Part shown: piece by piece, positions 1 through 64,000 of the stretch
Position numbering within the stretch: position 1 is the stretch's first letter
Layout: each line of letters starts with the position of its first letter
From: a virus
IMG/VR virus record: IMGVR_UViG_3300043411_001118
Coordinates: 1-64,000 of that record
Length of the DNA: 64,000 nucleotides
Reading direction: 5' to 3' (one strand)
Notes under the pieces: model-generated
What the model was told of the DNA's origin: nothing
Databases searched by the model: none
Seen by the model: only the letters and a program-made list of their open reading frames with translations
Translations under genes and position numbers: made by a program

Positions 1-16
1 CCAGGGACGATTATTA

Positions 17-148
17 CCAACGGAGCTACCAACGGAGCTACCAACGGAGCTACCAACGGAGCTACCAACGGAGCTACCAACGGAGCTACCAACGGAGCTA
101 CCAACGGAGCTACCAACGGAGCTACCAACGGAGCTACCAACGGAGCTA
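17..148. repeat. 12-bp tandem repeat, 11 exact copies
   Basis: Eleven head-to-tail copies of CCAACGGAGCTA fill this stretch. The rightmost copy contains the stop codon of the minus-strand tube gene, so the array starts exactly at that gene's end. Read leftward, one frame is closed by TAG in every unit. The other two frames are open (V-G-S-S or L-V-A-P units) and stay open to the window edge. The array may be the N-terminal extension of the next gene, which lies outside the window. A GGACGATT motif sits at 5-12. Confidence 0.97.
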
Positions 149-835
149 CCAGTTCCCAGAAGCCCCGTTATTCCCTTCAGTCGGGTTTCCAAGCTCATCA
201 GCAATATCTGACCCAGACTTAGACAGATCATTTAAAACATCCTCATAAGCCCCTGGCTTGCCTCCAGGACCAATATCAATTGAACCAATATCAGACGGCA
301 ACCCAGATCCACCTGTTCCAGTATTGATAACCCTAACATGTCTATGGTATGCAAAAGTAATTGTTAGCTTGTGATAACTGTTGCTTGCCTCATATGACAA
401 CTCTTGGGCTACTATAACCTTTGGATAGGTTTCCTGGAACGTCATGCCATATGATGCAAGTCCATCAACACCCAATTGAAAAACTGTAATGTCTGTAACA
501 TAGTCATCGTAGTAACCAACGTAATTGGAATAAGGATCAATCACTTTCGATTGCCAAGCCTCAAAAAATCTTCTTTCGATCATCGACTCGGAACACATAA
601 AAGTTAAATCGAGATCGTCATACATTCCGGTGTATGGCATTTCTCGTTTTGGCCCAGATAGGATGTGTGGAGTAGTTGCGAGATTTCTTCCAGCAAGTGA
701 TGCGCGTTCGCAGCGCATGGCAATCTGCCTAACACTATCACCAAACGGGGATGTGATATACACAACATAATTGCATGGCCGCGCAAGCCCACCCGCTAAT
801 AAATCATTTTTCATTTCATCGACGTTAAATGCCAT
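146..835 (-). CDS. tail tube / tube initiator-like protein (gp19/gp54 family)
   Basis: Probable subunit of the inner tail tube or of the ring that starts it. The 229-aa protein opens with a G-x-ARP segment (residues 15-21), followed by the small-protein pattern of T4 gp19: a CERASL segment, then a D-D-L-D-L-T-F strand and a FFEAWQ helix near residues 75-95. The last 55 residues are Gly/Ser-rich and unlike classical gp19. It abuts the conserved virion gene upstream (stop at 836, start at 835) and gp4 beyond it. gp19 and gp54 share a fold and I cannot decide between them. The family call is by pattern, not alignment. Confidence 0.7.
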
Positions 836-1546
836 CTATTTCCTCTTTCTAATATTTCGACGCTGACCAGCTTTTGTTTGTGTTGCGCTCATCTTACGAC
901 CACCACCCTTGGCATTTTGTTTCTTGTCAAACTTCGCGCCTTGAGCCATTGCAATACGTCTTGAATCTTCCCAGACTTTTGATTTTGGTGCTTTCTTAAA
1001 TTGCTCGACAGGTAGGAATAGAGCAATCGGCCACTCAACAGATTCAATCCTTACGAACTTAGATTTCACATGACTAGTTAAGTACATTTTTAAACATGGC
1101 TTGAACCATTTAAATCTTGCAGCCGCAGCCAATGTCTTATAGGAGATATTTAATTTTGTTGAATCATTAAATCGTTTGTTATTCGCAATTGATAACAATG
1201 CATCAAGTAGGACAGCCCGATATTTTGGGGCAAGGTAGTGAAGATTGATTCCAAGGAATCGTCCCTTGCGAGGTGCTGGATCAATTGGGAATATTAATGG
1301 AAACCGATCATAATAGGGTAACGTTGCCTTATGTTTTGGATCATAGGCGAAAAAATACATTCGTCCTAATTGCCAATTTGATCTGAGACGTTCCGATTCT
1401 CCAACCAGATCAGATTCATCAGTACCCTTAGAAAATTTCTCAGTCCTAGCCTTATACCAATTAATTGCTTCTAATGATTTTGCTGGACCAATACCGGCCC
1501 TTAGCGCATCAGCCAAAATTTTATCAAATAGGGAGATATTTTCCAT
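836..1546 (-). CDS. conserved myovirus virion-associated protein, unassigned
   Basis: A 236-aa protein with the central pattern G-R-M-Y-F-F-x-Y-D-P-K, then LPYYDRFPLIFPI, then GINLHYL (about residues 60-107). I recognise this pattern from T4-like marine and soil myophages, where it is encoded among tail and baseplate genes, but I know no established function. The C-terminal 50 residues are very basic (KGGGRK, RRNIRKRK), which would suit contact with DNA or acidic surfaces. It lies between gp4 and the tube gene in one leftward unit. Confidence 0.6.
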   Translation of the reverse strand: MENISLFDKILADALRAGIGPAKSLEAINWYKARTEKFSKGTDESDLVGESERLRSNWQLGRMYFFAYDPKHKATLPYYDRFPLIFPIDPAPRKGRFLGINLHYLAPKYRAVLLDALLSIANNKRFNDSTKLNISYKTLAAAARFKWFKPCLKMYLTSHVKSKFVRIESVEWPIALFLPVEQFKKAPKSKVWEDSRRIAMAQGAKFDKKQNAKGGGRKMSATQTKAGQRRNIRKRK

Positions 1547-1551
1547 GTCTG

Positions 1552-2091
1552 TTATTTAGGTGTAGATTTTGGTTTCTTCACAGTATTAGGCACTCTTCTA
1601 TACTTCGATTTTTTGACAGGGACGATTCCCTTAATACCAAATTTTTCTAATACATGCTCATCCCAGATTCTAAATTCCCATCCACGAGTTTCGCAGTATC
1701 TTTTCGCAGCTTCCCATTTTGACGTATTTTTGGCGTATCGTAAACATTCACGGATGAACACATGTTCTCGTTTCTCAGCAGATTTCACCGGGGGAGCAAC
1801 TTGGTATGCTGGCTTAATCTCGACAAGAATAGTTCGGCCTGAGTCCAGGACGATTTTTAGATCAACAAAGTAACGATGCAACCTGTTATCAGTCTTGCAC
1901 TTATATCCAATGATTGTTGTTTCTGAACTCCAACCACGGATTTTGTTATGACCATCAAGGAATGAAAATACCCTAAACTCCCAATTGGATCTTGCGATCA
2001 CGTTAGTCGGATCACCCATATACTTCGACGGATTTTTTACATGGTACTGACGATGTTTATCTTGATGTCTAAGTCTTGTTGATTTTCTCAT
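1552..2091 (-). CDS. head completion protein gp4 (TnsA-like nuclease fold)
   Basis: Homologue of T4 gp4 (gp50/65), which completes filled heads so that tails can join. The 179-aa protein shows the family signature NPSKYMGDPTNVI (20-32), SNWEFR (35-40), RYFVDLK (73-79) and VEIKP (90-94). The last two supply the D and E-x-K of the PD-(D/E)xK / TnsA-like fold. I chose the ATG at 2091 because AGGA lies 7 nt upstream; a TTG at 2109 would add six residues. The gene is divergent from the tube-cap gene that starts at 2125. Confidence 0.85.
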   Translation of the reverse strand: MRKSTRLRHQDKHRQYHVKNPSKYMGDPTNVIARSNWEFRVFSFLDGHNKIRGWSSETTIIGYKCKTDNRLHRYFVDLKIVLDSGRTILVEIKPAYQVAPPVKSAEKREHVFIRECLRYAKNTSKWEAAKRYCETRGWEFRIWDEHVLEKFGIKGIVPVKKSKYRRVPNTVKKPKSTPK

Positions 2092-2124
2092 GCAATCGTC
2101 CTGGATCAATCTAAATTCACTTTT

Positions 2125-2931
2125 GTGAATTTGTTGGATGAACCAACTAAATATTACCGAACATACTTAGCAGCAAACCCAATGCCCAGAACTCGACCAG
2201 CCTCAAAATTAGCCAACAATCCGTACAATAGTCCGAAACATTACTATCCGCAGGATTTGGGCAATGAAGGATCAGAGCCTTACATTCTATTTGATATTCG
2301 AGCCGGTGTTGTTGATAAGCCAACCCCACTAGCTGTAATTGGTCTCCCGATGCCTTTAAAACTTGGGGTTAGTTACGGCGCAGCCTATAAAGAAGTTTCG
2401 ATGACTCTTGATGTTTATAAATCTCTAGCGAATCATATGGAACCGATAACAGAGCTAGGTCGAATTATTGCAAAGGGACTCGACACCACTGGATCAAACC
2501 TATCAGCAGAATTTGAAAGAAGTCGCGGAGCAATTGTCAACCCGCACATGGCCACGCTATTTGAAGGAATTGGATTTCGAAGCTTCACATTTGATTTCAC
2601 ACTAGCAGCGCGAAACAGAGAAGAATCAGATTCAATTCAAAAATTGATTGCGCGTTTCAAGTATCACATGGTTCCTGGTGTTCCGGTCGGGGGCGCATAT
2701 CAAAGAGATCTTTTATATCCGGACAATTTTGTTATTTCATTACATTCACCCGTTCAATCGTACTTGTTCAAAATTGGCACATGCGCGTTAAAAAATATGG
2801 ATGTCGATTATTCCGGCGCAGGACAGACAGCATTTTTTAGAAATAGCGGTGCGCCTGTAATGATTCACTTAACTTTGACATTCCAGGAAATGACGATCAT
2901 GACTAAGGAATTAATTGAGCAAGGTTATTAA
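2125..2931 (+). CDS. baseplate tail-tube cap-like protein (gp48/gp54 family)
   Basis: Probable baseplate protein that caps the hub and nucleates the tube. The 268-aa protein has the gp48-type core: NPHMATLFEGIGFRSFTFDF (about 138-157), R-x-x-E-x-x-x-I followed by ARFKYHM, then C-x-L-x-N-M-x-V-D-Y and a final L-T-L-T-F-Q-E strand. The start is GTG (TTG two codons on is possible). Genes for gp53 and the hub follow with 2-bp and overlapping junctions, which supports a baseplate role. Confidence 0.75.
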   Translation: MNLLDEPTKYYRTYLAANPMPRTRPASKLANNPYNSPKHYYPQDLGNEGSEPYILFDIRAGVVDKPTPLAVIGLPMPLKLGVSYGAAYKEVSMTLDVYKSLANHMEPITELGRIIAKGLDTTGSNLSAEFERSRGAIVNPHMATLFEGIGFRSFTFDFTLAARNREESDSIQKLIARFKYHMVPGVPVGGAYQRDLLYPDNFVISLHSPVQSYLFKIGTCALKNMDVDYSGAGQTAFFRNSGAPVMIHLTLTFQEMTIMTKELIEQGY

Positions 2932-2933
2932 CC

Positions 2934-3428
2934 ATGAGACACTTCCGATACTATCCAATTGAAAACTATGAATCGTCCTTGTGCATTGATATAACAGCAC
3001 GATCTAAGGTTAGAGATATCATCAAGGCTAACGTATTCATCTATTATCCGTACACGATAAAAGATGGCGAGAGACCTGATATCATTGCACATAAGTATTA
3101 TGGATCAGCAAATTATACTTGGATGGTTCTATATGCCAATGATATTTTCGATATGACCTTTGATTGGCCTCTCAGTTCTCAGGAATTTAATAGCTATATC
3201 ACTGAAAAATATGGATCTATTAGTGCAGCAAAATTAGAGATTCACCACTACGAAAATTCAGATGGTCTGATTATTGATGAGACCAGTTATCTTGCAGATT
3301 TGTCCGGTTCAATCATTTACTCGTTTGAACACGAAATGACCTTAAACGAAGCAAAGAGAGATATTAAGTTATTTGATGTCTCATACCGGGATCAGTTGGT
3401 TACAGAATTTAGAAGAATCTTCAAATGA
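2934..3428 (+). CDS. baseplate wedge subunit gp53
   Basis: T4 gp53 family, the wedge protein that locks wedges around the hub. The 164-aa protein has the LysM-like core typical of the family: IKDGERPDIIAHKYYGSANY (41-60), then W-M-V-L-x-A-N-D near residue 65 and W-P-L-S-S-Q-E-F. A long C-terminal helix follows. The stop overlaps the start of the hub gene by 4 nt (ATGA), so the two are probably translationally coupled. Confidence 0.85.
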   Translation: MRHFRYYPIENYESSLCIDITARSKVRDIIKANVFIYYPYTIKDGERPDIIAHKYYGSANYTWMVLYANDIFDMTFDWPLSSQEFNSYITEKYGSISAAKLEIHHYENSDGLIIDETSYLADLSGSIIYSFEHEMTLNEAKRDIKLFDVSYRDQLVTEFRRIFK

Positions 3429-4861
3429 TCGACGAAGTGAACGATCTCTCCTATAACCCTCCACTAGAGAAGATCAGGAAAGAACATGACTTTATCATTG
3501 AACAGATAAAGTTAGTCTCTCACACAGGGGCAGAGCATGAACTAAGTTTCATTAGAGATGAGCTAAGGATCTATGCAGACCTATACAGTTCTACAATGTC
3601 CGGATCAATCTCAGTCAATGATGCAGTCGATCTTCCCCAGTTGATTCCGTTACTAGGTGAGGAAAAAATTAAGATCACGTTCACTAGACCAAATGTCACA
3701 GTTGATCCAATTGCGGGGGAAATGGGGGTAACTGTTACTGAGGATATACTTGATTCCATCGATATGGAATTCATCATCTATAAATTGGGGAATAGGGAAC
3801 TTAGTAAAGATAAGCTTCAGAAATATACATTATACTTTACTACCCAAGAGCGATTAAATGATATCAGGACGATTGTTGGAAAGTCGTTTAAGGATAAGCC
3901 GTTTCACGAAGTTGTCGAAATTATCTATGATGAGAGTATCAAGGATGGTTCCAAGGGAGCGAAAGCTAAGGAACTAATTGTAGAGCCGACTAGGTATAGT
4001 CAGAATTTTATAGCTTGTAATAAGAGACCAATTGAATTGATTCAGCAAATATGCTCAAGGGCGATTTCCGATGAAGGGAATGGTTCAAGCTATGTGTTCT
4101 ATGAGGATCAGGAGAATTTTAATTTCATTACCCTGAGTAAGTTAGTTCAAGGTGAAGTCAAAGAACAGTATGTCTATAACCTTGCTAACGTACACCGGCC
4201 TGAAGGTGGATTGATCAAAGCACAGGATATCGCAGCCGATCTTAGGTCCGTTCAGGAATACGAATTCACAAAAGAGTTTGACATCATCGACAAAGCTAAT
4301 AAGGGTTTATACGGATCAAGGCTAATGACCTATGATCTATACAGACAAAAAATTGATGAAGTGGAATTCGATTATCAGGAAGCATTTAAAACCTATCCGC
4401 ATCTTGATGCGAATGATGTACATACACTAGAGGCTGAGATTTTTGGATATCCCGATGCACATTTTATGTGTATGGAAACGGATAAAGAACAGGACACGGT
4501 TCCTTACATTGCGGAAAATGATCCAGATTTGAAACCAAGGTACATTGAAGAGTCTGTCCAGGTTAGAAAGCATCAACAAAATTTACTGGACTATCGCAAG
4601 TGCCAAGTCGTTGTCTCAGGAGATCCACGAAGGAAGCCGGGGGATGTTGTCGAATTTAAACTTCCTTCCGCAATGGGAAATTTGAGTGAGGAATACCCCA
4701 AGGAAGATGACAAGTATCTTTCTGGTAAATACCTAGTCATGGCAGTTTGTCATGTCTTGTTAAAGAACAGATACTCAATGATCATGGAACTTGTTAAAGA
4801 CTCGTTCGTTGAAAAACCTGAGTATGTTGATCCGAATTCACTTTATGAAGACACCTATTAG
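3425..4861 (+). CDS. baseplate hub protein, gp27-like
   Basis: A 478-aa protein of the gp27 / Tal-like hub family, which forms the trimeric central hub above the spike. The sequence shows an early SGSISVNDA strand followed by LPLLGEE-K-I-K-I-x-F. It closes with the usual C-terminal barrel: C-x-V-V-V-x-G-D-P, K-P-G-D-V-V-E-F, then SGKYLVMAVCHVL and a final M-I-M-E-L-V-K-D-S. It overlaps gp53 by 4 nt and is followed 10 nt later by a small head-targeted protein. No lysozyme domain is visible. Confidence 0.75.
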   Translation: MIDEVNDLSYNPPLEKIRKEHDFIIEQIKLVSHTGAEHELSFIRDELRIYADLYSSTMSGSISVNDAVDLPQLIPLLGEEKIKITFTRPNVTVDPIAGEMGVTVTEDILDSIDMEFIIYKLGNRELSKDKLQKYTLYFTTQERLNDIRTIVGKSFKDKPFHEVVEIIYDESIKDGSKGAKAKELIVEPTRYSQNFIACNKRPIELIQQICSRAISDEGNGSSYVFYEDQENFNFITLSKLVQGEVKEQYVYNLANVHRPEGGLIKAQDIAADLRSVQEYEFTKEFDIIDKANKGLYGSRLMTYDLYRQKIDEVEFDYQEAFKTYPHLDANDVHTLEAEIFGYPDAHFMCMETDKEQDTVPYIAENDPDLKPRYIEESVQVRKHQQNLLDYRKCQVVVSGDPRRKPGDVVEFKLPSAMGNLSEEYPKEDDKYLSGKYLVMAVCHVLLKNRYSMIMELVKDSFVEKPEYVDPNSLYEDTY

Positions 4862-4871
4862 GAAAGGATAA

Positions 4872-5225
4872 ATGAAAACTTACAAGCAAATTTTAAAAGA
4901 ATCAAAAACCTTACTTAGTGAAGATGGATTTCTCAACAGCTTAGAGAGTCTATTTGATCTCAAAAAGGCTAAGCAGAATGTGAAGGCTGGAGTTTCTTTA
5001 ACCAAGGAAATGATTCAAGCCGTCAAAAAACACGATCCAGAAGACAAGGCAACTATAAAAGATTATGAGAATGACATCTACGACTTAGAAGAAATTTTTC
5101 TTGCATTGGATAACGAAGAGGTAACAGAGGCAATTAAGATGTTTGATAAGTTAAGTGGTGATATCGCGGATAGGGTAATCGATCCGGTACAATATAAAAG
5201 ATCTTTTCGCAAAGATTTTTTCTAG
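4872..5225 (+). CDS. small head-targeted protein (capsid-targeting leader)
   Basis: A 117-aa, highly charged helical protein of unknown function. Its N-terminus MKTYKQILKES is close to the leader of T4 internal proteins (MKTYQEFIAEA), and LKE-S fits the L-x-E cleavage rule of the prohead protease. I infer packaging into the head during assembly and release with the DNA. It sits at the end of the baseplate operon and just before the J-domain protein, which has the same kind of leader. Confidence 0.65.
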   Translation: MKTYKQILKESKTLLSEDGFLNSLESLFDLKKAKQNVKAGVSLTKEMIQAVKKHDPEDKATIKDYENDIYDLEEIFLALDNEEVTEAIKMFDKLSGDIADRVIDPVQYKRSFRKDFF

Positions 5226-5271
5226 AATCGTCCCTGAGCTACCGAAGGAGCAAGAGCTAAACTTCCCCATC

Positions 5272-6291
5272 ATGAAAAAATACTCCACATTTCTTCTTGA
5301 AGCTCAACTCACACATTCCGATGCAGTTAAAATTCTTGGGCTAAAGCCCGGATACTCTCCAGACGATCTATCCTCGACCTATAAGCTAATGGCTAAACTT
5401 CACCATCCAGATAAAGGTGGGGATGTTGAGCAAATGAAACAGATCAATGCAGCTTATAATTTGCTGAAGGGATCGCCATCTGGAGATGATGAACAAAAAT
5501 CTTGGGACAAGTATCAGGCTAGAAAAAAACGGGATACCGAAAACTTAACTGATATCTTAGAAGTCTTTACTAAGAAATATCAACCAGGAATCTTTAAAGC
5601 CTATTTTGAAGACATCTACGGTATATCATTTAAGATGGAAACTTCATCACATATTGGAATGTATGGAGCTAATGTAAAATCGAAATACTTTAGTGAAGAT
5701 CGCGGAACTGTTATTGATATTGAATTCTATATGTCCGTGAATAGTACCAACGGAGATGCGAAATTAGGACCAGACGAACATTCTGGAGTTGGAATGACTA
5801 TATCCAGGACGATTTTTCATAACAGGAGACGGATCAAACTAGCTCAACAGAACTATTCGTTTGAATCGGACTATCGAGTGTTATCACAACCGGAGAAATT
5901 GTTTCCTAAAGACAAGATGGTTGATAAGTCTAAGAATGCAGGAAATTTGAAATTTAAGAAAGCTGATGCAATCTTAACAATCAAAAATGAGTTAGGTGCA
6001 AGGTGGGATGGAACCCAGTGGATGCGGATTCCCTTGAATGACAAATATACCTTGGTAATTTATCGATTGACTTCAATGGGTATTGGAACATGGGGAACTA
6101 GTGGGATCTACGAAGGGAACCGGCGCGTATCGAATGGACCGTTTCTATTACTAGTTGAGAATCAAAAAATTATCTACTGGTTTGTCGAACAGGTCAAGGG
6201 ACGATTACAGAAAGATATCGACTTAGCGCACATTCAAAAAGTTTTGATCGACATGGGCGCAGAATATAAAGAGTTGATCAAGAATCTTTAG
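5272..6291 (+). CDS. J-domain protein with capsid-targeting leader
   Basis: A 339-aa protein with a clear DnaJ-type J domain at residues 13-66. The helix II-III loop carries the obligatory HPD triad (H45-P46-D47) in HHPDKGG. J domains stimulate Hsp70 ATPase, so the partner should be host DnaK. No Gly/Phe or zinc region follows, and the 270-residue remainder is not recognised. The leader MKKYSTFLLEA ends in LLE-A, a prohead-protease-type site, suggesting that the mature protein is carried in the virion. A GGACGATT motif lies inside the gene near 5807 and again near 6199. The 3' end overlaps the opposing small gene by 14 nt. Confidence 0.8.
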   Translation: MKKYSTFLLEAQLTHSDAVKILGLKPGYSPDDLSSTYKLMAKLHHPDKGGDVEQMKQINAAYNLLKGSPSGDDEQKSWDKYQARKKRDTENLTDILEVFTKKYQPGIFKAYFEDIYGISFKMETSSHIGMYGANVKSKYFSEDRGTVIDIEFYMSVNSTNGDAKLGPDEHSGVGMTISRTIFHNRRRIKLAQQNYSFESDYRVLSQPEKLFPKDKMVDKSKNAGNLKFKKADAILTIKNELGARWDGTQWMRIPLNDKYTLVIYRLTSMGIGTWGTSGIYEGNRRVSNGPFLLLVENQKIIYWFVEQVKGRLQKDIDLAHIQKVLIDMGAEYKELIKNL

Positions 6292-6451
6292 CGATTTTAG
6301 CAGTAGAATTCGCAACTAATTTTTCGATATCCCATAAAGTCACTTTAGTAGCACCCCTCAGTTCTGGAGTCATTAACGAGTAATGTATTTTACTCCACAC
6401 ATGGCTTTTAATATTGATACGAACTAGTTGGTAATTTGCTTTTGGTTTCAT
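6278..6451 (-). CDS. small orphan protein, paralogue of the gene at 7092
   Basis: A 57-aa protein that reads MKPKANYQLVRINIK and later SHVWSKIHY and KVTLWDIEKL. It aligns along its length with the protein at 7092-7292 (MKPNSNHQQVRIKIK, THVWSKIHY, KVTIWDIEKM), so one is a duplicate of the other. It overlaps the end of the J-domain gene tail-to-tail. Function is unknown. Confidence 0.7.
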   Translation of the reverse strand: MKPKANYQLVRINIKSHVWSKIHYSLMTPELRGATKVTLWDIEKLVANSTAKIAKDS

Positions 6452-6465
6452 ATTCTGGTGTGTCC

Positions 6466-6690
6466 TTATAAAAATATTGGATCGTCACTCCAATAACCAA
6501 GAAAATACGCTGGCATTTCGCGTCTAACAGGGACCATCGAATTTTCTATTGATATGGTAAATAGTTTCTGTGCTGATTGAAATTTTTCATGAATCACAAG
6601 CTTATTATAATACAACAAATCGATCTTGTTCTTACGCTGTAAGGTTTCTGCAATTTTTGCAGATACGCCATTGAGATTAAAATCGTTCAT
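6466..6690 (-). CDS. small orphan protein
   Basis: A 74-aa protein, unrecognised. It is one of a run of tiny leftward genes of 55-80 codons. The start overlaps the stop of the next gene upstream by 4 nt (ATGA), which supports translation as part of a coupled unit. Confidence 0.5.
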   Translation of the reverse strand: MNDFNLNGVSAKIAETLQRKNKIDLLYYNKLVIHEKFQSAQKLFTISIENSMVPVRREMPAYFLGYWSDDPIFL

Positions 6691-6878
6691 GTTTTATGTG
6701 GGATGTCAGAATTTATCACTAGGGTTTGTAAAGGTTGATAATATTTTTTCACCTCGATTCCCCTTAACGCGCCAATTAATTTCGTGTTGAATATTTTATT
6801 CCAGAACATGTCATTTATTATCCTAGTGGGTCCATTTTCGTTAACAATGTGGTCCAGGTAATTTATCGGTTTATTCAT
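6687..6878 (-). CDS. small orphan protein
   Basis: A 63-aa basic protein of unknown function in the array of tiny leftward genes. The ATG lies 7 nt after the gene upstream and is preceded by GGAAT. The end overlaps the gene at 6466 by 4 nt. Confidence 0.5.
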   Translation of the reverse strand: MNKPINYLDHIVNENGPTRIINDMFWNKIFNTKLIGALRGIEVKKYYQPLQTLVINSDIPHKT

Positions 6879-6884
6879 AATTAT

Positions 6885-7085
6885 TTAAATTCCCAAAAAT
6901 TGATTCAGTAAAAATCTAACACTCGATTGCCCGATATTTGAACGAACCTCCGCGAATACATTGGCATCAGAAAGAATTTTTAAATCCCAACTAATCTCGC
7001 GGGAAATTGATTTGGATATCTTAGTCGAAATTTTTTGATACATTTTATTCTCGATGCGTTCTTCAGGCTCTAATTTTTTGGTCAT
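6885..7085 (-). CDS. small orphan protein
   Basis: A 66-aa protein, strongly helical in its first half (repeated K-I-S-x-x-I-S spacing) and amphipathic. It has no recognised domain. It belongs to the tandem array of short genes, and the ribosome binding site is weak. Confidence 0.45.
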   Translation of the reverse strand: MTKKLEPEERIENKMYQKISTKISKSISREISWDLKILSDANVFAEVRSNIGQSSVRFLLNQFLGI

Positions 7086-7091
7086 AATTGT

Positions 7092-7292
7092 TTAGCGCAG
7101 AGCGCCCCCGATATCGACATTTCTTTCAGTAATTACGTCCACTAGTAAATTCGCAGTCATTTTTTCGATATCCCAGATAGTCACTTTCCTAGCACCCTTT
7201 ATGTTTGGAGTTATCAATTGGTAATGTATTTTACTCCACACATGGGTTTTAATCTTGATACGAACTTGCTGATGGTTTGAATTGGGTTTCAT
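7092..7292 (-). CDS. small orphan protein, paralogue of the gene at 6278
   Basis: A 66-aa protein. The start at 7292 (MKPNSN) is preferred over an upstream ATG because the homology with the 6278 paralogue begins there and GGAAG lies upstream. Shared blocks are VRIKIK, HVWSKIHY and TIWDIEK. The C-terminal tail diverges. Function is unknown. Confidence 0.65.
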   Translation of the reverse strand: MKPNSNHQQVRIKIKTHVWSKIHYQLITPNIKGARKVTIWDIEKMTANLLVDVITERNVDIGGALR

Positions 7293-7296
7293 ATTC

Positions 7297-7479
7297 TCAT
7301 TCTTCCAACATGACATTTTGAATTTGAGATTGTCTAAGTACGTTGTCTACTTCCGATACTAAAATAATAAAGAGCAATCTTTGAACCTCACCCAAAGGTT
7401 TTGGACCTTTATTAAATAAATTAGTTTCCATGGTTCGTATGCATGTATCAATTTTGAATTTCACATCTTGATTATCCAT
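7297..7479 (-). CDS. small orphan protein
   Basis: A 60-aa protein starting MDNQDVKFKID with a hydrophobic core LLFIILVSEV. It is unrecognised and overlaps the gene upstream by 8 nt. Confidence 0.5.
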   Translation of the reverse strand: MDNQDVKFKIDTCIRTMETNLFNKGPKPLGEVQRLLFIILVSEVDNVLRQSQIQNVMLEE

Positions 7480-7696
7480 GACTGACCATCTTATATACTT
7501 CGGGACTATCCATTCTTGTGATCATCCTTCCGATTCCCCTCATCTTATATTGAATTTCGAATACCGCATCCATAGTTAATTCGTAAGAACCATCACCAAA
7601 ATTAAAAACTTTGTCCTGACCGAGATCGTATTGCATCCGACCTAATACATGGTGGATACGAGAGGATATTTCGGCAATGTCTCTTTCAGTGTCCAT
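7472..7696 (-). CDS. small orphan protein
   Basis: A 74-aa protein of unknown function. AAGGA lies about 8 nt before the ATG, one of the better ribosome binding sites in this array. Its start overlaps the end of the next gene by 11 nt. Confidence 0.55.
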   Translation of the reverse strand: MDTERDIAEISSRIHHVLGRMQYDLGQDKVFNFGDGSYELTMDAVFEIQYKMRGIGRMITRMDSPEVYKMVSHG

Positions 7697-7856
7697 TTTC
7701 GATCCTTTGATGAAGACAAGTTACTTCCCTTATACTCGATTCCATTAGTTGAATCATTAACAAAGTGTAGACAGAAAATTGGAAAGGAAACTCTAGCTCC
7801 GACTTAAAAAATTCATCAAGAGCATTGTAGATGTGCGCCGATTTTTGCTCATTCAT
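7686..7856 (-). CDS. small orphan protein
   Basis: A 56-aa protein starting MNEQKSAHIY. The ATG at 7856 overlaps the TGA of the gene upstream, so I prefer it to a TTG at 7889. The protein is helical with a hydrophobic second half and is unrecognised. The region between the two start candidates contains a GGACGATT motif. Confidence 0.5.
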   Translation of the reverse strand: MNEQKSAHIYNALDEFFKSELEFPFQFSVYTLLMIQLMESSIREVTCLHQRIENGH

Positions 7857-8083
7857 AATTTCGTTCTCAATCGTCCTTGATGTATCCAAGCTACTACCTG
7901 TGAGGAATTTCTTATTATCTGATTGAACGGACCTCTAACCTCTACTTGAAATAACCAAGAATCATTCACGGAAACATGATTGATAACTTCTGGCATAGAT
8001 TTAATAACAGCCTCGTCAATCGTTTGGGAACATTGTTGGGATATCAACATTCCAGAAATTTTTATGTTGGTTTGATTATTCAT
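7853..8083 (-). CDS. small orphan protein ending in GRLR
   Basis: A 76-aa protein of unknown function with AGGAT 5 nt before the ATG. Its C-terminus (GRLRTKL) comes from a copy of the GGACGATT motif placed at the 3' end of the gene, as in several neighbours. Confidence 0.55.
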   Translation of the reverse strand: MNNQTNIKISGMLISQQCSQTIDEAVIKSMPEVINHVSVNDSWLFQVEVRGPFNQIIRNSSQVVAWIHQGRLRTKL

Positions 8084-8089
8084 ACTATC

Positions 8090-8302
8090 CTAAAATCGTC
8101 CCTTGTATAACGCTCGACGAATGTTAAATTCTTGAGAACTTTCCATTCGAGTTTGAATTGCGGCTATTAAATCCGTTACATAGTAATTTGGCATTGGAAT
8201 AATTGTGGATGGCAAACTTTGATTCAAGGAACATTCCAAGGATTCTAATGTCCTTAAAATACAATCCACATCTCCATATTGCATTTTAATTTGTTTGTTC
8301 AT
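8090..8302 (-). CDS. small orphan protein ending in KGRF
   Basis: A 70-aa protein with no recognised domain. GAGG stands about 10 nt before the ATG. The last codons (KGRF, stop) are formed by a GGGACGATT motif. Confidence 0.55.
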   Translation of the reverse strand: MNKQIKMQYGDVDCILRTLESLECSLNQSLPSTIIPMPNYYVTDLIAAIQTRMESSQEFNIRRALYKGRF

Positions 8303-8303
8303 A

Positions 8304-8504
8304 CTATTCTAACCTCAATCGTCCCGAAACTAATTTTTGAAACCCCAACAAAATCGTCTCATACGCTACACATGTTATATGTGATGACCACGAAATTTTT
8401 GATAGTCCTGGAATATTTGAATCTAGTCTCCACCCGATCTTTTGTAATGTATAATCGATTTCTCCCATCTTATTAAATGCTATGTTTGCTTGATGCTCAT
8501 TCAT
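8304..8504 (-). CDS. small orphan protein ending in GRLRLE
   Basis: A 66-aa protein. The start at 8504 is set by CGGAG 7 nt upstream and by the stop of the preceding gene at 8506; a longer reading would overlap that gene extensively. The C-terminal GRLRLE comes from a GGGACGATTGAGG sequence that also supplies the ribosome binding site of the following gene. Confidence 0.55.
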   Translation of the reverse strand: MNEHQANIAFNKMGEIDYTLQKIGWRLDSNIPGLSKISWSSHITCVAYETILLGFQKLVSGRLRLE

Positions 8505-8505
8505 A

Positions 8506-8718
8506 TTAAAACTCCGGAAAAATACGAGAGTCTGAACCATGTGCGCCCACATTCCAGATTGTGGCGAGTAATTCCCAATAATAATGTTGTATCGCGTAGT
8601 TAGTAAAGTGTTGAAGGTTTTGGTCCAAGGACGATTCGATAGCTTTAGCTCTTTCAGTAGCTTCAATGGCTATAATAATTCTAGAGTTTCCATCCTCTGT
8701 CCAAAGTTTATTTTCCAT
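8506..8718 (-). CDS. small orphan protein
   Basis: A 70-aa protein with an early IIIAIEATERAKAIESSLDQ helix, unrecognised. GAGGT lies 8 nt before the ATG and is part of the GGACGATTGAGG motif at the end of the upstream gene. A second GGACGATT copy lies within the gene at 8629. Confidence 0.55.
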   Translation of the reverse strand: MENKLWTEDGNSRIIIAIEATERAKAIESSLDQNLQHFTNYAIQHYYWELLATIWNVGAHGSDSRIFPEF

Positions 8719-8952
8719 TTATTTTAACCTCAATCGTCCCTTGTCTAAATTCCTCAATCTCATCAAAATTTCCTGGTCCAACCAAACTACCATACTATAC
8801 TCAAGTTCTGGAGTCTGTTCAAATAATGTCCAATCGATTCTTTCGACCCCGTTATCAATGTGTACAACCCGACTCAGACCAAAATTTGGACCAACGACAT
8901 CCACACTTACTTGTTTTGAATCAAGAGTTTTGTCTCGTGGCATTATTTTCAT
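8719..8952 (-). CDS. small orphan protein ending in KGRLRLK
   Basis: A 77-aa protein of unknown function in the tandem array. The final residues KGRLRLK come from a GGGACGATTGAGG motif. The start overlaps the upstream stop by 4 nt. Confidence 0.55.
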   Translation of the reverse strand: MKIMPRDKTLDSKQVSVDVVGPNFGLSRVVHIDNGVERIDWTLFEQTPELEYSMVVWLDQEILMRLRNLDKGRLRLK

Positions 8953-9149
8953 AGTATCCTTCTTTGATTGGCCAATTTCTCTGGAGATGATTGATTCAAC
9001 ATTAAATTTAACTCCTGGATACGATTTTCGAATCGAAGCTGTTGGTATGCCGATACTTCAACCAAATCAAAAAATCCAACAAATATCTTGTGCTTTAAAG
9101 ATTCTCGAATCGCCCACGAATATCGAACACTGGAGTTTGGCTTATTCAT
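8949..9149 (-). CDS. small orphan protein
   Basis: A 66-aa protein starting MNKPNSSVRY. The ATG at 9149 overlaps the end of the gene upstream (AATGAATAA). A longer reading from 9305 would lie almost entirely on top of that gene. It is helical and basic, and unrecognised. Confidence 0.5.
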   Translation of the reverse strand: MNKPNSSVRYSWAIRESLKHKIFVGFFDLVEVSAYQQLRFENRIQELNLMLNQSSPEKLANQRRIL

Positions 9150-9345
9150 TTGGTGTAAATCCAAAATTCGATCTATTGACTTCTCGCATATTCTGAAACC
9201 AAGTGAATAAATTCGTATGAACCACGCCAATAAAATCATAAGGAATTTGTCGAAATGATCCATGACGAAACTCATTTTCGATATGTTCTCTAATCCCCGC
9301 CGCAACTTCCTCGGAAATTATATGTGATTGAAGTTGATGATCCAT
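9142..9345 (-). CDS. small orphan protein, possible paralogue of 9347
   Basis: A 67-aa protein. The segment I-R-E-H-I-E-N-E-F-R-H-G resembles I-Q-R-N-V-E-N-D-L-R-Y-G in the next gene upstream. That hints that the array grew by duplication and divergence. Function is unknown. Confidence 0.5.
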   Translation of the reverse strand: MDHQLQSHIISEEVAAGIREHIENEFRHGSFRQIPYDFIGVVHTNLFTWFQNMREVNRSNFGFTPNE

Positions 9346-9346
9346 A

Positions 9347-9589
9347 TCAATACCCCATCGATTTTCGAAGATCTTGTTCCACCAAAAAATCGTGATCCGA
9401 CACTACATTCTGAATATCAAACTCGAAGTTAATTAATTTTATAACTCCATCGATTGAAAGTCTGTTAGTTATTCCATACCTCAAATCATTTTCCACGTTA
9501 CGCTGAATTCGAACCTTTATCAGCTTGCCGAAATTTGCATCGAGATGGCTTAGCATAGCCTTACCATCATGTTCGATATTACTTGTCAC
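9347..9589 (-). CDS. small orphan protein, possible paralogue of 9142
   Basis: An 80-aa protein with the E-N-D-L-R-Y-G motif shared with the gene at 9142. It is acidic in its C-terminal third. Its 5' end overlaps the preceding gene by 11 nt. Not recognised. Confidence 0.5.
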   Translation of the reverse strand: MTSNIEHDGKAMLSHLDANFGKLIKVRIQRNVENDLRYGITNRLSIDGVIKLINFEFDIQNVVSDHDFLVEQDLRKSMGY

Positions 9590-9770
9590 GTCTGACCTCT
9601 TGATGCAAAAATCGAATCATATAATTTAGATCCCAGAGAATTTCAAAATTTGCCTCTTCTATCAGAGCCGACAAATCTATTTTATTCTTACAAATTGATA
9701 TGTTATTATCCACCTTAATAACATTAGTGGCATCTCGAATATCCTCTCGTATCGATTGACGGTCCATCAA
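9579..9770 (-). CDS. small orphan protein
   Basis: A 63-aa helical protein starting MMDRQSIRED, with an NFEILWDLNYMIRFLHQEV helix near the end. It is of unknown function and overlaps its upstream neighbour by 4 nt. Confidence 0.5.
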   Translation of the reverse strand: MMDRQSIREDIRDATNVIKVDNNISICKNKIDLSALIEEANFEILWDLNYMIRFLHQEVRRDK

Positions 9771-9964
9771 TCCTCCCGATTAATTTCTATCGATTCGACT
9801 TCAGAAATGTCATAAGCCGAATTTACTGTTAGCCGATATTTTCCACTCTTCATTTTCTCTAACATAAAAATCGGTCCACCAGACATAGTGATCGTTATGA
9901 ATTTTTCGATCTCGAAGTCTGTGGATGTTCCGTCTTTATTTTTGAAATGTAATGATCTTTTCAC
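9767..9964 (-). CDS. small orphan protein
   Basis: A 65-aa, probably beta-rich protein (SLHFKNKDGTSTDFEIEKF, then a GKYRLTV strand). Unknown function. It overlaps the genes on both sides by 4 nt, as expected for a coupled operon. Confidence 0.55.
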   Translation of the reverse strand: MKRSLHFKNKDGTSTDFEIEKFITITMSGGPIFMLEKMKSGKYRLTVNSAYDISEVESIEINRED

Positions 9965-10185
9965 AATACCCTTGCCTTCATAGTCTCCGTATCGAATTGA
10001 ACTGTAACATACTCGCCATGTTCAATCCACTTTTGGAGTTTGTCGTATTGCTCAGACTCTCTTTTTTCGATCAATGCCTCACGTTCATACTCATCTGTTA
10101 TCTCTTTTGGGATTGAAGCAATTACCGCATCCCGCACCGCATCCGAGACTGTATCAGGATCTTTAAATGTAATTTCAATAATCAT
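9961..10185 (-). CDS. small orphan protein
   Basis: A 74-aa protein beginning MIIEITFKDPDTVSDAVRDA with a charged middle and a C-terminal Y-V-T-V-Q-F-D strand. Unrecognised. ATGA overlaps join it to both neighbours. Confidence 0.55.
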   Translation of the reverse strand: MIIEITFKDPDTVSDAVRDAVIASIPKEITDEYEREALIEKRESEQYDKLQKWIEHGEYVTVQFDTETMKARVL

Positions 10186-10487
10186 ATTTTCTCCGACAAA
10201 ATTCCTTGAATTTTGAGTGTTGAAATGATTGCCCTCATTCCTGCTTGTAGTCCAGCACGATAATCATCGAGCCTTTCTTCAGTTAAGTCTTTGGTCACGG
10301 TCTTAGCCCACTTAATTTGTTCAGTTTCGATCTGATTCTGCCAATTGTAAAGTAGGGAAAAATCAACTATTCCGCTTCCTTTAGTCATCGATTTATTTTC
10401 CTTTGCCAACCTGGCTTGTTCTTGTGGATTACAACACCACGGCATCCCGCGCTCATAACCACATTTATCACAATACATTCCTGTCAT
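10182..10487 (-). CDS. small putative zinc-binding protein
   Basis: A 101-aa protein. The N-terminal CDKCGYERGMPWCC segment (residues 6-19) has a C-x2-C plus C-C arrangement suited to zinc binding. The rest is helical. It overlaps the next gene upstream by 4 nt and is probably expressed from the promoter at 11019-11052. Confidence 0.6.
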   Translation of the reverse strand: MTGMYCDKCGYERGMPWCCNPQEQARLAKENKSMTKGSGIVDFSLLYNWQNQIETEQIKWAKTVTKDLTEERLDDYRAGLQAGMRAIISTLKIQGILSEKI

Positions 10488-10996
10488 ACATGAACCTCCA
10501 CATTGATTTCAGAAACATTCTTTCCTTGCAGTTCTCGAATCATCCAAGCTTCAACAATTGAAGGGATGTTCGAAAAGTGAGTCCAGATATTTTCCTCTCC
10601 CTCGATTGTCGCCTGATATCCTCCGTAATTGTTCGATCTAAAAACAACGAACCCCGGCGCAATTTCGACACCAGAAGAATTTGTTAACGCCTCAATCAAT
10701 GGTGTGATTTCAGTTTCTTTCTTTTTGAATTGTTCGAGATTTCTTAACGCTCGAATCGCTTCCCAGTCGTACTCCACAAAAACGAACGTGTTCCCACCAG
10801 ACAAAATTTCTTGACTGTATTCGCAATATCGAACCGACTCATATTTCTTAGCAATCGTTTTGATTGGTTCGATGTTGATCGATAAATCCTTGATTCTTAC
10901 ATTGACCGATGAATAGTCACTTGTGACGCTAACCTGTGACGGTTTGATTCCAAGTGCCTTAAGTTCTTTTCTGATTTCCTTAGCTTCCTGTGTCAT
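10484..10996 (-). CDS. LPD29-like small phage protein
   Basis: A 170-aa protein. The opening (A-K-E-I-R-K-E-L-K-A, then S-V-T-S-D, then S-V-N-V-R-I-K-D) matches the pattern of the large-polyvalent-protein-associated domain LPD29. That domain is also found as small stand-alone phage and plasmid proteins of unknown role. AGGAG precedes the ATG by about 8 nt, and a strong promoter lies 20-55 nt upstream. It is the first gene of the leftward unit that runs through the small-gene array. Confidence 0.55.
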   Translation of the reverse strand: MTQEAKEIRKELKALGIKPSQVSVTSDYSSVNVRIKDLSINIEPIKTIAKKYESVRYCEYSQEILSGGNTFVFVEYDWEAIRALRNLEQFKKKETEITPLIEALTNSSGVEIAPGFVVFRSNNYGGYQATIEGEENIWTHFSNIPSIVEAWMIRELQGKNVSEINVEVHV

Positions 10997-11018
10997 AATG
11001 TATCTCCTATCAATTTCA

Positions 11019-11052
11019 ATTATAAAGTACCAAAATCATCCAAACTTGTCAA
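11019..11052 (-). promoter_or_regulatory. sigma70-like promoter (early family)
   Basis: Reading leftward: TTGACA at 11052-11047, TTTGGAT in the spacer, then TACTTT/TATAAT 17-22 nt downstream. It belongs to the family described at 11437, 13426, 13707, 15551, 17922, 18438, 36823 and 44847. It precedes the 170-aa gene that starts at 10996. Confidence 0.75.
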
Positions 11053-11063
11053 GAATTAAAACC

Positions 11064-11390
11064 TTATCGTCCTAATTCATTTAACGCTTGTCTCAGATTT
11101 TCTCTCGTACTGGATAGAATCCCGTTTGCACGATTGAACGCCTGAGTGATTGTATTCTCTGCCTTTCGGTTTGCTTCGGTGACGATTCGATTTGCTTCGG
11201 TTGTGGCCTCTGCGATCAACGTCTCACAACCTTTGCGGGTTTCTGTGATACTTGCCGATGGGTAAATGTCCGAGCGAACATCACGCTCGACCTCAATTAA
11301 TACCGACTCCAACCACGGTCCTAGATAACTCTCAAGTCCGAGTTTTTCGATTGATTCTTTTAAGATTTTAATTTCTTGTTCTTTAGTCAT
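11064..11390 (-). CDS. coiled-coil small protein
   Basis: A 108-aa protein starting MTKEQEIKIL. The ATG at 11390 has GGAGG 5 nt upstream; any further extension would read through the promoter. Residues 55-100 form an Ala-rich coiled coil (A-E-A-T-x-E-A-N-R-I-V-x-E-A-N-R). Function is unknown. A GGACGAT-like motif sits at the 3' end. Confidence 0.65.
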   Translation of the reverse strand: MTKEQEIKILKESIEKLGLESYLGPWLESVLIEVERDVRSDIYPSASITETRKGCETLIAEATTEANRIVTEANRKAENTITQAFNRANGILSSTRENLRQALNELGR

Positions 11391-11436
11391 TTTGTCCTCC
11401 ATCAAATGATTGATTCTTTCAACCACATGTATATGA

Positions 11437-11462
11437 TGCCATAAATTATCCAAACTTGTCAA
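11437..11462 (-). promoter_or_regulatory. sigma70-like promoter (early family)
   Basis: TTGACA at 11462-11457 is followed by AGTTTGGATAATTTATGG and a CATCAT -10 region, 18 nt apart. The -10 is weaker than in sister promoters, but the -35 and spacer are conserved. It drives the coiled-coil gene at 11390. Confidence 0.65.
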
Positions 11463-11607
11463 CTATTAAATCGTCCCTGCACCGCCCCACAACTACCTGT
11501 CATTATATGCACCACTTCCGTTCGTATATGGTGCCTATTTCGACAAGTGCTTGCTATTTTAAACACCATTTGATTTCACCTGATCGAGCTAATTAATAAA
11601 TACCTGG

Positions 11608-12642
11608 ATGAAATTCTCCCAATTCTTAACTGAACTGCAAATAGCTAAGCTTCCAGGATTGGGCCTAGCAAGGCATAAAATGCCTCAGATTGCCGGGGAT
11701 AAGATTCAAGCATTCCTAGCCAAGCTTAGGCAAGACGGCATCTCAAGCCGAACTACGACCATTGAGGCATCAAGGCTGAAGCCGACTCAGAATGAATACA
11801 ATGTCGAGAAAGTCAAGGCATTGAAGCAACAGATCTTGAATCTGGACCTGAAGCCAAAACCATTAATCTGTTCTATTGATAACTACATTCTAGATGGTCA
11901 TCACACTTGGTTAGCTCGTAAAGAAATTAATCCACACTACCCAGTTCATGTTATCCAAGTGAACCTTCCTATTAAAGCATTGATTGATGTCGCATCTGAA
12001 TTCGAACACGCAAGACATAAGAATATTCATGAAACGTTTTTAAGTTTTTTGCGCGAAAAGAAAGAACCCGTTACTGATCCGAGACAGCCTTGGGAGAATC
12101 CAAAGGATGTTGAGAACACAGAGGCATTGAAGAAATATTATGATGAAATCATTTCAAAAATTCAAGAAGCTAAAAATGCATTCAATAGAATTTTGAAATT
12201 AGAAGGTCAAGGCGGGAAAGTTCTTTTGGGTTTGAAGCCGTTTGATAGTTTTATTGATAAGGTTGTCAAACGAGGAAAACCGGCAGATCAAATTCATGAT
12301 GTGCTTCGCGGAGCAATCTTGATGTCAACAAGTGAAGATGTTGATCGTGTTGTAAAGAGCATTGCTAAAAGATATCGAATTTACGAACACGAAGTAAAAG
12401 ATAAAGAACATACGAATGAGTTTGGTTATTATGGTTCACACCATTTTAAAATATTAGTTCCAACTAAAACTTCTGGTGGAGTTATTGCGGAAATTCAGAT
12501 CATGACAAAAAAACTTTGGTCATATAAATCTGTCGCACATGACATCTATACCAAGTGGAGAAGTTCAGAGGAAATTGATTCTGATATCCGAGCGCAGGAT
12601 GTTGCTTGGTCAAAAGAATTATTTCGGCTTGGTAATCGCTAG
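11608..12642 (+). CDS. head-targeted ParB-like / RelA-SpoT synthetase-like fusion
   Basis: A 344-aa protein with three parts. Residues 1-9 (MKFSQFLTE) form a capsid-targeting leader ending in L-T-E. Residues about 48-125 resemble a ParB-like nuclease domain (RLKPTQNEYNVEKV, then ILDGHHTWLA at 94-103). Residues about 205-320 match the RelA/SpoT nucleotidyltransferase family: K-P-F-D-S-F-I-D-K, D-Q-I-H-D-V-L-R-G, GYYGSHHFKI at 273-282, and EIQIMT at 295-300 where Rel proteins have EIQIRT. Such enzymes make (p)ppGpp or, in toxSAS toxins, pyrophosphorylate other substrates. I infer a virion-delivered effector that alters host nucleotides or tRNA. It is transcribed against its neighbours. Confidence 0.75.
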   Translation: MKFSQFLTELQIAKLPGLGLARHKMPQIAGDKIQAFLAKLRQDGISSRTTTIEASRLKPTQNEYNVEKVKALKQQILNLDLKPKPLICSIDNYILDGHHTWLARKEINPHYPVHVIQVNLPIKALIDVASEFEHARHKNIHETFLSFLREKKEPVTDPRQPWENPKDVENTEALKKYYDEIISKIQEAKNAFNRILKLEGQGGKVLLGLKPFDSFIDKVVKRGKPADQIHDVLRGAILMSTSEDVDRVVKSIAKRYRIYEHEVKDKEHTNEFGYYGSHHFKILVPTKTSGGVIAEIQIMTKKLWSYKSVAHDIYTKWRSSEEIDSDIRAQDVAWSKELFRLGNR

Positions 12643-12978
12643 GTATTTATTGCCATCTTTAATGACTTGATAATTTAGCTCAGATTCAATAATTTTAATG
12701 AATCGGTTGTAGACTCGAACCCGACTTTTCTCCATTGCAGAAAACCAAAAATATGGTGGGTAGTTTTCGAAAATATATTCACTTAGAATCTCGAATACAT
12801 TTTTTAGAACTCGAAATGGGTTTTTTGATTCGTTTGTTATTCGGGTTTGTGATAGTGAGTAACCCATGTCATCTGTCTTTCTTTCGTTGATCAGAGCAAA
12901 GGATATTTCCGAAGTTTTAGATACAATGAATTTATAAATGGAGCCATCAATCACAAATTGTTTCTCAAAATTATTCAT
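12619..12978 (-). CDS. conserved small protein next to Rel-like gene
   Basis: A 119-aa protein. The motif ENYPPYFWFSAMEKSRVRVY, followed by R-F-I-K-I-I-E-S-E-L-x-Y, is a pattern I have seen in unnamed phage and plasmid proteins. Its end overlaps the Rel-like gene tail-to-tail by 24 nt, and its start overlaps the end of the ppGpp-hydrolase-like gene, from which it is probably co-transcribed. It could be an accessory or antitoxin, but nothing in the sequence proves this. Confidence 0.6.
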   Translation of the reverse strand: MNNFEKQFVIDGSIYKFIVSKTSEISFALINERKTDDMGYSLSQTRITNESKNPFRVLKNVFEILSEYIFENYPPYFWFSAMEKSRVRVYNRFIKIIESELNYQVIKDGNKYLAITKPK

Positions 12979-13406
12979 GTCATTTTCTGTCCAGAAAGAA
13001 ACTCATAATATTTTTTATATTCCTCAACCCTTACAAAATCTTTCGCGGTTAGATTCTTCAACCTAGAAATTTGCGCGTTATGCTTCAAGTCTGACATCTT
13101 AACAACTCTTGCCAGTGGATTTCTTTTTATCTTTTTGAAATACTCATCGGACGATCCAATACCCTTGGTTAATAGTTGTACAGCATTTATTAAGTTTTGG
13201 GGGATTCCCTTAACTAATAGGTCATTAGGAAATAGGGGAGTATCTTCTAAGATGTCGTGAAGATAGGCGACGATCTTTTCTTCTGTGGTATTGACACCAG
13301 CAACAACAGCTTCAATGTGTTTGATGTACGATTCGCCACCCAAATCTTTTTGATTGGCGTGGTATTTCAAAGCCAATTCTTTCGCAATTTCGAGTACCTT
13401 ATTCAC
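12975..13406 (-). CDS. MESH1/SpoT-type HD-domain (p)ppGpp hydrolase-like protein
   Basis: A 143-aa single-domain HD protein of the RelA/SpoT hydrolase class. All signature residues are visible: H30 in Y-I-K-H, H50-D51 and E54-D55 in LHDILEDT, and D106/N110 in SDLKHN. The family removes the 3'-pyrophosphate of (p)ppGpp using Mn2+. I chose the GTG at 13406 because GGAGGT lies 7 nt upstream; a longer reading would cross the promoter at 13426-13454. It lies 333 nt beyond the end of the opposing Rel-synthetase-like gene, which suggests the two functions are linked. Confidence 0.8.
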   Translation of the reverse strand: MNKVLEIAKELALKYHANQKDLGGESYIKHIEAVVAGVNTTEEKIVAYLHDILEDTPLFPNDLLVKGIPQNLINAVQLLTKGIGSSDEYFKKIKRNPLARVVKMSDLKHNAQISRLKNLTAKDFVRVEEYKKYYEFLSGQKMT

Positions 13407-13425
13407 GTCTCTAACCTCCATAATC

Positions 13426-13454
13426 AATATACCAAACTTATCCAAATATGTCAA
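13426..13454 (-). promoter_or_regulatory. sigma70-like promoter of the hydrolase gene
   Basis: TTGACA at 13454-13449, a 17-nt spacer containing TTTGGAT, and TATATT at 13431-13426. It is the best match to sigma70 consensus in the family. It leads into GGAGGT and the GTG of the HD-domain gene. Confidence 0.8.
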
Positions 13455-13465
13455 ATAAAATCTTA

Positions 13466-13657
13466 TTAGTCCCTTAGTTGCGCTAGCGCCATTTTGATGG
13501 TCTCTGTAGACGCACCAGATAGCTTTCCTGCTAGTTTTATTTTAGCCCTGTTAGCCGGGGTATTCATCTCGGAGATTTCTCCAGACGTGTCAGTTGCCCT
13601 GCTTGGTGGATGCGACCGCATCTTCCTAATCTTGGCTTTACTACTTTTACTAGTCAT
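13466..13657 (-). CDS. small basic protein
   Basis: A 63-aa, Ser/Lys/Arg-rich protein with a C-terminal helix K-L-S-G-A-S-T-E-T-I-K-M-A-L. Function is unknown. AAGGAAGGTGAT precedes the ATG, and its own promoter lies 50-80 nt upstream. Confidence 0.6.
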   Translation of the reverse strand: MTSKSSKAKIRKMRSHPPSRATDTSGEISEMNTPANRAKIKLAGKLSGASTETIKMALAQLRD

Positions 13658-13706
13658 TAATTATCACCTTCCTTTCAATTGTGGAGTAAATCCACCCCAC
13701 ATATAT

Positions 13707-13736
13707 AAGATACCACAAATCATCCAAAGGTGTCAA
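13707..13736 (-). promoter_or_regulatory. sigma70-like promoter (early family)
   Basis: TTGACA at 13736-13731, an 18-nt spacer with TTTGGATGATTTGTGG, and TATCTT at 13712-13707. It drives the small basic gene at 13657. Confidence 0.75.
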
Positions 13737-13756
13737 CAATTATTTTGGTAATGATT

Positions 13757-14170
13757 TTAGTGGTTTATGTTGTCTAAGAATGATTTGTCAAATATTGTTA
13801 CTGTTTTAATAGCAAGATCTCGACCCCAAATAACTTGGTTTTCTACCTTTTCAGATTTTTCTGCGTCCGATAGTCTGGCTGTGTTGTCAGTCACATCAAT
13901 ATAAACCAGCCCACCATGACCGGTTGTATCGTGATGTCCTGGTGGATTGTCGTTGTGATACCACCGGAAAACATTTTTTAAATTGGCCTGACCATAGTAA
14001 GCAATATCATCTTTATCACATGGAAAAAGTGATCTGTCTCGCACCCCAGAATTTTTAAATGATATCCATCCAGTCGATCCATTAAGTCCTCGACGACCAA
14101 TTTTAACAGTAAAGTTTGGTGGTAGTTTGTCCGGGGATGCTTCATTGAGAATTTCTTTGAACGATTTCAT
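13757..14170 (-). CDS. head-targeted protein of unknown function
   Basis: A 137-aa protein. The leader MKSFKEILNEA ends in L-N-E-A, the same capsid-targeting pattern and protease site as other candidates in this window. The mature part is rich in Gly, Asp and aromatic residues and has an HNDNPPGHHDTTGHGG segment with four His, possibly metal-binding. No family is recognised. Unlike the other leader-bearing genes, it sits within the early small-gene region. Confidence 0.65.
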   Translation of the reverse strand: MKSFKEILNEASPDKLPPNFTVKIGRRGLNGSTGWISFKNSGVRDRSLFPCDKDDIAYYGQANLKNVFRWYHNDNPPGHHDTTGHGGLVYIDVTDNTARLSDAEKSEKVENQVIWGRDLAIKTVTIFDKSFLDNINH

Positions 14171-14175
14171 AAAGC

Positions 14176-14376
14176 TTATTTAGATCCAACTAATAGTTTA
14201 GCATACTTTACAGCAGCATCTTCGTTATTGAAGATTTTAATGGTTTGTACTAGACCTCCAGATTCATCGTCCCTGAGAATAACAGAGTATTTTTCTGTAA
14301 CGGGATTAACTACAAATGTCGTTATCTCAAATTCTGCATTCGTAAATTTGTGAATCGTCCCTGGCAAATCTTTCAT
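14176..14376 (-). CDS. small orphan protein
   Basis: A 66-aa protein, beta-rich followed by a short helix (N-N-E-D-A-A-V-K-Y-A-K-L-L). Unknown. Two GGACGAT motifs lie within it, near 14265 and 14353. Confidence 0.55.
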   Translation of the reverse strand: MKDLPGTIHKFTNAEFEITTFVVNPVTEKYSVILRDDESGGLVQTIKIFNNEDAAVKYAKLLVGSK

Positions 14377-14639
14377 AATAATCCCCTACTTTTTGCTAAA
14401 CCAAACATTCTCGATCCCATTCTCATCCTACAGAATTCCTCAATTGTCTCACACCCGCTGTCCTGATATGCGCCCATAGTGAGACCGTATTCTTCAGCAA
14501 TGAATAATAACGCCGCCGTCTTCTCATCTCCACCGGCGCGTCCAAACAGATATTTTTGTCTGAGTATTCGGATCTCTCCCCGACCTCGTTTCCTCATTCC
14601 GAATGTATGGATGATCTGTTCAACTTGTTGTGTGTTCAT
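14373..14639 (-). CDS. small orphan protein
   Basis: An 88-aa basic protein (GMRKRGRGEIRILRQ near the N-terminus) of unknown function. It overlaps the gene downstream by 4 nt. Confidence 0.55.
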   Translation of the reverse strand: MNTQQVEQIIHTFGMRKRGRGEIRILRQKYLFGRAGGDEKTAALLFIAEEYGLTMGAYQDSGCETIEEFCRMRMGSRMFGLAKSRGLL

Positions 14640-14643
14640 TTTA

Positions 14644-14988
14644 TTAATCCCCGATATCCAAGGTGCTGAAAGTTTCTTTTATCGGTACATGCTTGGGGCT
14701 ATTAAGTCCACCTTTTAGTATGAATGAGTTGGAGATCATTCCCCAATCAAAAAGTCCAGTATTAAATATCGCCCTAGTGATCGCTATTGTATCCTGATAG
14801 GATGTTGACTTCTCCCTAACCAACTTCGACTCGAAATCTCTTATGGAATATTTTGCAGATTCACCCTTGGATATTAATTCCTGCAAAATATTTTGAATTT
14901 CCTCCGCAAGCAAATCAATATCGACGGACTCATTTTTCGGTGAATCCGGAATCATATAATGTGGATATGGTGCGTAAAAATATAACAT
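14644..14988 (-). CDS. hypothetical protein
   Basis: A 114-aa protein with an aromatic N-terminus (MLYFYAPYPHYM) and an acidic helical middle. Not recognised. AGGAGACG precedes the ATG. Confidence 0.6.
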   Translation of the reverse strand: MLYFYAPYPHYMIPDSPKNESVDIDLLAEEIQNILQELISKGESAKYSIRDFESKLVREKSTSYQDTIAITRAIFNTGLFDWGMISNSFILKGGLNSPKHVPIKETFSTLDIGD

Positions 14989-14999
14989 TTCGTCTCCTA

Positions 15000-15236
15000 T
15001 TAAATGTGTCTACCTTGTAATCTCAATAACATTTCGATCTGAGTGTTTGTGAATCCATATTTGGAAGCACGAAGTTTAAAAACCTCTGTCTTACTGTATT
15101 CCCTCACATGAAATTTTTTCACATCGTAAGCATGGCCCGGATAACTATCCTGGAAAATTTTAAAAAGTTGATCGGCCTTACTTCTCCCGCCACAAGCCTT
15201 CTCAAAATTTTCTGTTTCTTTCTGTTCGTTGTACAT
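15000..15236 (-). CDS. small orphan protein
   Basis: A 78-aa charged protein (MYNEQKETENFEKACGG) of unknown function, with a well-placed GGAAAC upstream. It belongs to the unit started by the promoter at 15551-15580. Confidence 0.6.
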   Translation of the reverse strand: MYNEQKETENFEKACGGRSKADQLFKIFQDSYPGHAYDVKKFHVREYSKTEVFKLRASKYGFTNTQIEMLLRLQGRHI

Positions 15237-15244
15237 GATGTTTC

Positions 15245-15508
15245 CTACTTTTTTAAAAATTCAGCGTCAAATTCTCTAACTGCTTTCGCTCTTTCCTCAG
15301 CAAAACTCTTGGCCCCATTCAGAACCGATTTTGCCAACTCAGAATATTCCCCGTAGGCAACAGCAAGTTCAAGAACAAATTTTTTGTTTGTCTTAACTTC
15401 ATTTTGAACGGATTCGAAAATCCGACCAACCTTTTCGCCGTTTCCATTAACAGCAGCTTCCCACATTCTGTGAATCGCCAACTGAACCAATCTTTTATTT
15501 CCTTTCAT
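15245..15508 (-). CDS. small helical protein
   Basis: An 87-aa protein starting MKGNKRLVQLAI. The ATG at 15508 sits 5 nt after AGGAG; a longer frame upstream reads through the promoter and is not coding. It has an amphipathic A-E-E-R-A-K-A-V-R-E-F C-terminus. Unknown. Confidence 0.6.
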   Translation of the reverse strand: MKGNKRLVQLAIHRMWEAAVNGNGEKVGRIFESVQNEVKTNKKFVLELAVAYGEYSELAKSVLNGAKSFAEERAKAVREFDAEFLKK

Positions 15509-15550
15509 CATATCTCCTATCAAACTGGTTGAACTCTCAACCACAGATAT

Positions 15551-15580
15551 ATGATGCCACACATTATCCAAATGTGTCAA
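15551..15580 (-). promoter_or_regulatory. sigma70-like promoter (early family)
   Basis: TTGACA at 15580-15575 overlaps the stop codon of the upstream gene. CATTTGGATAATGTGTGG forms the spacer, and CATCAT/ATATAT forms the -10 region. It serves the genes at 15508 and 15236. Confidence 0.65.
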
Positions 15581-15960
15581 CTAATTCTTTTCCACTGGTC
15601 ATTAATAATTTGTGGAGTTAATTCAAGGGTTTGGGTCATTTCTATAACCACCCTTTCGTGCATATTATTGGCCAGAACGTCATCCAATTCTTTCAATCGT
15701 CCCTGAGTCTTAAAATCGATTTGGTATTCAGTACGAGTTATTGCATCCTGAAACTTACTATTATCAGCGAAAAATACCATCGTTTCGTAGTAATGTGTTG
15801 ATCCTAGCTTGTGGACCTCTTCACCAATAAACCAATTGCCGACAGTCGAAACCACTATTTTTAATGGTCCAAATATTAACAACGTGTTTCTATGAAACAG
15901 ACAATTTCTTGCATCACAAAAATGTCCCGCCCACCCGCGCTCAGTTTTTTCTACTCTCAT
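15577..15960 (-). CDS. conserved phage hypothetical (RGWAGHF family)
   Basis: A 127-aa protein. The pattern T-E-R-G-W-A-G-H-F, then C-L-F-H-R-N-T-L-L, STVGNW, YYETMVFFA and N-N-M-H-E-R-V-V is a very common but unnamed family of phage and mobile-element proteins. I know no function. The TGA overlaps the -35 box of the promoter below. Confidence 0.7.
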   Translation of the reverse strand: MRVEKTERGWAGHFCDARNCLFHRNTLLIFGPLKIVVSTVGNWFIGEEVHKLGSTHYYETMVFFADNSKFQDAITRTEYQIDFKTQGRLKELDDVLANNMHERVVIEMTQTLELTPQIINDQWKRIS

Positions 15961-15982
15961 TTATTTCCTTTATATAAAATTG

Positions 15983-16198
15983 TTAGCCGCCGCCATGACG
16001 ACCAAAACCAATCGATTTGTTAAGACTATAGACCTCCACATCTCCCCATTCGTATGGAACGTGTCCCAGTTTTTTAATGATGATTTTCTTAGCCTTCTCT
16101 TCACTTGAGGCAATTGCGAATGCCAAACCAGAACTCCAATCTGGAGAGAAACTATCCCACACAAACAATTTTAATTTTTGTTTTCGTTTAGTCTTCAT
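15983..16198 (-). CDS. small conserved protein
   Basis: A 71-aa protein with L-F-V-W-D-S-F-S-P-D-W-S-S-G-L-A-F-A-I-A, then a helix, then a W-G-D-V-E-V-Y strand. This looks like a small alpha/beta fold common in phages. I chose this frame over an overlapping 64-aa frame because of its composition. Function is unknown. Confidence 0.6.
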   Translation of the reverse strand: MKTKRKQKLKLFVWDSFSPDWSSGLAFAIASSEEKAKKIIIKKLGHVPYEWGDVEVYSLNKSIGFGRHGGG

Positions 16199-16412
16199 CT
16201 AGATCCTTCTTTTTAAATTCGCCACACCGCATATCCTCGCTCACATCCGGAAACTCTGATGATGTGTAACTCTTGATATACGAATCACCATAGTCCGGTT
16301 GTTTCGTTTCAGTATACGAAACAACAGTTGGTGGATATCTCCGACACCGACCAGTTTTATCCTGGCTATTGTATCTGGCAAAAAATTTACAGTTGCCACA
16401 ATTATTTTCCAT
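16188..16412 (-). CDS. small Cys-rich putative metal-binding protein
   Basis: A 74-aa protein. CGNCKFFA near the N-terminus, GRCRRYPP in the middle and MRCGEF at the end give four Cys in a C-x2-C...C...C layout. It resembles the small C-x2-C-x-F-F / C-R-R-x-P-P proteins widespread in phages. The start at 16412 is preferred to 16424. Confidence 0.65.
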   Translation of the reverse strand: MENNCGNCKFFARYNSQDKTGRCRRYPPTVVSYTETKQPDYGDSYIKSYTSSEFPDVSEDMRCGEFKKKDLDED

Positions 16413-16704
16413 TTGTATTCCCACGAACCCAAGATTCGACTACAGTTCTTTCTTTCATAGGAAATGGAGTTGATAAAATATGATCAATCCAGACGCGCCC
16501 ACGTTCAGTTAATTCAAATACATTTGGAATAGTTTCGTGTTCCAATAATATCCCACTACGAACAAGCTCTCTCTGAAAGGAATCAAGTATTTGATGGTCT
16601 GCTTCAATAAATGGATCTTGAGAAATATAACAGTGAATCAAGAATTCTAATTCAAATATTGACATCATTTTTGTTTCCTTTTTTGTTGCTCTCATTAATT
16701 CCAT
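16402..16704 (-). CDS. hypothetical protein, possibly winged-helix
   Basis: A 100-aa protein. The segment F-Q-R-E-L-V-R-S-G-I-L, followed by F-E-L-T-E-R-G-R-V-W-I, recalls small winged-helix domains, though weakly. GGAG lies 4 nt before the ATG, which overlaps the preceding stop (TTAATG). Confidence 0.55.
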   Translation of the reverse strand: MELMRATKKETKMMSIFELEFLIHCYISQDPFIEADHQILDSFQRELVRSGILLEHETIPNVFELTERGRVWIDHILSTPFPMKERTVVESWVRGNTNGK

Positions 16705-16817
16705 AAGTCTCCATCACTAATAAGCCAAACTATAAACGTAGCCACTACTCCAGCCGTAAACGCCATCCACAGATGTGCAAGATCAATTAAAATCGTTACC
16801 GATTCACAATACGTCAT
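16695..16817 (-). CDS. 40-aa single-pass membrane protein
   Basis: A short gene with GAGG 6 nt before its ATG. The peptide has one hydrophobic segment (LWMAFTAGVVATFIVWLI). It overlaps the next start by 10 nt and begins 2 nt after the upstream stop. Role unknown. Confidence 0.55.
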   Translation of the reverse strand: MTYCESVTILIDLAHLWMAFTAGVVATFIVWLISDGDLWN

Positions 16818-16818
16818 A

Positions 16819-17112
16819 TTAGTCCTCACCAATCAAAGGAAAGGTTTCGATACTATATTCATTACCACCACCAAACTCTGTCCAGTCGGAATCTAATTCG
16901 TGAACCAACATTTCTAATTCTGCTTTGCGGTTCGGCGACCAATCAACGGAAAAAATTTTTCGATATCTTTCCATGAGTTGTTCATTTATTTTCTGACACT
17001 CTGCCCGAAAAGATTCGGCCATGGACATATCCACAAAAACTTTTACGATCCGTTTCTCGGAGTCATAATCACCATCTTTCGCTACAACAATATAACAAGC
17101 CTTACTTTCCAT
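16819..17112 (-). CDS. hypothetical protein
   Basis: A 97-aa protein with a CYIVVAKDGDYDSE opening and an acidic helical body, ending in FGGGNEYSIETFPLIGE. Not recognised. It overlaps the gene upstream by 11 nt. Confidence 0.6.
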   Translation of the reverse strand: MESKACYIVVAKDGDYDSEKRIVKVFVDMSMAESFRAECQKINEQLMERYRKIFSVDWSPNRKAELEMLVHELDSDWTEFGGGNEYSIETFPLIGED

Positions 17113-17365
17113 TGTCTCTGACTCCCAATCTCCAAATTAATCCAGTCCTAACACAATATCCAAAAATTGTATCTTCCGGAGTAGCCCTGGTCCTAGAAGT
17201 TTCGATCATGTATCGAATTGATTCAAGATCAAATTTGTATCCAGACCGTTCTTCGAGATAGTCTTTAATGTCCAATTCATGCTCAAACATGGTTGACTTC
17301 ATATCTCCACAGGACATCGGAAAAATTCCGGGGATCATTTTATCTTCAATTAATATTGCGCTCAT
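17102..17365 (-). CDS. hypothetical protein
   Basis: An 87-aa protein of unknown function with mixed alpha/beta composition. It overlaps the genes on both sides, in the unit read from the promoter at 17922. Confidence 0.55.
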   Translation of the reverse strand: MSAILIEDKMIPGIFPMSCGDMKSTMFEHELDIKDYLEERSGYKFDLESIRYMIETSRTRATPEDTIFGYCVRTGLIWRLGVRDNGK

Positions 17366-17580
17366 TCCACTTCCTCTGGTGTTAGTGGCAGTCCGTAATG
17401 CTCAGCATCGTGTCTCACAATAGATCCCAGAGGAAAAATATCCACCGGAAATTCATCCAATACGTAATGGTTTCCGGTTGGATACTTTAATAGCAGAACA
17501 CGAAGTCCAGCCGGAATGTTTGTTGTGTATGTTGAGTGGCCTCGCTTCCAGACTTTATTTTCGATGTTTTTAGTTTTCAT
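17362..17580 (-). CDS. hypothetical protein
   Basis: A 72-aa protein, MKTKNIENKVWKRGHSTY. The segment K-R-G-H-S-T-Y-T-T-N-I-P faintly recalls AbrB/SpoVT swapped-hairpin DNA-binding starts, but the rest does not clearly fit. It overlaps both neighbours by 4 nt. Confidence 0.55.
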   Translation of the reverse strand: MKTKNIENKVWKRGHSTYTTNIPAGLRVLLLKYPTGNHYVLDEFPVDIFPLGSIVRHDAEHYGLPLTPEEVE

Positions 17581-17894
17581 AATTGTCCCTCAAATGCAGT
17601 TAATAAATCGGTTCTCATTTCTGTGAACAACTTCAGCGCCTCGGCCTCAATTTTCGATCCGCCTCTTCTATGGGCTGCTACCAGAAAAATTTTTCGACCT
17701 GAAAATGCGACATGCGTTTCTGATGTGTGATCTGGAAATACTTCTCTTTCCACTGGGATAACAGTAGCATAATATCCCCTTGGATATACTTTACCATTCC
17801 TTCTGCCTCCGAGTGTAAAAATGACCTCCAATTTGAGGAATTTATTCTCAGCGCCATTCGGGACATATTCAGTTTTTATTGTTGTTATTGCCAT
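17577..17894 (-). CDS. hypothetical protein
   Basis: A 105-aa, probably beta-rich protein (GGRRNGKVYPRGYYATVIPVE) of unknown function. It is the first gene after the promoter at 17922-17951. AGGAG lies about 8 nt before the ATG, in a leader nearly identical to that of the gene at 10996. Confidence 0.6.
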   Translation of the reverse strand: MAITTIKTEYVPNGAENKFLKLEVIFTLGGRRNGKVYPRGYYATVIPVEREVFPDHTSETHVAFSGRKIFLVAAHRRGGSKIEAEALKLFTEMRTDLLTAFEGQL

Positions 17895-17921
17895 AATGTA
17901 TCTCCTATCAATTTCAATTAT

Positions 17922-17951
17922 AAAATACTACAAATTAACAAAACTTGTCAA
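17922..17951 (-). promoter_or_regulatory. sigma70-like promoter
   Basis: TTGACA at 17951-17946, an 18-nt spacer and TATTTT/TATAAT. The TTGACA overlaps the stop of the 57-aa gene above. The spacer lacks TTTGGAT, but the 5' leader (TATAATTGAAATTGATAGGAGATACATTATG) is almost the same as at 10996-11024, so the two are related copies. Confidence 0.75.
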
Positions 17952-18121
17952 CCTCTTTTCTTGAGATCTTCCTCGAATGCAAACTTGTTATCCAATTTAA
18001 CTTGCTTCACTAGAAATCTCCATCGTTTACCTTGACCCTCAGCAAAGAACGGAAGTGATCTAAGTCCGTTATATTCAGAACGTCTTTTATCTCTCTCAGA
18101 TTTTTCTCTACTTATTTTCAT
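17948..18121 (-). CDS. small basic protein
   Basis: A 57-aa protein starting MKISREKSER, rich in Lys and Arg, with GQGKRWRFLVKQV in the middle. The ATG follows AGGAGG and overlaps the upstream gene by 14 nt. Unknown function. Confidence 0.6.
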   Translation of the reverse strand: MKISREKSERDKRRSEYNGLRSLPFFAEGQGKRWRFLVKQVKLDNKFAFEEDLKKRG

Positions 18122-18398
18122 ATTCCTCCTGGAACAAGCTAATTAAAACTTCGTTCAAATTCTCAGCGTAAACTCCCTCAGAATTTCTCGCTAACTTCGT
18201 TTCGAACTTCCTACTCTTGAATAGCTCAACCGTGTATGTGTCCATTTCGTTAAGTGTGACCTTGAACTTGTAAGAGTATCCAGTCTTAATTTTCGTATTG
18301 AACGACAGAAAGTTTGATCCGGCTAGCGCCTTGTGATATCCCAATTCCATCTTAGTTCCGATGAAAATTTGAGAACTTATTGTTTTTGCAATTTCCAT
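18108..18398 (-). CDS. hypothetical protein
   Basis: A 96-aa protein starting MEIAKTISSQ, with a beta-rich middle. The ATG at 18398 lies 5 nt after GGAGG; the frame extends further only through the promoter. Unknown. Confidence 0.6.
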   Translation of the reverse strand: MEIAKTISSQIFIGTKMELGYHKALAGSNFLSFNTKIKTGYSYKFKVTLNEMDTYTVELFKSRKFETKLARNSEGVYAENLNEVLISLFQEEYENK

Positions 18399-18437
18399 GA
18401 TTTCCTCCATCAAAGTGATCACCTCGACCACATACAT

Positions 18438-18467
18438 ATGATGACATAAATCATCCAAATGTGTCAA
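18438..18467 (-). promoter_or_regulatory. sigma70-like promoter (early family)
   Basis: TTGACA at 18467-18462, CATTTGGATGATTTATGT as the 18-nt spacer, then CATCAT/ATATGT. It serves the gene at 18398 and probably the unit down to the next promoter. Confidence 0.65.
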
Positions 18468-18531
18468 ACAAAATAGTGATTTATTTTAGGAAATGATGTT
18501 TTATTGAGGAATCGTCCCTGGAACACCTCAA

Positions 18532-18720
18532 TCAGTTTTCGTGCTGTCCTGGACTATCCTGGACCGATTTTTGACCTTCCCAGACCCTCTTAGCTATCCC
18601 CTCTAGCCCATGTTCGGATACATAAGCTACTCCCCGTACAATCGTTATGAACCCAAAAATTAATAAAGCAAGTTGTAGAACAGCCATAGTCCAGATAAAA
18701 GTATTTTCTAATTTTGCCAT
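18532..18720 (-). CDS. small single-pass membrane protein
   Basis: A 62-aa protein starting MAKLENTFIW, with a transmembrane segment from about residue 8 to 28 (TMAVLQLALLIFGFITIV) and a charged tail. AAGGG lies 8 nt upstream. Role unknown. Confidence 0.6.
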   Translation of the reverse strand: MAKLENTFIWTMAVLQLALLIFGFITIVRGVAYVSEHGLEGIAKRVWEGQKSVQDSPGQHEN

Positions 18721-18724
18721 ATTC

Positions 18725-19237
18725 TTAACCCTTAAAAAAATTCCACCAAGATTTCTTTCTCTCTGGTCCACCAAGAACAGGTTTTGGTTTTATGCCCTCA
18801 ATGATCTTTTGTCCGGATGGTGGGATCGGTGGAGTCGGTTTGTATCCACCTGGCTTATGTGGATTTCCTAGTCCAGTTTCTCGTTCTGGTCCACACGCAT
18901 GAAAGAGATCGAAAAATTTTTCGTCCTTTGGATATGCTGCGCCTTGTGGCCTCATCTTCCTAGACCGCGCACAGAAAAGTTCAGAAAACAAAAGTATAGT
19001 ATGATATCCCATTCCTGGATCGATCTTTTTAAGATCCCAGAACGATTCTTCTAGTAGATGAAAATTTTCTTCTGTAATTTCTTCCGCATCTGAACATCCC
19101 CAGAAAAATAAATCGTTACATCCAATATAGAATTGTACCGTTCTAAATTCTTCGATACAAGAAAAACCAAGATTGACATTATCTAGTTCTAATTGATATG
19201 TTTCTAAAAAATCGAATATTCTGTATGTCAAATCCAT
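18725..19237 (-). CDS. conserved phage hypothetical (MRPQGAAY family)
   Basis: A 170-aa protein. The pattern D-L-F-F-W-G-C-S-D-A-E-E-I, then R-K-M-R-P-Q-G-A-A-Y and A-C-G-P-E-R, belongs to a widespread unnamed family of phage proteins. The C-terminal 50 residues are Pro/Gly/Lys-rich and probably disordered. No function is known. Confidence 0.65.
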   Translation of the reverse strand: MDLTYRIFDFLETYQLELDNVNLGFSCIEEFRTVQFYIGCNDLFFWGCSDAEEITEENFHLLEESFWDLKKIDPGMGYHTILLFSELFCARSRKMRPQGAAYPKDEKFFDLFHACGPERETGLGNPHKPGGYKPTPPIPPSGQKIIEGIKPKPVLGGPERKKSWWNFFKG

Positions 19238-19428
19238 TATTTTTTCTTCTTAGGAATTGGTTTCTTCTTTCCGATAAAATCAATATTCAAGCCAAACATC
19301 ACTGGAGATTTTTGAACTATTTCTGTTGGACCAGACAGAAGCACGAGTGACCAGCCCTCATTCTTTAAAAATTTTGCAGCGGCATCTAATACAGCTTGAC
19401 TCAATTTATCGCGTTTACTTTGCTTCAT
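19237..19428 (-). CDS. small basic protein
   Basis: A 63-aa protein ending in GKKKPIPKKKK. Unknown function. It touches the genes on both sides. Confidence 0.55.
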   Translation of the reverse strand: MKQSKRDKLSQAVLDAAAKFLKNEGWSLVLLSGPTEIVQKSPVMFGLNIDFIGKKKPIPKKKK

Positions 19429-19615
19429 CTTTTACCCAATGACATTGAACACGTTTAAAATTTGTGTAAACACCATTTTTACAATAATATATTTGTTTAG
19501 AATGATGACAATGTGTGTCTTTATATACAGTTCCATCAACAGAATCAATTGAACATTTTTGATGAGTCACTTCGCAACCAGCAAGTATTAAGAGAATTAG
19601 TGGAAGTGATTTCAT
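19415..19615 (-). CDS. small lipoprotein
   Basis: A 66-aa protein with a lipoprotein signal MKSLPLILLILAGC (lipobox L-A-G-C, lipidated Cys 14). The mature part holds six further Cys (CSID, HCHH, YYCKNG, VQCHW), so disulphides are likely. The start at 19615 fits the signal; an upstream ATG would add a non-signal extension. Function unknown. Confidence 0.65.
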   Translation of the reverse strand: MKSLPLILLILAGCEVTHQKCSIDSVDGTVYKDTHCHHSKQIYYCKNGVYTNFKRVQCHWVKDEAK

Positions 19616-19624
19616 CGTGGATTG

Positions 19625-19654
19625 TGTGGGATGCCCATTTCTGGACATCCCACA
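19625..19654. other. inverted repeat after gp32
   Basis: TGTGGGATG and CATCCCACA form a 9-bp perfect stem around a 12-nt loop, between gp32 and the lipoprotein gene. No clear T-run follows on the minus strand, so it may be an attenuator or RNA-stability element rather than a full terminator. A smaller hairpin (AGTCCTGTAGGACC) lies beside it. Confidence 0.5.
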
Positions 19655-19681
19655 TTTAATTAGTCCTGTAGGACCATTTCA

Positions 19682-20620
19682 TTATTGTTTAATAGAAGCG
19701 AGTAGATCCTCTTTTGATGTAAGAGTCTTACTAGCAGCAATTGCATTCTCGAAATTTGTTTCGAGATCAACTTCTGTTTCGGTTCCACCTGTCTGTGCAA
19801 CTCCTGTTGTTCCATTTGTCGCAACAGTTTTTGCAGTAGTACCAGTCAGAGGATTCCCTTCCAGATCTTCCCCAGTCACAGTCTCATAACGCTCTTTCAA
19901 TTCCTCATAGGACTTGAAATTTTCTGGGTTGGTGAACTCATTGAGATCATACATCTGATCACAAACAGCCTTAATTTTTTCATCCTGTTTTGGATCTCCA
20001 GCAAACATTGCTACCGGAGTCGTAAACGAAGAATCTTCATATGTTGTTTGAGCATCCTTATCCGCACCCTTTCTCTTGACACGAATGTTAAAATTCGCGC
20101 CGTCCCATGGGCAGAATGGATCAACCGATGGAACACCTTCATATGGTGGAACAACAGCTTCCTCAAGTTTAGTATGAATTGAATTTCCAAAGGCAAACAA
20201 GAAAACCTTACCATTATTTTTTGGTTCGGCTTTATCGTCAAGAACCAAAATATTTGTGTAATATTTCTTGTTAGCAAAACGAGTCTTGGCTTTTGCTTTC
20301 AAATCCTTATCGTCACTATTCCACATTCTTCCTGTGGCTTCACGAACTGGACATTTTTTTCCGATGGTAGATGGGGAAGTTTCTGCGTACACTCCACCAG
20401 GACCACGAAAAAAGTTGAAATAAATTGTTGGACTAATTGGCGCATCATTTTCTGTCCTTGGTGGAAGAAAGCGAATAAGAGCCGCCGCAACGCCTGTTCC
20501 TGGATCTGGCTTAATTGTCCAGATCCTTTCATCGGCTTGAAAAGCAGTCTTGTTCTTTAGAGCCTTTTTTGTTGCTTCTAGGGATTTCCCCCGTCTGTTT
20601 TTGATATGCTCGAACGACAT
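19682..20620 (-). CDS. single-stranded DNA-binding protein gp32
   Basis: T4 gp32 family, which coats ssDNA and organises replication and recombination. The 312-aa protein has the basic N-terminal segment (NRRGKS at 8-13), then the OB-core pattern A-L-I-R-F-L-P, NFFRGPGGVYAETSPSTIGKKCPV, and YYTNILVLDDKAEPKNNGKVF. It has an acidic, low-complexity C-terminal tail for protein partners. The four-ligand zinc motif of T4 gp32 is not visible, since only one Cys lies in the expected place. It is followed upstream by gp59 and gp33, as in T4. Confidence 0.9.
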   Translation of the reverse strand: MSFEHIKNRRGKSLEATKKALKNKTAFQADERIWTIKPDPGTGVAAALIRFLPPRTENDAPISPTIYFNFFRGPGGVYAETSPSTIGKKCPVREATGRMWNSDDKDLKAKAKTRFANKKYYTNILVLDDKAEPKNNGKVFLFAFGNSIHTKLEEAVVPPYEGVPSVDPFCPWDGANFNIRVKRKGADKDAQTTYEDSSFTTPVAMFAGDPKQDEKIKAVCDQMYDLNEFTNPENFKSYEELKERYETVTGEDLEGNPLTGTTAKTVATNGTTGVAQTGGTETEVDLETNFENAIAASKTLTSKEDLLASIKQ

Positions 20621-20650
20621 GTTTTTATTTAAATATTAAAAAATCAAGGA

Positions 20651-21250
20651 TTACATAACTAATGATTGTATAATGTCTCCGTAGATGGAAAGGTCTTTTA
20701 CTTCAAGGAAAGGAAAAAATTTTTGAATTTTTCTCATTTCATTTGGTAACACAATTGGATCAGAAACAGTTTTTTTCCATACATCAAACAGCGGAAAAAT
20801 TCCATTTATAATACCAAGTGTTTCTTCTTTAATTGTCCCTTGGCGAAATAGAGTAAACAACCTCGGATGTTCACCACTTGATTTAATTAAAGAAACAAAC
20901 TTCTCTCCACCTAACAGAGATTTAATTTTGATCATATCCTCTTTGAAGTGATGCGTCAAGGATTCTTTAATCCCGCGCTTAACCAGATATGATTTTAGTA
21001 GATCTTCGTTTTGGATATTCCCAATCCACATTGAAGGGTTTTCTTTGAGGATGACCGCGAATAAAAACGGAATTTGACTTGATGGATATTTGGAATGGAT
21101 TTTTCTAAAGTACAGCTTCTCTTTACCATTTTCGAACTTGGCTGGATCGAGCCTTGTTAGTTTCCCATTATACTTAAAATAATCATACGAGTCAGTTTTA
21201 AAATGGAGTTTGACTGACTCAAAACATTCATAGCATTCAAATAAATTCAT
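20651..21250 (-). CDS. helicase loader gp59
   Basis: A 199-aa homologue of T4 gp59, which loads gp41 helicase onto gp32-coated forks. Family markers are C-Y-E-C-F-E-S-V-K-L-H-F, DYFKYNGK (23-30), LYFRKIHSKYP and W-I-G-N-I. Its position between gp33 and gp32 is the T4 order. Confidence 0.85.
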   Translation of the reverse strand: MNLFECYECFESVKLHFKTDSYDYFKYNGKLTRLDPAKFENGKEKLYFRKIHSKYPSSQIPFLFAVILKENPSMWIGNIQNEDLLKSYLVKRGIKESLTHHFKEDMIKIKSLLGGEKFVSLIKSSGEHPRLFTLFRQGTIKEETLGIINGIFPLFDVWKKTVSDPIVLPNEMRKIQKFFPFLEVKDLSIYGDIIQSLVM

Positions 21251-21252
21251 AA

Positions 21253-21492
21253 TTATTTTTTCTTTTTGTTTTTCTTCCTTGGTTTTCTTCTTAGGAGATG
21301 GTGAAGTTTTGCCTCTTTGGTTAATCGCTTTTTGATACTGTCATTTAGTAAAGCAGGGACTCTTTCAATCTCGATCTGTTTTTCTTTGGCGCATATCATG
21401 ATCGCATCCATGACTGTTAAATCTGGATTCGATAGCAGGGACGAAACCGATGTTGAAAATTTCTCTTTGTTGGAAACGAATTTTTCAGACAT
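21253..21492 (-). CDS. late transcription coactivator gp33-like
   Basis: A 79-aa protein. VMDAIMICAKEKQIEIERVP, followed by LLNDSIKKRLTKEAKLHHLL, parallels T4 gp33 (M-S-Y-L-E-A-T...E-E-N-S-I-P-E-T...I-I-E-K-I-Q-S-E-A). T4 gp33 bridges RNA polymerase and the sliding clamp for late transcription. The C-terminus is a Lys/Arg run rather than the T4 clamp-binding end, so the match is partial. Position next to gp59 and gp32 supports it. Confidence 0.65.
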   Translation of the reverse strand: MSEKFVSNKEKFSTSVSSLLSNPDLTVMDAIMICAKEKQIEIERVPALLNDSIKKRLTKEAKLHHLLRRKPRKKNKKKK

Positions 21493-21910
21493 TGGTTCCC
21501 CGCATACTCATCTTCGTAAATTGGTCTCTTATAAAATTTCTTTTCTTTCTCTGGTTTATATTTTTTAAACATGTCGGATGTCCCCCGGGGGGAAGTTTAA
21601 CATAGTTTTCGAGTAATAATTTTGCTCTCATTTTCTTTTTTTTGTGATGAAGAAAATTATAGATTTTATCTAAGAATGGTATTACTTCAGTGTCCTGCAA
21701 TATCCAATTATAATATGATCTCCAATTTGGATTCTTTCCGCTATTATTGATAAACTCTAACGAACCACCAAAATTATCTTTAAAAAAAACTACCAACTCT
21801 TTATCGCAAGATGTAATTTTGACTCTGGGACGCAACCTTTTGGAAAATGTAATGCACCCCTCACCATCGAACATTCCAGCCGCATACGCAATAATTTCTT
21901 GTCTTGTCAT
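21485..21910 (-). CDS. LAGLIDADG-type homing endonuclease
   Basis: A 141-aa protein with a single LAGLIDADG-like motif AYAAGMFDGEGCI (8-20), the acidic residues D15-G-E17, and a following S-K-R-L-R-P-R-V-K-I-T strand. Single-motif enzymes act as homodimers. It is a free-standing mobile gene inserted directly upstream of gp33 (8-nt overlap) and behind a strong terminator. No intron or intein boundaries are visible nearby. Confidence 0.8.
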   Translation of the reverse strand: MTRQEIIAYAAGMFDGEGCITFSKRLRPRVKITSCDKELVVFFKDNFGGSLEFINNSGKNPNWRSYYNWILQDTEVIPFLDKIYNFLHHKKKKMRAKLLLENYVKLPPGGHPTCLKNINQRKKRNFIRDQFTKMSMRGTNV

Positions 21911-21963
21911 GAAATTTTAACACAAAATCTCCAGTCAAAAATTCATGAAATAAACATAAGAAA

Positions 21964-21994
21964 GCCAACACTATTATATGCTAATAGTGTTGGC
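21964..21994 (-). terminator. rho-independent terminator
   Basis: GCCAACACTATTA and TAATAGTGTTGGC form a perfect 13-bp stem with a 5-nt loop. Leftward it runs into TTTCTTATGTTT. It ends transcription of the 296-aa gene before the homing endonuclease. Confidence 0.8.
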
Positions 21995-22018
21995 TGTAAA
22001 GGATCTAACAGTGTGGAT

Positions 22019-22909
22019 TTAGGAGTGCGATCCGATCTGATACCACTGTTCTTTGTTCAAATTCCACTTCGATGCAATCGCTTCAATTGCATCACCCTTC
22101 TCACCAACCTCTGGTCTAACAAACGACAGATATTCCTTGTTTGTTGAAGGACAGAAGTATTGAAGAACGTAATTCGTCTTCGATGTCATTCCAGTAATTT
22201 CGTAAAGAGTGTATCCCTCTTTCTTATCCATTACTTTGTTTGGGAAGTTATCAAGAATAGCCTTGGTTCCGAGCATCTTGAGAGCAACCATTCGTTGTTC
22301 AATATTCTCTAATGCCAAGACACGTTTCGGATCAACGTTGCCTGATGTTAGGTACTCGAACAATTCTTTATCAAACAAAACATTCCATAAAGCGTAGACA
22401 GAGTATCCGTCTGCGAACTCCATAGCTGGACCAGTCAAATTATGCAATTTGAAATCTGGACCATCTGTTTTGATGTAGAGAGGCATTCTTGAAACAGCGC
22501 AAAATCCATCCAATTGAATGGATGAATAGATCCCACGCTTAACCATTGCCTTCCATCGTTCCCAATGTGGACAATCGTACTTGACTCCGATCTCTTCGAA
22601 GAATTCATAATAAGCAGTCCAAGCACAATCCCAACCGGACATTCTCCATCCAGAATACAGATAAACTGGTTCTGTATTTTTGAGGAATTTGTTTCCAGCT
22701 TCTTGTGCTGCCTTTGGCGAATCGACGATTACAACCTCTGGCTTAGTAAGTTCTGCTAATTCATAAACCCACTGAACATCAGCAATCACCGCCGCCTCTT
22801 CGTCTTTGGTGATTTGTTTGCACGAGTTATAGAATTTAATCCATCGATCTCGAACCTCAACCATCTTGGCTTCATGTTCGGGAGTCACGCATAATTTTTC
22901 TGTAGTCAT
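22019..22909 (-). CDS. DUF6745-like protein
   Basis: A 296-aa protein. W-T-A-Y-Y-E-F-F-E-E-I-G-V, W-x-x-W-x-x-M-V-K-R-G-I, SRMPLYIKTDGPDFKLHN, then GPAMEFADGYSVYALW matches my memory of the DUF6745 pattern, found in bacteria and phages without a known function. The next gene downstream encodes the small partner often seen beside this domain. It ends at a strong terminator. Confidence 0.65.
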   Translation of the reverse strand: MTTEKLCVTPEHEAKMVEVRDRWIKFYNSCKQITKDEEAAVIADVQWVYELAELTKPEVVIVDSPKAAQEAGNKFLKNTEPVYLYSGWRMSGWDCAWTAYYEFFEEIGVKYDCPHWERWKAMVKRGIYSSIQLDGFCAVSRMPLYIKTDGPDFKLHNLTGPAMEFADGYSVYALWNVLFDKELFEYLTSGNVDPKRVLALENIEQRMVALKMLGTKAILDNFPNKVMDKKEGYTLYEITGMTSKTNYVLQYFCPSTNKEYLSFVRPEVGEKGDAIEAIASKWNLNKEQWYQIGSHS

Positions 22910-22938
22910 TTTTATTCCATTAATTGATGTTAATTTTC

Positions 22939-23265
22939 TTAGTCTCGAACGACTCGCATTTCTTCTTCGAACGGATCAAATTCAGTTTCGTTCAGAATCT
23001 TGTAGCAAGTGTCAGGAAGAATCCGATGTTCCTTATGTTCCTGGTGCTTCAAGATCATTTCTGATCCGTAGGCCAAGTATTTTCCTTTGCTCGAATCCCA
23101 CAACTTCGCTGGAGCTTCGCCATACGCCGTGTGATGATGTCCAGTTTGCTCACCATGAGCAAGTGTGTACTGTTCAATAACTTGGGGAGTTTCTGTTGGT
23201 GCTGTTTCACCCAGAAGTTCTACCGGCATTAAAAGAACGTCACCTTGTCTTATTCCTTTTTTCAT
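22939..23265 (-). CDS. small conserved protein, RQGDVLL family
   Basis: A 108-aa, His-rich protein: RQGDVLLMPV (5-14), A-H-G-E-Q-T-G-H-H-H, L-K-H-Q-E-H-K-E-H and a C-terminal M-R-V-V-R-D. Proteins of this pattern commonly sit next to DUF6745-type genes, as here. Function is unknown; the clustered His could bind metal. Confidence 0.65.
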   Translation of the reverse strand: MKKGIRQGDVLLMPVELLGETAPTETPQVIEQYTLAHGEQTGHHHTAYGEAPAKLWDSSKGKYLAYGSEMILKHQEHKEHRILPDTCYKILNETEFDPFEEEMRVVRD

Positions 23266-23288
23266 TTACATTTTCCTTCTTTATTGTT

Positions 23289-23693
23289 TTAAAACAAATT
23301 AATTCTAAAAGTTCCCTGTTCACCAAAAAGAGTTTTGTGTTCCATGTCATCCCAAACTAAGTGTTTCATTTCATGACTCACATAACTTGGTTCGGCCCAC
23401 GCAACCTTTCCATTTGATACTCCACCAATTCCAAATGGCCAAATTAAATTTGTCCACATTGGTTTTTTCGGTAGGCATATCAAAGTCTTTTCGGCACTGG
23501 AATTTACCTTTAATCGATACCCGTGAGAGTACCAGTAATTCACCGCTTCCGTAAAGGATGAATCGCAATCTGGACCAGCGGAAATGAAATTAATTTCCCC
23601 CGTTGCAACCACCTCATTCCATTTTGTTCCCATTTTTGGAGAACATCCAGCGAATATTCCAACCAGCAAAATTGACAATAATTTCGATTTCAT
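23289..23693 (-). CDS. lipoprotein with HExxH motif
   Basis: A 134-aa protein with a lipoprotein signal MKSKLLSILLVGIFAGC (Cys 17 in F-A-G-C). The sequence SHEMKHLVWDDMEH carries HEMKH, a zincin-like HExxH, followed by another His after a short gap. A Cys pair (GPDC, LICLP) may form a disulphide. It could be a small outer-membrane-anchored metalloprotease, but size and context give no more support. The start at 23693 overlaps the TGA of a 17-aa reading frame. Confidence 0.6.
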   Translation of the reverse strand: MKSKLLSILLVGIFAGCSPKMGTKWNEVVATGEINFISAGPDCDSSFTEAVNYWYSHGYRLKVNSSAEKTLICLPKKPMWTNLIWPFGIGGVSNGKVAWAEPSYVSHEMKHLVWDDMEHKTLFGEQGTFRINLF

Positions 23694-23743
23694 ATGATTG
23701 TCCATGCCACAAATCCGAATGTAATTACCAACAAAAATAACAT
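23690..23743 (-). CDS. 17-aa hydrophobic leader peptide
   Basis: AAGGA lies 5 nt before an ATG that opens M-L-F-L-L-V-I-T-F-G-F-V-A-W-T-I-I, and its TGA overlaps the lipoprotein's ATG. It could be a real membrane micro-peptide or a translational-coupling leader. Confidence 0.4.
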   Translation of the reverse strand: MLFLLVITFGFVAWTII

Positions 23744-23751
23744 AATATTCC

Positions 23752-23907
23752 TTACAAAATAGCCCAATTTGCGATAGCAAATAGAACATAAAAAATTAAG
23801 AGAGTGTACAAAATATACTTAAACATCTTTTTAAGACCGACCAAATATCCAATTACGAGTATGGCCGCAACAATGTTAAAAAGATGAATGTATATAAAGT
23901 TGTCCAC
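23752..23907 (-). CDS. 51-aa two-helix membrane protein
   Basis: It starts at GTG 23907 (AGGA 8 nt upstream, inside the previous gene). It has two hydrophobic stretches (IVAAILVIGYLVGL and YILYTLLIFYVLFAIANW) with KK between them. A small holin-like topology is possible, but no lysis gene is adjacent. Confidence 0.5.
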   Translation of the reverse strand: MDNFIYIHLFNIVAAILVIGYLVGLKKMFKYILYTLLIFYVLFAIANWAIL

Positions 23908-23908
23908 C

Positions 23909-24418
23909 CTAGAATCCTATTACCGATGTGAACCAATACCACGATTTACTGGTCATTGGATGACCAACATATCGCTTTGCTTGGTACGCCGCTTTCTTAC
24001 AGACAGCATCTAAGCCACAAGTATGAAACACGCGCCGAATAGCGATATGTCTTTCTTCCTTGAACTCGTCATCCATTCTTCCGCTAAGAAGTTTTTCGAC
24101 CATTTTAAGATCTGGTTCATAACCGAAGACTCCAACCAATGCTACTGGAATATTGCCTAGAGAACCACCCGCAATCGATTGCTCATAAAAATAACTGGAA
24201 TCCGACCAGAAGGTTTTTTCTCCAACAAAATAGACTAGCCACTTCGTAGAATTTTTGGCGCGAATAGCTTCTCTGCGATAACACGCAAGCGTTTCACAAG
24301 TTGAATTATTCACTACACAGACAGGCATTGGATATGACAAATCAACGCTATCGCACCTATTTGACGCAGACGCGCTAACCGCAGTAACCAAAATAGAAAG
24401 AATCAATTTTTTAATCAT
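23909..24418 (-). CDS. secreted Cys-rich protein
   Basis: A 169-aa protein with a Sec signal peptide (MIKKLILSILVTAVSASA) and about seven Cys in the mature part (NRCDS, CVVNNSTC, LACYRRE, TCGLDAVCKKA), suggesting disulphides in the periplasm. The start at 24418 follows AAGGTGG. No family is recognised. Confidence 0.65.
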   Translation of the reverse strand: MIKKLILSILVTAVSASASNRCDSVDLSYPMPVCVVNNSTCETLACYRREAIRAKNSTKWLVYFVGEKTFWSDSSYFYEQSIAGGSLGNIPVALVGVFGYEPDLKMVEKLLSGRMDDEFKEERHIAIRRVFHTCGLDAVCKKAAYQAKRYVGHPMTSKSWYWFTSVIGF

Positions 24419-24479
24419 AATATATCCACCTTTATTAAGTTTTAACAATAGTATCAAAAGGTTTCAAACAACGCAACAA

Positions 24480-24680
24480 CTATTTTATTTTAATTTTCAA
24501 ATCGTCTAAAAAATTGTCTAATGATTCCGGATGGTTATTAAATATGAAGTCAAAGGTTCTATCTTTCTCTTTGGTTATTTTAGCGGCCTTAATAAACAAA
24601 TCGTCCTGGAGCTTAGATAATCGATTACTCTCATCTTGAAGTTTTTTCAATTGAGCCGCTATTTTCTTTGATATTTTCAT
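24480..24680 (-). CDS. small coiled-coil protein
   Basis: A 66-aa protein starting MKISKKIAAQLKKLQDESNR, fully helical and heptad-like. The start at 24680 overlaps the upstream stop (ATGA). Unknown. Confidence 0.6.
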   Translation of the reverse strand: MKISKKIAAQLKKLQDESNRLSKLQDDLFIKAAKITKEKDRTFDFIFNNHPESLDNFLDDLKIKIK

Positions 24681-25078
24681 GTTACGCCTAAACAAATTAC
24701 AGTGATCAAAATGCCAATCAGGATTCCAAGATATATAGGAGTCATTTGAGATTTTGATAAATCGTTAACTGATTGCGCCAAATAATTCAACACCTCTTTG
24801 TCTGTCATTTCTCCGCGCACTGACATTTTAAAATTTCTCAATTGTGAATCGTAATGATCAATAATGTTTACATGTCTCATGATTTTTAATTGCGCCTCAT
24901 AAGTTTTTTGTAAATTATGATAAGCTTGCTTTGCTCGACTTCGATATTGATACAAAGAAATGAGCCTTCGACAATATTCCTCTGGATTGTTTTTAATTCT
25001 CTCAGTCAGTTTTTTCTGACTTTCAACATCTACATCATCCGACTCAACTAAATTTGCTTCAATCACCACGTCATTCAT
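24677..25078 (-). CDS. C-tail-anchored membrane protein
   Basis: A 133-aa protein, helical and charged, with a C-terminal transmembrane segment PIYLGILIGILITVICLGV (about 113-131). The bulk should face the cytoplasm. Unknown function. It overlaps the coiled-coil gene downstream. Confidence 0.6.
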   Translation of the reverse strand: MNDVVIEANLVESDDVDVESQKKLTERIKNNPEEYCRRLISLYQYRSRAKQAYHNLQKTYEAQLKIMRHVNIIDHYDSQLRNFKMSVRGEMTDKEVLNYLAQSVNDLSKSQMTPIYLGILIGILITVICLGVT

Positions 25079-25079
25079 A

Positions 25080-25406
25080 TCATTCCTTGAATATCGAAAT
25101 TGTATTTTCTAGATCACTAGCAATCAAAAGTGGACTAATACTATCTCCCACCGTCAATGGAATAACTCCATCCCCAACTGTCAATGGAGTAACCCCAGAC
25201 TCACAAATTATAATTGGAGTTAGATCGGGATACTCGACAGGTTTAAATATTGTTGGATTGAGATAAACCGGATAAGGAAGATATGTAATTTTATCATCGG
25301 ACCCAAACATCTCAGTCAGAATTGAATGTAGTTTTCTCAAATCCTCGAACGTGATTTTAATTTCCGTGTCGTTTATTTTTAGTGTTAAATCTTTTATTTC
25401 GATCAC
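25080..25406 (-). CDS. hypothetical protein with short internal repeat
   Basis: A 108-aa protein. Near the C-terminus, G-V-T-P-L-T-V-G-D-G then V-I-P-L-T-V-G-D-S is a 9-residue repeat encoded by a 27-nt direct repeat around 25145-25200. Unknown function. Confidence 0.6.
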   Translation of the reverse strand: MIEIKDLTLKINDTEIKITFEDLRKLHSILTEMFGSDDKITYLPYPVYLNPTIFKPVEYPDLTPIIICESGVTPLTVGDGVIPLTVGDSISPLLIASDLENTISIFKE

Positions 25407-25595
25407 TTAATTTACCTCTAGTTCAGAACCTAAAACAATGTGTATCTTTGGATCAATCGTCAATTCGCAGTATAAACAATTGCAATATTCAACATATAAT
25501 GATGTTATCCAATGTCTTCCACATGCTGGACACTTCACTTCACACGATTCAAAATCGACCATGATCATTTGGTCCATTTTAACACTAGGATTCAT
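25407..25595 (-). CDS. small zinc-ribbon-like protein
   Basis: A 62-aa protein with CEVKCPACGRH and YCNCLYC, giving two Cys knuckles suited to a zinc ribbon. Function unknown. Confidence 0.6.
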   Translation of the reverse strand: MNPSVKMDQMIMVDFESCEVKCPACGRHWITSLYVEYCNCLYCELTIDPKIHIVLGSELEVN

Positions 25596-25840
25596 TAGTG
25601 TATAGCAACCTCTGGCATCACTAATGCAGCAACCACACCATCTTCTTGTAGGTCAAATTTGATATCAATGTCCTGGTTGTTTGACGGGTTATAATAACAA
25701 GATTTACACATCTCAATAAACGTAAGGTACAGACCATAATTTATATCTTGGAGTCCTTGAACGGAGACAGTTTTCTCATCCTCAAATCCCATTTCTACGG
25801 GATCTTCTTTTTCATTAATTCTTAGAATTATGTTAGTCAT
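25595..25840 (-). CDS. hypothetical protein
   Basis: An 81-aa protein with a beta-rich start (MTNIILRINEKEDPVEM) and an acidic middle. Unknown. One-base or four-base overlaps join it to both neighbours. Confidence 0.55.
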   Translation of the reverse strand: MTNIILRINEKEDPVEMGFEDEKTVSVQGLQDINYGLYLTFIEMCKSCYYNPSNNQDIDIKFDLQEDGVVAALVMPEVAIH

Positions 25841-26070
25841 TGGGTTTGTATGATCTTGGATTTTTTGTTTTCTTCGAGCATATGCTTCATAGCAACCAAC
25901 AGATCTAAATCGACCTCAGCTAAACTAACAATCAAATCCCCATGCTCTTTCGTTGTCGTAGAAATCATTTTAATAAATTTTCTGTTAATTACATAAAAAT
26001 GAAGGTTGGCAATCGACGTAACGATCACACAAACTAGGGTAAACATATCAATAATTTCTGATGGACTCAT
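25837..26070 (-). CDS. small membrane protein
   Basis: A 77-aa protein with an N-terminal transmembrane segment (MFTLVCVIVTSIANLHFYVI, about 9-28) and a cytoplasmic helical tail. Unknown. Confidence 0.6.
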   Translation of the reverse strand: MSPSEIIDMFTLVCVIVTSIANLHFYVINRKFIKMISTTTKEHGDLIVSLAEVDLDLLVAMKHMLEENKKSKIIQTQ

Positions 26071-26303
26071 GATTTACTACTCCTAACATCAACCGTTAAT
26101 GAATGAACAATTTCCTCAACATCTGCTGTCACGTTAGCATCTAACCAAGTCTTACAACCAGGGCAGCTTGTATAAAAATTTTCAACTCTCCACGGATCGA
26201 GTGTAGACATCACACATGGTCCGTCCTTTGATTGCCACTCTCTAACAATGGCACCACATTCAGGACAAGCACAAGAGTATTTTATATAGTCGAACATTCC
26301 CAT
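26067..26303 (-). CDS. small zinc-ribbon protein (MGMFDYI family)
   Basis: A 78-aa protein starting MGMFDYIKYSCACPECG, with CPGC downstream and Q-S-K-D-G between them. This is a common small phage family with two C-x2-C knuckles and no assigned role. Confidence 0.65.
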   Translation of the reverse strand: MGMFDYIKYSCACPECGAIVREWQSKDGPCVMSTLDPWRVENFYTSCPGCKTWLDANVTADVEEIVHSLTVDVRSSKS

Positions 26304-26304
26304 C

Positions 26305-26898
26305 TCATTTATCCAATTCGTAGTCTAAGCAGACAAACTCTTTAAACAAATCTTCCTTGGTAGAATTGTTATTAATTTCTCCAGCCCACCCATCAAATGT
26401 ATCTAGCTCAATTTCTGATGGATGGACATCCTCCGACCGTTCGATATCCCTACTTATTTTAATTGGACGGATTAACCAATTTTTCGAATTCTTATTCTCT
26501 AAACCAACAGTATATTCATTGAGAAATCTGAAGTCAGAAACAACATACTTATGTCTCGACATATCAGCATATAGATAATAATCTGCAATTTCGTTATACA
26601 ATTTCCTAGCCCAAATATTCGGATCTAATTTCCTACCGAATTCAGTTCCGACATATTGCATGATAATTCTCGGAGTCAGATAACCAACCCCAGACAAATA
26701 ATTCGGATATCTTTTGTCTTCGACCTCTTTTAAATCCCCATATAATTGGGCATCGGATAGCTTAAACAAATCCCGCGCCAAGTCTTTGACTGGCTGAGCA
26801 AAAGACAATTTTGTATATCCTAACTTCTCTACCATCATATCGGCGAGAGTATCCTTTCCGGAAAATTTTTTATGGCCTAGTAAGTAAATTTTAATCAT
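26305..26898 (-). CDS. deoxynucleoside monophosphate kinase (gp1-like)
   Basis: A 197-aa P-loop kinase of the T4 gp1 family, which phosphorylates dNMPs for phage DNA synthesis. Walker A is GHKKFSGKDT (8-17). FAQPVKDLA and I-M-Q-Y-V-G-T-E-F-G-R form the NMP-binding region. VVSDFRFLNE is the conserved D-x-R-F-x-N-E stretch. It sits in an operon of small genes before the structured RNA region. Confidence 0.85.
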   Translation of the reverse strand: MIKIYLLGHKKFSGKDTLADMMVEKLGYTKLSFAQPVKDLARDLFKLSDAQLYGDLKEVEDKRYPNYLSGVGYLTPRIIMQYVGTEFGRKLDPNIWARKLYNEIADYYLYADMSRHKYVVSDFRFLNEYTVGLENKNSKNWLIRPIKISRDIERSEDVHPSEIELDTFDGWAGEINNNSTKEDLFKEFVCLDYELDK

Positions 26899-27079
26899 CT
26901 AATTCTTCTTTAGTTTCTAAAGTTTTTAATGGACATTCTTTTGGAATTTTAGGATAATCAATTAACTCAATTTTCAATTTGTCACAATAATTTTTCCCCC
27001 ACATAAATGGGATATCTTGTGGATCTGCCATTTGGTATGGGCATTCACTACATTCGGATATAACTAATAATTTTTTCAT
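26891..27079 (-). CDS. small Cys-containing protein
   Basis: A 62-aa protein, SECSECPYQM then YCDKLK and ECPLKT, with four Cys suited to metal binding. It is the first gene after the noncoding structured segment, whose 3' arm ends about 8 nt before its ATG. Confidence 0.55.
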   Translation of the reverse strand: MKKLLVISECSECPYQMADPQDIPFMWGKNYCDKLKIELIDYPKIPKECPLKTLETKEELDD

Positions 27080-27086
27080 AAACTTC

Positions 27087-27371
27087 TCTGAGGATCGTTA
27101 GTCACTACGTTCGGACTTTCAAGAAAGTTACGCTTTCCATCTCGAACAGTGCGAGAAATAACGTGATGGTGTTTTGGAGAACTATCGCCACACCAAAGGT
27201 TATCTCTGACAAAATCACTTCCCACTTCGGCTCAGTCTTTGTTCGATAATTTCACGGAACAAACAAGTTGTTCATCCGAGAAATTTCGGATGAACAATTA
27301 AGCCCACCGAACAGTTCAGTTTCGGCTGAGTGGTTGTTTCGGAAAGTAGCTGCAACCTAACGATCCTCAGA
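27087..27371 (-). ncRNA. putative structured RNA closed by a 15-bp stem
   Basis: There is no gene between 27080 and 27356. TCTGAGGATCGTTAG (27087-27101) and CTAACGATCCTCAGA (27357-27371) are perfect reverse complements and would close a 285-nt RNA. Inside lie further stems: 12 bp at 27268-27279/27286-27297, 7 bp at 27238-27244/27257-27263, 6 bp at 27167-27172/27190-27195 and CCGAA/TTCGG at 27307-27311/27321-27325. The right arm overlaps the last codons and stop of phoH. I cannot match it to RNase P, tmRNA or a group I intron. The strand is assumed from the neighbours. Confidence 0.6.
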
Positions 27372-28034
27372 AAAGTGTCTTTCCTTTTCTATCAGATATT
27401 CTTTAACTATATCCGATCTTACAATATCGTCAAGTGTGAATTTTACTGTGCTGAAACTGCTTAGTTTTGAAATGATATTCATGAATGCATTGAATCCGTT
27501 TCTGTCTTTGTAATGTAGATCGCTTTGATCATAATCTCCAGAAAAGAAGATTCTACTGTTCTTTCCAATTCTGGTAATGATCGAATCAAGTTCGTGGAAT
27601 GTTAGGTTCGAAGATTCATCAACGACCACCAAGCAATTTTCTAATGTAATCCCTCGAACAAATGAAGTAGAAATAACTTCCACAACACCACTAGACTCTA
27701 GAATTTTTAAAGCTGAATCTTTGGAAAATATTTCTGCAAGAATTGCTTTATATGGGAGTGAGTAGATCTCAAGCTTCTCTGCTAATGTGCCTGGAAGGTG
27801 TCCGATTTCTCTTGATGGAACCGCGCTCCGGACAATCACTAACTTCTTATAACCCAATTCCTTTTGTTCGAGTATGCACTTAATACAGAGATATAAGAGG
27901 ATAAAGGTTTTTCCTGTTCCCGCCGAACCGTGTAGAAATAAATTTTTGTGTTCTCGAAAAAATCTGAACACCTCTTTCTGATTGAGTGTTAACGCTCGAA
28001 AAGTCCCTGGTTTAAGAGAACCTAATTTATTCAT
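27357..28034 (-). CDS. PhoH-like ATPase
   Basis: A 225-aa P-loop protein of the PhoH family, common in myophages, with RNA helicase or ATPase activity in some members. It has a Walker A HGSAGTGKT, then V-I-V-R-S-A-V-P-S-R and the Walker B L-V-V-V-D-E-S-S. It ends with F-F-S-G-D-Y-D-Q-S-D. The start at 28034 (MNKLGSLKPGTF) follows AAAGG and overlaps the protease stop by 8 nt; a start at 28145 would overlap it by 119 nt. Its last five codons form one arm of the structured RNA. Confidence 0.85.
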   Translation of the reverse strand: MNKLGSLKPGTFRALTLNQKEVFRFFREHKNLFLHGSAGTGKTFILLYLCIKCILEQKELGYKKLVIVRSAVPSREIGHLPGTLAEKLEIYSLPYKAILAEIFSKDSALKILESSGVVEVISTSFVRGITLENCLVVVDESSNLTFHELDSIITRIGKNSRIFFSGDYDQSDLHYKDRNGFNAFMNIISKLSSFSTVKFTLDDIVRSDIVKEYLIEKERHFSEDR

Positions 28035-29457
28035 CAACCTTTGGACAGTTATTTTCTGTTCGACAATTTTCTCGACAAACGCGCTTTGCAAAACGATCTT
28101 TGGTTTTCTTATCGGCGTTTGGAAATCTCTTGGAACACCGAACAAAACACTTATCTAGTTTCTTCTCTTTACAGGTAATGGGGTTTGCAGATAAAAACAT
28201 GTTATACGCATTGAGTGTTCCCCCAGTTTCGACCTTAGTATTGAGACCAGCGAGTGTAGTAACTCTCTCCAACATCCTATCCAGAATAACGTTTGGTGGT
28301 AGTTTGTTGGCACCATAGTATAGGGCCAACGCACCAGTAACGTGTGGTGTTGCCATAGAAGTTCCGGATATCGTGTTGTATGTGTTTCCTGGCCAAGTCG
28401 ATAGGATGTCTCTCCCCGGTGCAGCCAAATTAACCGATGAACCATAGTTTGAAAATGAAGATAGTTTTCCGGATGGATCAATCGACGCAACTGATATTAC
28501 ATTCCATGAATCGTAATTGGATGGATAAGATGGATCTGTATCGTTGTTTTTTCCATCATTACCAGCCGCAACGACAAACAGGATATCGTTCTGTGCAGCC
28601 TCTTTAATGACCTCAAACATAGGTCCAAAATAATCGCCGCCCCCATAAGAATTGTTAATAACAACGAACGGAATGTTATAAATTTTCTTCATTTTTATAA
28701 CATACTTCACCGCCAAAACAGCGTTATAAATTGCTCCACCGCCGTTGGCTCCTAGAAATTTGAGTGAAAGAATTTTACAATTCCAGTTAACTCCGATAAC
28801 TCCAACCCCATTATTTCCAACCGCCCCAATCGTCCCTGCGACATGCGTTCCGTGTCCATTATCATCCATTGGATTGTTATTATAGCTCCAATAATTCCAT
28901 CCCCGCACATCGTCCTTAAATCCATTTCCATCATCATCAATAAAGTTTCCTGCAATCTCATTTGGTGGAGTCCACACATTCGAAGCAAGATCTGGATGGT
29001 TGTAGTCAATGCCCGTATCGATAACAGCTACTAAACCATTTCCGCAACCATGTGAATAATTCCACGCTGCATTTGCGCCAATTCCTTTATCAGCAACCAT
29101 TCCCCACAAATTGGAAAGACTTGGATCATTTGGTCCTGCTGACACCTGGACATAGTAATTTGGCCAACAATCAAATTGTGATTGATCGACATCCTTACAT
29201 CTACTTTTTTCTGGATCATATGTAACAACCTCTGGTTCATCGTTCACCGAAATGTGCATCCCCAGTGGCTTTGCTTTGACTAATATCATTCCTTCATTTT
29301 GAGATTTGACTTTGAATGTTCCTGGAAGTTTTTTTGATGACATAGCTCCAACACCTTTCTTTGGTGTCAAAACGTACTCATTGTTGTACACTTTAACTTC
29401 AGCCAGAACTAATTGAGGAATTAAAATTGTTAGAAAAAATATGGTTATGAATTTCAT
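28027..29457 (-). CDS. secreted subtilisin-family serine protease (S8)
   Basis: A 476-aa subtilase with signal peptide MKFITIFFLTILIPQLVLA. The catalytic residues are present: D147 in VIDTGID, H202 in NGHGTHVAG, N300 in AAGND and S367 in SGTSMATPH. Residues 20-85 resemble a short propeptide. The C-terminal 50 residues hold seven Cys (CKEKK, CFVRCSKRF, VCRENC, NNCP), an uncommon tail. It is probably exported to the periplasm or outside. The start at 29457 has GGAG 6 nt upstream and overlaps the virion gene stop by 4 nt. Confidence 0.85.
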   Translation of the reverse strand: MKFITIFFLTILIPQLVLAEVKVYNNEYVLTPKKGVGAMSSKKLPGTFKVKSQNEGMILVKAKPLGMHISVNDEPEVVTYDPEKSRCKDVDQSQFDCWPNYYVQVSAGPNDPSLSNLWGMVADKGIGANAAWNYSHGCGNGLVAVIDTGIDYNHPDLASNVWTPPNEIAGNFIDDDGNGFKDDVRGWNYWSYNNNPMDDNGHGTHVAGTIGAVGNNGVGVIGVNWNCKILSLKFLGANGGGAIYNAVLAVKYVIKMKKIYNIPFVVINNSYGGGDYFGPMFEVIKEAAQNDILFVVAAGNDGKNNDTDPSYPSNYDSWNVISVASIDPSGKLSSFSNYGSSVNLAAPGRDILSTWPGNTYNTISGTSMATPHVTGALALYYGANKLPPNVILDRMLERVTTLAGLNTKVETGGTLNAYNMFLSANPITCKEKKLDKCFVRCSKRFPNADKKTKDRFAKRVCRENCRTENNCPKVDE

Positions 29458-29828
29458 TCTTTGCTCCACGCAATGATTAAACAAGATTCTTCAAGAACAG
29501 TACCATTATTAAGAGTAACTGAAAAGTCTACTTGATATCTCATATCAGAAACGAAGTTGGATACCACAACCGAACAAACAGAATTTGTGACCAACTTTGT
29601 GTACTGATCGAGAATCTCTGGTGTTGGAGTAGCCTCCCCAAATTCATTCGCGGAGACGGTAAATGAAAGGATTGTGTTGTTCCCAATTCTTTCCTCAAAA
29701 TCCATTTCAAGTGTATCGGTTTCTCCCTCAACAACATCGATCTGTAGATATTCGGGAATTTGAATTGCTCCACCAGACAACCTTCTAAAAGATATATTCC
29801 CTGGTATTGATTCGCGGTAGATTGTCAT
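29454..29828 (-). CDS. putative virion adornment protein
   Basis: A 124-aa, beta-rich protein with no named domain. It is translationally coupled (TAATG) to the gene upstream, within a leftward cassette of virion-like proteins. The role is inferred from context only. Confidence 0.5.
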   Translation of the reverse strand: MTIYRESIPGNISFRRLSGGAIQIPEYLQIDVVEGETDTLEMDFEERIGNNTILSFTVSANEFGEATPTPEILDQYTKLVTNSVCSVVVSNFVSDMRYQVDFSVTLNNGTVLEESCLIIAWSKE

Positions 29829-30127
29829 TAGTAATCTTGGATGATAAGAACAACAGTATCTATTAGCACAGAAGCGTCCGATAGGGTAATCTCATAATTT
29901 AGTTTTGCTCTCATTCCACTCGTTCCACCTTCCAAAACCACACCAACCCTCTCTCCATCAATGTCTTCGCTATTGTCTTGGATTAGCGTAGCAGTCAAAT
30001 CGTTTCCATCAAAATCAGCCGCCGTAACGGACAGGCTTTCAATGGTTGTTCCTGGTGGAAGTTGATTTTTGAAGTTGACATAAAGTGGTCGAACTTCTCC
30101 AGATTGCTTGGTGATTGGGATTGCCAT
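29828..30127 (-). CDS. putative virion adornment protein, Ig-like beta fold
   Basis: A 99-aa protein: SGEVRPLYVNFKNQLPPGTT, then E-S-L-S-V-T-A, and a closing strand V-L-I-D-T-V-V-L-I-I. This looks like the small beta-sandwich modules often found among phage neck or fibre genes. Function inferred. Confidence 0.5.
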   Translation of the reverse strand: MAIPITKQSGEVRPLYVNFKNQLPPGTTIESLSVTAADFDGNDLTATLIQDNSEDIDGERVGVVLEGGTSGMRAKLNYEITLSDASVLIDTVVLIIQDY

Positions 30128-30132
30128 ATCAA

Positions 30133-31812
30133 CTATTTAGAGGCTTCAACATCATAAATTCTATGACGTGATACTGGTTCAATATCAACCGTTTTTGCTA
30201 AAACCTCGTAAATTTTCTCTCTTGAAAACACCTCATATGTTCTTGGTTTGGCCATAACATCCATCTTATAATCTCGATTCAAAGTATATTCGTAGATATC
30301 GATTGAAGAATTGACGGCCACGATTTTGGCGGTTGATTCGACTTCATATACCCTTTTGACTGAAGGAATTTCGTGTACTTGGTTACGAGCATCCACCTCG
30401 AATATTCTTTCTCTTGCCAAAATTTCTTCGCTTCTACTACCATCGAATACTCCAGAAATTGGATGCATCGAAAAGACCACGGGTGAAGGACAAACGAAAA
30501 TTAAATTTACTGGATCAACATTGACTGTTACATAACGAACTGTTGTAACCGTGACCTCTGGAACACTGAATTGAAGATCAATCGTCCCTGCACTAATTCC
30601 GATACCAATGGCTACAGTTGGTTCATTGACCAATAAATTTAAGTCAATTGAACTAACACTAAACACATTATCAAAATGGATTTCTGGAGAAACGATATCC
30701 ATTCCCAATGACAACACATCCGGAACAACCGAAACATTTGTGATCGAAATGATTGTTGGTTCTTGAACATTCAATCCAATTGATAGACTTGGAATTTCGA
30801 ATGTCGTTCCGAATCGAATTTCTGGAGATAACAATTCGATACTCAAATTCTGTACAGAAGCAAGAATTGTCTGATATCCTCCGACCGTTGGATCTACGAC
30901 AGATAAATTTAATTCGAGTGGAGTAGCAGAAAATTCCGCTGCTGTTCCAATATTAATTGTTGGAGACTGAACACTAGAAATTAATGACAATAGATCCGCA
31001 TTGACCGTCTCATAACGAACCGTTGTAACGTCTGGAGTATATGGTGTTATATGAATTACAAATAATGGCGCGTAGATCTCTTTTGAAATACTTACAATCG
31101 GCGCATTGAGTGTACTGACTAAATTTAATGTATCGATTGGAAGTATAGACGCTGTTTGGATGACCGGATCTGGAATCGCCGACTGGAGAATTAAAGTAGA
31201 AACGTACTCATTTACTGATGTGTTAATTGTCGGCGCATTTACAACAAATTGAGCATCGAGTGTTGTTGCATTGATTTCAATATTGATTGCTGCCAAGACA
31301 ACAGGCGCAACAACCTCTGTCTGAATAACAAAAACATCAGCTTCAAATGTAACTGTAAATGTAGTATTGACGGTTGGATTGATTAAATCCAAACCAATGG
31401 TGAATACAGAAACGGTTGATATTGTCGATATCTCGATTGTTGGATTATTCAATACCGATGGAATATCGATTGGTAGAATATCAATTGAGACATTCCTAAT
31501 CGCTACAATAACAGGATCGATTATCTCAATTTGAGAACTTAGATTTAATATGTCAACAGAAATAATCGCAGATCCGTGAACGACAGGATCGATGATTTCT
31601 GATACAAGATCTAAAGTAGAAACTGCTATGTTCGGGGAAAGAATAATATCAGGAGAAACTATTTCAGACTGGAGAATTAGCTCAGGGACGGATATTGTTA
31701 CCCCAGTAGAAATTGATGGAGCTAGTAATACAACGTCAAGCAGGAATGTTGTCGCAGAAAATGACGCATCTACACTCGATGAATGAGATCGTAAAGATGT
31801 AATGATGGTCAT
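30133..31812 (-). CDS. repetitive beta-solenoid-like virion protein
   Basis: A 559-aa protein. Residues about 20-460 are many degenerate repeats of about 22-24 residues with the pattern [IV]-S-[IV]-x-x-L-x-L-x-x-x-[IV]-x-x-P-x-[IV], almost free of charge and Cys. The last 90 residues switch to a basic repeat R-x-[IV]-[YF]-E-V (ERIFEV, KRVYEV, RTYEV, EKIYEV, HRIYDV). A stacked beta-helix or fibre is likely. It lies among virion-type genes. No catalytic motif is visible. Confidence 0.6.
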   Translation of the reverse strand: MTIITSLRSHSSSVDASFSATTFLLDVVLLAPSISTGVTISVPELILQSEIVSPDIILSPNIAVSTLDLVSEIIDPVVHGSAIISVDILNLSSQIEIIDPVIVAIRNVSIDILPIDIPSVLNNPTIEISTISTVSVFTIGLDLINPTVNTTFTVTFEADVFVIQTEVVAPVVLAAINIEINATTLDAQFVVNAPTINTSVNEYVSTLILQSAIPDPVIQTASILPIDTLNLVSTLNAPIVSISKEIYAPLFVIHITPYTPDVTTVRYETVNADLLSLISSVQSPTINIGTAAEFSATPLELNLSVVDPTVGGYQTILASVQNLSIELLSPEIRFGTTFEIPSLSIGLNVQEPTIISITNVSVVPDVLSLGMDIVSPEIHFDNVFSVSSIDLNLLVNEPTVAIGIGISAGTIDLQFSVPEVTVTTVRYVTVNVDPVNLIFVCPSPVVFSMHPISGVFDGSRSEEILARERIFEVDARNQVHEIPSVKRVYEVESTAKIVAVNSSIDIYEYTLNRDYKMDVMAKPRTYEVFSREKIYEVLAKTVDIEPVSRHRIYDVEASK

Positions 31813-31847
31813 TAGATTACCCCAGAATTATCCTTAGTATTTAAGGA

Positions 31848-32597
31848 TTACTTAAGGGCCAGAAATTTTGCTAGAGTTAATAACTTTTGAATCCTTTCAC
31901 CAAAAGTTCCCGCATCATTGTTGTCATCTAATATTGCTGCCCATGGATTTCCAGCCGAACCAGCATCATTTAATTTTTCGCCCAATGTTCCTGGTGTATT
32001 ATAGTCACTGGCAACGGCTGACCAAACCGCCCTGGCCAATGCTGCCTCAGAAAACTCTGTTTCGTTTGTTGATAATCCAGACAAATATCCAACCGCTTTT
32101 AATATAGATGCCGGTGTTAAAACTATTGAAGTTGATCCGTGTAATCCAGCTAATGCACCGATCAATGCTGTTCCGGAAAGAGTAATTGATGCACTACCAG
32201 TTCCCGCCGCAACAGAAATTAAAACTCCTGTCTGACTAATTGTAATTGATGCACTACCAGTTCCAGAAACAATCAATCCTCCGGTAGCTGTTTCTGTAAA
32301 TGTAATTGATGAACTGCCTGATCCTGGTAATCCACCAACCAAATTAACTGTATGAGAGTAAGTAATTGTTGTATTTCTGTGCGACGATAACCCACCAGAT
32401 TTTGGTGCTAATGTCCATGTATATGGTGGTAAGTATCCACCAGAGAAAGAGGATTTGTCTGTTTCACCAGAAACAACATGATCACCAGTGTAAAAATTAT
32501 ATTTATTTGCATTTTTTAGATATATTGTTGGATCGGTTGGACCCCCAATTGCTCTGCCTGGATTTGCATTGAACACGTTGTAATTATTCAGGAGCAT
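31848..32597 (-). CDS. putative virion/fibre protein
   Basis: A 249-aa protein. The middle has repeated G-S-x-S-I-T strands (GSGSSSITFTE, GTGSASITIS, GTGSASITLSG). The C-terminus has A-V-W-S-A-V-A and T-L-G-E-K-L, a common end of phage tail-associated proteins. Start at 32597; its ATG is 2 nt before the upstream stop. Function by context. Confidence 0.55.
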   Translation of the reverse strand: MLLNNYNVFNANPGRAIGGPTDPTIYLKNANKYNFYTGDHVVSGETDKSSFSGGYLPPYTWTLAPKSGGLSSHRNTTITYSHTVNLVGGLPGSGSSSITFTETATGGLIVSGTGSASITISQTGVLISVAAGTGSASITLSGTALIGALAGLHGSTSIVLTPASILKAVGYLSGLSTNETEFSEAALARAVWSAVASDYNTPGTLGEKLNDAGSAGNPWAAILDDNNDAGTFGERIQKLLTLAKFLALK

Positions 32598-32598
32598 C

Positions 32599-33771
32599 TT
32601 AGCCCCATACAAAGTCTAAATGTCCGGAAAATGCTGAAGATGCTGGAGTTGCAACACCAGAACCGACTAAGAAATATAATGCCGCACCATCATAAATTCT
32701 TGGTAGACTAGGCATTTCATATAGAAAATTTCTTTCTGCTGCAAGACCCAATGTAGATAAAGGAAACCTTGCGATTTCTTTTATCAATGCAACCGTGTAT
32801 TCGTTTGATACGTAAGAAACTGAATTCTGAATTGTATTAATTTCTGCAATCCCCGCATCCCCGGCCTGAAGAGGCATTTGGTAATTATATTTTCCTGTTC
32901 CGGTTGCGCCTGTATACAAAATATGACTATTTGGTGCCGCAGTTTTTCCGATTGGTAAAACTGTGGGAGTAGCGCGTGAAGCAACTTGCGCGGAATTAGT
33001 ATACCCTAAACTCAAGTTCGGAGTAGCCGCACCCATTGCCGTTGAGTTATTATTAAAATATATCGCTTGTACTCCCGCGCCATTTGTATATCTAGGAAGC
33101 AATCGACTCATTGTATGAGTCCCTGTTCCTGTGCTTGTGATATTAATTGCAGTTCCCGCAATTGCGTTTGCGTATGATGTTGCCAACTTAAATGTTGTAT
33201 CAGATAATTTGATAAAATAATAATCTGTCGCAAGAGCAAGTCCGGCTGGTAGTGTTGTCGTTGTTGTTAAACGAACTCTCGTTCCTGTTAAAATATTGCT
33301 AGGAAAGTTTGCTGTGCTGGTATGAGTACAAATATCTGTTGTATCATCTGCTGTAAATGTATCAGATTCTCCGAGTGTATTTGTTGTTGCATCTGCTGCT
33401 GTTGATGTAACAGGGGTTTTTCTATAAAAACCGATCACGTCAACCAATGCAACGGTACAAGGAACAACCGTTGCCGCCGCACTTACACAAGATCCGTTCA
33501 GTAGATATTTGTAGTAAGTTGGTTGAACTGCTCCACCGGTTTGTAACGTTCCCGCATTTGCTGTTGTATCTTTAACTGATTGATAAACTAAAGTTGAACC
33601 AGTATTAAATAATGCATCGGCTGGTGGGTTTCCTGCACCACGAAATAGTGTGTGCCACTCGTTTGCTACAGCCGCCGCCGTTGGATTGAAGTTTTTACTC
33701 CAATTGGTTTTGAATGTTTGTCCTGCTGTTAGGGCAGAAATAATTGCATCGTTACTAGTAAATCCTGGCAT
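32599..33771 (-). CDS. virion structural protein (MPGFTSND family)
   Basis: A 390-aa protein starting MPGFTSNDAIISAL, then F-N-P-T-A-A-A-V-A-N-E-W-H-T-L-F and a PRYTNGAGVQ stretch. Together with the next gene, which also has an R-Y-T-D-G-K-G-V-Q stretch, it belongs to a paired family of large virion proteins that I recognise from environmental phages. Residues about 130-215 (DTFTADDTTD onward) look like an inserted phage beta domain. Exact location in the particle is unknown. Confidence 0.6.
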   Translation of the reverse strand: MPGFTSNDAIISALTAGQTFKTNWSKNFNPTAAAVANEWHTLFRGAGNPPADALFNTGSTLVYQSVKDTTANAGTLQTGGAVQPTYYKYLLNGSCVSAAATVVPCTVALVDVIGFYRKTPVTSTAADATTNTLGESDTFTADDTTDICTHTSTANFPSNILTGTRVRLTTTTTLPAGLALATDYYFIKLSDTTFKLATSYANAIAGTAINITSTGTGTHTMSRLLPRYTNGAGVQAIYFNNNSTAMGAATPNLSLGYTNSAQVASRATPTVLPIGKTAAPNSHILYTGATGTGKYNYQMPLQAGDAGIAEINTIQNSVSYVSNEYTVALIKEIARFPLSTLGLAAERNFLYEMPSLPRIYDGAALYFLVGSGVATPASSAFSGHLDFVWG

Positions 33772-33780
33772 AAATCCTCT

Positions 33781-34641
33781 CTAATTCCAAATTATTTTTA
33801 AATCACCAATTAAGGCTGTTGCTGCTAAACTTCCATTAGGAATGCATATCATATTTAAATAAGCATCATCTTTTATTTCTGGAACCGCGCCTGTTCCAAG
33901 AAAAAAATCTTTTTCATATGGCGCGGTAATTTCTTTTATCTGAGTTTGTGCTAGTGGTTTTACTAATATCAATGTAAACAATCCAACGTCCGGACCAACC
34001 ATTGTGACAGACTCGATACTTCTAACTCCGCTATCCCCATGTTGTAATCCAATAAATGGTGTTGATGTTGCCGCAGTTGATAACGATCCACATTGAATCG
34101 TCCCGATTGCAGATGCAGCATTTTGTGTAACTGTTTGTGAAGTTCTTCCAGCCACACCATCTGAATTTGTATATGTCACAAAAAACCGTTGTCCACCCGT
34201 TCGACCCGCAACAGACACCGCCAAAATCTGAACACCCTTTCCATCTGTATATCTTGGAAGTGTTACCGAATTATCCATAGTTTGAGGATCTGTTGTTGAA
34301 TCATCACAGCTTGGATAATAAAGCAAATAATCTAACAAATAAATTGGAAGTGGTAATGCCGTTACTGTGGTAGTTAATGCAGTCATCAATCTTAAATATT
34401 GAGTCATTGGAGTCGTATTTGCTCCATGAAAAATTCCACCATCTGCTGACTGACTAATTTGTTTAGCAATCAGTGGTGGAGCATCGAACCAATATTTTGG
34501 TGGTGGATTTCCTGGAGACATCGACAGATCAAACCAATGTCCAGCCGTAGTTACTTGAGATGGAGTTTTTCTCCAGGTATTTCTCCTGACTCGACCCTCA
34601 AGTTCAGCATCAACCATTTGTTTGATATTCGCCAATGTCAT
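33781..34641 (-). CDS. virion structural protein, partner of 32599
   Basis: A 286-aa protein: VRRNTWRKTPSQVTTAG, W-F-D-L-S-M-S-P-G-N-P, S-C-D-D-S-T-T-D-P-Q and L-K-I-I-W-N at the end. Its middle (RYTDGKGVQ...VTYTNSDGVAGR) parallels the gene at 32599, so both probably share a fold. It is recognised as a recurrent phage virion family without an assigned role. Confidence 0.6.
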   Translation of the reverse strand: MTLANIKQMVDAELEGRVRRNTWRKTPSQVTTAGHWFDLSMSPGNPPPKYWFDAPPLIAKQISQSADGGIFHGANTTPMTQYLRLMTALTTTVTALPLPIYLLDYLLYYPSCDDSTTDPQTMDNSVTLPRYTDGKGVQILAVSVAGRTGGQRFFVTYTNSDGVAGRTSQTVTQNAASAIGTIQCGSLSTAATSTPFIGLQHGDSGVRSIESVTMVGPDVGLFTLILVKPLAQTQIKEITAPYEKDFFLGTGAVPEIKDDAYLNMICIPNGSLAATALIGDLKIIWN

Positions 34642-34642
34642 A

Positions 34643-35050
34643 TTAATCTACAACAACATCCAATTCTCCAGCATTGAATTGTGGTTGAATTCCCGCAGAA
34701 ATTGAAAGTGATGCCGACAATGCTCCGGACACAATAATTTGTCCCGCGCCGTTTTGTGTTGTGCAAATTGAAAAGTGTGTGGCTGTTGCAGAACCCGCAG
34801 TACACAAAGGAAATTGTGCTAGCGCAGTATTACTTGCCTCGTTTCCGGAAATTGTAAATCCGGTCGTTCGGCTGATTGACACTCCATCATATCCGGTGTA
34901 CGCAATTTCATTTGTCACCGCTGTTCCTGCTTCTCCTGGATCACTCGAATGCAAACGAATAAAAAAGTTTGCGTTTCCTGCCCAAGCTGGTGTGCCACTA
35001 TCAAAAATGTATGTTACTAAATCTGTTTCTGTTGCGTTACTTGCTGACAT
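34643..35050 (-). CDS. virion protein (SASNATETDL family)
   Basis: A 135-aa protein starting MSASNATETDLVTYIF, with L-H-S-S-D-P-G-E-A-G-T, EIAYTGYDGVSISR and I-Q-P-Q-F-N-A-G-E-L. This is a frequent phage structural family, usually near fibres or head decoration genes. It abuts its neighbours. Confidence 0.65.
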   Translation of the reverse strand: MSASNATETDLVTYIFDSGTPAWAGNANFFIRLHSSDPGEAGTAVTNEIAYTGYDGVSISRTTGFTISGNEASNTALAQFPLCTAGSATATHFSICTTQNGAGQIIVSGALSASLSISAGIQPQFNAGELDVVVD

Positions 35051-35061
35051 TTAATTTCCCT

Positions 35062-35364
35062 TTAAGAATATGATAGTGAAGCACGATCATCCCAGACATT
35101 ATTAAAATTTCCATCTCCATCTGCCCACAATACTGTTGCGTCAGAATTTGTTAATCTTTTGATTCTCCAAACTCCCCCCGATGTTACTGATCCAGGAACC
35201 GCATGACCTATGTATGTATAAGTAGCACCCTCATCAATCTTCACATTATATGGAGCATCTAAATCAATTCGAAGATGTTGAACGTGTTTTCCACCCCCAA
35301 CATCAGTGCTTCTGACCTCATAATCGGTCAAACCACCATTATCAATTGTTATATTATCGGCCAT
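35062..35364 (-). CDS. small virion protein
   Basis: A 100-aa protein: ADNITIDNGGLTDYEVRST, then Y-I-G-H-A-V-P-G-S, W-R-I-K-R, and W-D-D-R-A-S-L-S-Y-S at the end. This is a recurrent small phage structural family. It is divergent from the zinc-ribbon gene at 35415. Confidence 0.6.
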   Translation of the reverse strand: MADNITIDNGGLTDYEVRSTDVGGGKHVQHLRIDLDAPYNVKIDEGATYTYIGHAVPGSVTSGGVWRIKRLTNSDATVLWADGDGNFNNVWDDRASLSYS

Positions 35365-35414
35365 TTCTTTTGGTATTTATCGAAATAATTCCTAGATTTC
35401 GCATATATAATGTT

Positions 35415-35666
35415 ATGCCAACCTACGACTATATCTGTAGTTCTTGTCAGCACAAATTCGAAGAAATTCTAAAAATAGCTGAGAAAGAAATTCCAAATCA
35501 ATCTCCATGTCCAAACTGCAAGAAAGTCAATTGTATTGAGACTGTGATGGGCGCACCTCCAATCGGAGATCCGATCCGACTCGGAAGGAAAAAACCAAGT
35601 TCTACCTACCTAGAAAAGATGAAGATAATCAAAAAGAATCATCCTGGTGGAAGTTATCGATACTAG
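35415..35666 (+). CDS. FmdB-like zinc-ribbon protein
   Basis: An 83-aa protein starting MPTYDYICSSCQHKFEE, with CPNCKKVNC following, giving the two C-x2-C knuckles of the FmdB/CxxC-CxxC regulatory family. The phage form has a basic C-terminus (KIIKKNHPGG). The start at 35415 matches the family N-terminus. Function is unknown. Confidence 0.7.
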   Translation: MPTYDYICSSCQHKFEEILKIAEKEIPNQSPCPNCKKVNCIETVMGAPPIGDPIRLGRKKPSSTYLEKMKIIKKNHPGGSYRY

Positions 35667-35668
35667 TT

Positions 35669-35678
35669 CAAAACGATA
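35669..35678 (+). promoter_or_regulatory. possible T4-like late promoter
   Basis: CGATAAATAA lies about 27 nt before the ATG of the virion gene at 35706 and resembles the T4 late -10 element TATAAATA. A gp33-like coactivator in the window makes late promoters of this form plausible. Weak on its own. Confidence 0.3.
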
Positions 35679-35705
35679 AATAACAAAGATTAATTAGGAG
35701 ACCTC

Positions 35706-36125
35706 ATGGCATCGGGAATTTATAACTCATTCAAGAAAAAAATATTAGACACCATCGATATTGATGCTCAAGCTATCAAGATCATGCTCGTTACATCGAG
35801 CTATACTCCAGATTTTGATGCTCATGATTTTAGGGATGACATCACAAACGAAGTGTCGGGAACTGGTTATAGTGCTGGTGGAGCGACCCTCGCATCTGTC
35901 ACCGTGACGCAAGATAACACCGATAATGAAGGTGTTCTGGATGCCGCTGATGTTACATGGGCATCTTCGACAATTACTGCTCGTGGTGCTGTTCTTTATT
36001 GCAACATGGGATCAGCCGCAACAGATCATTTGATTGCATACATTGATTTCGGAACCGACAAGACTTCTAGCGCCGGGGATTTCACAATTGCGTGGAATGC
36101 GGAAGGTTTGATCAATCTAACGTAA
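35706..36125 (+). CDS. virion structural protein
   Basis: A 139-aa protein: GIYNSFKKKILDTIDIDAQ, I-K-I-M-L-V-T-S-S-Y-T-P-D, G-T-G-Y-S-A-G-G-A-T-L and F-T-I-A-W-N at the end. It is a common phage virion family found near tail fibre genes. AGGAGACCTC precedes the ATG. It is transcribed opposite to the related cassette. Confidence 0.65.
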   Translation: MASGIYNSFKKKILDTIDIDAQAIKIMLVTSSYTPDFDAHDFRDDITNEVSGTGYSAGGATLASVTVTQDNTDNEGVLDAADVTWASSTITARGAVLYCNMGSAATDHLIAYIDFGTDKTSSAGDFTIAWNAEGLINLT

Positions 36126-36142
36126 CAAAATCCAATACTTAG

Positions 36143-36161
36143 CCCTGATTGCCGCGCAGGG
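36143..36161 (+). terminator. weak terminator-like hairpin
   Basis: CCCTG and CAGGG form a 5-bp stem with a 9-nt loop, followed by GGAATTTTAAAAT, just after the rightward virion gene. The stem is short and the T-run is interrupted. Confidence 0.3.
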
Positions 36162-36199
36162 GGAATTTTAAAATATTTAAGAACGAGTCAGTTAGACGT

Positions 36200-36409
36200 T
36201 CAATCGTCCATGAACAAAGTTTTTCTTCCCGATAAATCTGACAACACCAGAACTTCTTGATTCCCAAATATTTGATTTAACCGATGATAGATTTTCTGAT
36301 TTACAACGAATGTTAACAATTGATGTTCTCCCGAACGAAACCGTTCAGCTATTTCGCTCATCATCAAATCATGTATTTTTCTTTGAGTATCAACCCTAAA
36401 ATATTTCAC
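36200..36409 (-). CDS. small orphan protein
   Basis: A 69-aa protein starting at GTG 36409, helical at first and then Q-L-L-T-F-V-V-N-Q. Unknown. It overlaps the next gene by 4 nt, and a GGACGATT motif marks its 3' end. Confidence 0.5.
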   Translation of the reverse strand: MKYFRVDTQRKIHDLMMSEIAERFRSGEHQLLTFVVNQKIYHRLNQIFGNQEVLVLSDLSGRKTLFMDD

Positions 36410-36795
36410 TTCTTATCGTCCTGGATCAATCTCTCCAATCTTTTCTTAGCTGCCACTGGCAATCTTTTCATCTGTAAGACTTCATAAATCTCATCAGTCA
36501 TCTCTAAATTTTTGGATTTGAGATCGTCACGTTCATCTTCTAACTCACCAATTTCTTGTTTGGATGAATCGTCGGCTTCTCTTAACTCTTCAACTTCAGA
36601 TTGAATGATTTCGTATTGCTCGAACTGTTCAACAACCTCCACCCAATTTTTGAGGATGCGCGAAATCAAATCTAAGTCGGATGGACTTAAATTTTCTGGA
36701 TTATTTAATTTACGAATGGTATCCCCTAGCCAATTTGTATGAACTAAAGAACCACATCTGTTAAGAATCTCATCTGCAATTGCTGAATCAAACAT
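36406..36795 (-). CDS. coiled-coil protein
   Basis: A 129-aa protein. Residues about 55-100 form an acidic coiled coil (EVEELREADDSSKQEIGELE). GGAG lies 6 nt before the ATG, and an early-type promoter lies about 30 nt further up. Unknown. Confidence 0.6.
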   Translation of the reverse strand: MFDSAIADEILNRCGSLVHTNWLGDTIRKLNNPENLSPSDLDLISRILKNWVEVVEQFEQYEIIQSEVEELREADDSSKQEIGELEDERDDLKSKNLEMTDEIYEVLQMKRLPVAAKKRLERLIQDDKK

Positions 36796-36822
36796 TTATA
36801 TCTCCATCATTTGTTATAATAT

Positions 36823-36853
36823 TATGATGTCACAAATCATCCAAACTTGTCAA
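36823..36853 (-). promoter_or_regulatory. sigma70-like promoter (early family)
   Basis: TTGACA at 36853-36848, AGTTTGGATGATTTGTGA spacer, and CATCAT/TAATAT as the -10 region. It drives the coiled-coil gene at 36795. Confidence 0.65.
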
Positions 36854-36861
36854 CAATAAAT

Positions 36862-37122
36862 TTATTCAACAATCAATTGCTCAACCCGGATTGCCGCCAT
36901 ATCGAGATTAGAAGCAAAATACATCGTTTTACAACCAGGACGATGGATTAAATACCTGTCCTGTTGATGTGTTGTTCTCTCTACGAGAATCCCAAACCCC
37001 TTGGCGTATTTGTTTAGAGTAGCCAGTCTGGTAGGGAACCCATAACGAATGGGAGCCGTCTTGACTGGTGTTGTTTTAATCTGAACACCAGACACATGTT
37101 TATGTTCTAACTTACGCTTCAC
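36862..37122 (-). CDS. hypothetical protein
   Basis: An 86-aa basic protein. The GTG at 37122 overlaps the stop of the gene upstream and has GGAAAT before it; a start at 37188 would overlap far more. R-Y-G-F-P-T-R-L-A-T-L-N-K-Y-A-K is the central helix. Unknown. Confidence 0.5.
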   Translation of the reverse strand: MKRKLEHKHVSGVQIKTTPVKTAPIRYGFPTRLATLNKYAKGFGILVERTTHQQDRYLIHRPGCKTMYFASNLDMAAIRVEQLIVE

Positions 37123-37438
37123 CGATTTCCAAATCGTCAAAAGAAAATACGAAACCCTCTTTAGTTTCTTTGCAAAATCTTTTACCAACCTTTAAGTCGA
37201 GCATTTTTACAATTGAACTTGCTGCTATATTTGCAGTAGTGCAAGAATAATCCCCATTTTCATTGGGTTTAATTAATATTTCTCTAGCCTCTTTATTGAC
37301 AAGCAAATCTATCCGGGACGATTTTAACTTTCCCATAATTGCTCTATTGATCACGATTCTCCCTCCTGCCCGTGGATGAAGTCCAATCATCACAGCCGGA
37401 AGTGAATTCCGTGTCTTCTTAAATTTTTTCCAACTCAT
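37112..37438 (-). CDS. hypothetical protein
   Basis: A 108-aa protein, basic at first (MSWKKFKKTR) and then a beta-rich region G-R-I-V-I-N-R. No recognised family. The promoter at 37472-37501 lies directly upstream. Confidence 0.6.
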   Translation of the reverse strand: MSWKKFKKTRNSLPAVMIGLHPRAGGRIVINRAIMGKLKSSRIDLLVNKEAREILIKPNENGDYSCTTANIAASSIVKMLDLKVGKRFCKETKEGFVFSFDDLEIGEA

Positions 37439-37471
37439 ATACCTATAAACCTCGCTCCAAATGTTTAATAC

Positions 37472-37501
37472 AGAATATCACAATTTCTCAATAAGTGTCA
37501 A
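37472..37501 (-). promoter_or_regulatory. sigma70-like promoter
   Basis: TTGACA at 37501-37496, an 18-nt spacer and TATTCT at 37477-37472. The spacer lacks TTTGGAT. It lies just beyond a rho-independent terminator, so it starts a new leftward unit. Confidence 0.7.
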
Positions 37502-37522
37502 CATTTTTATATTAGGTGCGCG

Positions 37523-37557
37523 AAAAAGCCTTGGTCAGTTATTACGCCGACCAAGGC
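37523..37557 (-). terminator. rho-independent terminator
   Basis: GCCTTGGTC and GACCAAGGC form a 9-bp stem with a 12-nt loop, followed leftward by TTTTT. It ends the unit that finishes at 37585. Confidence 0.85.
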
Positions 37558-37584
37558 AACCGGAACCATAATATACTACTCAAA

Positions 37585-38079
37585 TTAAGACAAGGAAGTG
37601 TAATTATCGGATTCGCGGATCATCGTTTGCGCGGCCTTCAACCGAAACTCGATTTCGAGACCGATATATTCCTTATCGAATACTGCTTTATCCGGCGCTC
37701 CATCGAATGAAAATTCATTCAGAATTGCTTCATAAACGAACTTTCCGCGAAGGTTTCCGACATCGGAATTCTTTTGAATGTGTCTAGCCGCCCTAGTTAA
37801 CATACTTTCCAATGTTTTGAGTTTTACCACCATATCGGCATCCAGTACCGAATGAACGATATTGACCAAGGAATAGCCCAATATCGATGTATTAATGGTG
37901 AATAGGATGGTACTGTCGTCAGAGAATTTAGCTTCTCCACACATCTTATACCAAGGGACAGTCGATCCATCTCTCTTCTCAGAAGATGCATCTAGCAGCT
38001 TCGTTTTTGTGGTTTCCAAAGTAATTTTTGGAACTGATCTCTTCTTTCTTTTAGTTGTCGATTTCATATTATCCTTCAT
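37585..38079 (-). CDS. hypothetical protein
   Basis: A 164-aa protein with a basic start (STTKRKKRSVPK) and a mixed alpha/beta body, ending R-L-K-A-A-Q-T-M-I-R-E. The first ATG (38079) and one four codons on are both plausible. A hairpin CTTTCCTTC-ATA-GAAGGAAAG stands 10-30 nt upstream. No family is recognised. Confidence 0.6.
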   Translation of the reverse strand: MKDNMKSTTKRKKRSVPKITLETTKTKLLDASSEKRDGSTVPWYKMCGEAKFSDDSTILFTINTSILGYSLVNIVHSVLDADMVVKLKTLESMLTRAARHIQKNSDVGNLRGKFVYEAILNEFSFDGAPDKAVFDKEYIGLEIEFRLKAAQTMIRESDNYTSLS

Positions 38080-38248
38080 TATAAATTCTTTCCTTCATAG
38101 AAGGAAAGGTCAATTAAGACAAACTAAGCTTATCAAATTTTGTGCCAGGACCGCAATGTTTTACCCCGGTTATTTTTAATAATAATAATAGAACATGATG
38201 CTCATCATAGAAAAAATTATACCATCAAAAATTAACAAAGATTAGCAA

Positions 38249-38698
38249 CTAGTAAAAAGACCTCTTACATAGCTTGACTCCACCCATATCATTTCTACGA
38301 ACCATGATTTCGGTGTTGCTTCCGAGGCAATATATGAACACCTCTGGAGTAAATAATTTAGATAGCTGTTCCGCAACTTGGTAGATATCGTGTTCGATTT
38401 CCTCTTCGATAAACCCATCACCGTCTTCCTCAGAATTCAGTTCAATCTTTACTGAGTCACTGTCAAAATTTTCAAACAATGTTATATTGTATGGACTATC
38501 AGACGAAGACGTTCTTTGTGTCTTCGTTTCTTGAGTCCACGAAACCAGCTTTAGTTGATGAAATTTATTAAAGATTGGACTGAAATATTCTTCGATGACC
38601 CATTTAAACTCATTGACGAAATTGAAATTTCTTTGTTCGCTTAGAATATTTTTTTGTTTTTGATTTAGATCAACAACCTCTTGCATTTCTTTAATCAT
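38249..38698 (-). CDS. hypothetical protein, related to 38691
   Basis: A 149-aa protein. It shares a general plan with the next gene upstream: an N-terminal helix, F-x-x-L-x-L-x-x-W, an acidic middle and a closing I-M-V-R-R segment. The two may be distant paralogues. The 169 nt after its stop hold no gene that I can support. Confidence 0.55.
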   Translation of the reverse strand: MIKEMQEVVDLNQKQKNILSEQRNFNFVNEFKWVIEEYFSPIFNKFHQLKLVSWTQETKTQRTSSSDSPYNITLFENFDSDSVKIELNSEEDGDGFIEEEIEHDIYQVAEQLSKLFTPEVFIYCLGSNTEIMVRRNDMGGVKLCKRSFY

Positions 38699-39176
38699 GT
38701 GAACTCACCTCGTCAATTTCTACATACACGGCCCAGGGATTCTCGTATGTATCAGAAGTTCCTTCTCCATCTAAATTTACCCCGCCGCGCCGAATGATAA
38801 TATCTTTCTCTCCGATCACATCTTCAAAAAACTTCTCTCCGACCAACCTTAAAATATCTTCTCCACAATCTGTTACGGCTGTATATTCCGTCCCTTCCAC
38901 AACCTCTCCTGTCTGAAGGAAAACATCTGGATAACTTATGTTCGTTTGAAATGTGCATGGTTCTCCGTCACAAAAATATGGGGTATATTGTGACCAACGA
39001 ATCAAATTTAGATTTTTAAATTGATTAAACAAAACCGAATATCGCTCGATCAGATAAGCAACAAATTGATCTTTGATGGTGGTTCCATCATTAAGTAAAG
39101 ATTTATATTTCTCTTGAATTTCGACCCACTCTTTAATGTGTGGATACTTATTAACTATGCTTTTTTCGGTTGTCAT
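38691..39176 (-). CDS. hypothetical protein, related to 38249
   Basis: A 161-aa protein starting MTTEKSIVNKYP. The ATG at 39176 has AAGGA 9 nt upstream. F-N-Q-F-K-N-L-N-L-I-R-W and D-I-I-I-R-R-G-G parallel the following gene. Unknown function. Confidence 0.55.
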   Translation of the reverse strand: MTTEKSIVNKYPHIKEWVEIQEKYKSLLNDGTTIKDQFVAYLIERYSVLFNQFKNLNLIRWSQYTPYFCDGEPCTFQTNISYPDVFLQTGEVVEGTEYTAVTDCGEDILRLVGEKFFEDVIGEKDIIIRRGGVNLDGEGTSDTYENPWAVYVEIDEVSSHD

Positions 39177-39552
39177 GAACAATTTCCTTTTTAATTACAT
39201 TTTTCATCGAGTCGGGGATTCCGGATTTTGCATTATCCATCCAATCGACAATTTTCATTTCTGATAAAAAATCTTGTGCAGTCGGGATGAACTTCATTCT
39301 ATAATCTTCCATGACATGCTGTTCTCCGATATCACGAACGGATACTTCTTTGCCAGCAGAATTTTTAATTGTCACCCCAAATATTTTTTCTAGGATGACC
39401 GACAAAAACCAAGTGTTGTGGGTTAGCGCCCGATGTCGAACATCCCCCAATGCACCCTTCGAAGAATCCATTAATTGGTGAATCGCAATATAATCTTCCT
39501 CGACCCCACCAAAATTTTTAGCTGATGACTTTGCATGTATCCAGGGCTTCAC
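39151..39552 (-). CDS. DUF6915-like phage protein
   Basis: A 133-aa protein starting (GTG) M-K-P-W-I-H-A-K-S-S-A-K-N-F-G-G, with D-Y-I-A-I-H-Q-L-M-D-S-S-K, R-H-R-A-L-T-H-N-T-W and VSVRDIGEQHVMEDYR. This fits a family common in phages (DUF6915 by memory). It is possibly metal-dependent, given its conserved His and Glu. No established role. Confidence 0.65.
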   Translation of the reverse strand: MKPWIHAKSSAKNFGGVEEDYIAIHQLMDSSKGALGDVRHRALTHNTWFLSVILEKIFGVTIKNSAGKEVSVRDIGEQHVMEDYRMKFIPTAQDFLSEMKIVDWMDNAKSGIPDSMKNVIKKEIVHDNRKKHS

Positions 39553-40025
39553 GCTACATCTCCCCCGCTATTTGCAGACTCCAATAAATCGGGGAATGCT
39601 GTCATGACTGTCTCTAAAGAAATATCAGTAAACTCTTTGTTTCGTAGCTTCTGTAGAATCTCAAATTCCCCATCATCAACCGACTCAAGCAGTTGAAGAA
39701 ATAAAGATCCCTTTCTTTCGATCTTCAAATCTCTCATTGGTTGATCTTGAAATTTAAGAAACATCGGAAACGTCCTCATTTCCTTTGCTAACTTCACACC
39801 AGTTCCGGCTGGAACTGGATGCCTTCGTTTCGGAACACCCATAATTTTTGGAAGATCAAATTGATAGTCTGGATTATATTGTACGCCCAAAATTGCTTTC
39901 AATTCGGGAACCAAATTACAATAATATTTTAATGCATCGACTCGATCTTCCTCTGGATGAGCAAGAATTTTTTCGACCATTTCGGCCATTGTATATTTGA
40001 AATCGTGAACTGGTTTTACGAACAC
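39549..40025 (-). CDS. DUF6433-like T4-type phage protein
   Basis: A 158-aa protein: E-D-R-V-D-A-L-K-Y-Y, L-V-P-E-L-K-A-I-L, Y-Q-F-D-L-P and a final T-V-M-T-A-F-P-D-L-L. This resembles a conserved T4-like family (DUF6433 by memory) encoded near replication genes. It starts at GTG with AGGAG 8 nt upstream, next to RNase H. Confidence 0.65.
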   Translation of the reverse strand: MFVKPVHDFKYTMAEMVEKILAHPEEDRVDALKYYCNLVPELKAILGVQYNPDYQFDLPKIMGVPKRRHPVPAGTGVKLAKEMRTFPMFLKFQDQPMRDLKIERKGSLFLQLLESVDDGEFEILQKLRNKEFTDISLETVMTAFPDLLESANSGGDVA

Positions 40026-40880
40026 TTAAAAATCTCCTACAGAACCAGAAAGTTGTCTCAGACCATTCGACAAAAGGAAATTATATATTTTTGAACGTCC
40101 AACCGGCTTATGGTTATCGTATGTTTGAATGATCTTATCCTTCAATGCTTCTGGTGTAAAGGATAGGTCAATTAGCCACTGATTCCTTTCATAGTTTTTC
40201 TTCTTAACCTCAGTATCACAAACAGCATCAAGAGGCATTTTGATCCATTCATCAAGTTTGACTTGGTAAATGTTTTTCTGCCTCTTATCTGGATTCATGA
40301 TAGCATCATCATCCGATAGAAAATTCGGAACCCCGTCTCCCTTATCACCCTCAAAAATCTTTCTCTTGAGAGCAATGATTGGGCAATCTGGTTTTAAAAA
40401 CCTCTTTTTTCCTGGAGAAAATTGAGACACCAAGGGATATTTTTGAAGTTGAATAAAATCTTCATCTGACGAAACGATCACAATCGGTTCAACAGTTCCA
40501 AATCTTGTTGCTAATACTCCGATAATATCGTCTGCCTCTGCGCCATCAACCTCCACAAGTTTATAAGGCATGTTATCTCGTAGTTCGGATTTGATGATAT
40601 CAAAGCACTTAAAAATTTCTTCCCAATCGAACCCAGATTTTTCTCTAGCAGATTTCCTCTTTCCCTTATAATGAGTGAATCGCGCCTTCCTCCAAGTATT
40701 TTTTGCATCACAGCAAATAACTAGTTCGCCGTACTCATGAAAAAATTTTCTTCGATAAAATAACAGGGTTTTGTATGCCATGTGTCTTACGAGATCCACT
40801 GATATCTCAGCATTTGGATCGGACCCAATTTGGATCATAAGACTTGAAATCATTATTTGACTGAAATCTATTAACTGCAT
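40026..40880 (-). CDS. RNase H / 5'-3' exonuclease (T4 Rnh-like)
   Basis: A 284-aa FEN-1-type nuclease that removes RNA primers. The acidic clusters are visible: D5, CCDAKNTWRKARF, VDGAEADDIIG, SSDEDFIQL and GDKGDGVPN. The start at 40880 (MQLIDFSQ) fits the family N-terminus, and GGTGGG lies upstream. It follows the T4 rnh in size and motif order. Confidence 0.85.
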   Translation of the reverse strand: MQLIDFSQIMISSLMIQIGSDPNAEISVDLVRHMAYKTLLFYRRKFFHEYGELVICCDAKNTWRKARFTHYKGKRKSAREKSGFDWEEIFKCFDIIKSELRDNMPYKLVEVDGAEADDIIGVLATRFGTVEPIVIVSSDEDFIQLQKYPLVSQFSPGKKRFLKPDCPIIALKRKIFEGDKGDGVPNFLSDDDAIMNPDKRQKNIYQVKLDEWIKMPLDAVCDTEVKKKNYERNQWLIDLSFTPEALKDKIIQTYDNHKPVGRSKIYNFLLSNGLRQLSGSVGDF

Positions 40881-40882
40881 GA

Positions 40883-40987
40883 TTAACCCACCCAAAAATC
40901 GTACATAAATTTTACCAATGTCATTGTCGAAAATGTTATAATAAGAATAAGGGACACATAAAAAAAGAAGTTTGCAATCTTATACAT
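40883..40987 (-). CDS. 34-aa single-pass membrane peptide
   Basis: AAGGAT lies about 7 nt before the ATG. The peptide is a transmembrane helix (FFFYVSLILIITFSTMTLV) with short charged ends. It fills the gap between the exonuclease and RNase H genes. Role unknown. Confidence 0.5.
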   Translation of the reverse strand: MYKIANFFFYVSLILIITFSTMTLVKFMYDFWVG

Positions 40988-40996
40988 ATTTGATCC

Positions 40997-42379
40997 TTAC
41001 AAAGTAACTAGTTCCCAGTCTGGTTTACGAACATTGATTTCTGATGTGTGGAAATATAATTCCAATGCAGCCATCAATTCATAATCCTTCTCTGTTCCAC
41101 CAACGCGCTCCAATTCAATATCTCCAAGAAGTGTTTCGAATGTTGGATGAAAATCGTCCTTGGTCAATTCCGACACAGATTCAACATCCCTGTTAGAAAT
41201 TTTCATCTTCCCGCCATAGCGATACTTGCAATATCGATCAAAGTATTGAAGATTTTTTCCAGATAATACCGGAACATTATTAACAGCGAATCGAGAATAC
41301 AAATGATTGGCCTCAATGTTTTTTAGAGAAACTAAGTGCTGTATGTTGTTTCGATGTATCGCCTCATGTAATGCATCGATTCCCTCAAACGGAAGTTTGT
41401 AAATGTGAGCCTCTACATCACAATCAATTGGTGGCCAAAAATTTCTAGTGTTCATTTCAGAAAATTCTTCACATGCCACAGCCGCAAGCATTCCTATTTC
41501 TTCTGTTGGTGTGTATGTATCATCAACATAAAATTGAGACATGGCACGATTGAAATAGAATACTGAATTCTTCCCTTCTCCAGCTTGGTACTTGTTTAAA
41601 TTAATCCAAAGTGCGTAATTTTTATCTCCACACAAATATGCAAATTGAGACACGTTAACAACATCATCTAATCTATTTGTCGATGAATCTTTCCAGACCG
41701 GAAAGACCCTCTTAACAATTGATCCTGGTTCTTCTAAGAGTCTTGGTTCGTAAGCAACATAATTTCGAATATCTGCGCCGTAAGTTTCGGCCAAATATTT
41801 TGCAAGTTTGATTGTTAAATTAACATCGTCCCTGGACTCATGCGTTTGATCTCCGGTCATTAGACCGAATTTCGAACAAAGATTTTCCAGTTTCAATGTC
41901 GTTTTCTGATCGATGATATCAATCTTATCGAGGAATTTTTGTTCACATGTTGCGAGACGTTGCGCCATATGTAACAAGTCTTTACATTGAACCGCCTTCC
42001 CCCAATATGGAGAAATGCCATTACGAATCATACATGTTCTTAAATATTTGATATCGAATTTATTTGAGTTATACCCAATCAATCGAACTGGTTCTCCTGA
42101 GCTATCGGCCCTCTCAGAAATTCCTCTAACAAACCTTTCAATCTTAACCATGGCTTCAACCTCTGTCATTGCATATGGATCGCTTTGATGATCCATAACA
42201 TTAATGCGGTTGATTTTGATTGCCTTTGGTTTCGGAAGAACCAATCGATTTAATTTGATTGAAGATGAAAGAGTTTCGAGAACTTCCCAAGTTTCATCAA
42301 CTAAAGTGAAACAAAAATTTAGAATTTGGCCAGTAGTTGCAAGATCTGTGGTTTCCAGATCGTAAAAAATTGATTTCAT
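40997..42379 (-). CDS. DnaQ-like 3'-5' exonuclease (ExoI/DexA-like)
   Basis: A 460-aa DEDD exonuclease. Motif I is FYDLET (D7, E9), then L-P-K-P-K-A-I-K-I-N, motif II GYNSNKFDIKYLR and motif III H-E-S-R-D-D-V-N-L-T-I-K-L-A-K. The order and the LENLCSKFGL segment match E. coli exonuclease I, and the length suits ExoI or T4 DexA. The likely role is ssDNA degradation, host DNA breakdown or replication repair. Confidence 0.8.
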   Translation of the reverse strand: MKSIFYDLETTDLATTGQILNFCFTLVDETWEVLETLSSSIKLNRLVLPKPKAIKINRINVMDHQSDPYAMTEVEAMVKIERFVRGISERADSSGEPVRLIGYNSNKFDIKYLRTCMIRNGISPYWGKAVQCKDLLHMAQRLATCEQKFLDKIDIIDQKTTLKLENLCSKFGLMTGDQTHESRDDVNLTIKLAKYLAETYGADIRNYVAYEPRLLEEPGSIVKRVFPVWKDSSTNRLDDVVNVSQFAYLCGDKNYALWINLNKYQAGEGKNSVFYFNRAMSQFYVDDTYTPTEEIGMLAAVACEEFSEMNTRNFWPPIDCDVEAHIYKLPFEGIDALHEAIHRNNIQHLVSLKNIEANHLYSRFAVNNVPVLSGKNLQYFDRYCKYRYGGKMKISNRDVESVSELTKDDFHPTFETLLGDIELERVGGTEKDYELMAALELYFHTSEINVRKPDWELVTL

Positions 42380-42396
42380 TTCTACTCCGAGAAAAT

Positions 42397-42654
42397 TTAA
42401 TCAATTCTGACACAATAGTATTTGTCTGTATAGATATTGCCCCATGGCTTTAAAATTACACTAGAATCGTCCGGGGTAATCTTTTCAAACCGGACAGACG
42501 AATTTATAAAATCGTGACCCACATAAGTCACCTTGTCTTTACAATAATCATCATGACTCATCTGGTGATATAAATGGTACTTCTCCCCGACAATCATCTT
42601 CGATTCGGTTTCTTTGTGGGCTTCAAACTCTTGTTTGGTTATTGGTTCGCTCAT
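42397..42654 (-). CDS. hypothetical protein
   Basis: An 85-aa protein with a charged start, then Y-H-L-Y-H-Q-M and a beta-rich end (K-Y-Y-C-V-R-I). Unknown. A GGACGATT motif lies at 42465. Confidence 0.55.
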   Translation of the reverse strand: MSEPITKQEFEAHKETESKMIVGEKYHLYHQMSHDDYCKDKVTYVGHDFINSSVRFEKITPDDSSVILKPWGNIYTDKYYCVRID

Positions 42655-42657
42655 GAT

Positions 42658-42945
42658 TTATTTGGACCTCTTCTTAGGTTTGGGACGGTCTGCCAGATTC
42701 ATTTCTTTCTCAAAGAATTTTAAAAAATCTACGTCGAGTGGTTTTTGTGGCCATCTCGAAATGTTAGAAATATAATTTGTTCCCATGCATGGAGAGATCA
42801 CATCAATTATCAAAGAGATTGGCGTATGTCTAAAATTAAGACTGAGTGTTCTAGTAATTCCGTGATTAACCGAAATTTCCACACTGTCCAGTAGATACAC
42901 GTCAAACGTTTTCTTCTTCCATTTTAATGTTCTGATTTTCCACAT
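42658..42945 (-). CDS. hypothetical protein
   Basis: A 95-aa protein starting MWKIRTLKWKKKTFDVYLL. The ATG at 42945 overlaps the upstream TAA (TAATG). The C-terminus is basic (DRPKPKKRSK). Unknown. Confidence 0.55.
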   Translation of the reverse strand: MWKIRTLKWKKKTFDVYLLDSVEISVNHGITRTLSLNFRHTPISLIIDVISPCMGTNYISNISRWPQKPLDVDFLKFFEKEMNLADRPKPKKRSK

Positions 42946-43124
42946 TATGATGTCACCAAAATTAAATCCTTTTCTTCGGTGGTGTGAATCTCTTTTAATG
43001 GTAGTTTTTCGAAGTTGTCTGGAACGGAAAGCCAAACTAGCCTTTCCTTACCAGTCAGTGGATCAAAATCGTTCAACTGAAACAGCAACGTTCTTAGCTC
43101 TTGAATGGTTATTTGTTTGTCCAT
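42945..43124 (-). CDS. small orphan protein
   Basis: A 59-aa protein starting MDKQITIQELRTLLFQL, with AAGGG 6 nt before the ATG. It is the first gene after the promoter at 43177-43198. No recognised domain, although the TIQELRTLL...F-D-P-L-T opening recalls small helical phage proteins. Confidence 0.6.
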   Translation of the reverse strand: MDKQITIQELRTLLFQLNDFDPLTGKERLVWLSVPDNFEKLPLKEIHTTEEKDLILVTS

Positions 43125-43176
43125 TATGACCCTTGATGGTTATTACTTTACCCATTTAGAATTCTCGCTTATCTTA

Positions 43177-43198
43177 CCAAGTATATAATGACTGTCAA
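43177..43198 (-). promoter_or_regulatory. sigma70-like promoter
   Basis: Leftward TTGACA at 43198-43193 with a 16-nt spacer and TAAGAT. It serves the genes at 43124 and below. On the opposite strand TATAAT (43184-43189) may help the methylase gene, but no good -35 is seen. Confidence 0.6.
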
Positions 43199-43216
43199 GA
43201 ATCGATTTTATTAAAA

Positions 43217-44038
43217 ATGAAAAAATACTTAATTCCTCCATGCGCTTATCAAGGCGGCAAACAACGATTATCTAAAATCATTGTTGACGAAATTTTAAAA
43301 AATACAGATTCAACAACCAACTTTGTCGATCTCTGTTGTGGGAGTGGTGCAATTTCTTTGGAGTTAATCAATCGAGGAACTTCTCCAAAACAAATAACAA
43401 TGGTCGATCTTTCTCCGTGGGGTTTGTTCTGGGAATCGATTGGAAACGAAACCTTCAATCTGATGACATGGAAGTTTTGTATTGATTCAATCCCAACAGA
43501 TCCTAGACTGATCAAATCTTACGTTGAACACATTCGAAATTCTAAACCAGGAGAAAATAAATTATATGAATTTTTAATTTTACAGGCATGTTCGTTTGGT
43601 TCCACACCGGTCTATATTAAAAATGGTATTTGGAATCAATGTGGCTTCAGAAACTACTGGACCCCAACAGCTACGAGCAATAGAAAATCTCATGTGAATC
43701 CGATGATGCCTATGCCACAAACCTTATATCAAAGAGTTGTTGATATAGTACAAACTGCTAATGGAGTTTGTGGATATTGTACAAACGTAGAAACGTTCGC
43801 CCCCGAAAAATCTTCTGTTGTTTATATTGATCCACCATATCAGAAAACTTCTGGGTATGGATATAATTTTGATTACATGACATTCATTAAAAATAATCCA
43901 ACCACAAAAATTTATCTATCAGAAGGAATTTCTTTATCCGAGAATTCGATTCTTCTTTCAAATATCAGAAAGAAGGGTGGAATCAGTGGATCAAGAAAAT
44001 CTTCCAACGAAGAATGGCTTAATATTTTTGGTTCCTAA
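43217..44038 (+). CDS. D12-class DNA adenine N6-methyltransferase
   Basis: A 273-aa enzyme: YQGGKQRL (11-18, the G-G-K of D12 methylases), DLCCGSGA (38-45, SAM-binding motif I) and IDPPYQKT (204-211, catalytic DPPY). It probably protects phage DNA from host restriction. It is the only rightward gene in this region, has no clear ribosome binding site, and overlaps the opposing transglycosylase gene by 4 nt. Confidence 0.8.
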   Translation: MKKYLIPPCAYQGGKQRLSKIIVDEILKNTDSTTNFVDLCCGSGAISLELINRGTSPKQITMVDLSPWGLFWESIGNETFNLMTWKFCIDSIPTDPRLIKSYVEHIRNSKPGENKLYEFLILQACSFGSTPVYIKNGIWNQCGFRNYWTPTATSNRKSHVNPMMPMPQTLYQRVVDIVQTANGVCGYCTNVETFAPEKSSVVYIDPPYQKTSGYGYNFDYMTFIKNNPTTKIYLSEGISLSENSILLSNIRKKGGISGSRKSSNEEWLNIFGS

Positions 44039-44802
44039 AGATTCGTTTGTGGTAGTTTTATAGCAACCATTCCAACCGCCTCAACTAGCTTCGCATCGTC
44101 AATTAAGTGGTCAGCGAGCCGCGCCATAACCTGAGACGCATACTTTTCTGCCTGTGTTCCTGTCCCATTGTATTCACGGAAACACTCCCTCAGCCTTTTA
44201 CTCTTTGGGTTAACTTCGCGCCTGTCGTAAAGACACTGTGAGATTATTTTGAGTCCACAATCCAAATTGGTGCTGGTCGATAATAGGTCTGTGTAATTTT
44301 CGATCCCACAAAAATCCTTCCAGATGATATATGACACTTGCATTAAACCAAACGAAGAGAATTGAAGATCGTACTCGATATCATTCATCCACGCTTGCTT
44401 TGGATATTTTTTGCTATATTGGGTTTTCCAAGATTCCTCAAACCGAATTCTTGTTGGAGCAAGGTTCGATTCCTGGTCCACGATTGCCCAGGTGATGGCC
44501 GGACTGACCCCGTACTTCGATGAATACGTTCTAACGACTGTATCTAGGTCGGCAACGGATGGACCGTTCTCTGGTCTATACTCAATAACTTTAAAATGCT
44601 CTTTGATTCTGTATGAATAATAGTCAACTTTATCTTGTGACCAAGTGAGAGCCTGTTCTGTATATTTTGCAACTTGAACTGAAACCAAAATGAACGCGAT
44701 TAAAAAGAAAGAATACTTAAAGGTTCTTTTCCAGAATAATTTTTTTCTATTTGGAATTTCCTGCTCTTTAGTGAGCGTAATAATATTTTCAGAATTAGAC
44801 AT
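44035..44802 (-). CDS. membrane-anchored lytic transglycosylase (probable endolysin)
   Basis: A 255-aa protein with an N-terminal transmembrane or signal-anchor segment (about 28-46, YSFFLIAFILVSVQVAKY) followed by an SLT/goose-lysozyme-like domain. A-I-V-D-Q-E-S contains the putative catalytic E111. SSFGLMQVSYIIW is the family motif, and C-F-R-E-Y-N-G-T-G-T-Q-A-E-K-Y follows. The anchor suggests a SAR-type or periplasm-tethered enzyme. It has its own strong promoter. Confidence 0.8.
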   Translation of the reverse strand: MSNSENIITLTKEQEIPNRKKLFWKRTFKYSFFLIAFILVSVQVAKYTEQALTWSQDKVDYYSYRIKEHFKVIEYRPENGPSVADLDTVVRTYSSKYGVSPAITWAIVDQESNLAPTRIRFEESWKTQYSKKYPKQAWMNDIEYDLQFSSFGLMQVSYIIWKDFCGIENYTDLLSTSTNLDCGLKIISQCLYDRREVNPKSKRLRECFREYNGTGTQAEKYASQVMARLADHLIDDAKLVEAVGMVAIKLPQTNL

Positions 44803-44846
44803 ATAATCTCCTGTTTCTGATTAAAAAATTAAACTACAATAGAGCG

Positions 44847-44875
44847 AGAATATCAAACCGATCCAAAATTGTCAA
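44847..44875 (-). promoter_or_regulatory. sigma70-like promoter of the transglycosylase
   Basis: TTGACA at 44875-44870, a 17-nt spacer holding TTTTGGATCGG, and TATTCT at 44852-44847. It lies between the tRNA gene and the transglycosylase start. Confidence 0.8.
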
Positions 44876-44911
44876 AACAAATTTACTTTGTTGGGAACGG
44901 TGTTTGAAAGG

Positions 44912-44984
44912 TTGCAGGGACGGGATTTGCACCCGTGTTCTACAGAGTATGAGTCTGTCGAGATACTAGCTTCTCCACCCTGCT
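44912..44984 (-). tRNA. tRNA with CAU anticodon (Met or Ile2)
   Basis: Leftward 73-nt cloverleaf: acceptor AGCAGGG/CCCTGCA, D stem GAGA/TCTC, anticodon stem ACAGA/TCTGT with loop CTCATAC (CAU), T stem ACGGG/CCCGT with loop TGCAAAT, discriminator A. The first acceptor pair is an A-A mismatch. An initiator tRNA also has an unpaired 1-72, but the three G-C pairs of the initiator anticodon stem are absent. The 3' CCA is not encoded (CCT). Confidence 0.85.
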
Positions 44985-44990
44985 ATGAAT

Positions 44991-45317
44991 CTATTCGTTA
45001 TTTATGATTTTGAAGTCCAAGATAGTATCCAAGTTGAACGATCTCCATTCATTGGTCTTGGTTTCAAGGACCGGCAAATTTTTTGGATTCTTGGCCCTTG
45101 GCTTAGTTTCTTCCCCCAATTCTGCCTTTGTTGGTGGAAGCATTTCATTTATTAGTGTGCATTCCATCACGCGCTTCGTTCCATCAGCTTTTTGAAAAGT
45201 GACTTCGCAAATATTCTGCTTCATACATTGCTGCATGACGTGTCTGAGCGTATACAAGTATTTTTGCTCTAGAGTTAATTCGGTAACAGACGTTGGTTCC
45301 ATTGTATTTTCTGTCAT
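44991..45317 (-). CDS. SH3-beta-barrel-fold small protein (DUF2693-like)
   Basis: A 108-aa protein: E-V-T-F-Q-K-A-D-G-T-K-R-V-M-E-C-T-L, a linker, and W-R-S-F-N-L-D-T-I-L. This fits the DUF2693 / SH3-beta-barrel family of phage proteins without a known role. It ends 6 nt before the tRNA. Confidence 0.65.
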   Translation of the reverse strand: MTENTMEPTSVTELTLEQKYLYTLRHVMQQCMKQNICEVTFQKADGTKRVMECTLINEMLPPTKAELGEETKPRAKNPKNLPVLETKTNEWRSFNLDTILDFKIINNE

Positions 45318-45772
45318 AACACTTTTCCTTGATATCGATCAGTCGTATGATGATCGGTTAGTCTATTCTGTCTTTCAACAAATTTCAAATATCCCTCCGG
45401 GATGTATTGCTTATTTGCTGCGCGATATTCATCAGAAAGTTTGTCGGTCCTTCCAGATAAAATTGTTTCATAATCGTACTTCCATTTCTCTGGAACGTCA
45501 AATACAAATGCCCTGTAGCCAGGTTCGGGAATATACTCGATTATATAATTTGGATATTTTGTAATACGATCTACTTGTTCATAATATTGTTTATCGCCAT
45601 AGCCAGTTTTAGATAGCCATAGATGCAATTTTAGAACATATTTTGGCTGATTATTATGTTGTATGGAGATGTCACAAAAATTCGGAAGATCGTTTAAAGG
45701 AATTTCGAAGAATGGAAAAAACCAGAACGCACAATTTTCTTTTCCGCTTGCAAAATCACGAACTTTTCTCAT
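45314..45772 (-). CDS. hypothetical protein
   Basis: A 152-aa protein rich in aromatic residues (FWFFPFFEIP) with R-T-D-K-L-S-D-E-Y-R-A-A-N-K. No known domain. It overlaps the RuvC-like gene by 17 nt and the following gene by 4 nt. Confidence 0.6.
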   Translation of the reverse strand: MRKVRDFASGKENCAFWFFPFFEIPLNDLPNFCDISIQHNNQPKYVLKLHLWLSKTGYGDKQYYEQVDRITKYPNYIIEYIPEPGYRAFVFDVPEKWKYDYETILSGRTDKLSDEYRAANKQYIPEGYLKFVERQNRLTDHHTTDRYQGKVL

Positions 45773-46376
45773 TTGGTTTTATGATATTTTGGTGGAGATA
45801 CTTGCACAAATAGTATGCATCAATTAAATCGTCCGTTGGATTAGTTTTCTTCAATCCTTCAGTTCCGAGTAGTATACCTAATTTGATGCCAGTTTGCTCC
45901 AAAAAGGATTCATAAATTTGATCTTTTTTTGCATTCCCCTTTCCAGTAGCAAATTTTTTTAGTGTGCCAGGAGAGATTGCGGAATATTTTATTCTTGGAT
46001 GATTTTTGTAAAATTTGTGTTTAAGAACTCCACCATTTTCTCCGATATGAAATCCGGCACCCCTTGATCCATAGGAGTAATCCTCTAATAAGATTACAGA
46101 TTGTGGAAGGATTTTGGACATTGCCCAGGATGACAAATCATCAAATCTTTTCTCGCTGTCATTAAACAATGGAGCCAATGTTCCAATAATATTTTTTTCG
46201 TAAACTCCAGCCTTACTTTTCTGTGTGGTATAGAAATTGAATATGCAAGTCTCGTACTTGAAATCTAACCACAGAGGATGGGAACAGATCGCAGGACTTG
46301 TCATCGACAAGTCAATTCCAACAACGTTATAATAAATATCATCAATACCAAAGTCTAAACTTCGATTCGTCTTCAA
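45756..46376 (-). CDS. RuvC-like Holliday junction endonuclease
   Basis: A 206-aa RNase H-fold nuclease: VVGIDLSMTS (D22), LLEDYSYG, P-G-T-L-K-K-F-A-T-G-K-G-N-A-K-K-D and DDLIDAYYLC. These match the four acidic positions of RuvC. T4 uses gp49 for this, so the enzyme probably resolves branched DNA before packaging. It starts at TTG, overlapping the stop of the zinc-ribbon gene. Confidence 0.8.
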   Translation of the reverse strand: MKTNRSLDFGIDDIYYNVVGIDLSMTSPAICSHPLWLDFKYETCIFNFYTTQKSKAGVYEKNIIGTLAPLFNDSEKRFDDLSSWAMSKILPQSVILLEDYSYGSRGAGFHIGENGGVLKHKFYKNHPRIKYSAISPGTLKKFATGKGNAKKDQIYESFLEQTGIKLGILLGTEGLKKTNPTDDLIDAYYLCKYLHQNIIKPNEKSS

Positions 46377-46528
46377 TCCGAATCGTCTACCTCTTTCTCA
46401 AAATCATCGTCATCTTCCTCAGTAACAATTTCTTCTCCGCAAAACGGACAGAAACAAATTGGTTCGCGCACCTCATACAAAACCGAATATACAATATCGC
46501 AATTCGGACACTCGATCTTAACTTTCAT
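46373..46528 (-). CDS. 51-aa zinc-ribbon protein with acidic tail
   Basis: MKVKIECPNCDIVYS, then CFCPFCGEE, gives two C-x2-C knuckles. The last 18 residues are almost all Asp and Glu (EEDDDDFEKEVDDSD). Its TGA overlaps the TTG of the RuvC-like gene. Role unknown. Confidence 0.6.
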   Translation of the reverse strand: MKVKIECPNCDIVYSVLYEVREPICFCPFCGEEIVTEEDDDDFEKEVDDSD

Positions 46529-46724
46529 TCAGCAATTTCCTTTTATCTTGTGATTGATTTTCTACTTCCCCTAGTTCTTGAAAGTCAGTAAAACTCATTG
46601 AAGTCTTATGAACAAGGTTCATAAAATCTTTAAATTTGTTAAGTGCAGCCGCCGAATCTTTCGCGGTACAGCCCCACTGTCGGCTTGTGTTTTCGATGTT
46701 ATATGTGAATTGATATTTCTTCAT
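46518..46724 (-). CDS. small orphan protein
   Basis: A 68-aa protein starting MKKYQFTYNIENTSRQWGC. The KYQFTYNIENTSRQW...A-K-D-S-A-A-A-L-N-K-F pattern suggests a small beta-beta-alpha unit. AAGGA lies 4 nt before the ATG. Unknown. Confidence 0.6.
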   Translation of the reverse strand: MKKYQFTYNIENTSRQWGCTAKDSAAALNKFKDFMNLVHKTSMSFTDFQELGEVENQSQDKRKLLNES

Positions 46725-46738
46725 GTTTCCTTATATAG

Positions 46739-49009
46739 CTAATTCAATGGTTGTTTATTAAAATCAACCGGACATGCCCCACCATCACACTTCACATGAG
46801 AAAAATCTAAGTCTTCCTTCTCTTCTCTAATTATTGCCCTAGAAATTTCTTCGTATTGAGCCTTAGTAATTGGTTCTTCTGGTTGATATTCATATGCGGT
46901 CATATCTGCTTGTGGCATGACCGAACAACACTTAATTTTTTTCTGATGTAAGTACAACATCCGTTTAAATTCTGCATAAGAAACTAATTCTGGACGATAC
47001 TTAAGAGTATAAGAAATCTGATTTCCGTATTGTTGTTCTTGTTGAACCCCATTTTCATCTATCCCATCTATCCAATATTTTTCTCCGAGAACCAACCATT
47101 GATATTGCTCTCCTGGTGTAGCATCTCCTGCCATAACCAACCTATCCTCCATCCCCAATGACGCAATTGTTGGACAAGTCGGAAACCCGATAATAACGGT
47201 TCCTTGATAAGTTTTTAATTCTCTTGTTGGATACCCAGATTTTTTATACGTCTCGACCAAAGAATCATCCGAACGAAACTGCACCCATCGTAAATAATAA
47301 CTCATTGCGGGAAGGTGCCAGCCTTCAGTAAGACCAAAAATTTTCGATGTAGTACCGGCTGGCTTGATGGTTGTCATCGTATGTGGAATATTTCGTCCAA
47401 GAATTTTTGAATATTTTTCGGACTCATCTTTTACTGCATGGTTAAATCTATTGAGCGTTAACCAAAAATCTTTTGATTTCTTTTCATCGATTAAATCTCT
47501 AAAACCATAACCAAAAAATTTCCATGCGAATTCGTGAATACCTGTAATACCAACTCCAATCCGATTTGTTCGATCTACTTCTTTCTTGTATAAAAAATCC
47601 ATTAGATTTGTTCTGATGAGCGCCCGTGTAGTTGCGCGAAACGCATCTTCTGCTTCATCTAACGTATCGGCATGAAATGGAACAACATCAGCTATTGTGC
47701 AATAGGCACCAAGCATGTTTAGAGCCACTTCACCACATGGGTTAGTGATCATTACATTTTTTTTCTTCTTTGCTCTCTTTGCCAGTTTACTCATCAGTAT
47801 TTGAGTATCATCATTAAGCTGATATTTTTTACTTCCAACGTAATCGCCCCGATTCAAATCTTCCCATCCAGACAAATTTTGAGCCAACTTATCTTGATTA
47901 ATAATCCCCGGTTCTCCTGTTCCATCTGCATAAGAACAGAGTGTTAATAATTCATGAACCTTTCTTGCATGAATTGCTAATTCGGATTTGTATTTCGAGT
48001 CTTTCTTTTTGAGTGATAGTAAATCCCAATATTCTTTATCGACCGTAACGCTATTATTTGAAGACCACAAAAAACTGAACAAGGACGATTGTTTTCTGAG
48101 ATTAATTATTTTTTCTAAATCCGCGCCGATAAATTCTATCGGACGCTTTATTTGAATAAAGTCTAAAATTGTTTTGTCTCTCCAATTTTTTGTGGACATC
48201 CGGGCTGCGCGTCTCGCACCACCAACCAATACACACTCCGCGAAATAATGATCAATGAACAGTGCTTGTTTCCATGCCGACAGGCCAGCGCCTTTTAATG
48301 ATGCTGCCTTTTGAAAAGCGTTCATCAATGGAACGGGACCACTCGCAGGACGATTTTGCATCCCACCAATCAAAGAACCTCTGCACCTAACTTTTGAAAA
48401 ATCCAAGATCAGCATTTTATCTCGGTGAATTTTTTCGAACGCCGAATTTTCCCAAATTTCTAATGCCTTAGCCCAACCTTCTCGACTATCTGGAACCTCG
48501 AACCAAAGAATGTCCTTTCCGTTTCCGTATTTGTGTTTAGCATCCCTAGCACTTTCATGTGCTGAAAAATCGAAATCTTTGTGCGTTTCGTCTAAAACAC
48601 ATCTAATCGTTGGAGCATTATCCCAATTCACAACAATAACATCATCATCATATGCACGACCCACACCCGACCCATTTAAAAGCAAATAAAATAATAAAAA
48701 TGATGTTGGGGCAGTAGCACAATTGGTAAAAACCTCTCCATTTCTTAGTGGCTGATTAATATCTCCATGTTGTAAGTGTCTGCCCGATAACAGAATAGTT
48801 CCCTTAGCAATGTGTTGCTCTAAAATATTCCCCTCTTGTTCCCCACGATTCTCATCAGGATCTAATAATGAATTTCCTAATGCAACACGCTTTGCAACAT
48901 CCCCCCAAGATTCCCTTTCCCCATTTTCTTTAATTCTTAATATTGTTCTTTCAGCAACAGCTTGACCCATACCAGAGTCTAATTCTCTAACAAATATTTT
49001 ATTGGACAT
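46739..49009 (-). CDS. class II (B12-dependent) ribonucleotide reductase
   Basis: A 756-aa reductase of the adenosylcobalamin-dependent RTPR type, making deoxynucleotides. Seen: ESWGDVAKRVALGNS, FTNCATAPTSF, FLLLNGSGVGRAYD, NPCGEVALNMLGAYC (the N-P-C-G-E active-site region), TTIKPAGTTSKIFGLTEG and the C-terminal CDGGACPVDF redox pair region. There is no NrdB subunit gene nearby, as expected for class II. T4 itself uses class I and III. Confidence 0.85.
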   Translation of the reverse strand: MSNKIFVRELDSGMGQAVAERTILRIKENGERESWGDVAKRVALGNSLLDPDENRGEQEGNILEQHIAKGTILLSGRHLQHGDINQPLRNGEVFTNCATAPTSFLLFYLLLNGSGVGRAYDDDVIVVNWDNAPTIRCVLDETHKDFDFSAHESARDAKHKYGNGKDILWFEVPDSREGWAKALEIWENSAFEKIHRDKMLILDFSKVRCRGSLIGGMQNRPASGPVPLMNAFQKAASLKGAGLSAWKQALFIDHYFAECVLVGGARRAARMSTKNWRDKTILDFIQIKRPIEFIGADLEKIINLRKQSSLFSFLWSSNNSVTVDKEYWDLLSLKKKDSKYKSELAIHARKVHELLTLCSYADGTGEPGIINQDKLAQNLSGWEDLNRGDYVGSKKYQLNDDTQILMSKLAKRAKKKKNVMITNPCGEVALNMLGAYCTIADVVPFHADTLDEAEDAFRATTRALIRTNLMDFLYKKEVDRTNRIGVGITGIHEFAWKFFGYGFRDLIDEKKSKDFWLTLNRFNHAVKDESEKYSKILGRNIPHTMTTIKPAGTTSKIFGLTEGWHLPAMSYYLRWVQFRSDDSLVETYKKSGYPTRELKTYQGTVIIGFPTCPTIASLGMEDRLVMAGDATPGEQYQWLVLGEKYWIDGIDENGVQQEQQYGNQISYTLKYRPELVSYAEFKRMLYLHQKKIKCCSVMPQADMTAYEYQPEEPITKAQYEEISRAIIREEKEDLDFSHVKCDGGACPVDFNKQPLN

Positions 49010-49088
49010 ATGACCTTAATAATTTTTGGATGTGTGTTTATATATCCAGAACGATTTTTAGTAAAGAAGTTTGAACGAAAACAACTAA

Positions 49089-49910
49089 TTAAATTTGAGA
49101 TAATTTTCTTTGTAATTTTGCAAGACCGTGAATGCATCCCAATTTGATATCGGATTTTCTCTTTGATGGCTCTTTAGCCTCAACCGAATCCTCTTCTAGC
49201 ATATTCAATACCGAATGCCATAACAAAAAATAATCTCCACCACTGAATTTGTGGACCGCAGATTTTAATTGTTCATCTGTTAACATCTGATCTAAATTTC
49301 TTCCACAAAATTCTGTACAAACTTCATATCCATCTACAGTTACACCAAATTGATTATTTGGAATAGCATGTCGCATGTCGTGGAATTCTAAAAAATCTGC
49401 CCCCGCTGGTCCTTGAGACGGCGCACTTCCAGATGGATTTCTAATTGTTTTAATTGATGGATCGACAGAATTTATTACATCAACAACTTTTTGTGCAGCC
49501 GCCGATGTGAAATTATCTTCGAGTCCTAAAACGATTCTTAACTCTCCGACACCATGCGCCTTATGAAAATCTACAATATCCTCGATCCGATTTCTCAAAT
49601 GAAAAAATGTTTTTGGATGATCGTGAACCAATCGTTTATTATACGCACCGGGATCTAATTTATAGAGTAAATTCCTAGAATCGATCTGGTTTTTCCTGCG
49701 ATCAACTTCGTTTGACAGATAGATTATTGTTGTGGAATTTTCTCCAGCAATCGAGTACCACTTCTTAATATTCTTCTTTCTTCGACCAAACGAATTCCAT
49801 ACAAAGGATATAACCTTACGCCCTTCGATATGATGATAAAAAGACAAAACGACATCAGCATGTTTTGGTGAATAACCTTGAAGTCCGAGTGGAGCTAATC
49901 CTATATCCAT
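49089..49910 (-). CDS. hypothetical protein
   Basis: A 273-aa protein starting MDIGLAPLGLQGYSPKHADV. AGGA lies 9 nt before this ATG. An ATG at 50012 would add a hydrophobic 34-residue extension and has a poorly placed AGGAG inside a hairpin, so both starts are possible. Segments VISFVWNSFGRRKKN, GELRIVLGLEDNF and GADFLEFHDMRH suggest an alpha/beta enzyme, but I recognise no family. Confidence 0.6.
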   Translation of the reverse strand: MDIGLAPLGLQGYSPKHADVVLSFYHHIEGRKVISFVWNSFGRRKKNIKKWYSIAGENSTTIIYLSNEVDRRKNQIDSRNLLYKLDPGAYNKRLVHDHPKTFFHLRNRIEDIVDFHKAHGVGELRIVLGLEDNFTSAAAQKVVDVINSVDPSIKTIRNPSGSAPSQGPAGADFLEFHDMRHAIPNNQFGVTVDGYEVCTEFCGRNLDQMLTDEQLKSAVHKFSGGDYFLLWHSVLNMLEEDSVEAKEPSKRKSDIKLGCIHGLAKLQRKLSQI

Positions 49911-50017
49911 TACATTTTTCCTAGCACTAAAATTAAAGATTGGTTCAGTAAACATCAACAATGATAGGCATATACTTGTGACCGTGTAAAATACAGATTC
50001 GTGGATGGACATATTTA

Positions 50018-50059
50018 AATTCGTTACTCTCCTAGTGATTTAGGGAATAACGAATTTAA
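50018..50059 (-). other. hairpin with ribosome binding site in its loop
   Basis: Leftward, AAATTCGTTA and TAACGAATTT form a 10-bp stem around a loop of about 20 nt that contains AGGAG. It lies just after the primase stop and before the 49089-49910/50012 gene. It may be a processing, attenuation or translational-control hairpin. Confidence 0.5.
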
Positions 50060-50060
50060 C

Positions 50061-51086
50061 CTAGCACCGCTTCCACATTTTAAACTTAGCTAACGCCAAT
50101 GCCCCAGAGAATGTGTTGTCATCAATTATTTTGTGAACCTCTTGAGAGGATTTCCCAGATAAAACCATGTCATTGATATCCTTATCAACAATCGTCCTTG
50201 GCCATACCACCACATATCCCCCAGACTTAATGACCTGTTCCTGATTTTTACAGACCTCAAAATTCCTTGGCTGATTGTCAAACACATACACCGGATCTTC
50301 TATTTTGATTCCTGTCTCATCCTCAAAAGTTTTGAGCTTCTGTTTTAGAGAAGCATTCATTGCAGCTAGAGCATTTGGGAGAAATAAAGAATCAATTGGA
50401 CCCTCAACCACGTATGTTTTTTTGTTTGGTGTCCAAGTATCAATCCCATACAACATAGCATCGTCATCGAGTTTTGTTGTGATATAACGTAGTACATTTG
50501 GATCTGTTGAAAGTGTGCGCCCCTGGATCGCAACAACCCCACCAGACTTATTAAAAACGGGAATAACTATTCTCGACTCTACATTTCGTTCTTTGTATCT
50601 TGTGGGAAATGTCGTATTAACCAATCCCCAGAAATCGTCCGTGTAATATAATCTGTCATATTTTTCAATTGGAATTTTTCTTCCATCCAAATACTTTCGC
50701 GCCGGATGCTCAACATCTAATTTTGAAATCAATGTTGAACCAACAAATTTTTTCTCAACATCTTTCTTAACTGGTCGAATTAATTTTTTCTGAGTCGGCC
50801 TCTGTGGATTGACCTTATTTTTATGAAGTTCGAGGATGTACTCTCGATGTAACGATGGATCGATATCCTTCAAGAAATTATAAAACGATTTTGCAATCCC
50901 ACAATTATGACAATAGAAATATATCTCCTGATTTTTTCCAAGGAAATATCCGCGAGTTTTTCTCTTACTCTTTTTTGAATCTCCACAAAATGGACAAGAA
51001 CAAACCCAGAGTCCAACATTTTTCTGTTTAAAATTTCTTAATTGATTCGAAACGAATCTTAGATATTGAACCTCAAGATAATACAT
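50061..51086 (-). CDS. DNA primase gp61
   Basis: A 341-aa primase of the T4 gp61/DnaG type. The zinc domain is C31-P-F-C34 and C59-H-N-C62. The TOPRIM core shows V-V-E-G-P-I-D-S-L-F near residue 220, and V-Y-V-F-D-N-Q then D-K-D-I-N-D-M follow. It makes RNA primers with gp41 helicase, which is encoded at the right end. Confidence 0.85.
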   Translation of the reverse strand: MYYLEVQYLRFVSNQLRNFKQKNVGLWVCSCPFCGDSKKSKRKTRGYFLGKNQEIYFYCHNCGIAKSFYNFLKDIDPSLHREYILELHKNKVNPQRPTQKKLIRPVKKDVEKKFVGSTLISKLDVEHPARKYLDGRKIPIEKYDRLYYTDDFWGLVNTTFPTRYKERNVESRIVIPVFNKSGGVVAIQGRTLSTDPNVLRYITTKLDDDAMLYGIDTWTPNKKTYVVEGPIDSLFLPNALAAMNASLKQKLKTFEDETGIKIEDPVYVFDNQPRNFEVCKNQEQVIKSGGYVVVWPRTIVDKDINDMVLSGKSSQEVHKIIDDNTFSGALALAKFKMWKRC

Positions 51087-51091
51087 TGGGG

Positions 51092-51370
51092 CTAGACCCC
51101 GCTATACAAGCCAAGAATTTTTTTCGAGATGGCCTCTAAATTTTTTCTTGAATCCCTATAAGCTGAAATTTCTTTCTTGATTTGATCTTTACTGAATTCA
51201 AATTTGATCCAGGTTCTTTGGCGAATTGTTGTATCGATTTGAAAAAATATTTCATCAACAGTGAATTTTTTCTCATAAACTCCATCATATAAAATTCCAC
51301 CAATCAACTGAATTAAATTATCATCATTCGGATCGATCATTTTAATTCCTCCGAACATATCATCCAACAT
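51092..51370 (-). CDS. hypothetical protein
   Basis: A 92-aa helical protein: D-D-N-L-I-Q-L-I-G-G-I-L-Y-D, then F-T-V-D-E-I-F-F-Q-I-D. Unknown function, located between the spanin pair and the primase. Confidence 0.55.
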   Translation of the reverse strand: MLDDMFGGIKMIDPNDDNLIQLIGGILYDGVYEKKFTVDEIFFQIDTTIRQRTWIKFEFSKDQIKKEISAYRDSRKNLEAISKKILGLYSGV

Positions 51371-51382
51371 CGTATTTCTCCG

Positions 51383-51688
51383 CTAAGGTCTATAACCTAT
51401 ATTATAATACGACTTACATGCCCTAACAATAGCTGATTGTTCCTCAGAAAATCTTTTAATATCGTCCATGTTTAAAGAGAAGTTTTTATAGGACTCTGGA
51501 CTCATTGATATCCAGACCGCATCTTTTGAATCGACGAAAACCTTATATTCGACAGACCTAGCTGTGATTGGTTTTGGATCTTCGAATACAAATGGGAGTC
51601 TCGCAACCCTAGAAACAACAATTTCAATCGGCTTAGAACACCCGACTAAGATCAGCAAAATCAGAAAAATACTTCTTGGTAGCGTCAT
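51383..51688 (-). CDS. outer-membrane spanin (o-spanin, Rz1-like lipoprotein)
   Basis: A 101-aa lipoprotein with signal MTLPRSIFLILLILVGC (lipobox L-V-G-C). The mature N-terminus has P-F-V-F-E-D-P-K-P-I and the body ends S-L-N-M-D-D-I-K-R-F-x-E-E-Q, a pattern I associate with phage o-spanins. Its gene starts inside the i-spanin gene in another frame (56-nt overlap), the classic Rz/Rz1 layout. It is longer than lambda Rz1. Confidence 0.75.
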   Translation of the reverse strand: MTLPRSIFLILLILVGCSKPIEIVVSRVARLPFVFEDPKPITARSVEYKVFVDSKDAVWISMSPESYKNFSLNMDDIKRFSEEQSAIVRACKSYYNIGYRP

Positions 51689-52010
51689 TAATCCTCTTTT
51701 CGACTAGCCCTGGTTTCGCCTTTAAAAGTCTAGAAAACCCATCATTCTTTCTATTCAAACTTCGTTTTAACCTTTCGTGACGAACCTCCGAACTTCTAAC
51801 AATACTTAGCCTATCCGATAGGAACTTCTGCAACATCTCATGATCTAATTTTTGATTGGTTATAGCCTCAGATGTGAGCCTCATTAACTCAGTTTTGATG
51901 GTACTAGCTTCGGACAAGGCTAGGATTGCCGCCCGTTGTGTGGCCATATACGACCCCAGGAAGGTCATAACAAGTAGTAAGACAGGATAGATTATAAAAC
52001 TATACTTCAT
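51633..52010 (-). CDS. inner-membrane spanin (i-spanin, Rz-like)
   Basis: A 125-aa protein with an N-terminal transmembrane segment (FIIYPVLLLVMTFLGSYM, about 5-22) and a helical periplasmic part (TIKTELMRLTSEAI onward). The overlap with the lipoprotein gene identifies it as the partner that joins the outer-membrane spanin to fuse membranes at lysis. Confidence 0.75.
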   Translation of the reverse strand: MKYSFIIYPVLLLVMTFLGSYMATQRAAILALSEASTIKTELMRLTSEAITNQKLDHEMLQKFLSDRLSIVRSSEVRHERLKRSLNRKNDGFSRLLKAKPGLVEKRINDATKKYFSDFADLSRVF

Positions 52011-52242
52011 CTTTGGATGGATCTATAAGTCCTTGAATATACTCAAGAAGTACAGAAGAATTGCTCATCTCTCCCCAGGACGATTTCTCGCCTCCGATCT
52101 TCACACACTCCCTATTACAAAAATCTTGAGCGTTTTTTAAAATGAAGTTGGCGCAGGATGTGTATGCCTCGATCAAATTTGGATCGAGCTTCTGAACAGA
52201 TTCATACGAAAATTTCCTAGCTTCTAGACCAACTGCACTCAT
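52000..52242 (-). CDS. hypothetical protein
   Basis: An 80-aa protein with C-A-N-F-I-L-K-N-A-Q-D-F-C-N-R-E-C and an acidic end. It overlaps the i-spanin by 11 nt and the deformylase by 4 nt. Unknown. Confidence 0.55.
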   Translation of the reverse strand: MSAVGLEARKFSYESVQKLDPNLIEAYTSCANFILKNAQDFCNRECVKIGGEKSSWGEMSNSSVLLEYIQGLIDPSKDEV

Positions 52243-52937
52243 GGATTCACCAATTGATATCTAACATTTTTTACTTTTCTTGGAATGAGATATTGTGGAC
52301 CAGTCTTTTTAAACCATCTTCGAAAAATATCTTTCTTAAGATTGCTCAACCGATCAATGAATAACGTTCCAATCAAATGATCCATTTCGTGCTGAACACA
52401 ACACGCCGCCTTTCCGGTGAAGGTTTCTGTTTTTTCTTCACCTGTTCTAGTCTGATATTTTAACGTCACACTATCAAATCTGTTTACCTTTTCAGACCAC
52501 CCATGAAATGACAAACATCCCTCAATGGAAATGATCTCTCCGCTTGTATCAACAAATGATGGATTGATAAATTCTCTTGCGTCTGTGAAATTATCTGAAA
52601 CATCCATCACAAACATGCTCATGTTAAGTCCGACCTGAACCGCCGCAACGCCATAGCCGCCGTATGCATACATTGTGTTTTTCATTCGGTCTAGGCGAAT
52701 TGCAACATCTTCATCAAAGATTGTTACTTTATTTGCAATCGTCCTGAGTGGACCCACTCCCAATTGAGAATTTAACTCCTTACTTGTCAGAGTCAAAATC
52801 TTATATAACTCAACAACGTCTCTTTCATCTGTTGTTAATTTTGGAGTCTCTATTGGAGTCTCTATTGGAGTCTCTATTGGAGTCTCTATTGGAGTCTCTA
52901 TTGGAGTCTCTATTGGAGTCACGGCATTTTCTTGCAT
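52239..52937 (-). CDS. peptide deformylase
   Basis: A 232-aa deformylase, which removes formyl groups from nascent peptides. Motif 1 is G-Y-G-V-A-A-V-Q, motif 2 EGCLS and motif 3 QHEMDHLIG (the HExxH zinc site). The first 30 residues are a T-P-I-E repeat (six units) from a 12-bp tandem repeat, followed by a normal deformylase. Phage deformylases are known from marine myophages. AGGA precedes the ATG. Confidence 0.88.
   Translation of the reverse strand: MQENAVTPIETPIETPIETPIETPIETPIETPKLTTDERDVVELYKILTLTSKELNSQLGVGPLRTIANKVTIFDEDVAIRLDRMKNTMYAYGGYGVAAVQVGLNMSMFVMDVSDNFTDAREFINPSFVDTSGEIISIEGCLSFHGWSEKVNRFDSVTLKYQTRTGEEKTETFTGKAACCVQHEMDHLIGTLFIDRLSNLKKDIFRRWFKKTGPQYLIPRKVKNVRYQLVNP
52843..52920. 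repeat. 12-bp tandem repeat, 6.5 copies
   Basis: GGAGTCTCTATT is repeated exactly six and a half times within the 5' end of the deformylase gene. Because 12 is a multiple of three, it adds T-P-I-E units without shifting the frame. It has the same period as the array at 17-148 but a different sequence. Confidence 0.97.
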
Positions 52938-53177
52938 TTAATTTTCCTGTAAATCTAAATCTCTAATTTCCTGAATACCATATCGTTTTGTTCCAAGATA
53001 GTACCCACTCGAATCTCTTTCTAATTTCGATACTTGTTTGGTATCAAAATAAATTACTGCTAAATCATTTTGGATATTCGTTTTGTATGTTACTCCGATA
53101 GTTCTTAAATATTTTTCGATATCTTCCAAATCGTCGATTTGTTCTTTTACAAGAATTCGTCCGAGTCCCACTATCAT
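52938..53177 (-). CDS. hypothetical protein
   Basis: A 79-aa protein, MIVGLGRILVKEQIDDLEDIE, predicted alpha/beta. Unknown. It abuts the deformylase start and overlaps its upstream neighbour by 4 nt. Confidence 0.55.
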   Translation of the reverse strand: MIVGLGRILVKEQIDDLEDIEKYLRTIGVTYKTNIQNDLAVIYFDTKQVSKLERDSSGYYLGTKRYGIQEIRDLDLQEN

Positions 53178-53386
53178 TTGATAACCGTTTTAATCATCCG
53201 AATAAAGGCATCCAGTTCTTCTGGATCGAATGCCCACCTTTCAGTTTTCAAAACTATATAGTCACCTTGACCCGCATTATATTTTTCGATTTCAATAAAT
53301 TGATCATCTTCGTTTGGACCGCAAGAATCGGATGGTTGAGAATATGTGGATTTTACCAGAATTGGATCGGGATTAATGTTTGCCAT
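53174..53386 (-). CDS. hypothetical protein
   Basis: A 70-aa acidic protein: D-Y-I-V-L-K-T-E-R-W-A-F-D-P-E-E-L-D-A-F at the end. Unknown. Confidence 0.55.
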   Translation of the reverse strand: MANINPDPILVKSTYSQPSDSCGPNEDDQFIEIEKYNAGQGDYIVLKTERWAFDPEELDAFIRMIKTVIK

Positions 53387-53439
53387 TCAAATAAAATAGC
53401 AGATTTATAAAATCTGTAAAGAACTACTGTTAGGTGTCC

Positions 53440-54375
53440 CTACCACTTAGTTCCAAAAGACAACACCCCATATGTGTGTGTGTTTGCCTTTTGTTCAACA
53501 TAATCCTTAGTTCTAATATTGTAGTCGAATCGAATGATGTAGTTGTGATACTCAACATGAATACCCATATTCATTGAATTAACAACGGGTTCTGAATCAA
53601 CAGTATGAATATTATCCTGAAACAAACTCCCATCATAATGGAGATTTCTAACAACCGCACGAGCCGACAAATCAAGAGAAGTATAACAAATAAAATCATC
53701 CAATTTCTGAGCATTGTCCATACCCGGAACATTGTATCCGAGTCTCCATCCATGAACGAATTCGAAATCTGTATGGACCGTTCCTGCCCTATAATTTGTT
53801 GCTCCGACAGAAACAAAATCCCAATCACGAAAATTAGAACGATGGTTTTCCCACATCCTAGAATAGTTAATGTTCAATGTTGGTTCATCTGCAATCTGAT
53901 TGTCCCATCCATTTGGTGGTGCGCCCTTTCCCAGATCGTTATGAATAAATTTTTGAAGTCCCTCCGCGCCCGAATACTTTCCGACAACACCCAATGCAAT
54001 TTCTGTACTGATTCTTCGTTCACTATTTGCATTGATTCTCTTGGCTCTAAATTCTAAGAGTCCAGAATATGGAACATCATCTTCAATGACATTCGGATTT
54101 CGAATGTCATCTGGTGTGTACATGTTCTGTTCCACCGTGAATAATATTCTGGAAAGTTTCTTTGGATCTTGATCATCTACAACCAAAGAAGGAATCGTTT
54201 CTGCAAAATTTTTAATCGTCTCCGAAGCCTTTTCAGCTTCAATGTTAGTCTGAAACCTAATCTGGGACGTAAAATTTTCATCTGTATTTCCGATGATGTC
54301 GTTTGAGAGATTGAACGAATGTCTTCCGGTGCAACTTGATAGGATTAGTATACAGAGAATTAAGATTTTTTTCAC
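53440..54375 (-). CDS. LpxR-family lipid A 3'-O-deacylase
   Basis: A 311-aa outer-membrane beta-barrel candidate of the LpxR (DUF2219) family. The signal MKKILILCILILSSC ends in a possible lipobox. Family positions are present: N25-D26 in L-S-N-D, then QNMYTPDDI, the VPYSG stretch near 101-105, H145 (putative catalytic His) before PPNGWDNQ, and a terminal Y-G-V-L-S-F-G-T-K-W strand. LpxR removes the 3'-acyloxyacyl group of lipid A. It probably remodels the host surface during infection. The start is GTG with AAGGA 9 nt upstream. Confidence 0.8.
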   Translation of the reverse strand: MKKILILCILILSSCTGRHSFNLSNDIIGNTDENFTSQIRFQTNIEAEKASETIKNFAETIPSLVVDDQDPKKLSRILFTVEQNMYTPDDIRNPNVIEDDVPYSGLLEFRAKRINANSERRISTEIALGVVGKYSGAEGLQKFIHNDLGKGAPPNGWDNQIADEPTLNINYSRMWENHRSNFRDWDFVSVGATNYRAGTVHTDFEFVHGWRLGYNVPGMDNAQKLDDFICYTSLDLSARAVVRNLHYDGSLFQDNIHTVDSEPVVNSMNMGIHVEYHNYIIRFDYNIRTKDYVEQKANTHTYGVLSFGTKW

Positions 54376-54386
54376 GAACCGATTCC

Positions 54387-54818
54387 TTAGTTATAAGCAA
54401 ACTCCATTCCGTATTCGTGTAATAGTGGTTCCAATACCGATTTCAGATGTGGATTGAAACAGTATATAGGTATGTTAAACTTCAGCGCCCAACGGATTTC
54501 TGTGGCCATTTGAAATGTAATTTCATCTCCGGCCAACCACAACTCATCAAAAAATCCTTTCTCAAAATATACATAATTCATTTCAACAGCTTTTTGAAGT
54601 TCTCCTGCATGTGCTTCATCAACTAAACGGTATGACATGTAGTATGGGGTTATTGGATTAACGAACGGATAATTTTTTATAATGTGGTGAACGAGATTTT
54701 CGATTTTGATCAAGTTGCCGTCTAGGTTATCTCCGATAGTTGGATGAGAAATGTAGGCAACGAACCGGGACGATTTGACTTGATCGTAGAGATAACTTTT
54801 ATTCTTAGCTTTACTCAT
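54387..54818 (-). CDS. DUF4406 / nucleoside deoxyribosyltransferase-like protein
   Basis: A 143-aa Rossmann-like protein starting MSKAKNKSYLYD: FVAYISHPTIGDN, F-V-N-P-I-T-P-Y-Y, then DELWLAGD and E-I-R-W-A-L-K-F-N-I-P-I-Y. The layout fits the DUF4406 relatives of nucleoside 2-deoxyribosyltransferases. It may act on nucleotides, but the catalytic assignment is uncertain. The start at 54818 (ATG) is preferred to a TTG at 54836. Confidence 0.65.
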   Translation of the reverse strand: MSKAKNKSYLYDQVKSSRFVAYISHPTIGDNLDGNLIKIENLVHHIIKNYPFVNPITPYYMSYRLVDEAHAGELQKAVEMNYVYFEKGFFDELWLAGDEITFQMATEIRWALKFNIPIYCFNPHLKSVLEPLLHEYGMEFAYN

Positions 54819-54904
54819 GTTGTTAACCGTATGCAACCTTACTTATTCAGACAACACTAGTTTATCAGAGATCTACTATTTGTCTAGTTTGGCTACTTCC
54901 AAAT

Positions 54905-55474
54905 CTATTTATTTGGTTTTGGGCGGCGTGTGAGTTTTAAGAAATCGTCAAATGTCTTCTTTTTGTATTTTTCTTGTGCAGATTTTGAAACGGCTGGATC
55001 ATCTCCATCATGACCCGTTCCGGCAATGGCTCCGGTCCCGACTGCATTAGCCGCTGCATCCTCAGTGAATGACTTGATCCATTCCTCAAATTCTTTTCTT
55101 CTTTCCTGAACCATTTCAAACCAATCCGTAACAGACTCAACTAATAGATCTGGATCTCGATCATAGTCTTTATTATTCTGTTCTTTTAATAGGAACAATG
55201 CAGCCGCGAAGGACGCGATTCTGGTTTTTCCGAATGGAAGTTTTTCTAAGATTCTTTTTAAATTGAATACCAATCTATCAAATAGTGTGTATGCATTTTT
55301 TTCTTCTGGAGTTTTTAAATCTTTCCCTTTCTTTAAAACCTTCCCATCCTTATCGATAATTCCCAATTCGAATGCTTTAGTTTTTTCAAATGGTGTGGTC
55401 AGACGCTTCAGTGTTGAATACAACATCAACAAATCAATCGCAACATTTTCTGTTAGAAAACATTTTGTTTTCAT
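54905..55474 (-). CDS. conserved T4-like phage protein, possibly virion-internal
   Basis: A 189-aa protein. The block TPFEKTKAFELGIID, then E-E-K-N-A-Y-T-L-F-D-R-L-V-F-N-L-K-R-I and R-I-A-S-F-A-A-A-L-F-L-L-K-E, is a pattern I recall from marine T4-like myophages, often listed as structural. The start MKTKCFLTEN contains F-L-T-E, which could be a weak version of the head-targeting leader. The C-terminus is basic. It overlaps the gene upstream by 4 nt. Confidence 0.55.
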   Translation of the reverse strand: MKTKCFLTENVAIDLLMLYSTLKRLTTPFEKTKAFELGIIDKDGKVLKKGKDLKTPEEKNAYTLFDRLVFNLKRILEKLPFGKTRIASFAAALFLLKEQNNKDYDRDPDLLVESVTDWFEMVQERRKEFEEWIKSFTEDAAANAVGTGAIAGTGHDGDDPAVSKSAQEKYKKKTFDDFLKLTRRPKPNK

Positions 55475-55875
55475 GTCTTTCCTAAAGTCTCTGCTACTTT
55501 TAAATCAACCGATATATCCTTTGATACAATATTTTCACCATTAATTAGTGGAATTGTATCTGGCATCAGAGAAAGATAAATCAAAAACGTCTTGAGTGTT
55601 GAATAGTGTTTCTTATCTATTCGAAAAAACAAAATCCTCGTTGCAGCCTCGACCCCAAAAATATTGTATAGCACAATAATATGATTTAAAATCAATCTAC
55701 AGTGTTTCTCTGTAATGATCTTTCTCTGACGGTATTTAGAAAATAACCGTTTGATATACTTGATCGTCTTTAGATCTTCTTGAAAATCTTCAATGGATAA
55801 GCACTGAGGATTTTGATAATGCCTCATGCAATATTGAGTAAAATTTTCTTCTAAGAGTGGTTCGCAAAATAGCAT
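55471..55875 (-). CDS. DUF7207-like phage protein
   Basis: A 134-aa protein starting MLFCEPLLEENFTQYCM: HYQNPQCLSIEDFQEDLKTI, then I-L-N-H-I-I-V-L-Y-N-I-F-G-V-E-A-A-T-R and L-K-T-F-L. This is a conserved family of T4-like phages (DUF7207 by memory), with no assigned activity. The ATG at 55875 is preferred to a TTG three codons upstream. Confidence 0.7.
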   Translation of the reverse strand: MLFCEPLLEENFTQYCMRHYQNPQCLSIEDFQEDLKTIKYIKRLFSKYRQRKIITEKHCRLILNHIIVLYNIFGVEAATRILFFRIDKKHYSTLKTFLIYLSLMPDTIPLINGENIVSKDISVDLKVAETLGKT

Positions 55876-55911
55876 ATTACCCAAGTATATAGGGCCATTA
55901 TGCTATTTCAT

Positions 55912-57150
55912 TTATGCGATTACTCTTGTTCCTGCTGCTGCTCCAACCGGGGCTGAAATGGTTTTTGTTGCTGCTGTTGCCGCTGTACCACCAGCAAATG
56001 TAGCTGCACCAAACGATCCATTCGTTAATGTCTCTGTTGATGCAAGAGAGTTTCCACCAGTTCCAGCCGTCTTCGCCGAGAAAACTGCATCCAGTGAATT
56101 TTGATCAGCATCAAGTGCTGACACCGCCGCATGAATCGTCATTGACGTTGCGTAATTTGTTCCAGCTACTCCAGTCAAGTTAACAGCCGCAATCAAATTC
56201 GCTAACGACTCAGCCGCACTCGATCCAATTTTTACGTTTCCATCAACATCAGTAAGTGTTGTTTGGAATGTATATGTTCTTGAACCAAGAACAACTGTCT
56301 CTGTATTGAGTGGTTGTCCAGTCAGTGTAAGAGTAGCAACCGCCGCAACTGCTCTGTTGCTTTCGACAATTGTTCCACCGAGAGTTTGTGCGCCAATAGA
56401 GAGTGTTCCACTATTAGTAACACCACCAGTGAATGTCGCTCCGGGAAACGATCCATTCGTTAATGTCTCTGTTGATGCAAGAGAGTTTCCACCAGTTCCA
56501 GCCGTGAGTGCTGTGAAAACTGCTGTGTCTCCAACGCCCATAGCCGCGCTTACTGTAGCATGTGCAGTAGTAGCCGCCGCATATCCTGTTCCAGAACCAG
56601 CGCCAAGCATAACAGCCGCAACTAAATTTACTAAAGATGCGTTTGCACTAGCTCCAATAAAAACGTTTCCGTCCACATTTGTTAATACAGTTTGGAACGT
56701 GTAAGTTCTTGCACCGATTGTGACGGTTTCTGTGTCTAGTGGTTGACCGACTAGTGTGAGTGTTCTCGATGCTGCAACCGACGATGGTACTAGTTGGTTT
56801 GTTGAATTGTCGCTTTGCTTATTATAAACAACTTCCGACACACCAGACTGAGCCGCCGCATAAAGTGTGATGTCTCCACCACCTTGAGTCGATGAAACAA
56901 CAATGGTCGAACCAGCCGTAACATCAACTGGTTGACTAAATCGAGTTTTAACCGATAATGCCGCGCCCTGAGTTAAAGATGCTGCAACGAAATATACCTC
57001 AGCCGCCGCACTTGCTCCAGCTTTGCTCGATCCTCTTGGAATGGCAACGTAAACTTCACCAGTCGTAACACCCTCCCATCCACGATGAGTTAATACGCAA
57101 TCTTCGCTTGTCACCCATGAAGGTGCAGATGTTAAGGACCAACGTGCCAT
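55912..57150 (-). CDS. virion surface protein with two tandem beta domains
   Basis: A 412-aa protein. After an N-terminal domain (1-125), two copies of a domain of about 115 residues follow (about 128-245 and 268-392). Each contains LTGQPL/LVGQPL, a T-E-T-V-x-x-G-x-R-T-Y-T-F-Q-T block, DGNV, and TAGTGGNSLASTETLTNGSF. The repeats are close at DNA level too, so duplication is recent. This module recurs in phage decoration and fibre proteins. AGGAG lies 6 nt before the ATG. Confidence 0.65.
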   Translation of the reverse strand: MARWSLTSAPSWVTSEDCVLTHRGWEGVTTGEVYVAIPRGSSKAGASAAAEVYFVAASLTQGAALSVKTRFSQPVDVTAGSTIVVSSTQGGGDITLYAAAQSGVSEVVYNKQSDNSTNQLVPSSVAASRTLTLVGQPLDTETVTIGARTYTFQTVLTNVDGNVFIGASANASLVNLVAAVMLGAGSGTGYAAATTAHATVSAAMGVGDTAVFTALTAGTGGNSLASTETLTNGSFPGATFTGGVTNSGTLSIGAQTLGGTIVESNRAVAAVATLTLTGQPLNTETVVLGSRTYTFQTTLTDVDGNVKIGSSAAESLANLIAAVNLTGVAGTNYATSMTIHAAVSALDADQNSLDAVFSAKTAGTGGNSLASTETLTNGSFGAATFAGGTAATAATKTISAPVGAAAGTRVIA

Positions 57151-57207
57151 TCGATTTCTCCTAGAATTGAAATATCTTTCTAAGTGGTTATTTAGCAGAT
57201 TGAGGAA

Positions 57208-57966
57208 TTATTGAATGGAGCTAATTAGCTTTCTGGCACTAACAATTTCAAAAAAGGTTCTACCTATGATAGAATTCAACTTATCCAGTCTGAACAGGGT
57301 ATCTCCCCAGATTGGTCTATAATGTAGACAGTTCTCCGATGGAACAGCTAACAATTGACCTGTCGTTCTCATCGTCCCTCGACCATCTCCCATCCGTAAG
57401 GGAGAATCGTCCTGGTCCAATTGCATCAATACGTCCATCAATTCGATTGGAGTCTTACTCATCGACATCGATATTTCTGGAATTTTTATATCATCTCGAT
57501 TAGAAATGACTGTTGACGATGACCTTGATAACTCTTTAACAGCCGATGAATATACACCATCTATATTACTGCCATCTAACACAAATGCTTTCTCGGAATT
57601 CATCACCAAAACATTTCCTGTGATCTCTTGTTCCTTTAAAATCTCAATTGACTCTTCTGGAGTTGATGCATATAAAGCTTTTCTGACTCTCAGACCCTCC
57701 GGTGAATTGTATTTTCTTTCTTCTCGATTCGCCCGTCTAATATCGGATATCTCATTTTCGATATCGATTCTTGGACAAACCAAAACAACTAAACCGTGTT
57801 CGTTTAATCCTTCGGAGAATCGACTGACCTCATCCCAAAGGAACAAACGTTCGATATCATTTCGAAAACTCTTTCTGATTCTGATCCTTGGCTTATAATT
57901 ACAGTCTCGATTCTTCGCCGCGACAAATCCAACACCATTAAAATATTTGCAAACTATAGTTGACAT
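57208..57966 (-). CDS. Ntn-hydrolase-like protein (acyltransferase/C45-type)
   Basis: A 252-aa protein: V-G-F-V-A-A-K-N-R-D near residue 12-21, then E-G-L-N-E-H-G-L-V-V-L and a late H-Y-R-P-I-W-G-D. The N-R-D and E-G-x-N-E-x-G pattern is typical of Ntn-hydrolases of the choloylglycine/acyltransferase type found in some marine phages. These normally use an N-terminal Cys or Ser nucleophile; after Met removal Ser 2 would be first here. The start overlaps the stop of the zincin gene (TAATG). Confidence 0.55.
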   Translation of the reverse strand: MSTIVCKYFNGVGFVAAKNRDCNYKPRIRIRKSFRNDIERLFLWDEVSRFSEGLNEHGLVVLVCPRIDIENEISDIRRANREERKYNSPEGLRVRKALYASTPEESIEILKEQEITGNVLVMNSEKAFVLDGSNIDGVYSSAVKELSRSSSTVISNRDDIKIPEISMSMSKTPIELMDVLMQLDQDDSPLRMGDGRGTMRTTGQLLAVPSENCLHYRPIWGDTLFRLDKLNSIIGRTFFEIVSARKLISSIQ

Positions 57967-58742
57967 TATCCAAACCTTTTCTGATAAGCATTAAAAAGCG
58001 AGAACTGTTTTTTCACCATAGATGCCCAAGATTTTGCTCGATTTTGGAGTGAGTGATCTCCCTCGATGAAAGTTGCGTAATATGCATTAATCAAATATGA
58101 AACGACATCTGCTGAGTATGTGTCATCGGGAAGATTGTATTTTTTAATCGCCGCCTGTGATACATCCCAATATGCATTTATCCGCTTATCAATGTCATCA
58201 GGAAGAATGAGTCGCGGAACATCATCCACCAAATAATCGATAAACCCATAAAATTTAGTAACTGGAACACCACTAAATTTCAGAACTATCCCCTGTACCC
58301 ACGGCTGAAATTCTATGTCTTGAAAAATATATTTAGCACCATCCAACCCACGTCCACCTGTCTCATAATTAAGAGTTTTCCAAGGCGTTAGTTTTTGTCT
58401 GGAGTGTATGAATTCGTGGATAAATGTTGATAGTAGGGTTTGTGCAGTTCTGGGCTTATTCCATATCGAATCGTGAACCGTAGGAACTCCCAAATAAATT
58501 TCATCTGGTGTCCTGAATTCTCCGTTAATTGATCCCGATATACGAAACACAACCTCCATTTGCGGCCCAAATTGTTTCGTTTCGTTTGAAAGTTGATCGG
58601 CCATTGATACCAGATCAACATTACCCTTCGCCCCCATGTCACGAATATTTTTTGAAATAATTTCTTTGGACGATTGATAGAGTTTGTAAAACTTATCAAT
58701 GAACGATTCATTCAGAAACGATTTAAAGGAACGCCCTGACAT
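57966..58742 (-). CDS. head-targeted zinc metalloprotease-like protein (copy 2)
   Basis: A 258-aa protein. Leader MSGRSFKSFLNESFIDKFY contains the F-L-N-E-S targeting and cleavage pattern. A zincin motif FIHEFIHSRQ gives H109-E110-x-x-H113. YIFQDIEFQPWVQGIVL and a final Y-Q-K-R-F-G are shared with the upstream paralogue. If active, it would be a metallopeptidase injected with the DNA. The third zinc ligand is not obvious. Coupled by TAATG to both neighbours. Confidence 0.7.
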   Translation of the reverse strand: MSGRSFKSFLNESFIDKFYKLYQSSKEIISKNIRDMGAKGNVDLVSMADQLSNETKQFGPQMEVVFRISGSINGEFRTPDEIYLGVPTVHDSIWNKPRTAQTLLSTFIHEFIHSRQKLTPWKTLNYETGGRGLDGAKYIFQDIEFQPWVQGIVLKFSGVPVTKFYGFIDYLVDDVPRLILPDDIDKRINAYWDVSQAAIKKYNLPDDTYSADVVSYLINAYYATFIEGDHSLQNRAKSWASMVKKQFSLFNAYQKRFG

Positions 58743-59536
58743 TATCCAAACCTTCTTCGATATATCTGAAACAATTTAAATTCTTTTTTAATAACCTTGA
58801 TCCAAGACGTTGCTCGACTTTTTAACTCATCATTACCAATTTGGAATGTCGTATTATATACATCTATTAAATTCGAAACTGCGTTTGTTGTTGATGGATC
58901 TTTAGGAATATTAAATTTTTGTAAGATTTTTGAAGTAGCGACAACAATTTCAAATTGTCGTTGACTATCTGGACCCAAAAAAGAAAATTTCATTTCTGGA
59001 ACTTCGGTTATTAGTGAATCGACAAACGCATTAAAATTTCCTTCGGGAACATCTATAAATCTTAAAATGGTTCCCTGTATCCACGGTTGAAATTCCAAAT
59101 CTTGGAACATATATTTGGCTTGTTTTAGTGAAGATCTGCCACGTTGAATATAGGATGATTTAAAATATTCCGCTGAAATTTCTTGCCGAGAATGAATGAA
59201 CTCATGAATTATGGTCGAAATCAATTTGGTTATTATATGTTCTTTTCTCCAAACAGGATCAACAAACATCGGAACATATAAATTTATTTTTTTATCGTCT
59301 GAAAAGTATACTCCGGAGATTGAGATGTTATTTTTTCTATTTTGTATAAACTCAATTTCAATCTTATCTCCAAACCTAGAAAATTCCAAAGAAATTTTCC
59401 TCTCAATTTTAGGAATGGCATCAGAAATTTTGTTGTTTGCTACTAGCTCATCATTCAAAATTTTTGTGATATTCTGGTAAACAGTATAGAACTTGTCCAC
59501 GAACGATTCATTTAGGAATGTCTTGAATGTTCGCAC
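58742..59536 (-). CDS. head-targeted zinc metalloprotease-like protein (copy 1)
   Basis: A 264-aa paralogue of the next gene. Leader MRTFKTFLNESFVDKFY (GTG start), then IIHEFIHSRQ with H111-E112-x-x-H115, Y-M-F-Q-D-L-E-F-Q-P-W-I-Q-G and a final Y-R-R-R-F-G. The leaders, zincin motifs and ends are the best conserved parts; the middles have diverged. This suggests an old tandem duplication with both copies kept. Confidence 0.7.
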   Translation of the reverse strand: MRTFKTFLNESFVDKFYTVYQNITKILNDELVANNKISDAIPKIERKISLEFSRFGDKIEIEFIQNRKNNISISGVYFSDDKKINLYVPMFVDPVWRKEHIITKLISTIIHEFIHSRQEISAEYFKSSYIQRGRSSLKQAKYMFQDLEFQPWIQGTILRFIDVPEGNFNAFVDSLITEVPEMKFSFLGPDSQRQFEIVVATSKILQKFNIPKDPSTTNAVSNLIDVYNTTFQIGNDELKSRATSWIKVIKKEFKLFQIYRRRFG

Positions 59537-59544
59537 TGGACCAC

Positions 59545-60762
59545 TTATTTAAAATCTAATTTTTCGAACGCCTCATCGATTGACTCTTTTTTTAAGTCAT
59601 CGGATTTTTTCTGAACATCTTTCTCTCGACGATCCGCTTCACGCTCTTGTTGTTTTTTCTTGAAGTCTTTCTCTCGCGCCTTTTCTAAATCGTAGGCTTG
59701 CTTATCCTTAATTCGATCAAGATCGTCTGTTTGTTTTTCTTTTGTTTTCTGAGCCTCTGTCTTATCGAGATCTGAACCTTCCTCTTGGATGTCTACAATA
59801 TACTGAGTTGCTAAAAACTTAGTAGCACCCACTCGATCTCCATTAAACAAAACTTTTGGTGCTAATAGTGGTTGGTGCATATTTCCGGATTTAGTAATGA
59901 TATACCGACCATTTTCTTTACGAACAAAAATAGTTCCATTGACCGTATCTGCAACAGCAATTTCTTCATCACGATCAAGTATTTTAATATCTTCTTTTGC
60001 CGTTCTCAATCGAAGACCATCTATTTCTGATGGTGACAGACTGCCAGACTCGTACATAGATTTTTTGTTTTTAGGATCGTCTGGATCTGATCCATAAATT
60101 TTATCTGGATCTAGTTTGTATTTCTTTATTTCTTTATCAATACCAGCTTTAATTTGTTTTGCTAATGTTACGTTTCCGTGTTTTCTGGTTATTTTATAGT
60201 CAGAAACCCAATGAGCTAAACCCTTTAATACACCATCAGGAACCGACTCATAAAGATTTCCTTCAATATAATTCTTTGCTAAGAAGCTTTTAGCCCCGCC
60301 CCTATCGCCATGAAACACCACTTGTTTTGGTTTATCTTTTGATTGAGTCGTAATGCGATACTGTCCATTAAAAATACTGATGCCCAGTGGTCCAATTTCC
60401 GTATCAAAAACCTGTGCATGTGGAGATTTGTTACGATTCTTTTGAAACTGGTTATCTGCAACTTGAAGATCTCGTTCGGCCTGATCTTGTCGGAGTTTTT
60501 CTGAAGACTCTGTTATGGTGTCTTTCCCCTTGATCATATCAGTCAATTCTTTTTTGATTTTCTTAGCAACTTCCCCGCGCCATGAGGATGCATTGGAAAG
60601 AAATCCCGCAAGAATAGATGATGCACTGTCCATAATATACTTGTCTGACATCGAGTGAAGATCATACATAGCCTCAAGATATGGCTTAGCTGCAAAATTT
60701 ACTGGCTTCCAGTTGGCTTTGATCTCATATGCGATTGTTGAAATTGGACGATTTTTTGCCAC
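59545..60762 (-). CDS. conserved myophage protein with duplicated C-terminal module
   Basis: A 405-aa protein. The N-terminal 80 residues (NRPISTIAYEIKANWKPVNF, then P-Y-L-E-A-M, FLSNASSWRG) match a family of small marine-phage proteins. Two copies of a module follow: FNGQYRITT...VVFHGDRGGAKSFLAKNYI and ENGRYIITK...VLFNGDRVGATKFLATQYI. The last 70 residues are a highly charged coiled coil. Function is unknown. It starts at GTG with AGGAG 9 nt upstream. Confidence 0.6.
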   Translation of the reverse strand: MAKNRPISTIAYEIKANWKPVNFAAKPYLEAMYDLHSMSDKYIMDSASSILAGFLSNASSWRGEVAKKIKKELTDMIKGKDTITESSEKLRQDQAERDLQVADNQFQKNRNKSPHAQVFDTEIGPLGISIFNGQYRITTQSKDKPKQVVFHGDRGGAKSFLAKNYIEGNLYESVPDGVLKGLAHWVSDYKITRKHGNVTLAKQIKAGIDKEIKKYKLDPDKIYGSDPDDPKNKKSMYESGSLSPSEIDGLRLRTAKEDIKILDRDEEIAVADTVNGTIFVRKENGRYIITKSGNMHQPLLAPKVLFNGDRVGATKFLATQYIVDIQEEGSDLDKTEAQKTKEKQTDDLDRIKDKQAYDLEKAREKDFKKKQQEREADRREKDVQKKSDDLKKESIDEAFEKLDFK

Positions 60763-60990
60763 TTAATTGATCTCCTGCTGTGCTTTGATAATTGAACTAA
60801 GGAGTGTTGCTAAGACACCCTTTTTAAGAACCGTTTCGATATCCTTAAACTCATCTTTGGAAGCCAATTTTTCTAGCTCTCTAAGAGTTTCTACAATCTC
60901 TTTTTTAGCTCGACTCATAGAGACTGTTCCATATCCACTAACATGAATTTGTGGATCGATATCTTCACAAAGATTTTTTAAAGTTTTCAC
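60763..60990 (-). CDS. small helical protein
   Basis: A 75-aa protein starting at a GTG that overlaps the preceding TGA (GTGA), with GGAAGAG upstream; an ATG at 61014 is possible. It is helical and charged. It ends directly before the 405-aa gene, of which it may be a partner. Confidence 0.5.
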   Translation of the reverse strand: MKTLKNLCEDIDPQIHVSGYGTVSMSRAKKEIVETLRELEKLASKDEFKDIETVLKKGVLATLLSSIIKAQQEIN

Positions 60991-61229
60991 TGAATCTCTT
61001 CCCAGTCTTCCCATTTCAACAGATCAATTTCTGCTGTCATGGTAAACTCTATATTCTTAAACCCTATTTCCTCAAGATCCTTTCTCAAGTCCTTAAGTAT
61101 TTGGTTATACTTCCGTTCTCGAATACTGAGTTTTCGGTCTAACTTATTTATTTCTTTTGACTTTAGAAGCTTTCGGCGATGACTTTTAGCCTTCTCAGTG
61201 TTTAACCTACGATATGGCTTTGGTCTCAT
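60987..61229 (-). CDS. small basic protein
   Basis: An 80-aa protein, very basic and helical at the start (RPKPYRRLNTEKAKSHRRK) with an acidic W-E-D-W-E-E end. Unknown. Confidence 0.55.
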   Translation of the reverse strand: MRPKPYRRLNTEKAKSHRRKLLKSKEINKLDRKLSIRERKYNQILKDLRKDLEEIGFKNIEFTMTAEIDLLKWEDWEEIQ

Positions 61230-61292
61230 AACGGTATTTAATACAGAACAACCACATTTTACTGTATAGGAAACTATACACTTTCAGGAAAA

Positions 61293-62147
61293 TTAATAGT
61301 TCCTAATGAGTAATTCTGATACCTTGGAACTGTTTGTTGGAGCGCCCATGGCCTGAGTAGAAGAAATTTTTTCGATATTAAATTTCTTATATAACGTATG
61401 AACCTCTTCAACATCAGATTGAGATAGTAACCATTTGGAACCTACTCGATCCAATCTTGTTAATAGCGCGGCCAATATTTTGTGTTCATCTGGACCAAAC
61501 GAATCTTTGGTGTAAGATGTAAAGGATTCCTTGATGACTGGATAGTATGGTGGATCTATATAAACGAAATCTGATTTCCTCGTTACGCTTTCGCGCACTA
61601 CTTCTTTGTAGTCCCGCAAATTAACATCAGCATTTTGAAGTGCATCAGATGCAGCCAGCATTTTATCTTTGCAAACAAAATCAACATCGACTTTTTTATT
61701 CCAAGGTGTGTTATAAAATCCTGAAGAATTGACTCTCCATAGACCATTAAATCCAGTCCGGTTAAGTGCTGCAAATCTAGCAGCGCGTTTTTCTGAGGAT
61801 AATTTTTTATAACTATCTTCCCTGTCTAATTGTTGTAAAATTTTAAATGTCGCTTCTGGATTTTCATTATAAATTTTTTGATTATTTTCTAATTCTTCGA
61901 TCAACTCTTCCGGATTATTTTTTAAGACTCGAAAAAAATTAATCAACTCTGGATTAGTGTCACTGATAATAGACGATAACTTGGTTTGTGTATCAGATTG
62001 TTTACTTTGAATGGCAAAGAACACACTGGCCCCACCACAAAATGGCTCGAAGTACCTCTCAAATTTTTCTGGTAATCGAGACATTATCTGAGGAAGTAGT
62101 TTTCTCTTTCCACCAACCCATTTAATTGGAGAAATAATGTTTTTCAT
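61293..62147 (-). CDS. Dam-like DNA adenine methyltransferase
   Basis: A 284-aa D12-class N6-adenine methylase: IKWVGGKRKLL (8-18), FEPFCGGASVFF (33-44, SAM motif), F-N-G-L-W-R-V-N and YIDPPYYP (196-203). The Dam type usually targets GATC. It is the second adenine methylase in the window and only distantly similar to the one at 43217. GGGTGATC precedes the ATG, which overlaps the end of the gene upstream. Confidence 0.88.
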   Translation of the reverse strand: MKNIISPIKWVGGKRKLLPQIMSRLPEKFERYFEPFCGGASVFFAIQSKQSDTQTKLSSIISDTNPELINFFRVLKNNPEELIEELENNQKIYNENPEATFKILQQLDREDSYKKLSSEKRAARFAALNRTGFNGLWRVNSSGFYNTPWNKKVDVDFVCKDKMLAASDALQNADVNLRDYKEVVRESVTRKSDFVYIDPPYYPVIKESFTSYTKDSFGPDEHKILAALLTRLDRVGSKWLLSQSDVEEVHTLYKKFNIEKISSTQAMGAPTNSSKVSELLIRNY

Positions 62148-62359
62148 TGATCACCCTCATCTACTGAATCATCCATTTCAGATAATTTTTCCATGATAAA
62201 TTCCATCGTATACTGCATTCCCAATTTAAAAATATCTCCAACTAAATTATTTTTAGACGGTTCATCACCAAGCGCATTTCCTATCAGCAAATCTTTTTTA
62301 TTGGATAATTCATCCATCAATGACCAGATGGCTAATGTGCTAATGTTTTTATATTTCAC
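62144..62359 (-). CDS. small acidic protein
   Basis: A 71-aa protein starting at GTG with GGGAGG 4-5 nt upstream. The C-terminus is acidic (SEMDDSVDEGDQ). It lies between the helicase and methylase genes. Unknown. Confidence 0.55.
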   Translation of the reverse strand: MKYKNISTLAIWSLMDELSNKKDLLIGNALGDEPSKNNLVGDIFKLGMQYTMEFIMEKLSEMDDSVDEGDQ

Positions 62360-62368
62360 AATTCCTCC

Positions 62369-63781
62369 CTAAAAAAATGGATCATCCTCTACTGTTTCTC
62401 TAACCTCTGCTCTGAGCCTCGTACCAGATTTTGTTTTGTCAAATGATGGTGTGTCATCCTTTTCTTTCTCTTTATTTTCTGGTTGATCTACATCATACAA
62501 CGTCATTCGAGATCGGTCTACTCCAAGAGCAAATCTACGAACAGCCGAAACATCATTGTCCCGGAGCTTCATCACCTTAATGATATATTGGCCCATTGTT
62601 TCTAATTCTTCGGTTGTGATAATTCCGAACATTGTGTCTGTTACTTGAGGAAGTCCAAAGGACTCCGACACATCATCCAAATCCAAGTCTGGAGCATTCA
62701 ATCCTCCACGATTTGTTTGTGTTGCTGTAAAAACCGCTGTGTTTGTCTCGGAAGCCAGACCACGAATTTCACTTGCGATTGTTCGAACCGTCGAATACAG
62801 ATCAGAGTTTTTTCCTAATTGCTCAATACTTCTCATTTCATTTAAGTAATCGATGACTATGATATCTGGAACAAATTTCTTTTTTAAAGCTAGCTCTGAT
62901 ACCAAATGTTTAATGTGAAAAGCACTGATAGATTTTGCTGGATAGTCTTTAATAATCAAGCGTCCAGGAACGCGCCTTCTAACATCATTCATCTTTGAAA
63001 TATATTCGGTGTGGTGCATGTTCTTAATTGTGTTTACTGGAACCGCGAACAAGTTAGCATCGATTCTTGATCGAACTTTATGTTCTGACATTTCAACCGA
63101 AACGTAGAGAACATTTTTTCCGTATGACACATATGAACTAGCGAAGTGACACAAAAATAATGACTTCCCTTTGTTTGGTGGTGCCATAAAAACATTCAGT
63201 GTTTTCCTGGTGAATCCTCCATCGGTGATTCGATTAAACATTTCCAAATTACATGCAAGCACATCTTCTTTATTTTGATAATTCAAATATGCTTGTTCGG
63301 ATTCCTCGAAGTAATCGTGTCCAATTGATGGATCGAATGTTAGGGATAGTGCCTCCCGAAATAGTTCTGGAATCTTTCCCCTAGACAAATTCTTATTCTC
63401 TGATTCACTCGCAATCTCTGCTGCCTGTAGTGTTGCATGTAAAAATGATTGATCTCGACACCATTTTTCTGCTCTATCGAGCATCCATTTAGGATCAATT
63501 TTTTTAGGATGTTCTAGAAATGGTACGTACTGCTTAATTTTTGCATAGTCATCCTCAGTCAATTCGGAACTTTCTGAGAAATTAATTAACACCATTTCGA
63601 GTGTTGGTGTTCCCTTATATTTTTGAATGAGTTTTGAGATGCATGTAAAAATTAATTTGTCTTGTCGTTCTTGAAAAAAATCTTCTTTTATGAATGGATA
63701 CGCCGTGGAAATGAAACTGTCACTATGAAGTAACTGGTTTAAAATTAATATTTCAATTCGATCATCCGACATCGGAAACAT
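62369..63781 (-). CDS. replicative DNA helicase gp41 (DnaB-like)
   Basis: A 470-aa RecA-fold hexameric helicase. The N-terminal domain (1-150) is followed by the Walker A PPNKGKS (201-207) and Walker B IIVIDYLNE, with TATQTNR as the DnaB-type H3 region and G-V-D-R-S-R-M as an arginine-finger region. It unwinds DNA at the fork with primase gp61 and loader gp59, both in this window. Confidence 0.9.
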   Translation of the reverse strand: MFPMSDDRIEILILNQLLHSDSFISTAYPFIKEDFFQERQDKLIFTCISKLIQKYKGTPTLEMVLINFSESSELTEDDYAKIKQYVPFLEHPKKIDPKWMLDRAEKWCRDQSFLHATLQAAEIASESENKNLSRGKIPELFREALSLTFDPSIGHDYFEESEQAYLNYQNKEDVLACNLEMFNRITDGGFTRKTLNVFMAPPNKGKSLFLCHFASSYVSYGKNVLYVSVEMSEHKVRSRIDANLFAVPVNTIKNMHHTEYISKMNDVRRRVPGRLIIKDYPAKSISAFHIKHLVSELALKKKFVPDIIVIDYLNEMRSIEQLGKNSDLYSTVRTIASEIRGLASETNTAVFTATQTNRGGLNAPDLDLDDVSESFGLPQVTDTMFGIITTEELETMGQYIIKVMKLRDNDVSAVRRFALGVDRSRMTLYDVDQPENKEKEKDDTPSFDKTKSGTRLRAEVRETVEDDPFF

Positions 63782-64000
63782 CTATCATATTTAAAGTTTG
63801 GTGTTTAAGAATATCCAACACAACAGAATAAACTTGTTTTCGAATACTCAAAAGATCTAACTGCTTTGGGTTTTCAACAACTGTCATAGTAAAAGAAATT
63901 TCGAGTTCGTTTGTTAGACTTGCTCCGACATGAACGCCGTCTACATTTACTATGGTCCCGCGAAATCGTAAAGACGTTAATTGAATATAACTTTTGAACG
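63762..64000 (-). CDS. C-terminal part of a gene running off the window
   Basis: An open frame enters from the right edge and stops at 63762, overlapping the helicase start by 20 nt. It gives the last 78 residues (...NVDGVHVGASLTNELEIS...LDILKHQTLNMIDVSDVG). The beta-rich then helical end is not recognised. Confidence 0.6.
   Translation of the reverse strand, partial: FKSYIQLTSLRFRGTIVNVDGVHVGASLTNELEISFTMTVVENPKQLDLLSIRKQVYSVVLDILKHQTLNMIDVSDVG

Follow-up and report, generated by a model that had tools for sequence, protein, structure and literature searches.

Why should six proteins of a virus, spread across a 64,000-nucleotide window of IMG/VR record IMGVR_UViG_3300043411_001118, open with nearly the same short peptide? 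The ORFs concerned (4872, 5272, 11608, 13757, 57966 and 58742) all begin with a [FY]xx[FYIL]-L-x-E leader (Table 1). Re-reading the DNA bore out an earlier, sequence-only reading in its account of the six shared N-termini and of their L-x-E ends, which give LKE, LLE, LTE and three times LNE as the P3–P1 tripeptides. Aromatic or hydrophobic residues stand at positions 4 and 7 exactly in four leaders. The near-variant motif that had been described fits all six, although the 11608 leader lacks one residue and is followed by L where the motif has A or S, and the 57966 leader is offset by two residues.

Table 1 Leaders, mature parts and neighbouring hydrolase gene in the window. The predicted cut follows the last leader residue given.
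Feature	Position	Strand	Sequence or assignment	Remark
Leader 1	4872-4901	+	MKTYKQILKE (next residues SKT)	N-terminus read; late operon, immediately 3′ of baseplate genes
Mature part 1 (107 aa)	4902-5225	+		Function without assignment
Leader 2	5272-5301	+	MKKYSTFLLE (next residues AQL)	N-terminus read
Mature part 2	5302-6291	+	J-domain protein	Pfam DnaJ E 4.7e-8; phrog_13942 E 1.8e-47; HPDKGG motif
Leader 3	11608-11634	+	MKFSQFLTE (next residues LQI)	N-terminus read; TAAATA late-promoter-like motif close upstream
Mature part 3	11635-12642	+	ParB-like half and RelA/SpoT synthetase-like half	Pfam RelA_SpoT (PF04607) E 7.5e-11; weak PHROG ParB match
Hydrolase homologue	12975-13454	-	HD-family (p)ppApp/(p)ppGpp hydrolase homologue, leaderless	PDB 7smg (p)ppApp hydrolase E 5.9e-27
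Mature part 4	13757-14140	-		Weakly similar to a protein of Citrobacter phage Miller that has the leader (MKSFKELLSES..)
Leader 4	14141-14170	-	MKSFKEILNE (next residues ASP)	N-terminus read; 13757 ORF starts at 14170; TAAATA upstream
Mature part 5	57966-58706	-	Putative zincin with HEFIH motif	HEXXH seen by eye
Leader 5	58707-58742	-	MSGRSFKSFLNE (next residues SFI)	N-terminus read; 57966 ORF starts at 58742
Mature part 6	58742-59506	-	Paralogue of mature part 5	38% identity, E 6e-59
Leader 6	59507-59536	-	MRTFKTFLNE (next residues SFV)	GTG start at 59536; TAAATA upstream

The targeting sequence of phage T4 has been known for decades. This capsid-targeting sequence (CTS) and the T4 internal proteins IPI–IPIII and Alt are the work of Mullaney and Black (reviewed in PMC9026906), and IPIII genetics assigns positions 4 and 7 to capsid targeting and positions 8 and 10 to processing by gp21 (PMC9026906). 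The N-terminus of T4 ipII and ipIII reads MKTYQEFIAEA, and the key positions of our leaders (4, 7, 8 and 10) coincide residue for residue with the T4 CTS, which upholds the resemblance to T4 internal proteins first proposed.

So short a motif might recur by chance, or reflect a general amphipathic or translation-start bias, and have no packaging role. From its 12 matches in 28,419 internal protein positions, the core motif is expected at 0.32 N-termini per 192 called genes, and it is observed at seven (Poisson P = 6e-8); the strict form, M[KR]x[FY]xx[FYIL][LI]xE[AS], occurs at four N-termini and at 0 internal positions in called genes. The search of all 192 genes recovered the six proteins originally noted but also added a seventh, 90362 (MSYEKIVLEK), which matches the relaxed motif and which we treat as a likely chance decoy. 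Among the matches listed in IMG/VR, 118 of 125 to the glutamate pattern lie at an N-terminus, compared with 37 of the 92 matches to an E-to-K control (Fisher P = 4e-19). A pattern with a shifted glutamate mostly matched genuine leaders with EEA at their end and could not serve as a clean null; it was reused with P1 left free, and E still occupies P1 in 64 of 82 IMG/VR matches. On the genome expectation, the E-to-K control and the free-P1 test we reject both chance similarity and a general N-terminal bias, which have become scarcely credible.

The record also encodes the machinery that such a leader would need. Lack of a prohead protease in the complete genome had been named as grounds for abandoning the packaging idea; the 103.8 kb record does encode an S77 (gp21-like) protease (E = 2.9e-42), at 94647-95129, beyond the window. 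Further profile matches in the record are to a scaffold (phrog_237, E = 9e-31), gp23 (E = 2.7e-136) and the protease (E = 1.7e-66). The sole [LIV]xE[ASGN] site in gp23 is LGE/A at residue 63 (slash, predicted cut), and the gp22-like scaffold has 15 such sites, LNE/A included, so that the [LI]-x-E ends of the leaders match sites in the phage's own head proteins. Across IMG/VR, leader-bearing contigs are enriched for T4-type head genes: gp23 is found on 10 of 33 leader contigs and on 0 of 39 control contigs (P = 2e-4), and the S77 protease on 10 of 33 against 3 of 39, an association limited by the fragmentary state of the contigs.

Proteins with this leader are found in the virions of other phages. 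Three of the 219 CDS of cyanophage S-CREM2 carry the strict leader, and they encode a SAM hydrolase, a kinase and a cytidylyltransferase. These are exactly the three non-structural enzymes classed as 'regulatory' that mass spectrometry detected in purified virions (PMC10665884); the authors of that study attach a carry-over caveat to their virion data. The association of leader with detection alone is moderate (P = 0.013), the stronger point being that the leader genes coincide exactly with the non-structural class, which also speaks against chance similarity. Also found in virions are S-SM1 T4-GC190 (leader MKKFSAFLNEA; PMC3037559), the S-SCSM1 NMNAT (MKSFLQFLKEA) and the S-CRM01 kinase (MISFDQFLSEK). 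The leader is a likely route by which non-structural enzymes enter cyanophage virions. As in our phage, the enzymes of S-CREM2, S-SCSM1 and S-SM1 have the same leader on non-structural proteins, but the cargo differs, and their papers, in the parts available, give virion detection and mention no leader. Because the leader alone found exactly the three regulatory enzymes of S-CREM2, the genome of a T4-like phage allows its injected cargo to be predicted. The leader is not universal within each family, since the J proteins of KP15 and Mm5, the HTVC008M cytidyltransferase and the phiM12 Rel are homologues that lack it.

The conserved positions, the co-encoded head genes, the spread through IMG/VR and the virion proteomes together point to capsid targeting of the T4 type applied to new cargo, and we put the probability that the leader is a T4-type CTS on such cargo at about 0.88. 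The modular head-loading scheme of the sequence-only reading thus gains support from a leader found beyond chance, from co-encoded protease, scaffold and gp23 sites and from leader enzymes in the virions of other phages. Late-type TAAATA motifs lie upstream of three of the six leader genes, compared with 21 of 186 others in the record (P = 0.027), and of 62/170 leader genes against 345/1608 in IMG/VR (P = 2e-5). Cargo would be produced late in infection. The aromatic or hydrophobic residues at positions 4 and 7 of its leader would dock on the gp22-type scaffold core, so that assembly of the gp23 shell would trap inside it any protein carrying the leader. Cleavage by the gp21-like S77 protease, behind [L]-x-E at position 10, would next release the mature cargo within the head, from which it would exit together with the DNA when the phage infects its next host.

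That T4-like phages use the CTS on varied cargo is an earlier proposal (PMC9026906), and in the literature searched we found no systematic reading of the T4-type leader. The system described here shares with that of T4 (CTS, IPI–IPIII and Alt) a 10-residue leader with aromatics at 4 and 7 and [LI]xE at 8–10, a gp21-type protease, a gp22 scaffold and unrelated mature parts. It differs in belonging to a distant T4-like phage and in its cargo, J-domain, ParB-RelA/SpoT and HEXXH proteins for which searches of the mature parts gave no PHROG or Pfam match to internal virion proteins.

The mature parts had been called unrelated. This stands for five lineages but not for one pair: 57966 and 58742 encode paralogues in tandem which, leader included, share 38% identity from end to end, leaving five independent cargo lineages instead of six. 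Such a pair of true paralogues sharing a leader would suit descent of all six proteins from a single ancestral internal protein, with the N-terminus retained, the remainder diverged or exchanged, and the targeting function gone. We consider this history very improbable. Most non-key leader positions differ among the six, as do the codons used, while the key positions are kept, and the 184 leader proteins among the matches listed in IMG/VR fall into at least 52 unrelated mature families. Of 13 full-length relatives of the J-domain cargo, 10 have the leader, as against 0 of ~67 generic DnaJ proteins; Desulfovibrio phage 7757 and Vibrio phage vB_VmeM-32 are cultured phages whose J protein bears it. 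As this family retains it in distant phages, the leader is under selection.

Of the domains assigned earlier, the J domain and Rel are confirmed by profile matches and ParB has a weak one, whereas the zincin identity of the 57966/58742 pair is putative and comes from the HEXXH motif only. An AF2 model of the 57966 protein (pLDDT 73) has low confidence at residues 1–12 and a long helix from residue 14, and gave no significant fold match in the PDB. The mature part at 4902 has no Pfam or PHROG family above noise, and structure prediction for that at 13757 (pLDDT 36) gave no usable fold. As single-protein queries on viral contigs, 5272, 58742 and the baseplate gene 3425 returned no close relatives.

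Granted a cleaved leader that targets the prohead core, the cargo could consist mainly of helpers of core assembly or head morphogenesis and not of injected effectors. T4 IPIII affects head morphology and the IPs co-purify with gp22 (PMC9026906), and a J-domain protein could help folding during head assembly. Yet the leader-bearing cargo consists of non-structural enzymes (RelA/SpoT, SAM lyase, cytidylyltransferase, kinase, adenylate kinase) and differs between phages, as assembly factors do not, and T4 Ip1–3 are injected restriction inhibitors (PMC12373910). A predominantly assembly role therefore seems improbable to us. The cargo (a J-domain co-chaperone-like protein, ParB-RelA/SpoT, the HEXXH pair and two unassigned proteins) is most simply read as host-takeover or counter-defence factors that would act in the first minutes. 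Reading the leader as a CTS yields a candidate list of such proteins that includes SAM lyase, kinases, an alarmone synthetase and a J-domain protein. In phage P1, an N-terminal signal also directs a defence-countering protein into the head (the capsid targeting signal of DarB; PMC9024508), but the signal is a different one, the Dar pathway is stepwise and P1 has no separate scaffold (PMC9024508).

The cargo at 11608 is probably an alarmone synthetase, a candidate assignment from its sequence. Residues D231, E295 and Q297, which we take to be the RelA_SpoT catalytic residues, are invariant across three relatives. Its ParB half is homologous to a virion protein of phage LIMEstone1 confirmed by mass spectrometry, ORF101, in which the aromatic residues of the leader are present and the E at the cut site is missing. 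The neighbouring hydrolase homologue retains the metal-binding H, HD and D residues and is a candidate protector against this cargo. Alternatively, ParB-Rel would act once infection has begun, on replication or stress signalling of the phage itself, with no delivered effector, and the hydrolase would be unrelated housekeeping. The hydrolase gene is convergent with the Rel gene, one gene lying between, so outside its operon, and it is also found in some phages without the Rel cargo. The Rel gene, however, has a CTS-type leader and an upstream TAAATA, its ParB homologue is in LIMEstone1 virions, and hydrolase and Rel co-occur (6/10 against 2/17), so that we judge a purely internal role unlikely, while giving it appreciable weight.

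A broader proposal, which we hold tentatively and at less than even odds, is that the CTS leader is a delivery code, legible in the sequence and used across the T4 superfamily, for dozens of unrelated injected effectors, here including a head-loaded (p)ppApp/(p)ppGpp synthetase-ParB fusion with a separately encoded alarmone hydrolase that protects the producer. If so, the pair would be a lytic-phage counterpart of toxin plus immunity. The MuF toxin Apk2 with its Aph1/IapK immunity (PMC12226406) similarly pairs a RelA/SpoT-fold alarmone synthetase associated with the phage head and an alarmone hydrolase linked to it, functions that are predicted from sequence here; it is a MuF fusion of temperate phages, in place of the cleavable CTS leader. 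The polyvalent proteins of phages and conjugative elements (PMC5512222), thought to be active on entry, draw on the same repertoire of ParB, RelA/SpoT and zincin-like peptidase domains, but fuse many of them in one large protein, whereas here the cargo proteins are small and each carries one leader.

The conserved positions of the window's leader, Y/F4, F/I7, L8 and E10, are the functional positions of T4 IPIII, in which ten residues are enough for packaging, positions 4 and 7 act in targeting and positions 8 and 10 act in processing (review of Black's work, PMC9026906). T4 ipII and ipIII both begin MKTYQEFIAEA. All six N-termini read exactly as reported in the sequence-only reading; one leader lacks a residue relative to the others, and another is offset by two positions. 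The same reading held that the six cargo proteins are unrelated; this is borne out for five lineages, but two proteins are tandem paralogues (38% identity), so the independent lineages number five. Among the 192 called genes of the record, 7 N-termini match the motif (one of them likely a decoy), where 0.32 would be expected from how often the motif occurs within proteins.

The window belongs to a 103.8-kb record whose T4-like structural genes (for portal, protease, scaffold, major head protein gp23, tube and sheath) form a block beyond the window. Its closest gp23 relatives are those of Methylophilales phage Melnitz (54% identity), Stenotrophomonas DLP6, and Pelagibacter and cyanobacterial T4-like phages. 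The gp21-like protease for which a search had been proposed is present, matching both the S77 prohead protease family (E 2.9e-42) and the phrog_207 head maturation protease (E 1.7e-66). The leader cleavage motif fits the phage's own substrates: in the 438 residues of gp23 the sole [LIV]xE[ASGN] site is LGE|A at position 63, and there are 15 such sites in the scaffold, including LNE|A. The twelve leader residues of cargo 5, one of the HEXXH paralogues, form an N-terminal segment that AlphaFold models with low confidence, and the first long helix begins directly after them. These results support the interpretation that the leader is a T4-type capsid-targeting sequence (CTS). CTS loading is a known process; what is new here is the cargo.

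The CTS has been suggested to allow varied proteins into T4-like phages (PMC9026906), and the reach of the leader is much wider than the literature searched describes. We looked in IMG/VR for DNA encoding MKx[FY]xx[FY][LIMF]xEA, took as a control a version with K in place of E, which was run over the full collection, and counted matches at the start of ORFs of at least 50 aa as N-terminal. Among the matches listed, 118 of 125 were N-terminal, compared with 37 of 92 for the control (Fisher 4e-19). With any residue allowed before the cut, 64 of 82 distinct N-termini still had E there. The 184 leader proteins fall into at least 52 families, between which the mature parts have no similarity; recognizable cargo includes cytidylyltransferase-like proteins, adenylate kinase, S-adenosylmethionine lyase, DUF192, WYL_2 and DUF6267. 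The gp23 family occurs on 10/33 leader contigs versus 0/39 control contigs, and S77 on 10/33 versus 3/39 (7.3 versus 1.2 per Mb). Each of the 13 named phage records examined, which comprise T4, S-SM1 and phages with a homologue of cargo 2, 3 or 4, also has S77.

Relatives of the J-domain cargo occur in 201 phage records. Among relatives gathered by the J protein itself rather than by the leader, 10 of 13 full-length proteins carry the leader, as against 0 of about 67 generic phage DnaJ proteins. Relatives of the ParB–Rel cargo begin with a leader-like sequence in Desulfovibrio phage 7757 (MIEFKQYVLME) and in several contigs. Of the Rel contigs that reach 80 kb, 6/6 have S77, versus 3/15 DnaJ control contigs. 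The split protease domains of phage 7757 and a second record (see table) suggest that the protease there carries an insertion that keeps the frame, for instance an intein.

TAAATA is the core of T4-type late promoters. It lies within 50 nt upstream of 3/6 leader genes versus 21/186 other genes in the record (P 0.027), the latter including those for gp23, the scaffold gp22, portal, tube and sheath, and in the IMG/VR loci it precedes 62/170 leader genes versus 345/1608 other ORFs (P 2e-5).

Published virion proteomes contain leader proteins. For S-CREM2, 52 of 219 proteins were detected in virions, and the authors warn of possible carry-over (PMC10665884). Three S-CREM2 coding sequences have a strict leader, ORF6, ORF14 and ORF154, and they coincide exactly with the set of three 'regulatory' virion proteins listed in Table 3 of that paper; for strict leader against mass spectrometry (MS) detection alone, P is 0.013. 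The Cas9-like nuclease ORF12, from its sequence, may be head-loaded through an extended leader. Published data also place in virions S-SM1 T4-GC190 (MKKFSAFLNEA; PMC3037559), S-SCSM1 NMNAT (MKSFLQFLKEA; PMC9602691) and, as cited in PMC10665884, the S-CRM01 kinase (MISFDQFLSE). MS also confirmed in virions the LIMEstone1 protein homologous to the ParB half (ORF102 in PMC3296691, GenBank ORF101), at 17.31 kDa and 35.57% coverage (Table 2 therein), that is, 53/149 residues. Counted from its second Met, it keeps F4, W7 and L8 but has I, not E, at position 10, and may therefore be packaged uncut.

In cargo 3, a ParB-like half is fused to a RelA/SpoT half, which retains the Asp and Glu we take to be catalytic. 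One gene away, in convergent orientation, lies a (p)ppApp hydrolase homologue. Such homologues (E < 1e-10) occur in 6/10 large Rel-bearing records versus 2/17 controls, a co-occurrence that is suggestive only, because the counts include the related phages phiN3 and phiM12. A similar pairing is seen in MuF toxins of temperate phages, where a head-associated (p)ppApp synthetase is paired with a (p)ppApp-type hydrolase (PMC12226406). With moderate confidence, we infer that cargo 3 is a delivered alarmone synthetase with self-protection. The best functional precedent for leader cargo is T4 Ip1–3, which are injected, inhibit GmrSD restriction enzymes and have only the leader in common (PMC12373910); the S-adenosylmethionine lyase of the table is a candidate head-loaded anti-restriction enzyme.

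Features of the virus record and of the other viral loci compared
Feature	Location	Strand	Details
(p)ppApp hydrolase homologue	window 12975-13454	-	PDB 7smg, E 5.9e-27
Single tRNA-Met gene	window 44910-44984	-	
Portal gp20 gene	L003 (same record, outside window) 14132-17260; record 96132-99260		interrupted by intein with HNH endonuclease (PF14890, PF13392)
S-adenosylmethionine lyase family protein	L015 345-893		leader MKPFKHYLEEA; family match E 5.7e-14
ParB and RelA/SpoT	L423 2665-4454		separate adjacent genes; one fused protein in window
Further leader protein	Vibrio phage vB_VmeM-32 (L333) 1596-2096		MIEFDDFLQES; two genes upstream of leader J-protein gene
S-CREM2 ORF6			SAM hydrolase; MKDFDSFLEE
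S-CREM2 ORF14			kinase; MKRFDAFLTE
S-CREM2 ORF154			cytidylyltransferase; MKNFSSFLTE
S-CREM2 ORF12	record 7704-10313	-	Cas9-like; MS-detected in virions; RFASFMAEA embedded at residues 18-26
Split prohead protease domain	Desulfovibrio phage 7757 (OR395405) 3493-5046		inside one long open frame, 583 aa
Split prohead protease domain	IMG/VR record G092 104625-106154		likewise, 573 aa

Follow-up and report, generated by a model that had tools for sequence, protein, structure and literature searches.

Related structured RNAs and regulatory stems

RNAs bounded by RNase III sites are familiar from the stems of rRNA precursors and from the sites in the early transcripts of phage T7. Like these, the element described here, which lies between the phoH and orf62 genes of a T4-like myovirus, has distant arms that form a long stem closing an RNA inside a polycistronic transcript, and the length of the stem suffices for RNase III. 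It differs from them in that one of its arms is the coding end of phoH, stop codon included, and in that cleavage is inferred here. Long-range pairing also serves translational coupling in RNA phages and in ribosomal protein operons. The stem of the element is predicted to act in a similar way by masking the ribosome-binding site of the second gene until the first has been translated, but it additionally closes a folded interior of 250 nt. The tRNA cluster of phage T4 gives rise to small stable RNAs of unknown function. Both these and the element are small RNAs (predicted in the present case) of T4-like myoviruses, but they differ in location and in size and are set apart by description, not by sequence.

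The phage RNAs GOLLD and ROOL, whose function is unknown, often lie near tRNA islands (PMC12286853), and many members of GOLLD are longer than 800 nt (Rfam; PMC12286853). The element resembles them as a predicted phage-encoded structured RNA with no assigned function; however, it measures about 285 nt, has no Rfam match and has no tRNA island nearby. It is rated as belonging, as an orphan, to the broad kind of phage structured intergenic RNAs. Large lytic phages carry almost no spare DNA, and a folded non-coding spacer of 277 nt is therefore a good place to seek phage RNAs. If released as RNA, the element would have a single stem shared by the last codons of a protein, a stop codon, a ribosome-binding site and the boundary of an RNA.

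Genome setting

The window, the whole 64-kb stretch of DNA that was analysed, is part of a virus record of 103,807 bases. The record is a T4-like myovirus distant from the known ones and encodes a gp23-type capsid protein, a sheath protein, a terminase, a DNA polymerase and SbcC-like proteins. Its gp23 major capsid protein (L120:7498-8814) is about 54% identical to those of the best isolates, for example Melnitz and DLP_6. Reading leftward, the gene order around the element is S8 protease, phoH, the element, orf62 and dNMP kinase, and every gene around it lies on the minus strand. phoH (27357..28145, minus strand) encodes a PhoH-like ATPase of 262 aa that matches PF02562 and phrog_170. The first gene past the element, orf62 (26891..27079, minus strand), is an open reading frame for a 62-aa protein with no Pfam or PHROG match and no phage match by tblastn. 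The two genes are separated by a gap of 277 nt, whereas the gaps between neighbouring genes are mostly below 30 nt, and long spacers are uncommon in the compact genome of the record. Its only tRNA gene (44910-44984) lies about 17.5 kb from the element. The subtilase (S8) protease that adjoins phoH (28027-29484 of the window) has a signal-like N-terminus and is odd cargo in a T4-like phage.

Inverted arms and the closing stem

The initial annotation described a noncoding segment bounded by perfect 15-nt complementary arms, and the two arms, TCTGAGGATCGTTAG at 27087-27101 and CTAACGATCCTCAGA at 27357-27371, are indeed exact reverse complements. The element as delimited here comprises 295 bases (27082-27376) between phoH and orf62, with the arm pairing reaching 19 of 20 positions (95%) at 27082-27101/27357-27376. 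This is the sole 19/20 inverted pair within 640 nt across the 64-kb window, and none arose in 30 dinucleotide shuffles. The shortness and imperfection of the arms, together with their wide separation, make an assembly fold-back unlikely. One arm had also been assigned to the end of phoH, and on the minus strand 27357-27371 does hold the final four sense codons of the gene, for S E D R, followed by the TAG stop; the description as noncoding holds for the rest of the segment and fails for this arm.

The closing stem, P1, is formed by a 5' arm of 20 nt (27357..27376, minus strand), which in the predicted fold extends inward to 27349, and by a 3' arm (27082..27101, minus strand) with an inner extension to 27108, which includes the Shine-Dalgarno-like AGAGAAG preceding orf62. 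In the predicted fold P1 has 26 pairs, 20 of them from the arm pair. It is flanked by a weaker outer pairing (27054..27416, minus strand; 27390-27416/27054-27080, 27 nt, 70%), of which a 10-bp portion is present in the predicted fold.

P1 overlaps functional sites on both of its sides. On the phoH side, the C-terminal tail of the protein runs 8 residues past position 254, where 141 relatives have a median of 7, and a truncation or extension of phoH was rejected on account of this ordinary length. The tail region encoded by the P1 arm is not conserved, and as the tail is of ordinary length the arm makes use of a non-conserved part of PhoH. On the orf62 side, the ribosome-binding region has an unpaired probability of about 0 in the predicted fold of the free RNA, and one of 0.3-0.9 when a ribosome is computed to cover the phoH stop. 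P1 would in this calculation hide the ribosome-binding region of orf62 until a ribosome stands at the phoH stop, an arrangement from which we infer a regulatory function. A sigma-70-like promoter match, TTGACG-16-TATAGT (10/12), lies inside phoH at 27406..27433 (minus strand) and has its putative start about 20 nt ahead of P1. Such sites occur at 0.27 per kb per strand and the chance of finding one so close to P1 is about 2%; given this frequency the match may be due to chance.

Predicted fold and strand

The minus (mRNA) strand folds with -111.7 kcal/mol and a shuffle z of -7.4, and in its best register the segment ranks first in stability among 12,740 windows of 300 nt, which supports the earlier proposal of a strong, compact fold closed by a stem. 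The plus strand reaches -102.7 kcal/mol (z -7.0) and is weaker by 9 kcal/mol. Stripped of its arms, the interior is moderately exceptional (z -3.8 on the minus and -3.4 on the plus strand), and a residual z of -3 to -4 is reached by other windows in the genome. Since the interior is moderate by itself and the fold of the plus strand is nearly as stable, much of the fold signal comes from the closing stem. The near-equal folding also means that the strand has to be chosen from gene order, G-U pairs and the weak promoter match. There are 15 G-U pairs in the minus-strand fold versus 6 in that of the plus strand, but a share of about 14% G-U is also usual in a random fold, so the difference is weak as evidence for the strand.

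In the predicted fold P1 closes the P2 domain with its three hairpins, the long P3 hairpin and P4, all given here for the minus strand. P2 (27216..27348; mean pair probability 0.76-0.96) opens with a 9-bp stem (27348-27340/27224-27216) and is predicted to contain hairpins at 27326-27306, 27297-27268 (12 bp) and 27265-27236 together with a stem at 27304-27299/27234-27229. P3 (27150..27211; mean pair probability 0.91-0.97) is predicted to pair 27211-27199 with 27162-27150 and to end in an apical stem at 27195-27190/27172-27167. P4 (27109..27147) is a predicted hairpin of 27147-27139/27116-27109 and an apical stem, with mean pair probabilities of 0.97-0.98. The internal hairpins noted in the initial annotation are present, among them the 12-bp hairpin at 27286-27297/27268-27279, and the CCGAA repeats that it had pointed out number six inside the element (both strands) where 117 per 64 kb would predict about 0.5, an enrichment of about ten-fold.

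Searches for families and relatives

The segment had been called unlike any nameable RNA family, and the Rfam scan of the window agrees, as it matched only the tRNA at 44912-44984. At E values up to 10 Rfam returned noise alone for the element (RT-2 with 12.8 bits against 40), and it gave no match at the gathering score to GOLLD, ROOL or any other Rfam family. The group I and group II intron models gave no match to the element at the gathering score or at E up to 10, and an intron was rejected because the Rfam intron models showed no catalytic-core match. Of the earlier interpretation, the strong stem-closed fold outside Rfam stands, and the suggestions of a catalytic RNA or a decoy gained no positive support.

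blastn of the element found nothing in phages and nothing in plasmids. Neither a DNA comparison of the whole record with 44 related viral records nor IMG/VR scans with PhoH, a 390-aa protein of the window, dNMP kinase and the major capsid protein (gp23) turned up a homologue of the element. The PhoH relatives, gathered from IMG/VR by profile and degenerate-motif scans, are at most 55% identical among the matches listed. Among these listed matches, an inverted repeat of at least 11 nt enclosing the phoH stop occurs at none of 203 loci from other phages, and of the 185 relatives in which the following gene can be read, 141 have phoH abutting or overlapping it. Scans of IMG/VR and GTDB with three exact DNA patterns of the junctions gave chance matches alone, and the best of these, L275, was rejected as it lies within a coding gene. 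Because no homologue was found in the phage, plasmid, IMG/VR and GTDB searches, the element is, as far as these reach, an orphan.

Proposed function

The favoured explanation, held tentatively and with less than even confidence, sees in the element a structured RNA between two cistrons with a closing stem open to cutting by the RNase III of the host; phoH translation would compete for the bases of that stem, which would also gate the start of orf62. It is proposed that the leftward operon transcript of phoH, orf62 and dNMP kinase carries the element, and that its two ends zip into the long P1 and so close a multi-branched fold of about 250 nt. Host RNase III would then cut P1, as suggested by stem length only: the 20-bp arm pair and the 26-pair predicted stem offer a duplex at least as long as the roughly 20 bp looked for in a substrate. 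No RNase III gene is encoded in the record and processing would therefore need the host enzyme. Cleavage would leave phoH and orf62-dNMPK on separate messages and free a compact RNA of about 250 nt. By melting P1, ribosomes that reach the end of phoH would postpone this cut, so that phoH translation and RNA release would compete, and the same stem would control access to the orf62 start. The released RNA might, speculatively, act in trans or by binding. Cutting P1 would also deprive phoH of its stop codon, and this cost counts against the model.

The computed parts of this model are the arms, the outlying stability, the way in which P1 overlaps both the phoH stop and the ribosome-binding region of orf62, and the absence of a match to any known family. 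Counted in its favour are the stability, the unique arms, the long gap, the G-U pairs, the gating of orf62, the promoter-like site and the ordinary PhoH tail; counted against it are the lack of a homologue, the near-equal plus-strand fold and the z of -3.8 for the interior alone. It is quite doubtful that the element represents a new class, in which one helix, with the last codons of phoH on one side and the ribosome-binding site of the following gene on the other, would render translation, cleavage and RNA release mutually exclusive.

Alternative explanations

The closest rival, in itself unlikely, is a translational switch acting only in cis, whereby orf62 is translated only once ribosomes complete phoH and the interior is a spacer whose folding draws the two ends together and which yields no separate RNA. 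The computed opening of the orf62 ribosome-binding region, from near 0 in the full fold to 0.3-0.9 with the phoH stop covered, speaks for such a switch. However, overlap is the usual way in which phages couple genes, one that most of the phoH relatives follow, the 250 extra bases would be unnecessary, and the Shine-Dalgarno match of orf62 is weak by eye.

It is improbable that the fold is a chance or neutral one in a spacer of possibly decaying, functionless sequence. The orphan status of the element, an interior z of only -3.8 and the residual z of -3 to -4 attained by other windows of the genome are consistent with this, but the arm pair is unmatched in 30 shuffled windows, the segment is first among the 12,740 windows, and long spacers are rare in so compact a genome.

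Less probable again is that the element functions as DNA, as an invertible segment, a transposon-like insert, a retron-like element or a replication site, with the RNA fold as a by-product. Invertible promoters and small inserts are of a size comparable to arms of 20 bp with an interior of 255 bp. The arms would pass as inverted terminal repeats (19/20), and the two strands fold nearly equally. The element is, however, present in a single copy, no target duplication is visible by eye in its flanks, and the invertible segment, the insert and the retron are weakened by the absence of tyrosine (PF00589) and serine (PF00239) recombinases and of reverse transcriptase (PF00078) from the whole record. 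A retron and an inversion by a phage-encoded recombinase were rejected on these grounds; inversion by a host enzyme is possible.

An RNA transcribed from the plus strand, antisense to the ends of phoH and orf62, is very unlikely. Its z of -7.0 and a weak promoter match at 27044-27071 point towards it, but the surrounding genes are all on the minus strand, its fold is 9 kcal/mol weaker than that of the minus strand, and the promoter match is just 9/12. Hardly credible, finally, is a small gene in the 3' half (27076..27231, minus strand, 51 codons), which has an open frame and a typical 4-base overlap (ATGA) with the start of orf62 but lacks an ATG start, and which was rejected as probably not a gene for its poor codon usage (codon score -0.045, in the 1st-5th percentile of coding stretches) and want of any relative found.

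Further features of the record

The 390-aa protein encoded at 32599-33771 shares 61-84% identity with proteins on 22 IMG/VR contigs; its DNA resembles that of two records, a phage of 642 kb and one of 45 kb annotated as a podovirus, and it looks like a module swapped among unrelated phages. It is not the capsid protein but a widespread one, and PhoH is absent from 18 of the 19 other records that carry it. The T4 late promoter TATAAATA has 0 sites in the 64-kb window versus 4.6 expected by chance, which suggests a different late promoter or avoidance. A perfect 12-bp tandem repeat, TACCAACGGAGC, occupies positions 15-151 of the window with 11.4 copies (100%) and sits at the 3' end of the tail tube gene (146-835, minus strand); the windows across it give the second strongest RNA fold in the 64 kb. 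Another perfect 12-bp tandem repeat, TTGGAGTCTCTA, with 6.7 copies at 52841-52920, is found within a peptide deformylase-like gene (52239-52937, minus strand), close to the start of the gene.
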